Below are positions 1 to 64,000 of a DNA stretch of 64,000 nt, in pieces (position 1 is the stretch's first letter; every line of letters begins with the position of its first letter). The position numbers were made by a program, and so were the translations under genes. The notes beneath the pieces were generated by a model that was not told the origin of the DNA, ran no database searches, and saw only the letters and a list, made by a program, of their open reading frames with translations. This DNA is from Melieria omissa (lineage: Eukaryota; Arthropoda; Insecta; Diptera; Ulidiidae): positions 1,158,621 through 1,222,620 of the forward strand of contig CAXARI010000032.1 of assembly GCA_963971225.1 (NCBI GenBank). Direction: 5' to 3'.

Positions 1-74
1 GGGTCAATCTTCTCGCTATCTCAAATAATGCAGGAGAATTTCGTTGTGGAAAAGTGATATCGACCACATGATAC

Positions 75-428
75 ATCTATATCAGGGGTGCCCAAAGTCT
101 TCTTATGGAAAAGCAAAAACCAATACATTTAAAGTTGCCCAAAAAAATGCAAACAAATTATTTAATTAATTGAATTAGTTGAAAGCACATTGTGCATTTC
201 GCTTGACCCTTAAAATTATAAGTGAAAAAAATATAATGTTCCCATTTGTCATTGCCGAAAGGCCAACCAATCGCCAAAACAAAAACTACAACAACAAAAG
301 CATCTAATTTTTTTTCATACATAGAATTTCTTGAGGAAACAAAACAAAAATCCGCGCAGCCCCAACACGTGTTGCTTCGTTGCTGTCACAACAACGACTG
401 ATTGAAAGAATGCACCTCTGATCTATAT
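75..428. mobile_element. hAT-like MITE, first copy, with 8-bp target repeats
   Basis: The element is 83-420 (338 bp), flanked by ATCTATAT at 75-82 and 421-428. It begins CAGGGGTGCCCAAAG and ends AATGCACCTCTG. The last nine bases, reversed, read CAGAGGTGC, one mismatch from the start. An 8-bp target duplication and CAG-starting short inverted ends are established marks of hAT transposons. There is no coding capacity, so this is a non-autonomous element. The interior is AT-rich, with an A/T tract near 160-175, poly-T near 517-525 in the 1,180-bp unit frame counted from the MITE of the preceding unit (about 307-325 here), and an ACACGTGT palindrome at about 366-373. The same element lies 82 bases after the start of almost every unit. 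Orientation is unknown because no transposase is present. Confidence 0.82.
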
Positions 429-438
429 AACCAATCAA

Positions 439-563
439 ATGCTTGTGGAACCTAAGTACGCACAATCACTTTAATCAAAATGGCGTCAAAATTAAGCCAG
501 AGTGACCACCTTTCAATAATTTGGTAAATAAAAAAATATCCCACCGGCAGCATGATCGAAATT
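439..563 (+). repeat. Satellite monomer A (short), shown in unit 1
   Basis: This is the first of five diverged monomers that make up each unit. It starts ATGCTTGTGG, and 53 bases later has TTAAGCCAGAG, the same spacing as in the other monomers. It is only about 125 bp long, against 174-183 bp for B-D, so its 3' part is missing. The A/B border is uncertain by about 10-15 bases, because ATGATCGAAATTATGGCTG could belong to the tail of A or the head of B. Confidence 0.72.
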
Positions 564-740
564 ATGGCTGTTAAATCTCGACCCGTTAACGGATTTTAAT
601 AATATTATGCCTTATTATTTAGCTAGACTCGTATGCTTTCTATAATGGTATCAATCATCCTTCTATACCCCAAGGTTCGAAAGCAAATCGATTTGGAACG
701 GTGACTTTGAAAAAATTGCTACTTGGGTGCAACCACTAAA
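564..740 (+). repeat. Satellite monomer B, shown in unit 1
   Basis: A monomer of about 177 bp. The block TTAGCTAGACTCGTATGCTT at about +55 matches the TTAGCCAGAGTCTTATGCTT of monomer C. ATCGAT lies at +123, as in C (+122) and D (+123). It ends CAACCACTAAA just before the next ATGCTTGT, closely resembling the end of monomer C (CACCACTAAA). Confidence 0.78.
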
Positions 741-922
741 ATGCTTGTCAACACCAAATGCATAAGTGCATATTAATAATTGACCCCTTAAAATTTAGCC
801 AGAGTCTTATGCTTTCTATATTGGTCCCTAACTTTTCATTATCCTTCAGGAATAATGAGCATATCGATGCGCAAGGATAACATTGAAAAACTGCCTATTA
901 CAAAATACACACTCACCACTAA
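741..922 (+). repeat. Satellite monomer C, shown in unit 1
   Basis: A monomer of about 182 bp, from ATGCTTGTCAACACC to CACCACTAA. Landmarks are CCCCTTAAAATTTAGCCAGA near +47, GCTTTCTATATTGGTCC, CATTATCCTTCAGGAATAAT, ATCGATGCGCAAG at +122, and ACTGCCTATT near the end. It is the clearest reference for aligning the other four. Confidence 0.82.
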
Positions 923-1096
923 AGTGCTTATAGATTCCAAACGGTATGGGTTACGTTAATAAAAAACCCCTTAAAATGTAGCTAGAGATTGCAGCTTTAT
1001 CAAATTAAATCAATAATTTGATTACTATTAGGCAATCATGAACAGATCGATGCGCAAGAGTGACATTAAATGGCTGCCTACTGCAAAATCGATAAA
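923..1096 (+). repeat. Satellite monomer D, shown in unit 1
   Basis: A monomer of about 174 bp starting AGTGCTTATAGATT. It shares CCCCTTAAAATGTAGCTAGA with monomer C, then ATCGATGCGCAAG at +123 and GGCTGCCTACT near the end. Of all pairs, C and D look the most alike. Confidence 0.82.
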
Positions 1097-1618
1097 ATGC
1101 TTGTAAAATATGATGATTCTAGGTTTATAGAAAAAATAATAACCTTAAAACCTAGCTGGAGTTTTGAGCTTTCATAAATGGGGTCAATCTTCTCGCTATC
1201 TCAAATAATGCAGGAGACTTTCGTTGTGGAAAAGTGATATCGACCACATGATACATCTATATCAGGGGTGCCCAAAGTCTTCTTATGGAAAAGCAAAAAC
1301 CAATACATTTAAAGTTGCCCAAAAAAATGCAAACAAATTATTTAATTAATTGAATTAGTTGAAAGCACATTGTGCATTTCGCTTGACCCTTAAAATTATA
1401 AGTGAAAAAAATATAATGTTCCCATTTGTCATTGCCGAAAGGCCAACCAATCGCCAAAACAAAAACTACAACAACAAAAGCATCTAATTTTTTTTCATAC
1501 ATAGAATTTCTTGAGGAAACAAAACAAAAATCCGCGCAGCCCCCACACGTGTTGCTTCGTTGCTGTCACAACAACGACTGATTGAAACAATGCACCTCTG
1601 ATCTATATAACCAATCAA
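1097..1618 (+). repeat. Satellite monomer E, split by the hAT-like MITE (unit 1/2 border)
   Basis: Monomer E starts ATGCTTGTAAAATATG at 1097 and has ACCTAGCTGGAG at +53, like the other monomers. It runs to 1262, is interrupted by the MITE at 1263-1600, and finishes at 1609-1618 (AACCAATCAA) just before monomer A of unit 2. The 8-bp ATCTATAT is present at 1255-1262 and again at 1601-1608. Taking out the MITE and one 8-bp copy leaves 176 bp, which fits the B-D lengths. The sum of A-E, the MITE and 8 bp is exactly 1,180. Confidence 0.85.
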
Positions 1619-2361
1619 ATGCTTGTGGAACCTAAGTACGCACAATCACTTTAATCAAAATGGCGTCAAAATTAAGCCAGAGTGACCACCTTTCAATAAT
1701 TTGGTAAATAAAAAAAATATCCCACCGGCAGCATGATCGAAATTATGGCTGTTAAATCTCGACCCGTTAACGGATTTTAATATTATTATGCCTTATTATT
1801 TAGCTACACTCGTATGCTTTCTATAATGGTATCAATCATCCTTCTATACCCCAAGATTCGAAAGCAAATCGATTTGGAACGGTGACTTTGAAAAAATTGC
1901 TACTTGGGTGCAACCACTAAAATGCTTGTCAACACCAAATGCATAAGTGCATATTAATAATTGACCCCTTAAAATTTAGCCAGAGTCTTATGCTTTCTAT
2001 ATTGGTCCCTAACTTTTCATTATCCTTCAGGAATAATGAGCATATCGATGCGCAAGGATAACATTGAAAAACTGCCTATTACAAAATACACACTCACCAC
2101 TAAAGTGCTTATAGATTCCAAACGGTATGGGTTACGTTAATAAAAAACCCCTTAAAATGTAGCTAGAGATTGCAGCTTTATCAAATTAAATCAATAATTT
2201 GATTACTATTAGGCAATCATGAACAGATCGATGCGCAAGAGTGACATTAAATGGCTGCCTACTGCAAAATCGATAAAATGCTTGTAAAATATGATGATTC
2301 TAGGTTTATAGAAAAAATAATAACCTTAAAACCTAGCTGGAGTTTTGAGCTTTCATAAATG

Positions 2362-3511
2362 GGGTCAATCTTCTCGCTATCTCAGATAATGCAGGAGAAT
2401 TTCGTTGTGGAAAAGTGATATCGACCACATGATACATCTATATCAGGGGTGCCCAAAATCTTCTTATGGAAAAGCAAAATCCAATACATGTAAAGTTGCC
2501 CAAAAAAAATGCAAACAAATTATTTAATTAATTAGTTGAAAGCACATTGTGCATTTCGCTTGACCCTTAAAATTATAAGTGAAAAAAATATAATGTTCCC
2601 ATTTGTCATTGCCGAAAGGCCAACCAATCGCCAAAACAAAAACTACAACAACAAAAGCATCTAATTTTTTTTCATACATAGAATTTCTTGAGGAAACAAA
2701 ACAAAAATCCGCGCAGCCCCCACACGTGTTGCTTCGTTGCTGTCACAACAACGACTGACTGAAACAATGCACCTCTGATCTATATAACCAATCAATTACT
2801 TTAATCAAAATGGCGTCAAAATTAAGCCAGAGTGACCACCTTTCAATAATTTGGTAAATAAAAAAAATATCCCACCGGCAGCATGATCGAAATTATGGCT
2901 GTTAAATCTCGACCCGTTAACGGATTTTAATAATATTATGCCTTATTATTTAGCTAGACTCGTATGCTTTCTATAATGGTATCAATCATCCTTCTATACC
3001 CCAAGGTTCGAAAGCAAATCGATTTGGAACGGTGACTTTGAAAAAATTGCTACTTGGGTGCAACCACTAAAATGCTTGTCAACACCAAATGCATAAGTGC
3101 ATATTAATAATTGACCCCTTAAAATTTAGCCAGAGTCTTATGCTTTCTATATTGGTCCCTAACTTTTCATTATCCTTCAGGAATAATAAGCATATCGATG
3201 CGCAAGGATAACATTGAAAAACTGCCTATTACAAAATACACACTCACCACTAAAGTGCTTATAGATTCCAAACGGTATGGGTTACATTAAAAAAAAAACC
3301 CTTAAAATGTAGCTAGAGATTGCAGCTTTATCAAATTAAATCAATAATTTCATTACTATTCGGCAATCATGAACAATTCGATGCGCAAAAGTGACATTAA
3401 ATGGCTGCCTACTGCAAAATCGATAAAATGCTTGTAAAATATGATGATTCTAGGTTTATAGAAAAAATATCAACCTTAAAACCTAGCTGGAGTTTTGAGC
3501 TTTCATAAATG
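2362..3511 (+). repeat. Unit 3: divergent 1,150-bp unit
   Basis: This unit lacks about 27 bp at the start of monomer A. The normal CCAATC-AAATGC...CGCAC-AATCACTTT reads CCAATCAATTACTTT near 2788-2804. It also lacks five bases in the MITE A/T tract. It carries CCCAAAATC, CAATACATGTAAAG, ATTTCATTACTATTCGGC and AACAATTCGATGCGCAAAAG. Units 20, 22 and 27 share most of these. It looks like a separate lineage of the same satellite rather than a recent mutant. Confidence 0.85.
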
Positions 3512-6500
3512 GGGTCAATCTTCTCGCTATCTCAAATAATGCAGCAGAATTTCGTTGTGGAAAAGTGATATCGACCACATGATACATCTATATTAGGGGT
3601 GCCCAAAATATTCTTATGGAAAAGCAAAAACCAATACATGTAAAGTTGCCCAAAAATATGCAAACAAATTATTTAATTAATTGAATTAGTTGAAAGCACA
3701 TTGTGCATTTCGCTTGACCCTTAAAATTATAAGTGAAAAAAATATAATGTTCCCATTTGTCATTGCCGAAAGGCCAACCAATCGCCAAAACAAAAACTAC
3801 AACAACAAAAGCATCTAATTTTTTTCATACATAGAATTTCTTGAGGAAACAAAACAAAAATCCGCGCAGCCCCCACACGTGTTGCTTCGTTGCTGTCACA
3901 ACAACGACTGATTGAAAGAATGCACCTCTGATCTATATAACCAATCAAATGCTTGTGGAACCTAAGTACGCACAATCACTTTAATCAAAATGGCGTCAAA
4001 ATTAAGCCAGAGTGACCACCTTTCACCAATTTGGTAAATAAAAAAAATATCCCACCGGCAGCATGATCGAAATTATGGCTGTTAAATCTCGACCCGTTAA
4101 CGGATTTTAATATTATTATGCCTTATTATTTAGCTACACTCGTATGCTTTCTATAATGGTATCAATCATCCTTCTATACCCCAAGGTTCGAAAGCAAATC
4201 GATTTGGAACGGTGACTTTGAAAAAATTGCTACTTGGGTGCAACCACTAAAATGCTTGTCAACACCAAATGCATAAGTGCATATTAATAATTGACCCCTT
4301 AAAATTTAGCCAGAGTCTTATGCTTTCTATATTGGTCCCTAACTTTTCATTATCCTTCAGGAATAATGAGCATATCGATGCGCAAGGATAACATTGAAAA
4401 ACTGCCTATTACAAAATACACACTCACCACTAAAGTGCTTATAGATTCCAAACGGTATGGGTTACGTTAATAAAAAACCCCTTAAAATGTAGCTAGAGAT
4501 TGCAGCTTTATCAAATTAAATCAATAATTTGATTACTATTAGGCAATCATGAACAGATCGATGCGCAAGAGTGACATTAAATGGCTGCCTACTGCAAAAT
4601 CGATAAAATGCTTGTAAAATATGATGATTCTAGGTTTATAGAAAAAATAATAACCTTAAAACCTAGCTGGAGTTTTGAGCTTTCATAAATGGGGTCAATC
4701 TTCTCGCTATCTCAAATAATGCAGGAGAATTTCGTTGTGGAAAAGTGATATCGACCACATGATACATCTATATCAGGGGTGCCCAAAGTCTTCTTATGGA
4801 AAAGCAAAAACCAATACATTTAAAGTTGCCCAAAAAAATGCAAACAAATTATTTAATTAATTGAATTAGTTGAAAGCACATTGTGCATTTCGCTTGACCT
4901 TTAAAATTATAAGTGAAAAAAATATAATGTTCCCATTTGTCATTGCCGAAAGGCCAACCAATCGCCAAAACAAAAACTACAACAACAAAAGCATCTAATT
5001 TTTTTTCATACATAGAATTTCTTGAGGAAACAAAACAAAAATCCGCGCAGCCCCCACACGTGTTGCTTCGTTGCTGTCACAACAACGACTGATTGAAAGA
5101 ATGCACCTCTGATCTATATAACCAATCAAATGCTTGTGGAACCTAAGTACGCACAATCACTTTAATCAAAATGGCGTCAAAATTAAGCCAGAGTGACCAC
5201 CTTTCAATAATTTGGTAAATAAAAAAATATCCCACCGGCAGCATGATCGAAATTATGGCTGTTAAATCTCGACCCGTTAACGGATTTTAATAATATTATG
5301 CCTTATTATTTAGCTAGACTCGTATGCTTTCTATAATGGTATCAATCATCCTTCTATACCCCAAGGTTCGAAAGCAAATCGATTTGGAACGGTGACTTTG
5401 AAAAAATTGCTACTTGGGTGCAACCACTAAAATGCTTGTCAACACCAAATGCATAAGTGCATATTAATAATTGACCCCTTAAAATTTAGCCAGAGTCTTA
5501 TGCTTTCTATATTGGTCCCTAACTTTTCATTATCCTTCAGGAATAATGAGCATATCGATGCGCAAGGATAACATTGAAAAACTGCCTATTACAAAATACA
5601 CACTCACCACTAAAGTGCTTATAGATTCCAAACGGTATGGGTTACGTTAATAAAAAACCCCTTAAAATGTAGCTAGAGATTGCAGCTTTATCAAATTAAA
5701 TCAATAATTTGATTACTATTAGGCAATCATGAACAGATCGATGCGCAAGAGTGACATTAAATGGCTGCCTACTGCAAAATCGATAAAATGCTTGTAAAAT
5801 ATGATGATTCTAGGTTTATAGAAAAAATAATAACCTTAAAACCTAGCTGGAGTTTTGAGCTTTCATAAATGGGGTCAATCTTCTCGCTATCTCAAATAAT
5901 GCAGGAGAATTTCGTTGTGGAAAAGTGATATCGACCACATGATACATCTATATCAGGGGTGCCCAAAGTCTTCTTATGGAAAAGCAAAAACCAATACATT
6001 TAAACTTGCCCAAAAAAATGCAAACAAATTATTTAATTAATTGAATTAGTTGAAAGCACATTGTGCATTTCGCTTGACCCTTAAAATTATAAGTGAAAAA
6101 AATATAATGTTCCCATTTGTCATTGCCGAAAGGCCAACCAATCGCCAAAACAAAAACTACAACAACAAAAGCATCTAATTTTTTTTCATACATAGAATTT
6201 CTTGAGGAAACAAAACAAAAATCCGCGCAGCCCCCACACGTGTTGCTTCGTTGCTGTCACAACAACGACTGATTGAAAGAATGCACCTCTGATCTATATA
6301 ACCAATCAAATGCTTGTGGAACCTAAGTACGCACAATCACTTTAATCAAAATGGCGTCAAAATTAAGCCAGAGTGACCACCTTTCACCAATTTGGTAAAT
6401 AAAAAAAATATCCCACCGGCAGCATGATCGAAATTATGGCTGTTAAATCTCGACCCGTTAACGGATTTTAATAATATTATGCCTTATTATTTAGCTAGAC

Positions 6501-7052
6501 TCGTATGCTTTCTATAATGGTATCAATCATCCTTCTATACCCCAAGGTTCGAAAGCAAATCGATTTGGAACGGTGACTTTGAAAAAATTGCTACTTGGGT
6601 GCAACCACTAAAATGCTTGTCAACACCAAATGCATAAGTGCATATTAATAATTGACCCCTTAAACTTTAGCCAGAGTCTTATGCTTTCTATATTGGTCCC
6701 TAACTTTTCATTATCCTTCAGGAATAATGAGCATATCGATGCGCAAGGATAACATTGAAAAACTGCCTATTACAAAATACACACTCACCACTAAAGTGCT
6801 TATAGATTCCAAACGGTATGGGTTACGTTAATAAAAAACCCCTTAAAATGTAGCTAGAGATTGCAGCTTTATCAAATTAAATCAATAATTTCATTACTAT
6901 TAGGCAATCATGAACAGATCGATGCGCAAGAGTGACATTAAATGGCTGCCTACTGCAAAATCGATAAAATGCTTGTAAAATATGATGATTCTAGGTTTAT
7001 AGAAAAAATAATAACCTTAAAACCTAGCTGGAGTTTTGAGCTTTCATAAATG

Positions 7053-8254
7053 GGGTCAATCTTCTCGCTATCTCAAATAATGCAGGAGAATTTCGTTGTG
7101 GAAAAGTGATATCGACCACATGATACATCTATATCAGGGGTGCCCAAAGTCTTCTTATGGAAAAGCAAAAACCAATACAATACCAATACCAATACAACTT
7201 GCCCAAAAAAATGCAAACAAATTAAATAATAATAAATAATTAATTGAATTAGTTGAAAGCACATTGTGCATTTCGCTTGACCCTTAAAATTATAAGTGAA
7301 AAAAATATAATGTTCCCATTTGTCATTGCCGAAAGGCCAACCAATCGCCAAAACAAAAACTACAACAACAAAAGCATCTAATTTTTTTTCATACATAGAA
7401 TTTCTTGAGGAAACAAAACAAAAATCCGCGCAGCCCCCACACGTGTTGCTTCGTTGCTGTCACAACAACGACTGATTGAAAGAATGCACCTCTGATCTAT
7501 ATAACCAATCAAATGCTTGTGGAACCTAAGTACGCACAATCACTTTAATCAAAATGGCGTCAAAATTAAGCCAGAGTGACCACCTTTCAATAATTTGGTA
7601 AATAAAAAAATATCCCACCGGCAGCATGATCGAAATTATGGCTGTTAAATCTCGACCCGTTAACGGATTTTAATAATATTATGCCTTATTATTTAGCTAG
7701 ACTCGTATGCTTTCTATAATGGTATCAATCATCCTTCTATACCCCAAGGTTCGAAAGCAAATCGATTTGGAACGGTGACTTTGAAAAAATTGCTACTTGG
7801 GTGCAACCACTAAAATGCTTGTCAACACCAAATGCATAAGTGCATATTAATAATTGACCCCTTAAAATTTAGCCAGAGTCTTATGCTTTCTATATTGGTC
7901 CCTAACTTTTCATTATCCTTCAGGAATAATGAGCATATCGATGCGCAAGGATAACATTGAAAAACTGCCTATTACAAAATACACACTCACCACTAAAGTG
8001 CTTATAGATTCCAAACGGTATGGGTTACGTTAATAAAAAACCCCTTAAAATGTAGCTAGAGATTGCAGCTTTATCAAATTAAATCAATAATTTGATTACT
8101 ATTAGGCAATCATGAACAGATCGATGCGCAAGAGTGACATTAAATGGCTGCCTACTGCAAAATCGATAAAATGCTTGTAAAATATGATGATTCTAGGTTT
8201 ATAGAAAAAATAATAACCTTAAAACCTAGCTGGAGTTTTGAGCTTTCATAAATG
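7053..8254 (+). repeat. Unit 7: local CCAATA expansion in the MITE
   Basis: At about 7171-7200 the normal CCAATACATTTAAAG is replaced by a short run of CAATAC/CCAATAC steps before CTTGCCC. It is followed by an extended AAT-rich tract at about 7220-7245. Unit length is 1,202 bp. Replication slippage is the simplest explanation. Confidence 0.8.
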
Positions 8255-10614
8255 GGGTCAATCTTCTCGCTATCTCAAATAATGCAGGAGAATTTCGTTG
8301 TGGAAAAGTGATATCGACCACATGATACATCTATATCAGGGGTGCCCAAAGTCTTCTTATGGAAAAGCAAAAACCAATACATTTAAAGTTGCCCAAAAAA
8401 ATGCAAACAAATTATTTAATTAATTGAATTAGTTGAAAGCACATTGTGCATTTCGCTTGACCCTTAAAATTATAAGTGAAAAAAATATAATGTTCCCATT
8501 TGTCATTGCCGAAAGGCCAACCAATCGCCAAAACAAAAACTACAACAACAAAAGCATCTAATTTTTTTTCATACATAGAATTTCTTGAGGAAACAAAACA
8601 AAAATCCGCGCAGCCCCCACACGTGTTGCTTCGTTGCTGTCACAACAACGACTGATTGAAAGAATGCACCTCTGATCTATATAACCAATCAAATGCTTGT
8701 GGAACCTAAGTACGCACAATCACTTTAATCAAAATGGCGTCAAAATTAAGCCAGAGTGACCACCTTTCAATAATTTGGTAAATAAAAAAATATCCCACCG
8801 GCAGCATGATCGAAATTATGGCTGTTAAATCTCGACCCGTTAACGGATTTTAATAATATTATGCCTTATTATTTAGCTAGACTCGTATGCTTTCTATAAT
8901 GGTATCAATCATCCTTCTATACCCCAAGGTTCGAAAGCAAATCGATTTGGAACGGTGACTTTGAAAAAATTGCTACTTGGGTGCAACCACTAAAATGCTT
9001 GTCAACACCAAATGCATAAGTGCATATTAATAATTGACCCCTTAAAATTTAGCCAGAGTCTTATGCTTTCTATATTGGTCCCTAACTTTTCATTATCCTT
9101 CAGGAATAATGAGCATATCGATGCGCAAGGATAACATTGAAAAACTGCCTATTACAAAATACACACTCACCACTAAAGTGCTTATAGATTCCAAACGGTA
9201 TGGGTTACGTTAATAAAAAACCCCTTAAAATGTAGCTAGAGATTGCAGCTTTATCAAATTAAATCAATAATTTGATTACTATTAGGCAATCATGAACAGA
9301 TCGATGCGCAAGAGTGACATTAAATGGCTGCCTACTGCAAAATCGATAAAATGCTTGTAAAATATGATGATTCTAGGTTTATAGAAAAAATAATAACCTT
9401 AAAACCTAGCTGGAGTTTTGAGCTTTCATAAATGGGGTCAATCTTCTCGCTATCTCAAATAATGCAGGAGAATTTCGTTGTGGAAAAGTGATATCGACCA
9501 CATGATACATCTATATCAGGGGTGCCCAAAGTCTTCTTATGGAAAAGCAAAAACCAATACATTTAAAGTTGCCCAAAAAAATGCAAACAAATTATTTAAT
9601 TAATTGAATTAGTTGAAAGCACATTGTGCATTTCGCTTGACCCTTAAAATTATAAGTGAAAAAAATATAATGTTCCCATTTGTCATTGCCGAAAGGCCAA
9701 CCAATCGCCAAAACAAAAACTACAACAACAAAAGCATCTAATTTTTTTTCATACATAGAATTTCTTGAGGAAACAAAACAAAAATCCGCGCAGCCCCCAC
9801 ACGTGTTGCTTCGTTGCTGTCACAACAACGACTGATTGAAAGAATGCACCTCTGATCTATATAACCAATCAAATGCTTGTGGAACCTAAGTACGCACAAT
9901 CACTTTAATCAAAATGGCGTCAAAATTATGCCAGAGTGACCACCTTTCAATAATTTGGTAAATAAAAAAATATCCCACCGGCAGCATGATCGAAATTATG
10001 GCTGTTAAATCTCGACCCGTTAACGGATTTTAATAATATTATGCCTTATTATTTAGCTAGACTCGTATTCTTTCTATAATGGTATCAATCATCCTTCTAT
10101 ACCCCAAGGTTCGAAAGCAAATCGATTTGGAACGGTGACTTTGAAAAAATTGCTACTTGGGTGCAACCACTAAAATGCTTGTCACCACCAAATGCATAAG
10201 TGCATATTAATAATTGACCCCTTAAAATTTAGCCAGAGTCTTATGCTTTCTATATTGGTCCCTAACTTTTCATTATCCTTCAGGAATAATGAGCATATCG
10301 ATGCGCAAGGATAACATTGAAAAACTGCCTATTACAAAATACACACTCACCACTAAAGTGCTTATAGATTCCAAACGGTATGGGTTACGTTAATAAAAAA
10401 CCCCTTAAAATGTAGCTAGAGATTGCAGCTTTATCAAATTAAATCAATAATTTGATTACTATTAGGCAATCATGAACAGATCGATGCGCAAGAGTGACAT
10501 TAAATGGCTGCCTACTGCAAAATCGATAAAATGCTTGTAAAATATGATGATTCTAGGTTTATAGAAAAAATAATAACCTTAAAACCTAGCTGGAGTTTTG
10601 AGCTTTCATAAATG

Positions 10615-13600
10615 GGGTCAATCTTCTCGCTATCTCAAATAATGCAGGAGAATTTCGTTGTGGAAAAGTGATATCGACCACATGATACATCTATATCAGG
10701 GGTGCCCAAAGTCTTCTTATGGAAAAGCAAAAACCAATACATTTAAACTTGCCCAAAAAAATGCAAACAAATAAAATAATAATAAATAATTAAATAATTA
10801 ATTGAATTAGTTGAAAGCACATTGTGCATTTCGCTTGACCCTTAAAATTATAAGTGAAAAAAATATAATGTTCCCATTTGTCATTGCCGAAAGGCCAACC
10901 AATCGCCAAAACAAAAACTACAACAACAAAAGCATCTAATTTTTTTTCATACATAGAATTTCTTGAGGAAACAAAACAAAAATCCGCGCAGCCCCCACAC
11001 GTGTTGCTTCGTTGCTGTCACAACAACGACTGATTGAAAGAATGCACCTCTGATCTATATAACCAATCAAATGCTTGTGGAACCTAAGTACGCACAATCA
11101 CTTTAATCAACATGGCGTCAAAATTAAGCCAGAGTGACCACCTTTCACCAATTTGGTAAATAAAAAAAATATCCCACCGGCAGCATGATCGAAATTATGG
11201 CTGTTAAATCTCGACCCGTTAACGGATTTTAATAATATTATGCCTTATTATTTAGCTAGACTCGTATGCTTTCTATAATGGTATCAATCATCCTTCTATA
11301 CCCCAAGGTTCGAAAGCAAATCGATTTGGAACGGTGACTTTGAAAAAATTGCTACTTGGGTGCAACCACTAAAATGCTTGTCAACACCAAATGCATAAGT
11401 GCATATTAATAATTGACCCCTTAAAATTTAGCCAGAGTCTTATGCTTTCTATATTGGTCCCTAACTTTTCATTATCCTTCAGGAATAATGAGCATATCGA
11501 TGCGCAAGGATAACATTGAAAAACTGCCTATTACAAAATACACACTCACCACTAAAGTGCTTATAGATTCCAAACGGTATGGGTTACGTTAATAAAAAAC
11601 CCCTTAAAATGTAGCTAGAGATTGCAGCTTTATCAAATTAAATCAATAATTTGATTACTATTAGGCAATCATGAACAGATCGATGCGCAAGAGTGACATT
11701 AAATGGCTGCCTACTGCAAAATCGATAAAATGCTTGTAAAATATGATGATTCTAGGTTTATAGAAAAAATAATAACCTTAAAACCTAGCTGGAGTTTTGA
11801 GCTTTCATAAATGGGGTCAATCTTCTCGCTATCTCAAATAATGCAGGAGAATTTCGTTGTGGAAAAGTGATATCGACCACATGATACATCTATATCAGGG
11901 GTGCCCAAAGTCTTCTTATGGAAAAGCAAAAACCAATACATTTAAACTTGCCCAAAAAAATGCAAACAAATTAAATAATAATAAATAATTAAATAATTAA
12001 TTGAATTAGTTGAAAGCACATTGTGCATTTCGCTTGACCCTTAAAATTATAAGTGAAAAAAATATAATGTTCCCATTTGTCATTGCCGAAAGGCCAACCA
12101 ATCGCCAAAACAAAAACTACAACAACAAAAGCATCTAATTTTTTTTCATACATAGAATTTCTTGAGGAAACAAAACAAAAATCCGCGCAGCCCCCACACG
12201 TGTTGCTTCGTTGCTGTCACAACAACGACTGATTGAAAGAATGCACCTCTGATCTATATAACCAATCAAATGCTTGTGGAACCTAAGTACGCACAATCAC
12301 TTTAATCAAAATGGCGTCAAAATTAAGCCAGAGTGACCACCTTTCAATAATTTGGTAAATAAAAAAATATCCCACCGGCAGCATGATCGAAATTATGGCT
12401 GTTAAATCTCGACCCGTTAACGGATTTTAATAATATTATGCCTTATTATTTAGCTAGACTCGTATGCTTTCTATAATGGTATCAATCATCCTTCTATACC
12501 CCAAGGTTCGAAAGCAAATCGATTTGGAACGGTGACTTTGAAAAAATTGCTACTTGGGTGCAACCACTAAAATGCTTGTCAACACCAAATGCATAACTGC
12601 ATATTAATAATTGACCCCTTAAAATTTAGCCAGAGTCTTATGCTTTCTATATTGGTCCCTAACTTTTCATTATCCTTCAGGAATAATGAGCATATCGATG
12701 CGCAAGGATAACATTGAAAAACTGCCTATTACAAAATACACACTCACCACTAAAGTGCTTATAGATTCCAAACGGTATGGGTTACGTTAATAAAAAACCC
12801 CTGAAAATGTAGCTAGAGATTGCAGCTTTATCAAATTAAATCAATAATTTGATTACTATTAGGCAATCATGAACAGATCGATGCGCAAGAGTGACATTAA
12901 ATGGCTGCCTACTGCAAAATCGATAAAATGCTTGTAAAATATGATGATTCTAGGTTTATAGAAAAAATAATAACCTTAAAACCTAGCTGGAGTTTTGAGC
13001 TTTCATAAATGGGGTCAATCTTCTCGCTATCTCAAATAATGCAGGAGAATTTCGTTGTGGAAAAGTGATATCGACCACATGATACATCTATATCAGGGGT
13101 GCCCAAAGTCTTCTTATGGAAAAGCAAAAACCAATACATTTAAACTTGCCCAAAAAAATGCAAACAAATTAAATAATAATAAATAATTAAATAATTAATT
13201 GAATTAGTTGAAAGCACATTGTGCATTTCGCTTGACCCTTAAAATTATAAGTGAAAAAAATATAATGTTCCCATTTGTCATTGCCGAAAGGCCAACCAAT
13301 CGCCAAAACAAAAACTACAACAACAAAAGCATCTAATTTTTTTTCATACATAGAATTTCTTGAGGAAACAAAACAAAAATCCGCGCAGCCCCCACACGTG
13401 TTGCTTCGTTGCTGTCACAACAACGACTGATTGAAAGAATGCACCTCTGATCTATATAACCAATCAAATGCTTGTGGAACCTAAGTACGCACAATCACTT
13501 TAATCAAAATGGCGTCAAAATTAAGCCAGAGTGACCACCTTTCACCAATTTGGTAAATAAAAAAAATATCCCACCGGCAGCATGATCGAAATTATGGCTG

Positions 13601-16600
13601 TTAAATCTCGACCCGTTAACGGATTTTAATATTATTATGCCTTTTTATTTAGCTACACTCGTATGCTTTCTATAATGGTATCAATCATCCTTCTATACCC
13701 CAAGGTTCGAAAGCAAATCGATTTGGAACGGTGACTTTGAAAAAATTGCTACTTGGGTGCAACCACTAAAATGCTTGTCAACACCAAATGCATAAGTGCA
13801 TATTAATAATTGACCCCTTAAAATTTAGCCAGAGTCTTATGCTTTCTATATTGGTCCCTAACTTTTCATTATCCTTCAGGAATAATGAGCATATCGATGC
13901 GCAAGGATAACATTGAAAAACTGCCTATTACAAAATACACACTCACCACTAAAGTGCTTATAGATTCCAAACGGTATGGGTTACGTTAATAAAAAACCCC
14001 TTAAAATGTAGCTAGAGATTGCAGCTTTATCAAATTAAATCAATAATTTGATTACTATTAGGCAATCATGAACAGATCGATGCGCAAGAGTGACATTAAA
14101 TGGCTGCCTACTGCAAAATCGATAAAATGCTTGTAAAATATGATGATTCTAGGTTTATAGAAAAAATAATAACCTTAAAACCTAGCTGGAGTTTTGAGCT
14201 TTCATAAATGGGGTCAATCTTCTCGCTATCTCAAATAATGCAGGAGAATTTCGTTGTGGAAAAGTGATATCGACCACATGATACATCTATATCAGGGGTG
14301 CCCAAAGTCTTCTTATGGAAAAGCAAAAACCAATACATTTAAAGTTGCCCAAAAAAATGCAAACAAATTATTTAATTAATTGAATTAGTTGAAAGCACAT
14401 TGTGCATTTCGCTTGACCCTTAAAATTATAAGTGAAAAAAATATAATGTTCCCATTTGTCATTGCCGAAAGGCCAACCAATCGCCAAAACAAAAACTACA
14501 ACAACAAAAGCATCTAATTTTTTTTCATACATAGAATTTCTTGAGGAAACAAAACAAAAATCCGCGCAGCCCCCACACGTGTTGCTTCGTTGCTGTCACA
14601 ACAACGACTGATTGAAAGAATGCACCTCTGATCTATATAACCAATCAAATGCTTGTGGAACCTAAGTACGCACAATCACTTTAATCAAAATGGCGTCAAA
14701 ATTAAGCCAGAGTGACCACCTTTCAATAATTTGGTAAATAAAAAAATATCCCACCGGCAGCATGATCGAAATTATGGCTGTTAAATCTCGACCCGTTAAC
14801 GGATTTTAATAATATTATGCCTTATTATTTAGCTAGACTCGTATGCTTTCTATAATGGTATCAATCATCCTTCTATACCCCAAGGTTCGAAAGCAAATCG
14901 ATTTGGAACGGTGACTTTGAAAAAATTGCTACTTGGGTGCAACCACTAAAATGCTTGTCAACACCAAATGCATAAGTGCATATTAATAATTGACCCCTTA
15001 AAATTTAGCCAGAGTCTTATGCTTTCTATATTGGTCCCTAACTTTTCATTATCCTTCAGGAATAATGAGCATATCGATGCGCAAGGATAACATTGAAAAA
15101 CTGCCTATTACAAAATACACACTCACCACTAAAGTGCTTATAGATTCCAAACGGTATGGGTTACGTTAATAAAAAACCCCTTAAAATGTAGCTAGAGATT
15201 GCAGCTTTATCAAATTAAATCAATAATTTGATTACTATTAGGCAATCATGAACAGATCGATGCGCAAGAGTGACATTAAATGGCTGCCTACTGCAAAATC
15301 GATAAAATGCTTGTAAAATATGATGATTCTAGGTTTATAGAAAAAATAATAACCTTAAAACCTAGCTGGAGTTTGGAGCTTTCATAAATGGGGTCAATCT
15401 TCTCGCTATCTCAAATAATGCAGGAGAATTTCGTTGTGGAAAAGTGATATCGACCACATGATACATCTATATCAGGGGTGCCCAAAGTCTTCTTATGGAA
15501 AAGCAAAAACCAATACTTTGCCCAAAAAAATGCAAACAAATAAAATAATAATAAATAATTAAATAATTAATTGAATTAGTTGAAAGCACATTGTGCATTT
15601 CGCTTGACCCTTAAAATTATAAGTGAAAAAAATATAATGTTCCCATTTGTCATTGCCGAAAGGCCAACCAATCGCCAAAACAAAAACTACAACAACAAAA
15701 GCATCTAATTTTTTTTCATACATAGAATTTCTTGAGGAAACAAAACAAAAATCCGCGCAGCCCCCACACGTGTTGCTTCGTTGCTGTCACAACAACGACT
15801 GATTGAAAGAATGCACCTCTGATCTATATAACCAATCAAATGCTTGTGGAACCTAAGTACGCACAATCACTTTAATCAAAATGGCGTCAAAATTAAGCCA
15901 GAGTGACCACCTTTCACCAATTTGGTAAATAAAAAAAATATCCCACCGGCAGCATGATCGAAATTATGGCTGTTAAATCTCGACCCGTTAACGGATTTTA
16001 ATAATATTATGCCTTATTATTTAGCTAGACTCGTATGCTTTCTATAATGGTATCAATCATCCTTCTATACCCCAAGGTTCGAAAGCAAATCGATTTGGAA
16101 CGGTGACTTTGAAAAAATTGCTACTTGGGTGCAACCACTAAAATGCTTGTCAACACCAAATGCATAAGTGCATATTAATAATTGACCCCTTAAAATTTAG
16201 CCAGAGTCTTATGCTTTCTATATTGGTCCCTAACTTTTCATTATCCTTCAGGAATAATGAGCATATCGATGCGCAAGGATAACATTGAAAAACTGCCTAT
16301 TACAAAATACACACTCACCACTAAAGTGCTTATAGATTCCAAACGGTATGGGTTACGTTAATAAAAAACCCCTTAAAATGTAGCTAGAGATTGCAGCTTT
16401 ATCAAATTAAATCAATAATTTGATTACTATTAGGCAATCATGAACAGATCGATGCGCAAGAGTGACATTAAATGGCTGCCTACTGCAAAATCGATAAAAT
16501 GCTTGTAAAATATGATGATTCTAGGTTTATAGAAAAAATAATAACCTTAAAACCTAGCTGGAGTTTTGAGCTTTCATAAATGGGGTCAATCTTCTCGCTA

Positions 16601-19600
16601 TCTCAAATAATGCAGGAGAATTTCGTTGTGGAAAAGTGATATCGACCACATGATACATCTATATCAGGGGTGCCCAAAGTCTTCTTATGGAAAAGCAAAA
16701 ACCAATACATTTAAACTTGCCCAAAAAAATGCAAACAAATTAAATAATAATAAATAATTAAATAATTAATTGAATTAGTTGAAAGCACATTGTGCATTTC
16801 GCTTGACCCTTAAAATTATAAGTGAAAAAAATATAATGTTCCCATTTGTCATTGCCGAAAGGCCAACCAATCGCCAAAACAAAAACTACAACAACAAAAG
16901 CATCTAATTTTTTTTCATACATAGAATTTCTTGAGGAAACAAAACAAAAATCCGCGCAGCCCCCACACGTGTTGCTTCGTTGCTGTCACAACAACGACTG
17001 ATTGAAAGAATGCACCTCTGATCTATATAACCAATCAAATGCTTGTGGAACCTAAGTACGCACAATCACTTTAATCAAAATGGCGTCAAAATTAAGCCAG
17101 AGTGACCACCTTTCACCAATTTGGTAAATAAAAAAAATATCCCACCGGCAGCATGATCGAAATTATGGCTGTTAAATCTCGACCCGTTAACGGATTTTAA
17201 TATTATTATGCCTTTTTATTTAGCTACACTCGTATGCTTTCTATAATGGTATCAATCATCCTTCTATACCCCAAGGTTCGAAAGCAAATCGATTTGGAAC
17301 GGTGACTTTGAAAAAATTGCTACTTGGGTGCAACCACTAAAATGCTTGTCAACACCAAATGCATAAGTGCATATTAATAATTGACCCCTTAAAATTTAGC
17401 CAGAGTCTTATGCTTTCTATATTGGTCCCTAACTTTTCATTATCCTTCAGGAATAATGAGCATATCGATGCGCAAGGATAACATTGAAAAACTGCCTATT
17501 ACAAAATACACACTCACCACTAAAGTGCTTATAGATTCCAAACGGTATGGGTTACGTTAATAAAAAACCCCTTAAAATGTAGCTAGAGATTGCAGCTTTA
17601 TCAAATTAAATCAATAATTTGATTACTATTAGGCAATCATGAACAGATCGATGCGCAAGAGTGACATTAAATGGCTGCCTACTGCAAAATCGATAAAATG
17701 CTTGTAAAATATGATGATTCTAGGTTTATAGAAAAAATAATAACCTTAAAACCTAGCTGGAGTTTTGAGCTTTCATAAATGGGGTCAATCTTCTCGCTAT
17801 CTCAAATAATGCAGGAGAATTTCGTTGTGGAAAAGTGATATCGACCACATGATACATCTATATCAGGGGTGCCCAAAGTCTTCTTATGGAAAAGCAAAAA
17901 CCAATACATTTAAAGTTGCCCAAAAAAATGCAAACAAATTATTTAATTAATTGAATTAGTTGAAAGCACATTGTGCATTTCGCTTGACCCTTAAAATTAT
18001 AAATGAAAAAAATATAATGTTCCCATTTGTCATTGCCGAAAGGCCAACCAATCGCCAAAACAAAAACTACAACAACAAAAGCATCTAATTTTTTTTCATA
18101 CATAGAATTTCTTGAGGAAACAAAACAAAAATCCGCGCAGCCCCCACACGTGTTGCTTCGTTGCTGTCACAACAACGACTGATTGAAAGAATGCACCTCT
18201 GATCTATATAACCAATCAAATGCTTGTGGAACCTAAGTACGCACAATCACTTTAATCAAAATGGCGTCAAAATTAAGCCAGAGTGACCACCTTTCACCAA
18301 TTTGGTAAATAAAAAAAATATCCCACCGTCAGCATGATCGAAATTATGGCTGTTAAATCTCGACCCGTTAACGGATTTTAATAATATTATGCCTTATTAT
18401 TTAGCTAGACTCGTATGCTTTCTATAATGGTATCAATCATCCTTCTATACCCCAAGGTTCGAAAGCAAATCGATTTGGAACGGTGACTTTGAAAAAATTG
18501 CTACTTGGGTGCAACCACTAAAATGCTTGTCAACACCAAATGCATAAGTGCATATTAATAATTGACCCCTTAAAATTTAGCCAGAGTCTTATGCTTTCTA
18601 TATTGGTCCCTAACTTTTCATTATCCTTCAGGAATAATGAGCATATCGATGCGCAAGGATAACATTGAAAAACTGCCTATTACAAAATACACACTCACCA
18701 CTAAAGTGCTTATAGATTCCAAACGGTATGGGTTACGTTAATAAAAAACCCCTTAAAATGTAGCTAGAGATTGCAGCTTTATCAAATTAAATCAATAATT
18801 TGATTACTATTAGGCAATCATGAACAGATCGATGCGCAAGAGTGACATTAAATGGCTGCCTACTGCAAAATCGATAAAATGCTTGTAAAATATGATGATT
18901 CTAGGTTTATAGAAAAAATAATAACCTTAAAACCTAGCTGGAGTTTTGAGCTTTCATAAATGGGGTCAATCTTCTCGCTATCTCAAATAATGCAGGAGAA
19001 TTTCGTTGTGGAAAAGTGATATCGACCACATGATACATCTATATCAGGGGTGCCCAAAGTCTTCTTATGGAAAAGCAAAAACCAATACATTTAAACTTGC
19101 CCAAAAAAATGCAAACAAATTAAATAATAATAAATAATTAAATAATTAATTGAATTAGTTGAAAGCACATTGTGCATTTCGCTTGACCCTTAAAATTATA
19201 AGTGAAAAAAATATAATGTTCCCATTTGTCATTGCCGAAAGGCCAACCAATCGCCAAAACAAAAACTACAACAACAAAAGCATCTAATTTTTTTTCATAC
19301 ATAGAATTTCTTGAGGAAACAAAACAAAAATCCGCGCAGCCCCCACACGTGTTGCTTCGTTGCTGTCACAACAACGACTGATTGAAAGAATGCACCTCTG
19401 ATCTATATAACCAATCAAATGCTTGTGGAACCTAAGTACGCACAATCACTTTAATCAAAATGGCGTCAAAATTAAGCCAGAGTGACCACCTTTCAATAAT
19501 TTGGTAAATAAAAAAATATCCCACCGGCAGCATGATCGAAATTATGGCTGTTAAATCTCGACCCGTTAACGGATTTTAATAATATTATGCCTTATTATTT

Positions 19601-21359
19601 AGCTAGACTCGTATGCTTTCTATAATGGTATCAATCATCCTTCTATACCCCAAGGTTCGAAAGCAAATCGATTTGGAACGGTGACTTTGAAAAAATTGCT
19701 ACTTGGGTGCAACCACTAAAATGCTTGTCAACACCAAATGCATAAGTGCATATTAATAATTGACCCCTTAAAATTTAGCCAGAGTCTTATGCTTTCTATA
19801 TTGGTCCCTAACTTTTCATTATCCTTCAGGAATAATGAGCATATCGATGCGCAAGGATAACATTGAAAAACTGCCTATTACAAAATACACACTCACCACT
19901 AAAGTGCTTATAGATTCCAAACGGTATGGGTTACGTTAAAAAAAAACCCCTTAAAATGTAGCTAGAGATTGCAGCTTTATCAAATTAAATCAATAATTTG
20001 ATTACTATTAGGCAATCATGAACAGATCGATGCGCAAGAGTGACATTAAATGGCTGCCTACTGCAAAATCGATAAAATGCTTGTAAAATATGATGATTCT
20101 AGGTTTATAGAAAAAATAATAACCTTAAAACCTAGCTGGAGTTTTGAGCTTTCATAAATGGGGTCAATCTTCTCGCTATCTCAAATAATGCAGGAGAATT
20201 TCGTTGTGGAAAAGTGATATCGACCACATGATACATCTATATCAGGGGTGCCCAAAGTCTTCTTATGGAAAAGCAAAAACCAATACATTTAAACTTGCCC
20301 AAAAAAATGCAAACAAATTAAATAATAATAAATAATTAAATAATTAATTGAATTAGTTGAAAGCACATTGTGCATTTCGCTTGACCCTTAAAATTATAAG
20401 TGAAAAAAATATAAGGTCCCCTTTTGTCATTGCCGAAAGGCCAACCAATCGCCAAAACAAAAACTACAACAACAAAAGCATCTAATTTTTTTTCATACAT
20501 AGAATTTCTTGAGGAAACAAAACAAAAATCCGCGCAGCCCCCACACGTGTTGCTTCGTTGCTGTCACAACAACGACTGATTGAAAGAATGCACCTCTGAT
20601 CTATATAACCAATCAAATGCTTGTGGAACCTAAGTACGCACAATCACTTTAATCAAAATGGCGTCAAAATTAAGCCAGAGTGACCACCTTTCACCAATTT
20701 GGTAAATAAAAAAAATATCCCACCGGCAGCATGATCGAAATTATGGCTGTTAAATCTCGACCCGTTAACGGATTTTAATATTATTATGCCTTATTATTTA
20801 GCTACACTCGTATGCTTTCTATAATGGTATCAATCATCCTTCTATACCCCAAGGTTCGAAAGCAAATCGATTTGGAACAGTGACTTTGAAAAAATTGCTA
20901 CTTGGGTGCAACCACTAAAATGCTTGTCAACACCAAATGCATAAGTGCATATTAATAATTGACCCCTTAAAATTTAGCCAGAGTCTTATGCTTTCTATAT
21001 TGGTCCCTAACTTTTCATTATCCTTCAGGAATAATGAGCATATCGATGCGCAAGGATAACATTGAAAAACTGCCTATTACAAAATACACACTCACCACTA
21101 AAGTGCTTATAGATTCCAAACGGTATGGGTTACGTTAATAAAAAACCCCTTAAAATGTAGCTAGAGATTGCAGCTTTATTAAATTAAATCAATAATTTGA
21201 TTACTATTAGGCAATCATGAACAGATCGATGCGCAAGAGTGACATTAAATGGCTGCCTACTGCAAAATCGATAAAATGCTTGTAAAATATGATGATTCTA
21301 GGTTTATAGAAAAAATAATAACCTTAAAACCTAGCTGGAGTTTTGAGCTTTCATAAATG
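10615..21359 (+). repeat. Units 10-18, mixture of 1,180- and ~1,199-bp forms
   Basis: Units 10, 11, 12, 15, 17 and 18 have the longer MITE A/T tract (AAATAATAATAAATAATTAA in place of ATTATTTAATTAATT) and are 1,198-1,199 bp. Units 13 and 16 have the short form. Unit 14 (15391) is 1,192 bp because it has the long tract but lost about seven bases at CAATACTTTGCCC. Units 12 and 15 share the rare GCCTTTTTATTTAGCTACAC (near 13640 and 17210), and units 10 and 14 share AAATAAAATAATAAT, so units 10-13 and 14-16 look like a repeated block that lost one unit. Unit 18 has ATAAGGTCCCC, also found in unit 24. No gene is seen. Confidence 0.9.
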
Positions 21360-23705
21360 GGGTCAATCTTCTCGCTATCTCAAATAATGCAGGAGAATTT
21401 CGTTGTGGAAAAGTGATATCGACCACATGATACATCTATATCAGGGGTGCCCAAAGTCTTCTTATGGAAAAGCAAAAACCAATACATTTAAAGTTGCCCA
21501 AAAAAATGCAAACAAATTATTTAATTAATTGAATTAGTTGAAAGGACATTGTGCATTTCGCTTGACCCTTAAAATTATAAGTGAAAAAAATATAATGTTC
21601 CCATTTGTCATTGCCGAAAGGCCAACCAATCGCCAAAACAAAAACTACAACAACAAAAGCATCTAATTTTTTTTCATACATAGAATTTCTTGAGGAAACA
21701 AAACAAAAATCCGCGCAGCCCCCACACGTGTTGCTTCGTTGCTGTCACAACAACGACTGATTAAAAGAATGCACCTCTGATCTATATAACCAATCAAATG
21801 CTTGTGGAACCTAAGTACGCACAATCACTTTAATCAAAATGGCGTCAAAATTAAGCCAGAGTGACCACCTTTCAATAATTTGGTAAATAAAAAAATATCC
21901 CACCGGCAGCATGATCGAAATTATGGCTGTTAAATCTCGACCCGTTAACGGATTTTAATAATATTATGCCTTATTATTTAGCTAGACTCGTATGCTTTCT
22001 ATAATGGTATCAATCATCCTTCTATACCCCAAGGTTCGAAAGCAAATCGATTTGGAACGGTGACTTTGAAAAAATTGCTACTTGGGTGCAACCACTAAAA
22101 TGCTTGTCAACACCAAATGCATAAGTGCATATTAATAATTGACCCCTTAAAATTTAGCCAGAGTCTTATGCTTTCTATATTGGTCCCTAACTTTTCATTA
22201 TCCTTCAGGAATAATGAGCATATCGATGCGCAAGGATAACATTGAAAAACTGCCTATTACAAAATACACACTCACCACTAAAGTGCTTATAGATTCCAAA
22301 CGGTATGGGTTACGTTAATAAAAAACCCCTTAAAATGTAGCTAGAGATTGCAGCTTTATCAAATTAAATCAATAATTTGATTACTATTAGGCAATCATGA
22401 ACAGATCGATGCGCAAGAGTGACATTAAATGGCTGCCTACTGCAAAATCGATAAAATGCTTGTAAAATATGATGATTCTAGGTTTATAGAAAAAATAATA
22501 ACCTTAAAACCTAGCTGGAGTTTTGAGCTTTCATAAATGGAGTCAATCTTCTCGCTATCTCAGATAATGCAGGAGAATTTCGTTGTGGAAAAGTGATATC
22601 GACCACATGATACATCTATATCAGGGGTGCCCAAAATCTTCTTATGGAAAAGCAAAATCCAATACATGTAAAGTTGCCCAAAAAAAATGCAAACAAATTA
22701 TTTAATTAATTAGTTGAAAGCACATTGTGCATTTCGCTTGACCCTTAAAATTATAAGTGAAAAAAATATAATGTTCCCATTTGTCATTGCCGAAAGGCCA
22801 ACCAATCGCCAACACAAAAAAGCATACACACAAAAACTACAACAACAAAAGCATCTAATTTGTTTTCATACATACAATCTCTTGAGGCAACAAAACAAAA
22901 ATCCGCGCAGCCCCCACACGTGTTGCTTCTTTGCTGTCACAACAACGACTGATTGAAACAATGCACCTCTGATCTATATAACCAATCAATCACTTTAATC
23001 AAAATGGCGTCAAAATTAAGCCAGAGTGACCACCTTTCACCAATTTGGTAAATAAAAAAAATATCCCACAGGCAGCATGATCGAAATTATGGCTGTTAAA
23101 TCTCGACCCGTTAACGGATTTTAATAATATTATGCCTTATTATTTAGCTAGACTCGTATGCTTTCTATAATGGTATCAATCATCCTTCTATACCCCAAGG
23201 TTCGAAAGCAAATCGATTTGGAACGGTGACTTTGAAAAAATTGCTACTTGGGTGCAACCACTAAAATGCTTGTCAACACCAAATGCATAAGTGCATATTA
23301 ATAATTGACCCCTTAAAATTTAGCCAGAGTCTTATGCTTTCTATATTGGTCCCTAACTTTTCATTATCCTTCAGGAATAATGAGCATATCGATGCGCAAG
23401 GATAACATTGAAAAACTGCCTATTACAAAATACACACTCACCACTAAAGTGCTTATAGATTCCAAACGGTATGGGTTACGTTAATAAAAAACCCCTTAAA
23501 ATGTAGCTAGAGATTGCAGCTTTATTAAATTAAATCAATAATTTGATTACTATTAGGCAATCATGAACAGATCGATGCGCAAGAGTGACATTAAATGGCT
23601 GCCTACTGCAAAATCGATAAAATGCTTGTAAAATATGATGATTCTAGGTTTATAGAAAAAATAATAACCTTAAAACCTAGCTGGAGTTTTGAGCTTTCAT
23701 AAATG
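21360..23705 (+). repeat. Units 19-20: two-unit block, 2,346 bp
   Basis: A normal unit 19 (marker GAAAGGACATTG) is followed by a divergent unit 20 of 1,166 bp. Unit 20 has the 27-bp monomer A loss, GGAGTCAATC at the start, and a 16-bp longer MITE interior containing AGCATACACACAAAAAC at about 22821. The pair is repeated as units 21-22 (shift 2,346 bp). Unit 20 returns to the common sequence in monomer D (TTTATTAAATTAAATC), unlike units 22 and 27, so it is a mosaic. Confidence 0.88.
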
Positions 23706-26700
23706 GGGTCAATCTTCTCGCTATCTCAAATAATGCAGGAGAATTTCGTTGTGGAAAAGTGATATCGACCACATGATACATCTATATCAGGGGTGCCCAA
23801 AGTCTTCTTATGGAAAAGCAAAAACCAATACATTTAAAGTTGCCCAAAAAAATGCAAACAAATTATTTAATTAATTGAATTAGTTGAAAGGACATTGTGC
23901 ATTTCGCTTGACCCTTAAAATTATAAGTGAAAAAAATATAATGTTCCCATTTGTCATTGCCGAAAGGCCAACCAATCGCCAAAACAAAAACTACAACAAC
24001 AAAAGCATCTAATTTTTTTTCATACATAGAATTTCTTGAGGAAACAAAACAAAAATCCGCGCAGCCCCCACACGTGTTGCTTCGTTGCTGTCACAACAAC
24101 GACTGATTAAAAGAATGCACCTCTGATCTATATAACCAATCAAATGCTTGTGGAACCTAAGTACGCACAATCACTTTAATCAAAATGGCGTCAAAATTAA
24201 GCCAGAGTGACCACCTTTCAATAATTTGGTAAATAAAAAAATATCCCACCGGCAGCATGATCGAAATTATGGCTGTTAAATCTCGACCCGTTAACGGATT
24301 TTAATAATATTATGCCTTATTATTTAGCTAGACTCGTATGCTTTCTATAATGGTATCAATCATCCTTCTATACCCCAAGGTTCGAAAGCAAATCGATTTG
24401 GAACGGTGACTTTGAAAAAATTGCTACTTGGGTGCAACCACTAAAATGCTTGTCAACACCAAATGCATAAGTGCATATTAATAATTGACCCCTTAAAATT
24501 TAGCCAGAGTCTTATGCTTTCTATATTGGTCCCTAACTTTTCATTATCCTTCAGGAATAATGAGCATATCGATGCGCAAGGATAACATTGAAAAACTGCC
24601 TATTACAAAATACACACTCACCACTAAAGTGCTTATAGATTCCAAACGGTATGGGTTACGTTAATAAAAAACCCCTTAAAATGTAGCTAGAGATTGCAGC
24701 TTTATCAAATTAAATCAATAATTTGATTACTATTAGGCAATCATGAACAGATCGATGCGCAAGAGTGACATTAAATGGCTGCCTACTGCAAAATCGATAA
24801 AATGCTTGTAAAATATGATGATTCTAGGTTTATAGAAAAAATAATAACCTTAAAACCTAGCTGGAGTTTTGAGCTTTCATAAATGGAGTCAATCTTCTCG
24901 CTATCTCAGATAATGCAGGAGAATTTCGTTGTGGAAAAGTGATATCGACCACATGATACATCTATATCAGGGGTGCCCAAAATCTTCTTATGGAAAAGCA
25001 AAATCCAATACATGTAAAGTTGCCCAAAAAAAATGCAAACAAATTATTTAATTAATTAGTTGAAAGCACATTGTGCATTTCGCTTGACCCTTAAAATTAT
25101 AAGTGAAAAAAATATAATGTTCCCATTTGTCATTGCCGAAAGGCCAACCAATCGCCAACACAAAAAAGCATACACACAAAAACTACAACAACAAAAGCAT
25201 CTAATTTGTTTTCATACATACAATCTCTTGAGGCAACAAAACAAAAATCCGCGCAGCCCCCACACGTGTTGCTTCGTTGCTGTCACAACAACGACTGATT
25301 GAAACAATGCACCTCTGATCTATATAACCAATCAATCACTTTAATCAAAATGGCGTCAAAATTAAGCCAGAGTGACCACCTTTCACCAATTTGGTAAATA
25401 AAAAAAATATCCCACAGGCAGCATGATCGAAATTATGGCTGTTAAATCTCGACCCGTTAACGGATTTTAATAATATTATGCCTTATTATTTAGCTAGACT
25501 CGTATGCTTTCTATAATGGTATCAATCATCCTTCTATACCCCAAGGTTCGAAAGCAAATCGATTTGGAACGGTGACTTTGAAAAAATTGCTACTTGGGTG
25601 CAACCACTAAAATGCTTGTCAACACCAAATGCATAAGTGCATATTAATAATTGACCCCTTAAAATTTAGCCAGAGTCTTATGCTTTCTATATTGGTCCCT
25701 AACTTTTCATTATCCTTCAGGAATAATGAGCATATCGATGCGCAAGGATAACATTGAAAAACTGCCTATTACAAAATACACACTCACCACTAAAGTGCTT
25801 ATAGATTCCAAACGGTATGGGTTACATTAATAAAAAACCCCTTAAAATGTAGCTAGAGATTGCAGCTTTATCAAATTAAATCAATAATTTCATTACTAAT
25901 CGGCAATCATGAACAATTCGATGCGCAAAACTGACATTAAATGGCTGCCTACTGCAAAATCGATTGGAAAAGTGATATCGACCACATGATACATCTATAT
26001 CAGGGGTGCCCAAAGTCTTCTTATGGAAAAGCAAAAACCAATACATTTAAAGTTGCCCAAAAAAATGCAAACAAATTAAATAATAATAAATAATTAAATA
26101 ATTAATTGAATTAGTTGAAAGCACATTGTGCATTTCGCTTGACCCTTAAAATTATAAGTGAAAAAAATATAATGTTCCCATTTGTCATTGCCGAAAGGCC
26201 AACCAATCGCCAAAACAAAAACTACAACAACAAAAGCATCTAATTTTTTTTCATACATAGAATTTCTTGAGGAAACAAAACAAAAATCCGCGCAGCCCCC
26301 ACACGTGTTGCTTCGTTGCTGTCACAACAACGACTGATTGAAAGAATGCACCTCTGATCTATATAACCAATCAAATGCTTGTGGAACCTAAGTACGCACA
26401 ATCACTTTAATCAAAATGGCGTCAAAATTAAGCCAGAGTGACCACCTTTCAATAATTTGGTAAATAAAAAAATATCCCACCGGCAGCATGATCGAAATTA
26501 TGGCTGTTAAATCTCGACCCGTTAACGGATTTTAATAATATTATGCCTTATTATTTAGCTAGACTCGTATGCTTTCTATAATGGTATCAATCATCCTTCT
26601 ATACCCCAAGGTTCGAAAGCAAATCGATTTGGAACGGTGACTTTGAAAAAATTGCTACTTGGGTGCAACCACTAAAATGCTTGTCAACACCAAATGCATA

Positions 26701-29497
26701 AGTGCATATTAATAATTGACCCCTTAAAATTTAGCCAGAGTCTTATGCTTTCTATATTGGTCCCTAACTTTTCATTATCCTTCAGGAATAATGAGCATAT
26801 CGATGCGCAAGGATAACATTGAAAAACTGCCTATTACAAAATACACACTCACCACTAAAGTGCTTATAGATTCCAAACGGTATGGGTTACGTTAATAAAA
26901 AACCCCTTAAAATGTAGCTAGAGATTGCAACTTTATCAAATTAAATCAATAATTTGATTACTATTAGGCAATCATGAACAGATCGATGCGCAAGAGTGAC
27001 ATTAAATGGCTGCCTACTGCAAAATCGATAAAATGCTTGTAAAATATGATGATTCTAGGTTTATAGAAAAAATAATAACCTTAAAACCTAGCTGGAGTTT
27101 TGAGCTTTCATAAATGGGGTCAATCTTCTCGCTATCTCAAATAATGCAGGAGAATTTCGTTGTGGAAAAGTGATATCGACCACATGATACATCTATATCA
27201 GGGGTGCCCAAAGTCTTCTTATGGAAAAGCAAAAACCAATACATTTAAACTTGCCCAAAAAAATGCAAACAAATTAAATAATAATAAATAATTAAATAAT
27301 TAATTGAATTAGTTGAAAGCACATTGTGCATTTCGCTTGACCCTTAAAATTATAAGTGAAAAAAATATAAGGTCCCCTTTTGTCATTGCCGAAAGGCCAA
27401 CCAATCGCCAAAACAAAAACTACAACAACAAAAGCATCTAATTTTTTTTCATACATAGAATTTCTTGAGGAAACAAAACAAAAATCCGCGCAGCCCCCAC
27501 ACGTGTTGCTTCGTTGCTGTCACAACAACGACTGATTGAAAGAATGCACCTCTGATCTATATAACCAATCAAATGCTTGTGGAACCTAAGTACGCACAAT
27601 CACTTTAATCAAAATGGCGTCAAAATTAAGCCAGAGTGACCACCTTTCACCAATTTGGTAAATAAAAAAAATATCCCACCGGCAGCATGATCGAAATTAT
27701 GGCTGTTAAATCTCGACCCGTTAACGGATTTTAATAATATTATGCCTTATTATTTAGCTACACTCGTATGCTTTCTATAATGGTATCAATCATCCTTCTA
27801 TACCCCAAGGTTCGAAAGCAAATCGATTTGGAACAGTGACTTTGAAAAAATTGCTACTTGGGTGCAACCACTAAAATGCTTGTCAACACCAAATGCATAA
27901 GTGCATATTAATAATTGACCCCTTAAAATTTAGCCAGAGTCTTATGCTTTCTATATTGGTCCCTAACTTTTCATTATCCTTCAGGAATAATGAGCATATC
28001 GATGCGCAAGGATAACATTGAAAAACTGCCTATTACAAAATACACACTCACCACTAAAGTGCTTATAGATTCCAAACGGTATGGGTTACGTTAATAAAAA
28101 ACCCCTTAAAATGTAGCTAGAGATTGCAACTTTATCAAATTAAATCAATAATTTGATTACTATTAGGCAATCATGAACAGATCGATGCGCAAGAGTGACA
28201 TTAAATGGCTGCCTACTGCAAAATCGATAAAATGCTTGTAAAATATGATGATTCTAGGTTTATAGAAAAAATAATAACCTTAAAACCTAGCTGGAGTTTT
28301 GAGCTTTCATAAATGGGGTCAATCTTCTCGCTATCTCAAATAATGCAGGAGAATTTCGTTGTGGAAAAGTGATATCGACCACATGATACATCTATATCAG
28401 GGGTGCCCAAAGTCTTCTTATGGAAAAGCAAAAACCAATACATTTAAAGTTGCCCAAAAAAATGCAAACAAATTATTTAATTAATTGAATTAGTTGAAAG
28501 GACATTGTGCATTTCGCTTGACCCTTAAAATTATAAGTGAAAAAAAATATAATGTTCCCATTTGTCATTGCCGAAAGGCCAACCAATCGCCAAAACAAAA
28601 ACTACAACAACAAAAGCATCTAATTTTTTTTCATACATAGAATTTCTTGAGGAAACAAAACAAAAATCCGCGCAGCCCCCACACGTGTTGCTTCGTTGCT
28701 GTCACAACAACGACTGATTGAAAGAATGCACCTCTGATCTATATAACCAATCAAATGCTTGAGGAACCTAAGTACGCACAATCACTTTAATCAAAATGGC
28801 GTCAAAATTAAGCCAGAGTGACCACCTTTCACCAATTTGGTAAATAAAAAAAATATCCCACCGGCAGCATGATCGAAATTATGGCTGTTAAATCTCGACC
28901 CGTTAACGGATTTTAATATTATTATGCCTTATTATTTAGCTAGACTCGTATGCTTTCTATAATGGTATCAATCATCCTTCTATACCCCAAGGTTCGAAAG
29001 CAAATCGATTTGGAACGGTGACTTTGAAAAAATTGCTACTTGGGTGCAACCACTAAAATGCTTGTCAACACCAAATGCATAAGTGCATATTAATAATTGA
29101 CCCCTTAAAATTTAGCCAGAGTCTTATGCTTTCTATATTGGTCCCTAACTTTTCATTATCCTTCAGGAATAATGAGCATATCGATGCGCAAGGATAACAT
29201 TGAAAAACTGCCTATTACAAAATACACACTCACCACTAAAGTGCTTATAGATTCCAAACGGTATGGGTTACGTTAATAAAAAACCCCTTAAAATGTAGCT
29301 AGAGATTGCAGCTTTATTAAATTAAATCAATAATTTGATTACTATTAGGCAATCATGAACAGATCGATGCGCAAGAGTGACATTAAATGGCTGCCTACTG
29401 CAAAATCGATAAAATGCTTGTAAAATATGATGATTCTAGGTTTATAGAAAAAATAATAACCTTAAAACCTAGCTGGAGTTTTGAGCTTTCATAAATG
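23706..29497 (+). repeat. Units 21-25: first copy of the 5,792-bp period block
   Basis: Units 21, 22 and the shortened 23 (23706-27116, 3,411 bp) correspond base for base in length to units 26-28 (29498-32908). Units 24 and 25 lie between them. Units 23 and 24 share GATTGCAACTTT in monomer D. Unit 24 has ATAAGGTCCCC like unit 18, so the order 18-19-20 and 24-25-(26-27) suggests an older, larger repeat. Unit 25 carries CTTGAGGAACC near 28759, a marker also seen in units 33, 36 and 40. Confidence 0.88.
24886..27116 (+). repeat. Units 22-23 with 133-bp junction deletion at ~25964
   Basis: Monomer D of unit 22 reads through CAAAATCGAT and then joins TGGAAAAGTGATATCG, which normally lies about 46 bases into the next unit. 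About 133 bp are missing: the first part of monomer E including the unit start. The MITE of unit 23 begins at 26001 with its normal left target repeat. Unit 22 is of the divergent type (CATTACTAATCGGC, AACAATTCGATGCGCAAAAC). Confidence 0.88.
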
Positions 29498-32400
29498 GGG
29501 TCAATCTTCTCGCTATCTCAAATAATGCAGGAGAATTTCGTTGTGGAAAAGTGATATCGACCACATGATACATCTATATCAGGGGTGCCCAAAGTCTTCT
29601 TATGGAAAAGCAAAAACCAATACATTTAAAGTTGCCCAAAAAAATGCAAACAAATTATTTAATTAATTGAATTAGTTGAAAGGACATTGTGCATTTCGCT
29701 TGACCCTTAAAATTATAAGTGAAAAAAATATAATGTTCCCATTTGTCATTGCCGAAAGGCCAACCAATCGCCAAAACAAAAACTACAACAACAAAAGCAT
29801 CTAATTTTTTTTCATACATAGAATTTCTTGAGGAAACAAAACAAAAATCCGCGCAGCCCCCACACGTGTTGCTTCGTTGCTGTCACAACAACGACTGATT
29901 AAAAGAATGCACCTCTGATCTATATAACCAATCAAATGCTTGTGGAACCTAAGTACGCACAATCACTTTAATCAAAATGGCGTCAAAATTAAGCCAGAGT
30001 GACCACCTTTCAATAATTTGGTAAATAAAAAAATATCCCACCGGCAGCATGATCGAAATTATGGCTGTTAAATCTCGACCCGTTAACGGATTTTAATAAT
30101 ATTATGCCTTATTATTTAGCTAGACTCGTATGCTTTCTATAATGGTATCAATCATCCTTCTATACCCCAAGGTTCGAAAGCAAATCGATTTGGAACGGTG
30201 ACTTTGAAAAAATTGCTACTTGGGTGCAACCACTAAAATGCTTGTCAACACCAAATGCATAAGTGCATATTAATAATTGACCCCTTAAAATTTAGCCAGA
30301 GTCTTATGCTTTCTATATTGGTCCCTAACTTTTCATTATCCTTCAGGAATAATGAGCATATCGATGCGCAAGGATAACATTGAAAAACTGCCTATTACAA
30401 AATACACACTCACCACTAAAGTGCTTATAGATTCCAAACGGTATGGGTTACGTTAATAAAAAACCCCTTAAAATGTAGCTAGAGATTGCAGCTTTATCAA
30501 ATTAAATCAATAATTTGATTACTATTAGGCAATCATGAACAGATCGATGCGCAAGAGTGACATTAAATGGCTGCCTACTGCAAAATCGATAAAATGCTTG
30601 TAAAATATGATGATTCTAGGTTTATAGAAAAAATAATAACCTTAAAACCTAGCTGGAGTTTTGAGCTTTCATAAATGGAGTCAATCTTCTCGCTATCTCA
30701 GATAATGCAGGAGAATTTCGTTGTGGAAAAGTGATATCGACCACATGATACATCTATATCAGGGGTGCCCAAAATCTTCTTATGGAAAAGCAAAATCCAA
30801 TACATGTAAAGTTGCCCAAAAAAAATGCAAACAAATTATTTAATTAATTAGTTGAAAGCACATTGTGCATTTCGCTTGACCCTTAAAATTATAAGTGAAA
30901 AAAATATAATGTTCCCATTTGTCATTGCCGAAAGGCCAACCAATCGCCAACACAAAAAAGCATACACACAAAAACTACAACAACAAAAGCATCTAATTTG
31001 TTTTCATACATACAATCTCTTGAGGCAACAAAACAAAAATCCGCGCAGCCCCCACACGTGTTGCTTCGTTGCTGTCACAACAACGACTGATTGAAACAAT
31101 GCACCTCTGATCTATATAACCAATCAATCACTTTAATCAAAATGGCGTCAAAATTAAGCCAGAGTGACCACCTTTCACCAATTTGGTAAATAAAAAAAAT
31201 ATCCCACAGGCAGCATGATCGAAATTATGGCTGTTAAATCTCGACCCGTTAACGGATTTTAATAATATTATGCCTTATTATTTAGCTAGACTCGTATGCT
31301 TTCTATAATGGTATCAATCATCCTTCTATACCCCAAGGTTCGAAAGCAAATCGATTTGGAACGGTGACTTTGAAAAAATTGCTACTTGGGTGCAACCACT
31401 AAAATGCTTGTCAACACCAAATGCATAAGTGCATATTAATAATTGACCCCTTAAAATTTAGCCAGAGTCTTATGCTTTCTATATTGGTCCCTAACTTTTC
31501 ATTATCCTTCAGGAATAATGAGCATATCGATGCGCAAGGATAACATTGAAAAACTGCCTATTACAAAATACACACTCACCACTAAAGTGCTTATAGATTC
31601 CAAACGGTATGGGTTACATTAATAAAAAACCCCTTAAAATGTAGCTAGAGATTGCAGATTTATCAAATTAAATCAATAATTTCATTACTAATCGGCAATC
31701 ATGAACAATTCGATGCGCAAAACTGACATTAAATGGCTGCCTACTGCAAAATCGATTGGAAAAGTGATATCGACCACATGATACATCTATATCAGGGGTG
31801 CCCAAAGTCTTCTTATGGAAAAGCAAAAACCAATACATTTAAAGTTGCCCAAAAAAATGCAAACAAATTAAATAATAATAAATAATTAAATAATTAATTG
31901 AATTAGTTGAAAGCACATTGTGCATTTCGCTTGACCCTTAAAATTATAAGTGAAAAAAATATAATGTTCCCATTTGTCATTGCCGAAAGGCCAACCAATC
32001 GCCAAAACAAAAACTACAACAACAAAAGCATCTAATTTTTTTTCATACATAGAATTTCTTGAGGAAACAAAACAAAAATCCGCGCAGCCCCCACACGTGT
32101 TGCTTCGTTGCTGTCACAACAACGACTGATTGAAAGAATGCACCTCTGATCTATATAACCAATCAAATGCTTGTGGAACCTAAGTACGCACAATCACTTT
32201 AATCAAAATGGCGTCAAAATTAAGCCAGAGTGACCACCTTTCAATAATTTGGTAAATAAAAAAATATCCCACCGGCAGCATGATCGAAATTATGGCTGTT
32301 AAATCTCGACCCGTTAACGGATTTTAATAATATTATGCCTTATTATTTAGCTAGACTCGTATGCTTTCTATAATGGTATCAATCATCCTTCTATACCCCA

Positions 32401-32908
32401 AGGTTCGAAAGCAAATCGATTTGGAACGGTGACTTTGAAAAAATTGCTACTTGGGTGCAACCACTAAAATGCTTGTCAACACCAAATGCATAAGTGCATA
32501 TTAATAATTGACCCCTTAAAATTTAGCCAGAGTCTTATGCTTTCTATATTGGTCCCTAACTTTTCATTATCCTTCAGGAATAATGAGCATATCGATGCGC
32601 AAGGATAACATTGAAAAACTGCCTATTACAAAATACACACTCACCACTAAAGTGCTTATAGATTCCAAACGGTATGGGTTACGTTAATAAAAAACCCCTT
32701 AAAATGTAGCTAGAGATTGCAACTTTATCAAATTAAATCAATAATTTGATTACTATTAGGCAATCATGAACAGATCGATGCGCAAGAGTGACATTAAATG
32801 GCTGCCTACTGCAAAATCGATAAAATGCTTGTAAAATATGATGATTCTAGGTTTATAGAAAAAATAATAACCTTAAAACCTAGCTGGAGTTTTCAGCTTT
32901 CATAAATG
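29498..32908 (+). repeat. Units 26-28: second copy of the 5,792-bp period block
   Basis: These repeat units 21-23, including the divergent unit 27 (30678), the same 133-bp deletion junction at 31755-31757, and the long-tract unit 28. The only differences noticed are scattered single bases, such as GCAGATTTATC at about 31655 instead of GCAGCTTTATC. Unit 28 ends TTTTCAGC, a marker also at the ends of units 32, 35, 39, 42, 50 and 51. Confidence 0.88.
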
Positions 32909-33196
32909 GGGTCAATCTTCTCGCTATCTCAAATAATGCAGGAGAATTTCGTTGTGGAAAAGTGATATCGACCACATGATACATCTATATCAGGGGTGCC
33001 CAAAGTCTTCTTATGGAAAAGCAAAAACCAATACATTTAAAGTTGCCCAAAAAAATGCAAACAAATTATTTAATTAATTGAATTAATTGAAAGCACATTG
33101 TGCATTTCGCTTGACCCTTAAAATTATAAGTGAAAAAAATATAATGTTCCCATTTGTCATTGCCGAAAGGCCAACCAATCGCCAAAACAAAAACTA

Positions 33197-33937
33197 TCAG
33201 GTGTACAACTTTGCTTCCGCCGTTTTCCGATAGGTGGCTGTACCGGCTGAGGCTGGTTGAAATACATAGATGGTAATGCCTTTAAAGTGAGTGTGGACAG
33301 TACCTAACGAATTGTCATTGCCGTTTCAGTGACAGTTGTTCTTGTTTTCGTATTATTCACGCTCGAAAATGTCCGTTTATGTGCCCAATTCTCGCCATTT
33401 GCGGGAAGTTTTACTTTTCTGTTACAATTCGAAAAAAAATGCAGCTGAAGCGCATCGAATGCTCTCAGAAACTTACGGTGATGCTGCTCTGAGTGAAAGA
33501 ACGTGTCGGGAGTGGTTTCAACGTTTTAAAAATGGAGGAGCGACATGACCAAGTCATCCTCCAACACGACAATGCTCGGCCTCACGTCGCAAAAGTGGTC
33601 AAAAAGTACCTGGAAACGCTGAAATGGGAAGTCTTGCCCCACCCGCCGTATTCCCCAGATGTCGCCCCTTCTGACTTCCACCTATTCCGTTCGATGGCAC
33701 ACGGCCTGGCAGATCAACATTTTCAATCCTTCGAAGAATTGGAAAAATGGATTGCTTCATGGATAGCGTCAAAATAGGACTCCTTTTTGCGAGCCGGGAT
33801 CCGAAAATTGCCGGAAAGATGGGAGAAAGTTGTCGCTAGCGACGGACAATACTTTGAATAATACATCTGTAAGCACTTTTTCGCAATAAAGCTTTTAATT
33901 TTGGAAAAAAACGGCGGAAGCAAAGTTGTACACCTGA
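33197..33937 (+). mobile_element. mariner copy 1, internally deleted, 741 bp
   Basis: The element is flanked by TA at 33195-33196 and 33938-33939. The inverted ends, 33197-33226 and 33908-33937, are perfect 30-bp mirror images starting TCAGGTGTACAAC. A TA target duplication and ends of about 30 bp starting with CAGGTGTACA are typical of mariner. Autonomous mariners are about 1.3 kb; this one is missing about 0.5 kb from its middle. It sits inside the hAT-like MITE (32991-34071 including mariner), which in turn lies inside monomer E. AATAAA at 33885-33890, after the transposase stop, may be the poly-A signal. It is non-autonomous, but its ends look suitable for mobilisation by a related transposase. 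Confidence 0.96.
33369..33861 (+). pseudogene. mariner transposase remnant, copy 1
   Basis: The likely start is ATG at 33369 (MSVYVPNSRHLREV), preferred over the upstream ATG at 33336 because mariner proteins begin at this point. The first 55 or so residues are the N-terminal helix-turn-helix (AAEAHRMLSETYG, ERTCREWFQRFKNG). After KNG the sequence jumps to the C-terminal part at about 33541 (RHDQVILQHDNARPH) in another frame, so the first frame stops at 33546-33548. The C-terminal part keeps the second and third catalytic aspartates (HDN and APSD), with 34 residues between them, hence DD34D. The first aspartate and about 175 residues are gone. A further TAG at 33775-33777 interrupts the C-terminal part where copy 2 has GAG. 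Not functional. The closest family by motif is the Mos1-like mariners. Confidence 0.93.
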
Positions 33938-36317
33938 TACAACAACAAAAGCATCTAATTTTTTTTCATACATAGAATTTCTTGAGGAAACAAAACAAAA
34001 ATCCGCGCAGCCCCCACACGTGTTGCTTCGTTGCTGTCACAACAACGACTGATTGAAAGAATGCACCTCTGATCTATATAACCAATCAAATGCTTGTGGA
34101 ACCTAAGTACGCACAATCACTTTAATCAAAATGGCGTCAAAATTATGCCAGAGTGACCACCTTTCAATAATTTGGTAAATAAAAAAATATCCCACCGGCA
34201 GCATGATCGAAATTATGGCTGTTAAATCTCGACCCTTTAACGGATTTTAATAATATTATGCCTTATTATTTAGCTAGACTCGTATGCTTTCTATAATGGT
34301 ATCAATCATCCTTCTATACCCCAAGGTTCGAAAGCAAATCGATTTGGAACGGTGACTTTGAAAAAATTGCTACTTGGGTGCAACCACTAAAATGCTTGTC
34401 AACACCAAATGCATAAGTGCATATTAATAATTGACCCCTTAAAATTTAGCCAGAGTCTTATGCTTTCTATATTGGTCCCTAACTTTTCATTATCCTTCAG
34501 GAATAATGAGCATATCGATGCGCAAGGATAACATTGAAAAACTGCCTATTACAAAATACACACTCACCACTAAAGTGCTTATAGATTCCAAACGGTATGG
34601 GTTACGTTAATAAAAAACCCCTTAAAATGTAGCTAGAGATTGCAGCTTTATCAAATTAAATCAATAATTTGATTACTATTAGGCAATCATGAACAGATCG
34701 ATGCGCAAGAGTGACATTAAATGGCTGCCTACTGCAAAATCGATAAAATGCTTGTAAAATATGATGATTCTAGGTTTATAGAAAAAATAATAACCTTAAA
34801 ACCTAGCTGGAGTTTTGAGCTTTCATAAATGGGGTCAATCTTCTCGCTATCTCAAATAATGCAGGAGAATTTCGTTGTGGAAAAGTGATATCGACCACAT
34901 GATACATCTATATCAGGGGTGCCCAAAGTCTTCTTATGGAAAAGCAAAAACCAATACATTTAAAGTTGCCCAAAAAAATGCAAACAAATTAAATAATAAT
35001 AAATAATTAAATAATTAATTGAATTAGTTGAAAGCACATTGTGCATTTCGCTTGACCCTTAAAATTATAAGTGAAAAAAATATAATGTTCCCATTTGTCA
35101 TTGCCGAAAGGCCAACCAATCGCCAAAACAAAAACTACAACAACAAAAGCATCTAATTTTTTTTCATACATAGAATTTCTTGAGGAAACAAAACAAAAAT
35201 CCGCGCAGCCCCCACACGTGTTGCTTCGTTGCTGTCACAACAACGACTGATTGAAAGAATGCACCTCTGATCTATATAACCAATCAAATGCTTGTGGAAC
35301 CTAAGTACGCACAATCACTTTAATCAAAATGGCGTCAAAATTAAGCCAGAGTGACCACCTTTCAATAATTTGGTAAATAAAAAAATATCCCACCGGCAGC
35401 ATGATCGAAATTATGGCTGTTAAATCTCGACCCGTTAACGGATTTTAATAATATTATGCCTTATTATTTAGCTAGACTCGTATGCTTTCTATAATGGTAT
35501 CAATCATCCTTCTATACCCCAAGGTTCGAAAGCAAATCGATTTGGAACGGTGACTTTGAAAAAATTGCTACTTGGGTGCAACCACTAAAATGCTTGTCAA
35601 CACCAAATGCATAAGTGCATATTAATAATTGACCCCTTAAAATTTAGCCAGAGTCTTATGCTTTCTATATTGGTCCCTAACTTTTCATTATCCTTCAGGA
35701 ATAATGAGCATATCGATGCGCAAGGATAACATTGAAAAACTGCCTATTACAAAATACACACTCACCACTAAAGTGCTTATAGATTCCAAACGGTATGGGT
35801 TACGTTAATAAAAAACCCCTTAAAATGTAGCTAGAGATTGCAACTTTATCAAATTAAATCAATAATTTGATTACTATTAGGCAATCATGAACAGATCGAT
35901 GCGCAAGAGTGACATTAAATGGCTGCCTACTGCAAAATCGATAAAATGCTTGTAAAATATGATGATTCTAGGTTTATAGAAAAAATAATAACCTTAAAAC
36001 CTAGCTGGAGTTTTGAGCTTTCATAAATGGGGTCAATCTTCTCGCTATCTCAAATAATGCAGGAGAATTTCGTTGTGGAAAAGTGATATCGACCACATGA
36101 TACATCTATATCAGGGGTGCCCAAAGTCTTCTTATGGAAAAGCAAAAACCAATACATTTAAAGTTGCCCAAAAAAATGCAAACAAATTATTTAATTAATT
36201 GAATTAATTGAAAGCACATTGTGCATTTCGCTTGACCCTTAAAATTATAAGTGAAAAAAATATAATGTTCCCATTTGTCATTGCCGAAAGGCCAACCAAT
36301 CGCCAAAACAAAAACTA

Positions 36318-37058
36318 TCAGGTGTACAACTTTGCTTCCGCCGTTTTCCGATAGGTGGCTGTACCGGCTGAGGCTGGTTGAAATACATAGATGGTAATGC
36401 CTTTAAAGTGAGTGTGGACAGTGCCTAACGAATTGTCATTGCCGTTTCAGTGACAGTTGTTCTTGTTTTCGTATTATTCACGCTCGAAAATGTCCGTTTA
36501 TGTGCCCAATTCTCGCCATTTGCGGGAAGTTTTACTTTTCTGTTACAATTCGAAAAAAAATGCAGCTGAAGCGCATCGAATGCTCTCAGAAACTTACGGT
36601 GATGCTGCTCTGAGTGAAAGAACGTGTCGGGAGTGGTTTCAACGTTTTAAAAATGGAGGAGCGACATGACCAAGTCATCCTCCAACACGACAATGCTCGG
36701 CCTCACGTCGCAAAAGTGGTCAAAAAGTACCTGGAAACGCTGAAATGGGAAGTCTTGCCCCACCCGCCGTATTCCCCAGATGTCGCCCCTTCTGACTTCC
36801 ACCTATTCCGTTCGATGGCACACGGCCTGGCAGATCAACATTTTCAATCCTTCGAAGAATTGGAAAAATGGATTGCTTCATGGATAGCGTCAAAAGAGGA
36901 CTCCTTTTTTCGAGCCGGGATCCGAAAATTGCCGGAAAGATGGGAGAAAGTTGTCGCTAGCGACGGACAATACTTTGAATAATACATCTGTAAGCACTTT
37001 TTCGCAATAAAGCTTTTAATTTTGGAAAAAAACGGCGGAAGCAAAGTTGTACACCTGA
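36318..37058 (+). mobile_element. mariner copy 2, internally deleted, 741 bp
   Basis: TA lies at 36316-36317 and 37059-37060. The same 30-bp inverted ends, length and host position as copy 1 are present, shifted by 3,121 bp. It is the cleanest of the five copies: no extra stop in the C-terminal part, and GAGGACTCC where copy 1 has TAGGACTCC. The right flank has one private change (TTCATTCATAG instead of TTCATACATAG) at about 37087-37097. Confidence 0.96.
36490..36982 (+). pseudogene. mariner transposase remnant, copy 2 (least decayed)
   Basis: The N-terminal part is 36490-36669 (59 codons, then TGA). The C-terminal part is 36662-36982, in a second frame, ending GQYFE and then TAA. The C-terminal part keeps HDNARPH, the WEVLPHPPYSPD block, APSDFHLF and LPERWEKVVASDG, all typical of mariner. 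The two parts are joined at a deletion near 36657-36662 that removes the first catalytic aspartate, the second helix-turn-helix and the linker. The join is out of frame, so at most a 59-residue single helix-turn-helix peptide could be made. Confidence 0.93.
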
Positions 37059-40000
37059 TACAACAACAAAAGCATCTAATTTTTTTTCATTCATAGAATT
37101 TCTTGAGGAAACAAAACAAAAATCCGCGCAGCCCCCACACGTGTTGCTTCGTTGCTGTCACAACAACGACTGATTGAAAGAATGCACCTCTGATCTATAT
37201 AACCAATCAAATGCTTGTGGAACCTAAGTACGCACAATCACTTTAATCAAAATGGCGTCAAAATTATGCCAGAGTGACCACCTTTCAATAATTTGGTAAA
37301 TAAAAAAATATCCCACCGGCAGCATGATCGAAATTATGGCTGTTAAATCTCGACCCGTTAACGGATTTTAATAATATTATGCCTTATTATTTAGCTAGAC
37401 TCGTATGCTTTCTATAATGGTATCAATCATCCTTCTATACCCCAAGGTTCGAAAGCAAATCGATTTGGAACGGTGACTTTGAAAAAATTGCTACTTGGGT
37501 GCAACCACTAAAATGCTTGTCAACACCAAATGCATAAGTGCATATTAATAATTGACCCCTTAAAATTTAGCCAGAGTCTTATGCTTTCTATATTGGTCCC
37601 TAACTTTTCATTATCCTTCAGGAATAATGAGCATATCGATGCGCAAGGATAACATTGAAAAACTGCCTATTACAAAATACACACTCACCACTAAAGTGCT
37701 TATAGATTCCAAACGGTATGGGTTACGTTAATAAAAAACCCCTTAAAATGTAGCTAGAGATTGCAGCTTTATCAAATTAAATCAATAATTTGATTACTAT
37801 TAGGCAATCATGAACAGATCGATGCGCAAGAGTGACATTAAATGGCTGCCTACTGCAAAATCGATAAAATGCTTGTAAAATATGATGATTCTAGGTTTAT
37901 AGAAAAAATAATAACCTTAAAACCTAGCTGGAGTTTTGAGCTTTCATAAATGGGGTCAATCTTCTCGCTATCTCAAATAATGCAGGAGAATTTCGTTGTG
38001 GAAAAGTGATATCGACCACATGATACATCTATATCAGGGGTGCCCAAAGTCTTCTTATGGAAAAGCAAAAACCAATACATTTAAAGTTGCCCAAAAAAAT
38101 GCAAACAAATTAAATAATAATAAATAATTAAATAATTAATTGAATTAGTTGAAAGCACATTGTGCATTTCGCTTGACCCTTAAAATTATAAGTGAAAAAA
38201 ATATAATGTTCCCATTTGTCATTGCCGAAAGGCCAACCAATCGCCAAAACAAAAACTACAACAACAAAAGCATCTAATTTTTTTTCATACATAGAATTTC
38301 TTGAGGAAACAAAACAAAAATCCGCGCAGCCCCCACACGTGTTGCTTCGTTGCTGTCACAACAACGACTGATTGAAAGAATGCACCTCTGATCTATATAA
38401 CCAATCAAATGCTTGTGGAACCTAAGTACGCACAATCACTTTAATCAAAATGGCGTCAAAATTAAGCCAGAGTGACCACCTTTCAATAATTTTGTAAATA
38501 AAAAAATATCCCACCGGCAGCATGATCGAAATTATAGCTGTTAAATCTCGACCCGTTAACGGATTTTAATAATATTATGCCTTATTATTTAGCTAGACTC
38601 GTATGCTTTCTATAATGGTATCAATCATCCTTCTATACCCCAAGGTTCGAAAGCAAATCGATTTGGAACGGTGACTTTGAAAAAATTGCTACTTGGGTGC
38701 AACCACTAAAATGCTTGTCAACACCAAATGCATAAGTGCATATTAATAATTGACCCCTTAAAATTTAGCCAGAGTCTTATGCTTTCTATATTGGTCCCTA
38801 ACTTTTCATTATCCTTCAGGAATAATGAGCATATCGATGCGCAAGGATAACATTGAAAAACTGTCTATTACAAAATACACACTCACCACTAAAGTGCTTA
38901 TAGATTCCAAACGGTATGGGTTACGTTAATAAAAAAACCCCTTAAAATGTAGCTAGAGATTGCAGCTTTATCAAATTAAATCAATAATTTGATTACTATT
39001 AGGCAATCATGAACAGATCGATGCGCAAGAGTGACATTAAATGGCTGCCTACTGCAAAATCGATAAAATGCTTGTAAAATATGATGATTCTAGGTTTATA
39101 GAAAAAATAATAACCTTAAAACCTAGCTGGAGTTTTCAGCTTTCATAAATGGGGTCAATCTTCTCGCTATCTCAAATAATGCAGGAGAATTTCGTTGTGG
39201 AAAAGTGATATCGACCACATGATACATCTATATCAGGGGTGCCCAAAGTCTTCTTATGGAAAAGCAAAAACCAATACATTTAAAGTTGCCCAAAAAAATG
39301 CAAACAAATTATTTAATTAATTGAATTAGTTGAAAGCACATTGTGCATTTCGCTTGACCCTTAAAATTATAAGTGAAAAAAATATAATGTTCCCATTTGT
39401 CATTGCCGAAAGGCCAACCAATCGCCAAAACAAAAACTACAACAACAAAAGCATCTAATTTTTTTCATACATAGAATTTCTTGAGGAAACAAAACAAAAA
39501 TCCGCGCAGCCCCCACACGTGTTGCTTCGTTGCTGTCACAACAACGACTGATTGAAAGAATGCACCTCTGATCTATATAACCAATCAAATGCTTGAGGAA
39601 CCTAAGTACGCACAATCACTTTAATCAAAATGGCGTCAAAATTAAGCCAGAGTGACCACCTTTCACCAATTTGGTAAATAAAAAAAATATCCCACCGGCA
39701 GCATGATCGAAATTATGGCTGTTAAATCTCGACCCGTTAACGGATTTTAATATTATTATGCCTTATTATTTAGCTACACTCGTATGCTTTCTATAATGGT
39801 ATCAATCATCCTTCTATACCCCAAGGTTCGAAAGCAAATCGATTTGGAACGGTGACTTTGAAAAAATTGCTACTTGGGTGCAACCACTAAAATGCTTGTC
39901 AACACCAAATGCATAAGTGCATATTAATAATTGACCCCTTAAAATTTAGCCAGAGTCTTATGCTTTCTATATTGGTCCCTAACTTTTCATTATCCTTCAG

Positions 40001-43000
40001 GAATAATGAGCATATCGATGCGCAAGGATAACATTGAAAAACTGCCTATTACAAAATACACACTCACCACTAAAGTGCTTATAGATTCCAAACGGTATGG
40101 GTTACGTTAATAAAAAACCCCTTAAAATGTAGCCAGAGATTGCAGCTTTATCAAATTAAATCAATAATTTGATTACTATTAGGCAATCATGAACAGATCG
40201 ATGCGCAAGAGTGACATTAAATGGCTGCCTACTGCAAAATCGATAAAATGCTTGTAAAATATGATGATTCTAGGTTTATAGAAAAAATAATAACCTTAAA
40301 ACCTAGCTGGAGTTTTGAGCTTTCATAAATGGGGTCAATCTTCTCGCTATCTCAAATAATGCAGGAGAATTTCGTTGTGGAAAAGTGATATCGACCACAT
40401 GATACATCTATATCAGGGGTGCCCAAAGTCTTCTTATGGAAAAGCAAAAACCAATACATTTAAAGTTGCCCAAAAAAATGCAAACAAATTATTTAATTAA
40501 TTGAATTAGTTGAAAGCACATTGTGCATTTCGCTTGACCCTTAAAATTATAAGTGAAAACAATATAATGTTCCCATTTGTCATTGCCGAAAGGCCAACCA
40601 ATCGCCAAAACAAAAACTACAACAACAAAAGCATCTAATTTTTTTTCATACATAGAATTTCTTGAGGAAACAAAACAAAAATCCGCGCAGCCCCCACACG
40701 TGTTGCTTCGTTGCTGTCACAACAACGACTGATTGAAAGAATGCACCTCTGATCTATATAACCAATCAAATGCTTGTGGAACCTAAGTACGCACAATCAC
40801 TTTAATCAAAATGGCGTCAAAATTATGCCAGAGTTACCACCTTTCAATAATTTGGTAAATAAAAAAATATCCCACCGGCAGCATGATCGAAATTATGGCT
40901 GTTAAATCTCGACCCGTTAACGGATTTTAATAATATTATGCCTTATTATTTAGCTAGACTCGTATGCTTTCTATAATGGTATCAATCATCCTTCTATACC
41001 CCAAGGTTCGAAAGCAAATCGATTTGGAACGGTGACTTTGAAAAAATTGCTACTTGGGTGCAACCACTAAAATGCTTGTCAACACCAAATGCATAAGTGC
41101 ATATTAATAATTGACCCCTTAAAATTTAGCCAGAGTCTTATGCTTTCTATATTGGTCCCTAACTTTTCATTATCCTTCAGGAATAATGAGCATATCGATG
41201 CGCAAGGATAACATTGAAAAACTGCCTATTACAAAATACACACTCACCACTAAAGTGCTTATAGATTCCAAACGGTATGGGTTACGTTAATAAAAAACCC
41301 CTTAAAATGTAGCCAGAGATTGCAGCTTTATCAAATTAAATCAATAATTTGATTACTATTAGGCAATCATGAACAGATCGATGCGCAAGAGTGACATTAA
41401 ATGGCTGCCTACTGCAAAATCGATAAAATGCTTGTAAAATATGATGATTCTAGGTTTATAGAAAAAATAATAACCTTAAAACCTAGCTGGAGTTTTGAGC
41501 TTTCATAAATGGGGTCAATCTTCTCGCTATCTCAAATAATGCAGGAGAATTTCGTTGTGGAAAAGTGATATCGACCACATGATACATCTATATCAGGGGT
41601 GCCCAAAATCTTCTTATGGAAAAGCAAAAACCAATACATTTAAAGTTGCCCAAAAAAATGCAAACAAATTATTTAATTAATTGAATTAGTTGAAAGCACA
41701 TTGTGCATTTCGCTTGACCCTTAAAATTATAAGTGAAAAAAATATAATGTTCCCATTTGTCATTGCCGAAAGGCCAACCAATCGCCAAAACAAAAACTAC
41801 AACAACAAAAGCATCTAATTTTTTTTCATACATAGAATTTCTTGAGGAAACAAAACAAAAATCCGCGCAGCCCCCACACGTGTTGCTTCGTTGCTGTCAC
41901 AACAACGACTGATTGAAAGAATGCACCTCTGATCTATATAACCAATCAAATGCTTGTGGAACCTAAGTACGCACAATCACTTTAATCAAAATGGCGTCAA
42001 AATTAAGCCAGAGTGACCACCTTTCAATAATTTTGTAAATAAAAAAATATCCCACCGGCAGCATGATCGAAATTATAGCTGTTAAATCTCGACCCGTTAA
42101 CGGATTTTAATAATATTATGCCTTATTATTTAGCTAGACTCGTATGCTTTCTATAATGGTATCAATCATCCTTCTATACCCCAAGGTTCGAAAGCAAATC
42201 GATTTGGAACGGTGACTTTGAAAAAATTGCTACTTGGGTGCAACCACTAAAATGCTTGTCAACACCAAATGCATAAGTGCATATTAATAATTGACCCCTT
42301 AAAATTTAGCCAGAGTCTTATGCTTTCTATATTGGTCCCTAACTTTTCATTATCCTTCAGGAATAATGAGCATATCGATGCGCAAGGATAACATTGAAAA
42401 ACTGCCTATTACAAAATACACACTCACCACTAAAGTGCTTATAGATTCCAAACGGTATGGGTTACGTTAATAAAAAAACCCCTTAAAATGTAGCTAGAGA
42501 TTGCAGCTTTATCAAATTAAATCAATAATTTGATTACTATTAGGCAATCATGAACAGATCGATGCGCAAGAGTGACATTAAATGGCTGCCTACTGCAAAA
42601 TCGATAAAATGCTTGTAAAATATGATGATTCTAGGTTTATAGAAAAAATAATAACCTTAAAACCTAGCTGGAGTTTTCAGCTTTCATAAATGGGGTCAAT
42701 CTTCTCGCTATCTCAAATAATGCAGGAGAATTTCGTTGTGGAAAAGTGATATCGACCACATGATACATCTATATCAGGGGTGCCCAAAGTCTTCTTATGG
42801 AAAAGCAAAAACCAATACATTTAAAGTTGCCCAAAAAAATGCAAACAAATTATTTAATTAATTGAATTAGTTGAAAGCACATTGTGCATTTCGCTTGACC
42901 CTTAAAATTATAAGTGAAAAAAATATAATGTTCCCATTTGTCATTGCCGAAAGGCCAACCAATCGCCAAAACAAAAACTACAACAACAAAAGCATCTAAT

Positions 43001-45341
43001 TTTTTTTCATACATAGAATTTCTTGAGGAAACAAAACAAAAATCCGCGCAGCCCCCACACGTGTTGCTTCGTTGCTGTCACAACAACGACTGATTGAAAG
43101 AATGCACCTCTGATCTATATAACCAATCAAATGCTTGAGGAACCTAAGTACGCACAATCACTTTAATCAAAATGGCGTCAAAATTAAGCCAGAGTGACCA
43201 CCTTTCACCAATTTGGTAAATAAAAAAAATATCCCACCGGCAGCATGATCGAAATTATGGCTGTTAAATCTCGACCCGTTAACGGATTTTAATATTATTA
43301 TGCCTTATTATTTAGCTACACTCGTATGCTTTCTATAATGGTATCAATCATCCTTCTATACCCCAAGGTTCGAAAGCAAATCGATTTGGAACGGTGACTT
43401 TGAAAAAATTGCTACTTGGGTGCAACCACTAAAATGCTTGTCAACACCAAATGCATAAGTGCATATTAATAATTGACCCCTTAAAATTTAGCCAGAGTCT
43501 TATGCTTTCTATATTGGTCCCTAACTTTTCATTATCCTTCAGGAATAATGAGCATATCGATGCGCAAGGATAACATTGAAAAACTGCCTATTACAAAATA
43601 CACACTCACCACTAAAGTGCTTATAGATTCCAAACGGTATGGGTTACGTTAATAAAAAACCCCTTAAAATGTAGCCAGAGATTGCAGCTTTATCAAATTA
43701 AATCAATAATTTGATTACTATTAGGCAATCATGAACAGATCGATGCGCAAGAGTGACATTAAATGGCTGCCTACTGCAAAATCGATAAAATGCTTGTAAA
43801 ATATGATGATTCTAGGTTTATAGAAAAAATAATAACCTTAAAACCTAGCTGGAGTTTTGAGCTTTCATAAATGGGGTCAATCTTCTCGCTATCTCAAATA
43901 ATGCAGGAGAATTTCGTTGTGGAAAAGTGATATCGACCACATGATACATCTATATCAGGGGTGCCCAAAGTCTTCTTATGGAAAAGCAAAAACCAATACA
44001 TTTAAAGTTGCCCAAAAAAATGCAAACAAATTATTTAATTAATTGAATTAGTTGAAAGCACATTGTGCATTTCGCTTGACCCTTAAAATTATAAGTGAAA
44101 AAAATATAATGTTCCCATTTGTCATTGCCGAAAGGCCAACCAATCGCCAAAACAAAAACTACAACAACAAAAGCATCTAATTTTTTTTCATACATAGAAT
44201 TTCTTGAGGAAACAAAACAAAAATCCGCGCAGCCCCCACACGTGTTGCTTCGTTGCTGTCACAACAACGACTGATTGAAAGAATGCACCTCTGATCTATA
44301 TAACCAATCAAATGCTTGTGGAACCTAAGTACGCACAATCACTTTAATCAAAATGGCGTCAAAATTATGCCAGAGTTACCACCTTTCAATAATTTGGTAA
44401 ATAAAAAAATATCCCACCGGCAGCATGATCGAAATTATGGCTGTTAAATCTCGACCCGTTAACGGATTTTAATAATATTATGCCTTATTATTTATCTAGA
44501 CTCGTATGCTTTCTATAATGGTATCAATCATCCTTCTATACCCCAAGGTTCGAAAGCAAATCGATTTGGAACGGTGACTTTGAAAAAATTGCTACTTGGG
44601 TGCAACCACTAAAATGCTTGTCAACACCAAATGCATAAGTGCATATTAATAATTGACCCCTTAAAATTTAGCCAGAGTCTTATGCTTTCTATATTGGTCC
44701 CTAACTTTTCATTATCCTTCAGGAATAATGAGCATATCGATGCGCAAGGATAACATTGAAAAACTGCCTATTACAAAATACACACTCACCACTAAAGTGC
44801 TTATAGATTCCAAACGGTATGGGTTACGTTAATAAAAAACCCCTTAAAATGTAGCCAGAGATTGCAGCTTTATCAAATTAAATCAATAATTTGATTACTA
44901 TTAGGCAATCATGAACAGATCGATGCGCAAGAGTGACATTAAATGGCTGCCTACTGCAAAATCGATAAAATGCTTGTAAAATATGATGATTCTAGGTTTA
45001 TAGAAAAAATAATAACCTTAAAACCTAGCTGGAGTTTTGAGCTTTCATAAATGGGGTCAATCTTCTCGCTATCTCAAATAATGCAGGAGAATTTCGTTGT
45101 GGAAAAGTGATATCGACCACATGATACATCTATATCAGGGGTGCCCAAAATCTTCTTATGGAAAAGCAAAAACCAATACATTTAAAGTTGCCCAAAAAAA
45201 TGCAAACAAATTATTTAATTAATTGAATTAGTTGAAAGCACATTGTGCATTTCGCTTGACCCTTAAAATTATAAGTGAAAAAAATATAATGTTCCCATTT
45301 GTCATTGCCGAAAGGCCAACCAATCGCCAAAACAAAAACTA

Positions 45342-45765
45342 TCAGTTGTACAACTTTGCTTCCGCCGTTTTCCGATAGGTGGCTGTACCGGCTGAGGCTG
45401 GTTGAAATACATAGATGGTAATGCCTTTAAAGTGAGTGTGGACAGTGCCTAACGAATTGTCATTGCCGTTTCAGTGACAGTTGTTCTTGTTTTCGTATTA
45501 TTCACGCTCGAAAATGTCCGTTTATGTGCCCAATTCTCGCCATTTGCGGGAAGTTTTACTTTTCTGTTACAATTCGAAAAAAAAATGCAGCTGAAGCGCA
45601 TCGAATGCTCTCAGAAACTTACGGTGATGCTGCTCTGAGTGAAAGAACGTGTCGGGAGTGGTTTCAACGTTTTAAAAATGGAGGAGCGACATGACCAAGT
45701 CATCCTCCAACACGACAATGCTCGGCCTCACGTCGCAAAAGTGGTCAAAAAGTACCTGGAAACGC
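45342..45765 (+). mobile_element. mariner copy 3, 3'-truncated, 424 bp
   Basis: It starts at the same TA (45340-45341) as the full copies but ends abruptly after CTGGAAACGC at 45765, about 317 bp short of the 3' end. The left end has one changed base: TCAGTTGTAC instead of TCAGGTGTAC, at 45346. After the break the sequence returns to the MITE about 133 bp upstream of the insertion point and then runs through an unoccupied copy of that point. The MITE stretch 45208-45341 therefore appears again at 45766-45898. There is no right inverted end and no right TA duplication, so it cannot move. Confidence 0.95.
45514..45765 (+). pseudogene. mariner transposase fragment, copy 3
   Basis: The start is ATG 45514 (MSVYVPNS...). 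A run of nine A's (eight in copies 1, 2 and 5) at about 45577-45585 shifts the frame, and TGA follows at 45592-45594. The first aspartate region is deleted as in the other copies, and everything after residues ...KKYLET of the C-terminal part is cut off by the truncation. Only HDNARPH of the catalytic core remains. Confidence 0.9.
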
Positions 45766-48700
45766 AAATTATTAATTAATTGAATTAGTTGAAAGCACAT
45801 TGTGCATTTCGCTTGACCCTTAAAATTATAAGTGAAAAAAATATAATGTTCCCATTTGTCATTGCCGAAAGGCCAACCAATCGCCAAAACAAAAACTACA
45901 ACAACAAAAGCATCTAATTTTTTTTCATACATAGAATTTCTTGAGGAAACAAAACAAAAATCCGCGCAGCCCCCACACGTGTTGCTTCGTTGCTGTCACA
46001 ACAACGACTGATTGAAAGAATGCACCTCTGATCTATATAACCAATCAAATGCTTGTGGAACCTAAGTACGCACAATCACTTTAATCAAAATGGCGTCAAA
46101 ATTATGCCAGAGTGACCACCTTTCAATAATTTGGTAAATAAAAAAATATCCCACCGGCAGCATGATCGAAATTATGGCTGTTAAATCTCGACCCGTTAAC
46201 GGATTTTAATAATATTATGCCTTATTATTTAGCTAGACTCGTATGCTTTCTATAATGGTATCAATCATCCTTCTATACCCCAAGGTTCGAAAGCAAATCG
46301 ATTTGGAACGGTGACTTTGAAAAAATTGCTACTTGGGTGCAACCACTAAAATGCTTGTCAACACCAAATGCATAAGTGCATATTAATAATTGACCCCTTA
46401 AAATTTAGCCAGAGTCTTATGCTTTCTATATTGGTCCCTAACTTTTCATTATCCTTCAGGAATAATGAGCATATCGATGCGCAAGGATAACATTGAAAAA
46501 CTGCCTATTACAAAATACACACTCACCACTAAAGTGCTTATAGATTCCAAACGGTATGGGTTACGTTAATAAAAAACCCCTTAAAATGTAGCTAGAGATT
46601 GCAGCTTTATCAAATTAAATCAATAATTTGATTACTATTAGGCAATCATGAACAGATCGATGCGCAAGAGTGACATTAAATGGCTGCCTACTGCAAAATC
46701 GATAAAATGCTTGTAAAATATGATGATTCTAGGTTTATAGAAAAAATAATAACCTTAAAACCTAGCTGGAGTTTTGAGCTTTCATAAATGGGGTCAATCT
46801 TCTCGCTATCTCAAATAATACAGGAGAATTTCGTTGTGGAAAAGTGATATCGACCACATGATACATCTATATCAGGGGTGCCCAAAGTCTTCTTATGGAA
46901 AAGCAAAAACCAATACATTTAAAGTTGCCCAAAAAAATGCAAACAAATTAAATAATAATAAATAATTAAATAATTAATTGAATTAGTTGAAAGCACATTG
47001 TGCATTTCGCTTGACCCTTAAAATTATAAGTGAAAAAAATATAATGTTCCCATTTGTCATTGCCGAAAGGCCAACCAATCGCCAAAACAAAAACTACAAC
47101 AACAAAAGCATCTAATTTTTTTTCATACATAGAATTTCTTGAGGAAACAAAACAAAAATCCGCGCAGCCCCCACACGTGTTGCTTCGTTGCTGTCACAAC
47201 AACGACTGATTGAAAGAATGCACCTCTGATCTATATAACCAATCAAATGCTTGTGGAACCTAAGTACGCACAATCACTTTAATCAAAATGGCGTCAAAAT
47301 TAAGCCAGAGTGACCACCTTTCAATAATTTTGTAAATAAAAAAATATCCCACCGGCAGCATGATCGAAATTATAGCTGTTAAATCTCGACCCGTTAACGG
47401 ATTTTAATAATATTATGCCTTATTATTTAGCTAGACTCGTATGCTTTCTATAATGGTATCAATCATCCTTCTATACCCCAAGGTTCGAAAGCAAATCGAT
47501 TTGGAACGGTGACTTTGAAAAAATTGCTACTTGGGTGCAACCACTAAAATGCTTGTCAACACCAAATGCATAAGTGCATATTAATAATTGACCCCTTAAA
47601 ATTTAGCCAGAGTCTTATGCTTTCTATATTGGTCCCTAACTTTTCATTATCCTTCAGGAATAATGAGCATATCGATGCGCAAGGATAACATTGAAAAACT
47701 GTCTATTACAAAATACACACTCACCACTAAAGTGCTTATAGATTCCAAACGGTATGGGTTACGTTAATAAAAAAACCCCTTAAAATGTAGCTAGAGATTG
47801 CAGCTTTATCAAATTAAATCAATAATTTGATTACTATTAGGCAATCATGAACAGATCGATGCGCAAGAGTGACATTAAATGGCTGCCTACTGCAAAATCG
47901 ATAAAATGCTTGTAAAATATGATGATTCTAGGTTTATAGAAAAAATAATAACCTTAAAACCTAGCTGGAGTTTTCAGCTTTCATAAATGGGGTCAATCTT
48001 CTCGCTATCTCAAATAATGCAGGAGAATTTCGTTGTGGAAAAGTGATATCGACCACATGATACATCTATATCAGGGGTGCCCAAAGTCTTCTTATGGAAA
48101 AGCAAAAACCAATACATTTAAAGTTGCCCAAAAAAATGCAAACAAATTATTTAATTAATTGAATTAGTTGAAAGCACATTGTGCATTTCGCTTGACCCTT
48201 AAAATTATAAGTGAAAAAAATATAATGTTCCCATTTGTCATTGCCGAAAGGCCAACCAATCGCCAAAACAAAAACTACAACAACAAAAGCATCTAATTTT
48301 TTTCATACATAGAATTTCTTGAGGAAACAAAACAAAAATCCGCGCAGCCCCCACACGTGTTGCTTCGTTGCTGTCACAACAACGACTGATTGAAAGAATG
48401 CACCTCTGATCTATATAACCAATCAAATGCTTGAGGAACCTAAGTACGCACAATCACTTTAATCAAAATGGCGTCAAAATTAAGCCAGAGTGACCACCTT
48501 TCACCAATTTGGTAAATAAAAAAAATATCCCACCGGCAGCATGATCGAAATTATGGCTGTTAAATCTCGACCCGTTAACGGATTTTAATATTATTATGCC
48601 TTATTATTTAGCTACACTCGTATGCTTTCTATAATGGTATCAATCATCCTTCTATACCCCAAGGTTCGAAAGCAAATCGATTTGGAACGGTGACTTTGAA

Positions 48701-51700
48701 AAAATTGCTACTTGGGTGCAACCACTAAAATGCTTGTCAACACCAAATGCATAAGTGCATATTAATAATTGACCCCTTAAAATTTAGCCAGAGTCTTATG
48801 CTTTCTATATTGGTCCCTAACTTTTCATTATCCTTCAGGAATAATGAGCATATCGATGCGCAAGGATAACATTGAAAAACTGCCTATTACAAAATACACA
48901 CTCACCACTAAAGTGCTTATAGATTCCAAACGGTATGGGTTACGTTAATAAAAAACCCCTTAAAATGTAGCCAGAGATTGCAGCTTTATCAAATTAAATC
49001 AATAATTTGATTACTATTAGGCAATCATGAACAGATCGATGCGCAAGAGTGACATTAAATGGCTGCCTACTGCAAAATCGATAAAATGCTTGTAAAATAT
49101 GATGATTCTAGGTTTATAGAAAAAATAATAACCTTAAAACCTAGCTGGAGTTTTGAGCTTTCATAAATGGGGTCAATCTTCTCGCTATCTCAAATAATGC
49201 AGGAGAATTTCGTTGTGGAAAAGTGATATCGACCACATGATACATCTATATCAGGGGTGCCCAAAGTCTTCTTATGGAAAAGCAAAAACCAATACATTTA
49301 AAGTTGCCCAAAAAAATGCAAACAAATTATTTAATTAATTGAATTAGTTGAAAGCACATTGTGCATTTCGCTTGACCCTTAAAATTATAAGTGAAAACAA
49401 TATAATGTTCCCATTTGTCATTGCCGAAAGGCCAACCAATCGCCAAAACAAAAACTACAACAACAAAAGCATCTAATTTTTTTTCATACATAGAATTTCT
49501 TGAGGAAACAAAACAAAAATCCGCGCAGCCCCCACACGTGTTGCTTCGTTGCTGTCACAACAACGACTGATTGAAAGAATGCACCTCTGATCTATATAAC
49601 CAATCAAATGCTTGTGGAACCTAAGTACGCACAATCACTTTAATCAAAATGGCGTCAAAATTATGCCAGAGTTACCACCTTTCAATAATTTGGTAAATAA
49701 AAAAATATCCCACCGGCAGCATGATCGAAATTATGGCTGTTAAATCTCGACCCGTTAACGGATTTTAATAATATTATGCCTTATTATTTAGCTAGACTCG
49801 TATGCTTTCTATAATGGTATCAATCATCCTTCTATACCCCAAGGTTCGAAAGCAAATCGATTTGGAACGGTGACTTTGAAAAAATTGCTACTTGGGTGCA
49901 ACCACTAAAATGCTTGTCAACACCAAATGCATAAGTGCATATTAATAATTGACCCCTTAAAATTTAGCCAGAGTCTTATGCTTTCTATATTGGTCCCTAA
50001 CTTTTCATTATCCTTCAGGAATAATGAGCATATCGATGCGCAAGGATAACATTGAAAAACTGCCTATTACAAAATACACACTCACCACTAAAGTGCTTAT
50101 AGATTCCAAACGGTATGGGTTACGTTAATAAAAAACCCCTTAAAATGTAGCCAGAGATTGCAGCTTTATCAAATTAAATCAATAATTTGATTACTATTAG
50201 GCAATCATGAACAGATCGATGCGCAAGAGTGACATTAAATGGCTGCCTACTGCAAAATCGATAAAATGCTTGTAAAATATGATGATTCTAGGTTTATAGA
50301 AAAAATAATAACCTTAAAACCTAGCTGGAGTTTTGAGCTTTCATAAATGGGGTCAATCTTCTCGCTATCTCAAATAATGCAGGAGAATTTCGTTGTGGAA
50401 AAGTGATATCGACCACATGATACATCTATATCAGGGGTGCCCAAAATCTTCTTATGGAAAAGCAAAAACCAATACATTTAAAGTTGCCCAAAAAAATGCA
50501 AACAAATTATTTAATTAATTGAATTAGTTGAAAGCACATTGTGCATTTCGCTTGACCCTTAAAATTATAAGTGAAAAAAATATAATGTTCCCATTTGTCA
50601 TTGCCGAAAGGCCAACCAATCGCCAAAACAAAAACTACAACAACAAAAGCATCTAATTTTTTTTCATACATAGAATTTCTTGAGGAAACAAAACAAAAAT
50701 CCGCGCAGCCCCCACACGTGTTGCTTCGTTGCTGTCACAACAACGACTGATTGAAAGAATGCACCTCTGATCTATATAACCAATCAAATGCTTGTGGAAC
50801 CTAAGTACGCACAATCACTTTAATCAAAATGGCGTCAAAATTAAGCCAGAGTGACCACCTTTCAATAATTTTGTAAATAAAAAAATATCCCACCGGCAGC
50901 ATGATCGAAATTATAGCTGTTAAATCTCGACCCGTTAACGGATTTTAATAATATTATGCCTTATTATTTAGCTAGACTCGTATGCTTTCTATAATGGTAT
51001 CAATCATCCTTCTATACCCCAAGGTTCGAAAGCAAATCGATTTGGAACGGTGACTTTGAAAAAATTGCTACTTGGGTGCAACCACTAAAATGCTTGTCAA
51101 CACCAAATGCATAAGTGCATATTAATAATTGACCCCTTAAAATTTAGCCAGAGTCTTATGCTTTCTATATTGGTCCCTAACTTTTCATTATCCTTCAGGA
51201 ATAATGAGCATATCGATGCGCAAGGATAACATTGAAAAACTGCCTATTACAAAATACACACTCACCACTAAAGTGCTTATAGATTCCAAACGGTATGGGT
51301 TACGTTAATAAAAAAACCCCTTAAAATGTAGCTAGAGATTGCAGCTTTATCAAATTAAATCAATAATTTGATTACTATTAGGCAATCATGAACAGATCGA
51401 TGCGCAAGAGTGACATTAAATGGCTGCCTACTGCAAAATCGATAAAATGCTTGTAAAATATGATGATTCTAGGTTTATAGAAAAAATAATAACCTTAAAA
51501 CCTAGCTGGAGTTTTCAGCTTTCATAAATGGGGTCAATCTTCTCGCTATCTCAAATAATGCAGGAGAATTTCGTTGTGGAAAAGTGATATCGACCACATG
51601 ATACATCTATATCAGGGGTGCCCAAAGTCTTCTTATGGAAAAGCAAAAACCAATACATTTAAAGTTGCCCAAAAAAATGCAAACAAATTATTTAATTAAT

Positions 51701-52998
51701 TGAATTAGTTGAAAGCACATTGTGCATTTCGCTTGACCCTTAAAATTATAAGTGAAAAAAATATAATGTTCCCATTTGTCATTGCCGAAAGGCCAACCAA
51801 TCGCCAAAACAAAAACTACAACAACAAAAGCATCTAATTTTTTTTCATACATAGAATTTCTTGAGGAAACAAAACAAAAATCCGCGCAGCCCCCACACGT
51901 GTTGCTTCGTTGCTGTCACAACAACGACTGATTGAAAGAATGCACCTCTGATCTATATAACCAATCAAATGCTTGTGGAACCTAAGTACGCACAATCACT
52001 TTAATCAAAATGGCGTCAAAATTATGCCAGAGTTACCACCTTTCAATAATTTGGTAAATAAAAAAATATCCCACCGGCAGCATGATCGAAATTATGGCTG
52101 TTAAATCTCGACCCGTTAACGGATTTTAATAATATTATGCCTTATTATTTATCTAGACTCGTATGCTTTCTATAATGGTATCAATCATCCTTCTATACCC
52201 CAAGGTTCGAAAGCAAATCGATTTGGAACGGTGACTTTGAAAAAATTGCTACTTGGGTGCAACCACTAAAATGCTTGTCAACACCAAATGCATAAGTGCA
52301 TATTAATAATTGACCCCTTAAAATTTAGCCAGAGTCTTATGCTTTCTATATTGGTCCCTAACTTTTCATTATCCTTCAGGAATAATGAGCATATCGATGC
52401 GCAAGGATAACATTGAAAAACTGCCTATTACAAAATACACACTCACCACTAAAGTGCTTATAGATTCCAAACGGTATGGGTTACGTTAATAAAAAACCCC
52501 TTAAAATGTAGCCAGAGATTGCAGCTTTATCAAATTAAATCAATAATTTGATTACTATTAGGCAATCATGAACAGATCGATGCGCAAGAGTGACATTAAA
52601 TGGCTGCCTACTGCAAAATCGATAAAATGCTTGTAAAATATGATGATTCTAGGTTTATAGAAAAAATAATAACCTTAAAACCTAGCTGGAGTTTTGAGCT
52701 TTCATAAATGGGGTCAATCTTCTCGCTATCTCAAATAATGCAGGAGAATTTCGTTGTGGAAAAGTGATATCGACCACATGATACATCTATATCAGGGGTG
52801 CCCAAAATCTTCTTATGGAAAAGCAAAAACCAATACATTTAAAGTTGCCCAAAAAAATGCAAACAAATTATTTAATTAATTGAATTAGTTGAAAGCACAT
52901 TGTGCATTTCGCTTGACCCTTAAAATTATAAGTGAAAAAAATATAATGTTCCCATTTGTCATTGCCGAAAGGCCAACCAATCGCCAAAACAAAAACTA

Positions 52999-53422
52999 TC
53001 AGTTGTACAACTTTGCTTCCGCCGTTTTCCGATAGGTGGCTGTACCGGCTGAGGCTGGTTGAAATACATAGATGGTAATGCCTTTAAAGTGAGTGTGGAC
53101 AGTGCCTAACGAATTGTCATTGCCGTTTCAGTGACAGTTGTTCTTGTTTTCGTATTATTCACGCTCGAAAATGTCCGTTTATGTGCCCAATTCTCGCCAT
53201 TTGCGGGAAGTTTTACTTTTCTGTTACAATTCGAAAAAAAAATGCAGCTGAAGCGCATCGAATGCTCTCAGAAACTTACGGTGATGCTGCTCTGAGTGAA
53301 AGAACGTGTCGGGAGTGGTTTCAACGTTTTAAAAATGGAGGAGCGACATGACCAAGTCATCCTCCAACACGACAATGCTCGGCCTCACGTCGCAAAAGTG
53401 GTCAAAAAGTACCTGGAAACGC
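52999..53422 (+). mobile_element. mariner copy 4, 3'-truncated, 424 bp
   Basis: It matches copy 3 in length, altered left end (TCAGTTGTAC), nine-A run and breakpoint (CTGGAAACGC then AAATTATTAATT). The left TA is at 52997-52998. It is the block-B descendant of copy 3, 7,657 bp downstream, and not a separate insertion or truncation. Confidence 0.95.
53171..53422 (+). pseudogene. mariner transposase fragment, copy 4
   Basis: ATG at 53171, with the same extra A and early TGA as copy 3 (at 53249-53251). No complete domain beyond part of the N-terminal helix-turn-helix can be read. Non-functional. Confidence 0.9.
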
Positions 53423-54447
53423 AAATTATTAATTAATTGAATTAGTTGAAAGCACATTGTGCATTTCGCTTGACCCTTAAAATTATAAGTGAAAAAAATA
53501 TAATGTTCCCATTTGTCATTGCCGAAAGGCCAACCAATCGCCAAAACAAAAACTACAACAACAAAAGCATCTAATTTTTTTTCATACATAGAATTTCTTG
53601 AGGAAACAAAACAAAAATCCGCGCAGCCCCCACACGTGTTGCTTCGTTGCTGTCACAACAACGACTGATTGAAAGAATGCACCTCTGATCTATATAACCA
53701 ATCAAATGCTTGTGGAACCTAAGTACGCACAATCACTTTAATCAAAATGGCGTCAAAATTATGCCAGAGTGACCACCTTTCAATAATTTGGTAAATAAAA
53801 AAATATCCCACCGGCAGCATGATCGAAATTATGGCTGTTAAATCTCGACCCGTTAACGGATTTTAATAATATTATGCCTTATTATTTAGCTAGACTCGTA
53901 TGCTTTCTATAATGGTATCAATCATCCTTCTATACCCCAAGGTTCGAAAGCAAATCGATTTGGAACGGTGACTTTGAAAAAATTGCTACTTGGGTGCAAC
54001 CACTAAAATGCTTGTCAACACCAAATGCATAAGTGCATATTAATAATTGACCCCTTAAAATTTAGCCAGAGTCTTATGCTTTCTATATTGGTCCCTAACT
54101 TTTCATTATCCTTCAGGAATAATGAGCATATCGATGCGCAAGGATAACATTGAAAAACTGCCTATTACAAAATACACACTCACCACTAAAGTGCTTATAG
54201 ATTCCAAACGGTATGGGTTACGTTAATAAAAAACCCCTTAAAATGTAGCTAGAGATTGCAGCTTTATCAAATTAAATCAATAATTTGATTACTATTAGGC
54301 AATCATGAACAGATCGATGCGCAAGAGTGACATTAAATGGCTGCCTACTGCAAAATCGATAAAATGCTTGTAAAATATGATGATTCTAGGTTTATAGAAA
54401 AAATAATAACCTTAAAACCTAGCTGGAGTTTTGAGCTTTCATAAATG

Positions 54448-57400
54448 GGGTCAATCTTCTCGCTATCTCAAATAATGCAGGAGAATTTCGTTGTGGAAAA
54501 GTGATATCGACCACATGATACATCTATATCAGGGGTGCCCAAAGTCTTCTTATGGAAAAGCAAAAACCAATACATTTAAACTTGCCCAAAAAAATGCAAA
54601 CAAATTAAATAATAATAAATAATTAAATAATTAATTGAATTAGTTGAAAGCACATTGTGCATTTCGCTTGACCCTTAAAATTATAAGTGAAAAAAATATA
54701 ATGTTCCCATTTGTCATTGCCGAAAGGCCAACCAATCGCCAAAACAAAAACTACAACAACAAAAGCATCTAATTTTTTTTCATACATAGAATTTCTTGAG
54801 GAAACAAAACAAAAATCCGCGCAGCCCCCACACGTGTTGCTTCGTTGCTGTCACAACAACGACTGATTGAAAGAATGCACCTCTGATCTATATAACCAAT
54901 CAAATGCTTGTGGAACCTAAGTACGCACAATCACTTTAATCAAAATGGCGTCAAAATTAAGCCAGAGTGACCACCTTTCAATAATTTGGTAAATAAAAAA
55001 ATATCCCACCGGCAGCATGATCGAAATTATGGCTGTTAAATCTCGACCCGTTAACGGATTTTAATAATATTATGCCTTATTATTTAGCTAGACTCGTATG
55101 TTTTCTATAATGGTATCAATCATCCTTCTATACCCCAAGGTTCGAAAGCAAATCGATTTGGAACGGTGACTTTGAAAAAATTGCTACTTGGGTGCAACCA
55201 CTAAAATGCTTGTCAACACCAAATGCATAAGTGCATATTAATAATTGACCCCTTAAAATTTAGCCAGAGTCTTATGCTTTCTATATTGGTCCCTAACTTT
55301 TCATTATCCTTCAGGAATAATGAGCATATCGATGCGCAAGGATAACATTGAAAAACTGCCTATTACAAAATACACACTCACCACTAAAGTGCTTATAGAT
55401 TCCAAACGGTATGGGTTACGTTAATAAAAAACCCCTTAAAATGTAGCTAGAGATTGCAGCTTTATCAAATTAAATCAATAATTTGATTACTATTAGGCAA
55501 TCATGAACAGATCGATGCGCAAGAGTGACATTAAATGGCTGCCTACTGCAAAATCGATAAAATGCTTGTAAAATATGATGATTCTAGGTTTATAGAAAAA
55601 ATAATAACCTTAAAACCTAGCTGGAGTTTTGAGCTTTCATAAATGGGGTCAATCTTCTCGCTATCTCAAATAATGCAGGAGAATTTCGTTGTGGAAAAGT
55701 GATATCGACCACATGATACATCTATATCAGGGGTGCCCAAAGTCTTCTTATGGAAAAGCAAAAACCAATACATTTAAAGTTGCCCAAAAAAATGCAAACA
55801 AATTATTTAATTAATTGAATTAGTTGAAAGCACATTGTGCATTTCGCTTGACCCTTAAAATTATAAGTGAAAAAAATATAATGTTCCCATTTGTCATTGC
55901 CGAAAGGCCAACCAATCGCCAAAACAAAAACTACAACAACAATAGCATCTAATTTTTTTTCATACATAGAATTTCTTGAGGAAACAAAACAAAAATCCGC
56001 GCAGCCCCCACACGTGTTGCTTCGTTGCTGTCACAACAACGACTGATTGAAAGAATGCACCTCTGATCTATATAACCAATCAAATGCTTGTGGAACCTAA
56101 GTACGCACAATCACTTTAATCAAAATGGCGTCAAAATTAAGCCAGAGTGACCACCTTTCAATAATTTGGTAAATAAAAAAATATCCCACCGGCAGCATGA
56201 TCGAAATTATGGCTGTTAAATCTCGACCCGTTAACGGATTTTAATAATATTATGCCTTATTATTTAGCTAGACTCGTATGCTTTCTATAATGGTATCAAT
56301 CATCCTTCTATACCCCAAGGTTCGAAAGCAAATCGATTTGGAACGGTGACTTTGAAAAAATTGCTACTTGGGTGCAACCACTAAAATGCTTGTCAACACC
56401 AAATGCATAAGTGCATATTACTAATTGACCCCTTAAAATTTAGCCAGAGTCTTATGCTTTCTATATTGGTCCCTAACTTTTCATTATCCTTCAGGAATAA
56501 TGAGCATATCGATGCGCAAGGATAACATTGAAAAACTGCCTATTACAAAATACACACTCACCACTAAAGTGCTTATAGATTCCAAACGGTATGGGTTACG
56601 TTAATAAAAAACCCCTTAAAATGTAGCTAGAGATTGCAGCTTTATCAAATTAAATCAATAATTTGATTACTATTAGGCAATCATGAACAGATCGATGCGC
56701 AAGAGTGACATTAAATGGCTGCCTACTGCAAAATCGATAAAATGCTTGTAAAATATGATGATTCTAGGTTTATAGAAAAAATAATAACCTTAAAACCTAG
56801 CTGGAGTTTTGAGCTTTCATAAATGGGGTCAATCTTCTCGCTATCTCAAATAATGCAGGAGAATTTCGTTGTGGAAAAGTGATATCGACCACATGATACA
56901 TCTATATCAGGGGTGCCCAAAGTCTTCTTATGGAAAAGCAAAAACCAATACATTTAAAGTTGCCCAAAAAAATGCAAACAAATTATTTAATTAATTGAAT
57001 TAGTTGAAAGCACATTGTGCATTTCGCTTGACCCTTAAAATTATAAGTGAAAAAAATATAATGTTCCCATTTGTCATTGCCGAAAGGCCAACCAATCGCC
57101 AAAACAAAAACTACAACAACAAAAGCATCTAATTTTTTTTCATACATAGAATTTCTTGAGGAAACAAAACAAAAATCCGCGCAGCCCCCACACGTGTTGC
57201 TTCGTTGCTGTCACAACAACGACTGATTGAAAGAATGCACCTCTGATCTATATAACCAATCAAATGCTTGTGGAACCTAAGTACGCACAATCACTTTAAT
57301 CAAAATGGCGTCAAAATTATGCCAGAGTGACCACCTTTCAATAATTTGGTAAATAAAAAAATATCCCACCGGCAGCATGATCGAAATTATGGCTGTTAAA

Positions 57401-60400
57401 TCTCGACCCGTTAACGGATTTTAATAATATTATGCCTTATTATTTAGCTAGACTCGTATGCTTTGTATAATGGTATCAATCATCCTTCTATACCCCAAGG
57501 TTCGAAAGCAAATCGATTTGGAACGGTGACTTTGAAAAAATTGCTACTTGGGTGCAACCACTAAAATGCTTGTCAACACCAAATGCATAAGTGCATATTA
57601 ATAATTGACCCCTTAAAATTTAGCCAGAGTCTTATGCTTTCTATATTGGTCCCTAACTTTTCATTATCCTTCAGGAATAATGAGCATATCGATGCGCAAG
57701 GATAACATTGAAAAACTGCCTATTACAAAATACACACTCACCACTAAAGTGCTTATAGATTCCAAACGGTATGGGTTACGTTAATAAAAAACACCTTAAA
57801 ATGTAGCTAGAGATTGCAGCTTTATCAAATTAAATCAATAATTTGATTACTATTAGGCAATCATGAACAGATCGATGCGCAAGAGTGACATTAAATGGCT
57901 GCCTACTGCAAAATCGATAAAATGCTTGTAAAATATGATGATTCTAGGTTTATAGAAAAAATAATAACCTTAAAACCTAGCTGGAGTTTTGAGCTTTCAT
58001 AAATGGGGTCAATCTTCTCGCTATCTCAAATAATGCAGGAGAATTTCGTTGTGGAAAAGTGATATCGACCACATGATACATCTATATCAGGGGTGCCCAA
58101 AGTCTTCTTATGGAAAAGCAAAAACCAATACATTTAAACTTGCCCAAAAAAATGCAAACAAATTAAATAATAATAAATAATTAAATAATTAATTGAATTA
58201 GTTGAAAGCACATTGTGCATTTCGCTTGACCCTTAAAATTATAAGTGAAAAAAATATAATGTTCCCATTTGTCATTGCCGAAAGGCCAACCAATCGCCAA
58301 AACAAAAACTACAACAACAAAAGCATCTAATTTTTTTTCATACATAGAATTTCTTGAGGAAACAAAACAAAAATCCGCGCAGCCCCCACACGTGTTGCTT
58401 CGTTGCTGTCACAACAACGACTGATTGAAAGAATGCACCTCTGATCTATATAACCAATCAAATGCTTGTGGAACCTAAGTACGCACAATCACTTTAATCA
58501 AAATGGCGTCAAAATTAAGCCAGAGTGACCACCTTTCAATAATTTGGTAAATAAAAAAATATCCCACCGGCAGCATGATCGAAATTATGGCTGTTAAATC
58601 TCGACCCGTTAACGGATTTTAATAATATTATGCCTTATTATTTAGCTAGACTCGTATGCTTTCTATAATGGTATCAATCATCCTTCTATACCCCAAGGTT
58701 CGAAAGCAAATCGATTTGGAACGGTGACTTTGAAAAAATTGCTACTTGGGTGCAACCACTAAAATGCTTGTCAACACCAAATGCATAAGTGCATATTACT
58801 AATTGACCCCTTAAAATTTAGCCAGAGTCTTATGCTTTCTATATTGGTCCCTAACTTTTCATTATCCTTCAGGAATAATGAGCATATCGATGCGCAAGGA
58901 TAACATTGAAAAACTGCCTATTACAAAATACACACTCACCACTAAAGTGCTTATAGATTCCAAACGGTATGGGTTACGTTAATAAAAAACCCCTTAAAAT
59001 GTAGCTAGAGATTGCAGCTTTATCAAATTAAATCAATAATTTGATTACTATTAGGCAATCATGAACAGATCGATGCGCAAGAGTGACATTAAATGGCTGC
59101 CTACTGCAAAATCGATAAAATGCTTGTAAAATATGATGATTCTAGGTTTATAGAAAAAATAATAACCTTAAAACCTAGCTGGAGTTTTGAGCTTTCATAA
59201 ATGGGGTCAATCTTCTCGCTATCTCAAATAATGCAGGAGAATTTCGTTGTGGAAAAGTGATATCGACCACATGATACATCTATATCAGGGGTGCCCAAAG
59301 TCTTCTTATGGAAAAGCAAAAACCAATACATTTAAGGTTGCCCAAAAAAATGCAAACAAATTAAATAATAATAAATAATTAAATAATTAATTGAATTAGT
59401 TGAAAGCACATTGTGCATTTCGCTTGACCCTTAAAATTATAAGTGAAAAAAATATAATGTTCCCATTTGTCATTGCCGAAAGGCCAACCAATCGCCAAAA
59501 CAAAAACTACAACAACAAAAGCATCTAATTTTTTTTCATACATAGAATTTCTTGAGGAAACAAAACAAAAATCCGCGCAGCCCCCACACGTGTTGCTTCG
59601 TTGCTGTCACAACAACGACTGATTGAAAGAATGCACCTCTGATCTATATAACCAATCAAATGCTTGTGGAACCTAAGTACGCACAATCACTTTAATCAAA
59701 ATGGCGTCAAAATTAAGCCAGAGTGACCACCTTTCAATAATTTGGTAAATAAAAAAATATCCCACCGGCAGCATGATCGAAATTATGGCTGTTAAATCTC
59801 GACCCGTTAACGGATTTTAATAATATTATGCCTTATTATTTAGCTAGACTCGTATGCTTTCTATAATGGTATCAATCATCCTTCTATACCCCAAGGTTCG
59901 AAAGCAAATCGATTTGGAACGGTGACTTTGAAAAAATTGCTACTTGGGTGCAACCACTAAAATGCTTGTCAACACCAAATGCATAAGTGCATATTAATAA
60001 TTGACCCCTTAAAATTTAGCCAGAGTCTTATGCTTTCTATATTGGTCCCTAACTTTTCATTATCCTTCAGGAATAATGAGCATATCGATGCGCAAGGATA
60101 ACATTGAAAAACTGCCTATTACAAAATACACACTCACCACTAAAGTGCTTATAGATTCCAAACGGTATGGGTTACGTTAATAAAAAACCCCTTAAAATGT
60201 AGCTAGAGATTGCAGCTTTATCAAATTAAATCAATAATTTGATTACTATTAGGCAATCATGAACAGATCGATGCGCAAGAGTGACATTAAATGGCTGCCT
60301 ACTGCAAAATCGATAAAATGCTTGTAAAATATGATGATTCTAGGTTTATAGAAAAAATAATAACCTTAAAACCTAGCTGGAGTTTTAAGCTTTCATAAAT

Positions 60401-61581
60401 GGGGTCAATCTTCTCGCTATCTCAAATAATGCAGGAGAATTTCGTTGTGGAAAAGTGATATCGACCACATGATACATCTATATCAGGGGTGCCCAAAGTC
60501 TTCTTATGGAAAAGCAAAAACCAATACATTTAAAGTTGCCCAAAAAAATGCAAACAAATTATTTAATTAATTGAATTAGTTGAAAGCACATTGTGCATTT
60601 CGCTTGACCCTTAAAATTATAAGTGAAAAAAATATAATGTTCCCATTTGTCATTGCCGAAAGGCCAACCAATCGCCAAAACAAAAACTACAACAACAAAA
60701 GCATCTAATTTTTTTTCATACATAGAATTTCTTGAGGAAACAAAACAAAAATCCGCGCAGCCCCCACACGTGTTGCTTCGTTGCTGTCACAACAACGACT
60801 GATTGAAAGAATGCACCTCTGATCTATATAACCAATCAAATGCTTGTGGAACCTAAGTACGCACAATCACTTTAATCAAAATGGCGTCAAAATTAAGCCA
60901 GAGTGACCACCTTTCAATAATTTGGTAAATAAAAAAATATCCCACCGGCAGCATGATCGAAATTATGGCTGTTAAATCTCGACCCGTTAACGGATTTTAA
61001 TAATATTATGCCTTATTATTTAGCTAGACTCGTATGCTTTCTATAATGGTATCAATCATCCTTCTATACCCCAAGGTTCGAAAGCAAATCGATTTGGAAC
61101 GGTGACTTTGAAAAAATTGCTACTTGGGTGCAACCACTAAAATGCTTGTCAACACCAAATGCATAAGTGCATATTAATAATTGACCCCTTAAAATTTAGC
61201 CAGAGTCTTATGCTTTCTATATTGGTCCCTAACTTTTCATTATCCTTCAGGAATAATGAGCATATCGATGCGCAAGGATAACATTGAAAAACTGCCTATT
61301 ACAAAATACACACTCACCACTAAAGTGCTTATAGATTCCAAACGGTATGGGTTACGTTAATAAAAAACCCCTTAAAATGTAGCTAGAGATTGCAGCTTTA
61401 TCAAATTAAATCAATAATTTGATTACTATTAGGCAATCATGAACAGATCGATGCGCAAGAGTGACATTAAATGGCTGCCTACTGCAAAATCGATAAAATG
61501 CTTGTAAAATATGATGATTCTAGGTTTATAGAAAAAATAATAACCTTAAAACCTAGCTGGAGTTTTCAGCTTTCATAAATG
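54448..61581 (+). repeat. Units 45-50, without mariner
   Basis: Units 45, 48 and 49 are long-tract (1,198 bp); units 46, 47 and 50 are 1,180 bp. Units 46 and 48 share ATTACTAATTGACC in monomer C (near 56417 and 58796), so the marker crosses the long/short tract classes. Unit 47 has AATTATGCC, CTTTGTATAATGG and AACACCTTAAAA. Unit 49 ends TTTTAAGC and unit 50 ends TTTTCAGC. No gene is seen. Confidence 0.93.
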
Positions 61582-61869
61582 GGGTCAATCTTCTCGCTAT
61601 CTCAAATAATGCAGGAGAATTTCGTTGTGGAAAAGTGATATCGACCACATGATACATCTATATCAGGGGTGCCCAAAGTCTTCTTATGGAAAAGCAAAAA
61701 CCAATACATTTAAAGTTGCCCAAAAAAATGCAAACAAATTATTTAATTAATTGAATTAGTTGAAAGCACATTGTGCATTTCGCTTGACCCTTAAAATTAT
61801 AAGTGAAAAAAATATAATGTTCCCATTTGTCATTGCCGAAAGGCCAACCAATCGCCAAAACAAAAACTA

Positions 61870-62610
61870 TCAGGTGTACAACTTTGCTTCCGCCGTTTTC
61901 CGATAGGTGGCTGTACCGGCTGAGGCTGGTTGAAATACATAGATGGTAATGCCTTTAAAGTGAGTGTGGACAGTGCCTAACGAATTGTCATTGCCGTTTC
62001 AGTGACAGTTGTTCTTGTTTTCGTATTATTCACGCTCGAAAATGTCCGTTTATGTGCCCAATTCTCGCCATTTGCGGGAAGTTTTACTTTTCTGTTACAA
62101 TTCGAAAAAAAATGCAGCTGAAGCGCATCGAATGCTCTCAGAAACTTACGGTGATGCTGCTCTGAGTGAAAGAACGTGTCGGGAGTGGTTTCAACGTTTT
62201 AAAAATGGAGGAGCGACATGACCAAGTCATCCTCCAACACGACAATGCTCGGCCTCACGTCGCAAAAGTGGTCAAAAAGTACCTGGAAACGCTGAAATGG
62301 GAAGTCTTGCCCCACCCGCCGTATTCCCCAGATGTCGCCCCTTCTGACTTCCACCTATTCCGTTCGATGGCACACGGCCTGGCAGATCAACATTTTCAAT
62401 CCTTCGAAGAATTGGAAAAATGAATTGCTTCATGGATAGCGTCAAAAGAGGACTCCTTTTTTCGAGCCGGGATCCGAAAATTGCCGGAAAGATGGGAGAA
62501 AGTTGTCGCTAGCGACGGACAATACTTTGAATAATACATCTGTAAGCACTTTTTCGCAATAAAGCTTTTAATTTTGGAAAAAAACGGCGGAAGCAAAGTT
62601 GTACACCTGA
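61870..62610 (+). mobile_element. mariner copy 5, internally deleted, 741 bp
   Basis: TA lies at 61868-61869 and 62611-62612. Both 30-bp inverted ends are intact and identical to copies 1 and 2. It sits at the same MITE position although it lies 25,552 bp from copy 2. It lacks the left-flank change ATTGAATTAATTG of copies 1 and 2 (it has ATTGAATTAGTTG), so it belongs to another branch of the same amplified insertion. Confidence 0.96.
62042..62534 (+). pseudogene. mariner transposase remnant, copy 5
   Basis: The N-terminal part is 62042-62221, ending in the same frameshifting internal deletion as copies 1 and 2. The C-terminal part starts at about 62214 and has a private stop, TGA at 62421-62423, where the others have TGG (EKWIASW). 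The sequence after that stop still matches the family up to TAA at 62532-62534. Non-functional. Confidence 0.92.
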
Positions 62611-62824
62611 TACAACAACAAAAGCATCTAATTTTTTTTCATCATCATTTAAATCAATAATTTGATTACTATTAGGCAATCATGAACAGATCGATGCGCA
62701 AGAGTGACATTAAATGGCTGCCTACTGCAAAATCGATAAAATGCTTGTAAAATATGATGATTCTAGGTTTATAGAAAAAATAATAACCTTAAAACCTAGC
62801 TGGAGTTTTCAGCTTTCATAAATG

Positions 62825-64000
62825 GGGTCAATCTTCTCGCTATCTCAAATAATGCAGGAGAATTTCGTTGTGGAAAAGTGATATCGACCACATGATACAT
62901 CTATATCAGGGGTGCCCAAAGTCTTCTTATGGAAAAGCAAAAACCAATACATTTAAAGTTGCCCAAAAATATGCAAACAAATTATTTAATTAATTGAATT
63001 AGTTGAAAGCACATTGTGCATTTCGCTTGACCCTTAAAATTATAAGTGAAAAAAATATAATGTTCCCATTTGTCATTGCCGAAAGGCCAACCAATCGCCA
63101 AAACAAAAACTACAACAACAAAAGCATCTAATTTTTTTTCATACATAGAATTTCTTGAGGAAACAAAACAAAAATCCGCGCAGCCCCCACACGTGTTGCT
63201 TCGTTGCTGTCACAACAACGACTGATTGAAAGAATGCACCTCTGATCTATATAACCAATCAAATGCTTGTGGAACCTAAGTACGCACAATCACTTTAATC
63301 AAAATGGCGTCAAAATTAAGCCAGAGTGACCACCTTTCAATAATTTGGTAAATAAAAAAATATCCCACCGGCAGCATGATCGAAATTATGGCTGTTAAAT
63401 CTCGACCCGTTAACGGATTTTAATAATATTATGCCTTATTATTTAGCTAGACTCGTATGCTTTCTATAATGGTATCAATCATCCTTCTATACCCCAAGGT
63501 TCGAAAGCAAATCGATTTGGAACGGTGACTTTGAAAAAATTGCTACTTGGGTGCAACCACTAAAATGCTTGTCAACACCAAATGCATAAGTGCATATTAA
63601 TAATTGACCCCTTAAAATTTAGCCAGAGTCTTATGCTTTCTATATTGGTCCCTAACTTTTTATTATCCTTCAGGAATAATGAGCATATCGATGCGCAAGG
63701 ATAACATTGAAAAACTGCCTATTACAAAATACACACTCACCACTAAAGTGCTTATAGATTCCAAACGGTATGGGTTACGTTAATAAAAAACCCCTTAAAA
63801 TGTAGCTAGAGATTGCAGCTTTATCAAATTAAATCAATAATTTGATTACTATTCGGCAATCATGAACAGATCGATGCGCAAGAGTGACATTAAATGGCTG
63901 CCTACTGCAAAATCGATAAAATGCTTGTAAAATATGATGATTCTAGGTTTATAGAAAAAATAATAACCTTAAAACCTAGCTGGAGTTTTGAGCTTTCATA
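62825..64000 (+). repeat. Unit 52, last unit in the window
   Basis: A short-tract unit, complete except for its last few bases, which fall beyond the window. It has AAAAATATGC (as in unit 4) and ACTATTCGGCAATC (as in unit 3), so it mixes markers of the divergent lineage with common sequence. The array clearly continues to the right. Confidence 0.93.
62899..63252. mobile_element. hAT-like MITE, last copy (unit 52)
   Basis: The element is 62907-63244, again 338 bp, with ATCTATAT at 62899-62906 and 63245-63252. The copy is intact and empty of mariner. That its ends and target repeats remain the same across 60 kb shows that the array inherited one insertion, not 52 separate ones. Confidence 0.82.

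Follow-up and report, generated by a model that had tools for sequence, protein, structure and literature searches.

Mariner transposons at one TA of a MITE within satellite DNA are already known from Messor ants, which represent a close precedent for the arrangement described here. According to the account in PMC2581405, which cites Palomeque et al. 2006, several satellite-borne copies of the MITE IRE-130 have the mariner Mboumar inserted at an identical TA, with five mariner copies in all; a hot spot was considered, though no preference emerged in an in vitro assay. In view of this, the earlier note on the present locus somewhat overstated its case in calling the arrangement unusual. As far as that source describes the ant system, IRE-130 has 130 bp and the reading frame is intact in several Mboumar copies, whereas in Melieria the MITE has become a constant component of a five-monomer unit, the order of events is recorded by sister arrays that lack the MITE, and contiguous DNA shows the co-amplification. 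Drosophila Mar is described in PMC3517528 as a Buster-group hAT MITE with the terminal inverted repeat (TIR) CAG(G/A)GGTAGGC and the target site duplication (TSD) nnnTAnnn. Likened by ends and target, the Melieria element shares with Mar a TIR beginning CAG(G/A)GGT, an 8-bp TSD nnnTAnnn and the absence of coding capacity. However, Mar in that description is 610 bp long and dispersed, while the 338-bp element is known inside the satellite only. The long complex terminal tandem repeats of Diptera reported for the fungus gnat (PMC12051294) are similar in their ~175-bp building blocks, their position at scaffold ends and their related pericentromeric satellites. Compared with the repeats in that report, five diverged monomers make one unit in Melieria, and what sets the interior version apart from the terminal one is a MITE together with the shortening of one monomer.

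The window, i.e. the whole 64-kb stretch of DNA that was analysed, is a single array in which a unit of ~1.18 kb recurs 52 times, as counted by unit starts that are spaced mostly 1,180 or ~1,199 bp apart (Table 1). Each unit contains five monomers, as the earlier note had stated: E with 175 bp without the MITE (not 176 bp as given there), A with 127 bp, B with 176 bp, C with 183 bp and D with 174 bp. Pairwise likeness among the five is 48–63%, and monomer A has no clear alignment with the other monomers (E versus A, z = 2.0). Among alignments of the reference unit longer than 1,000 bp, 45 of 49 show at least 97% identity, the lowest value being 93.3%. The array is a higher-order satellite in which diverged monomers are repeated as one homogeneous unit. 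TRF gave no output for the window because the units are longer than its longest period. The ATOC180 satellite of the Drosophila obscura group, considered as a possible identity of the window, was dropped; the host COI is nearest to tephritids and other acalyptrates. No match was found in viral and prokaryote contigs scanned with exact patterns.

Table 1. Features of the window and their positions.
Feature	Position	Strand	Remark
MITE-bearing higher-order satellite array	1..64000	+	52 units; first and last unit cut by window ends
Monomer E of reference unit	1143..1663	+	split by MITE; 175 bp without MITE
Representative unit	1180..2360	+	1,181 bp; taken as reference
Left 8-bp target duplication	1255..1262	+	ATCTATAT
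hAT-like MITE	1263..1600	+	338 bp; ends CAGGGGTGC / CAGAGGTGC
Right 8-bp target duplication	1601..1608	+	ATCTATAT
Monomer A	1664..1790	+	shortened; 182-183 bp in MITE-free stretches
Monomer B	1791..1966	+	
Monomer C	1967..2149	+	
Monomer D	2150..2321	+	
2,738-bp stretch	23128..25865	+	exact second copy at 28920
Mariner copy a	33197..33937	+	741 bp; TA at 33195-33196 and 33938-33939; within MITE
Mariner copy b	36318..37058	+	complete; 3 differences from a
5,155-bp stretch	37983..43137	+	exact second copy at 46821; duplicated block spanning several units
2,960-bp stretch	43860..46819	+	contains mariner copy c; exact second copy at 51517
Mariner copy c	45342..45764	+	truncated; joined to MITE near unit position 155; MITE partly doubled
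Mariner copy d	52999..53421	+	truncated; no difference from c and junction shared; offset from c by 7,657 bp
Mariner copy e	61870..62610	+	complete; unit deleted rightward (about unit position 308 to 1007)

Monomer E is interrupted by a 338-bp element, CAGGGGTGCC...TGCACCTCTG, bounded on each side by ATCTATAT. When up to 3 errors were allowed in the search for its ends, the left end was found at one place in 52/52 units and both ends in 51/52, and the 8-bp target duplication stands on both sides in 51/52; without mariner the element measures 334 to 360 bp across units, owing to internal indels. The nesting claimed in the earlier note, a TA-flanked mariner in a 338-bp element in monomer E of a unit repeated 52 times, is borne out in the window. 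The ends read CAG(G/A)GGTGC, and a short TIR starting CAG(G/A)GG together with an 8-bp TSD is typical of Buster/Mar-like MITEs of the hAT superfamily. The target ATC-TA-TAT fits the Buster consensus nnnTAnnn given in PMC3517528, a match that is weak because it concerns one site alone. Among 77 segments of 100–699 bp that start in the unit and are flanked by exact 8-bp repeats, the element is the only one with inverted-repeat-like ends, as judged by eye. The segment might instead be unrelated DNA captured by the satellite. Its inverted ends are short and imperfect, agreeing at just 8/9 positions, and no dispersed copies were found: all 32 near-exact ends with an altered flank lie in the satellite. 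Twenty matches with an altered 5′ flank, 12 of them annotated in detail, had been candidates for dispersed copies and turned out to be satellite units with other insertions or a point change. The earlier note's suggestion that the MITE be sought at unique sites thus found no confirmation in the 490-Mb genome, which was searched outside the satellite for near-exact ends. However, the 8-bp target repeat, the form of the inverted ends, the Buster-type target and the empty site of sibling arrays, where the 8 bp occur once and slightly altered, all speak for transposition, and we regard capture as very unlikely. We term the putative transposon MITE-like rather than a proven MITE family because the search was limited to near-exact ends.

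The window's own assembly, that of an acalyptrate fly, also contains five-monomer units without the MITE. These are about 885–905 bp long, form arrays separate from the MITE-bearing ones, match the window's A–E letter for letter and carry a monomer E without interruption at the insertion place, so that the uninterrupted E proposed as a check in the earlier note exists in the same genome. A pattern for the empty site, searched with up to 3 mismatches, gave 445 matches, and its reversed control 0. In the six MITE-free stretches that were read, a single ATCTGCAT stands where the MITE sits between two ATCTATAT. In 6/6 alignments of the window's E with MITE-free E monomers, the large insertion begins at 1258, within the left target repeat; the aligner assigned 333 bp to it and the remainder to small gaps. 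Each window monomer resembles its namesakes from MITE-free stretches at 84–97%, and its likeness to any other letter does not exceed 66%. In the monomer tree each letter unites MITE-free and MITE-bearing arrays, with support values of 1.000 (A), 0.997 (B), 0.979 (D) and 0.995 (E, the sole MITE-bearing row being the window's); C is separated from the other letters with a support of 0.989. Guided by monomers B–D alone, a search for the optimal excision ranked the TSD-exact one 303rd of 31,977, with the top summed-score placements ~13–19 bp to its left, and was set aside as too blunt.

Transposons are able to excise, and instead of being ancestral-like the MITE-free arrays could in principle have lost the MITE or had it precisely excised. 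It fits such a loss that no MITE-free unit with the exact target was identified: a search for such units gave 9 matches, and all 3 with DNA read, including the candidates C2:61.47 and C2:61.54 Mb, turned out to be MITE 3′ ends, while the empty sites carry ATCTGCAT, which differs from ATCTATAT. Loss is nevertheless highly improbable, given that MITE-free units differ over the whole unit (84–97% by monomer), retain a full-length monomer A that is partly lost in MITE-bearing units, have a single target copy and lie in separate arrays. Because this genome still contains five-monomer units whose E is uninterrupted, the MITE arrived after the unit of five monomers had formed. The order of monomer array, MITE, amplification and mariner put forward in the earlier note holds, with the refinement that the five-monomer unit already predates the MITE.

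The mariner has 741 bp, is internally deleted and occupies one TA in the MITE in 5/52 window units, a count that the earlier note lacks; the other 47 are the 1.18-kb units without mariner for which the earlier note had suggested a search. The three complete copies have TA on both sides and a perfect 30-bp TIR, as is characteristic of mariner elements (Tc1/mariner, DD34D). To judge from its translated sequence, the element carries Mos1-type HTH and DDE domains: HTH_48 matches at 1.7e-22, DDE_3 reaches 20.8 bits, under the cut-off of 28.6, and the DDE piece matches Mos1 structures at 3.5e-27. Compared with P0121, the three complete copies retain codons 1–56 at 100% and codons 238–345 at 96–98%, whereas codons 57–237, which in Mos1 hold the first catalytic D, are deleted. 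The last two catalytic D (P0121 249 and 284) lie in the retained part with 34 residues between them. With its catalytic triad incomplete through the deletion, the mariner is a non-autonomous derivative.

Among the best 40 of 422 mariner candidates in the genome, 39 occupy one identical TA of the MITE (36/37 flanks read plus the 3 window copies); the exception matches all 741 bp and is located within a (TATAA)n stretch of C4. Such a pattern could also arise if a hot TA within the MITE had received mariner insertions independently and repeatedly. Other elements entered a TA in the MITE's left target repeat no fewer than three times, namely a ~619-bp element, which occurs in either orientation, and a ~521-bp foldback, so a TA at this locus can be struck more than once. 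Yet the complete mariner copies have one internal deletion in common, and of the 98 TA in the unit, 16 of them in the MITE, they occupy a single one. Orientation is alike in 36/37 flanks and the 3 window copies, with one side of each match read, and copies c and d have an identical junction in a duplicated block. We give independent insertions a very small probability; the copies are very probably co-amplified descendants of one insertion.

Exact repeats of 5,155, 2,960 and 2,738 bp within the window indicate block duplication. All four combinations are seen at many site pairs among units. Over 51 units (unit 61581 left out), diversity is similar in the MITE (0.0093) and the rest of the unit (0.0069); without four divergent units the values are 0.0062 and 0.0053. 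Genome-wide, 7,159 MITE-left junctions were counted with up to 1 mismatch (control 0). Arrays of 99% identical units are difficult to assemble and many of the satellite contigs are unplaced, so collapsed or misjoined repeats have to be considered. But the mariner-in-MITE junctions recur on C1, C3 and several unplaced contigs, the window's units carry distinct linked variants, and both kinds of array are present on the largest scaffolds too, which makes an assembly artefact extremely improbable.

We consider it very probable that a five-monomer unit was followed by the MITE, by amplification, and later by a mariner in one unit that was multiplied in turn. An older unit of about 900 bp with the order E-A-B-C-D was present first. 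A 338-bp non-autonomous hAT-like element of Buster/Mar type would then have entered monomer E once, duplicating 8 bp of target; its one place in every unit read points to a single origin. The MITE-bearing unit, with monomer A shortened too, then rose to thousands of copies, probably through unequal exchange and conversion, and is now found on three or more of the large scaffolds, where the MITE is copied and homogenised as any other part of the unit. The 741-bp mariner, with codons 57–237 already lost, would later have entered one MITE TA of one unit, and this unit was multiplied in turn through block duplication.

The position of the MITE-bearing array is probably centromere-like. At the eight termini of the four largest scaffolds, which may not be telomeres, we found a MITE-free array three times, a MITE-bearing array once and neither four times. 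We speculate, at low probability, that the MITE marks, and may have helped to cause, a split of the satellite into two chromosomal compartments, with a MITE-free unit of telomere type at the ends and the MITE-bearing unit in the interior, in centromere-like positions.

For transposons in satellites the usual questions are which came first and whether multiple copies reflect hot spots or co-amplification. Here, one genome with MITE-free and MITE-bearing units, an empty site and thousands of descendants answers both. The MITE reached about 7,000 copies by riding the satellite, with no dispersed copy so far in searches for near-exact ends, and it serves as a marker for the relation between terminal and interior fly satellites. 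If the two-compartment reading were true, one transposon insertion would have seeded a new interior satellite.

The window consists of a single tandem array of 52 units, mostly 1,180-1,199 bp long when aligned to a reference unit, each built from five monomers with a mutual likeness of 48-63%; monomer A is shortened to 127 bp. In these units, the MITE (CAGGGGTGCC...TGCACCTCTG) sits between two copies of ATCTATAT. With up to three errors allowed in its ends, the left end was recognized in 52/52 units and both ends in 51/52, the sole exception (unit 61581) having lost the right end by deletion. The nesting described in the earlier note, a mariner within a MITE within a monomer of a repeated satellite unit, is confirmed. 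Target repeats, ends and resemblance to Mar/Buster indicate that the MITE is probably hAT-like. A divergent class of units retains the MITE and shows a 27-bp deletion just to its right together with common substitutions.

Coordinates of the features in the window and in other stretches of the Melieria omissa assembly
Feature	Position	Remark
Window	G000:C36:1158621-1222620	end of 1.22-Mb contig
Divergent unit class	2361-3510, 22539-23704, 24885-25964, 30677-31756	
Mariner copies a, b	33197-33937, 36318-37058	complete, both flanks present
Mariner copies c, d	45342-45764, 52999-53421	same truncation and same new junction
Mariner copy e	61870-62610	complete; unit deleted to the right
MITE-free stretches, C1	C1 near 0.16 Mb, 47.36 Mb, 155.79 Mb	
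MITE-free stretches, termini	C1 right (L060), C3 right (L065), C4 left (L066)	
~521-bp foldback	L024:985-1508	at TA of MITE left target repeat

The history of this arrangement can be read from arrays elsewhere in the same genome. The earlier note had named an uninterrupted monomer E in a relative as the deciding check, and such monomers were found in MITE-free arrays of the window's own genome. A pattern for MITE-free monomer E, with three mismatches allowed, matched the genome 445 times and its reversed control 0 times; among the first 100 matches listed, all were on C1, one of the four largest scaffolds, and mostly 885-905 bp apart. In six MITE-free stretches the units likewise consist of five monomers arranged as in the window, monomer E being uninterrupted and monomer A at full length. 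ATACATCTGCATAACCAAT occurs 2-4 times in each of the six, at the site corresponding to ACATCTATAT[MITE]ATCTATATAACC in window units. When the window monomer E was aligned to the E monomers of these stretches, a large insertion began within the left target repeat in 6/6. An exact search revealed no empty unit with the exact target in the 3 of 9 matches read. The monomer tree, calculated from the window, the six MITE-free stretches and two further MITE-bearing stretches (no E being taken from the latter two), clusters by letter and not by array. Since monomers cluster by letter across arrays and MITE-free units have the empty site, the five-monomer unit is older than the MITE. This supports the order proposed earlier, from monomer array through MITE insertion and amplification to mariner insertion and further amplification, and refines it by placing the five-monomer unit before the MITE.

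Five units hold a mariner insert, all at one TA of the MITE, with terminal inverted repeats that are perfect across 30 bp. There are 1-4 differences in 741 positions between copies a, b and e; c and d are identical. Compared with the full-length relative P0121, the frame of a, b and e matches only codons 1-56 (100%) and 238-345 (96-98%), and codons 57-237 are therefore deleted in these complete copies. The N-terminal piece corresponds to an HTH of the Mos1 type, both coding pieces match Mos1 structures, and the joined query is 90% identical to a Ceratitis capitata protein across 65% of its length. Among the best 40 of 422 genomic candidates, which were scored, 3 lie in the window and 36 of the other 37 have the same MITE flank; the complete nested arrangement is present, for instance, in a C1 stretch (L072). 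The one copy outside the MITE, at 36.29 Mb on C4 inside a (TATAA)n tract, matches the entire 741-bp form, which suggests that the mariner was already deleted when moving.

Stretches of 5,155, 2,960 and 2,738 bp recur exactly within the window (spacings 8,838, 7,657 and 5,792 bp, respectively), which shows that multi-unit blocks were duplicated; mariners c and d belong to one duplicated block pair. Many pairs of variant sites show all four combinations among units, and diversity is similar in the MITE and the rest of the unit (0.0093 vs 0.0069 in 51 units; 0.0062 vs 0.0053 without four divergent units). Hence, exchange or conversion includes the MITE just as it does the rest of the unit. The transposons hitch-hike on satellite amplification.

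MITE-left junctions number 7,159 in the genome at one mismatch or fewer (reversed control 0), which by multiplication corresponds to ~8.4 Mb of MITE-bearing satellite, or 1.7% of the 490-Mb assembly, ~472 Mb of which is in C1-C4. MITE-bearing matches were seen at C1 82.4-84.9 Mb, C2 61.5-63.0 Mb, C3 0-0.63 Mb and on unplaced contigs, i.e. in the middle of two scaffolds and at one end of a third, and we infer a putative centromeric position for these arrays. Of the eight C1-C4 termini, three are in MITE-free arrays, one is in a MITE-bearing array and four are in neither. It is possible that the MITE-free array at scaffold ends is a telomere-type repeat. The orientation of the three terminal MITE-free arrays relative to the scaffold end varies.

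No dispersed MITE copies were seen with near-exact ends: the 20 left ends altered at base -8, like the 12 right ends altered at base +1, were all in satellite. In 18 of the 20 altered left flanks, counted by eye, a ~619-bp element occupies the TA within the MITE's left target repeat; of the other two, one has a ~521-bp foldback at the same TA and one has point changes. The ~619-bp element (loci L009-L028 except L014 and L024; inverted in L026) has a TA target, inverted ends and a frame that by eye resembles a Tc1/mariner N-terminus. Separately, long copies of mitochondrial COI were noticed in the nuclear genome at several places on C1, C3 and C4. A nuclear copy has 97% identity to Ceratitis, Bactrocera and Homoneura proteins, with the same score as the presumed mitochondrial contig, and on this basis the host is regarded as an acalyptrate fly.

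In Messor ants, mariners are likewise reported at one TA of a MITE within satellite DNA, and there are five copies there, as in the window (PMC2581405). A fungus gnat has satellites of nucleosome length both at the ends of scaffolds and close to centromeres (PMC12051294), and MITE-derived satellites are recorded in two reviews (PMC9659126, PMC12628747). In the literature searched by title and abstract, which covered few subscription papers, we found no description of a multi-monomer unit that carries a fixed MITE and has MITE-free sister arrays. The kind of event is already known; what stands out here is the complete before-and-after record.
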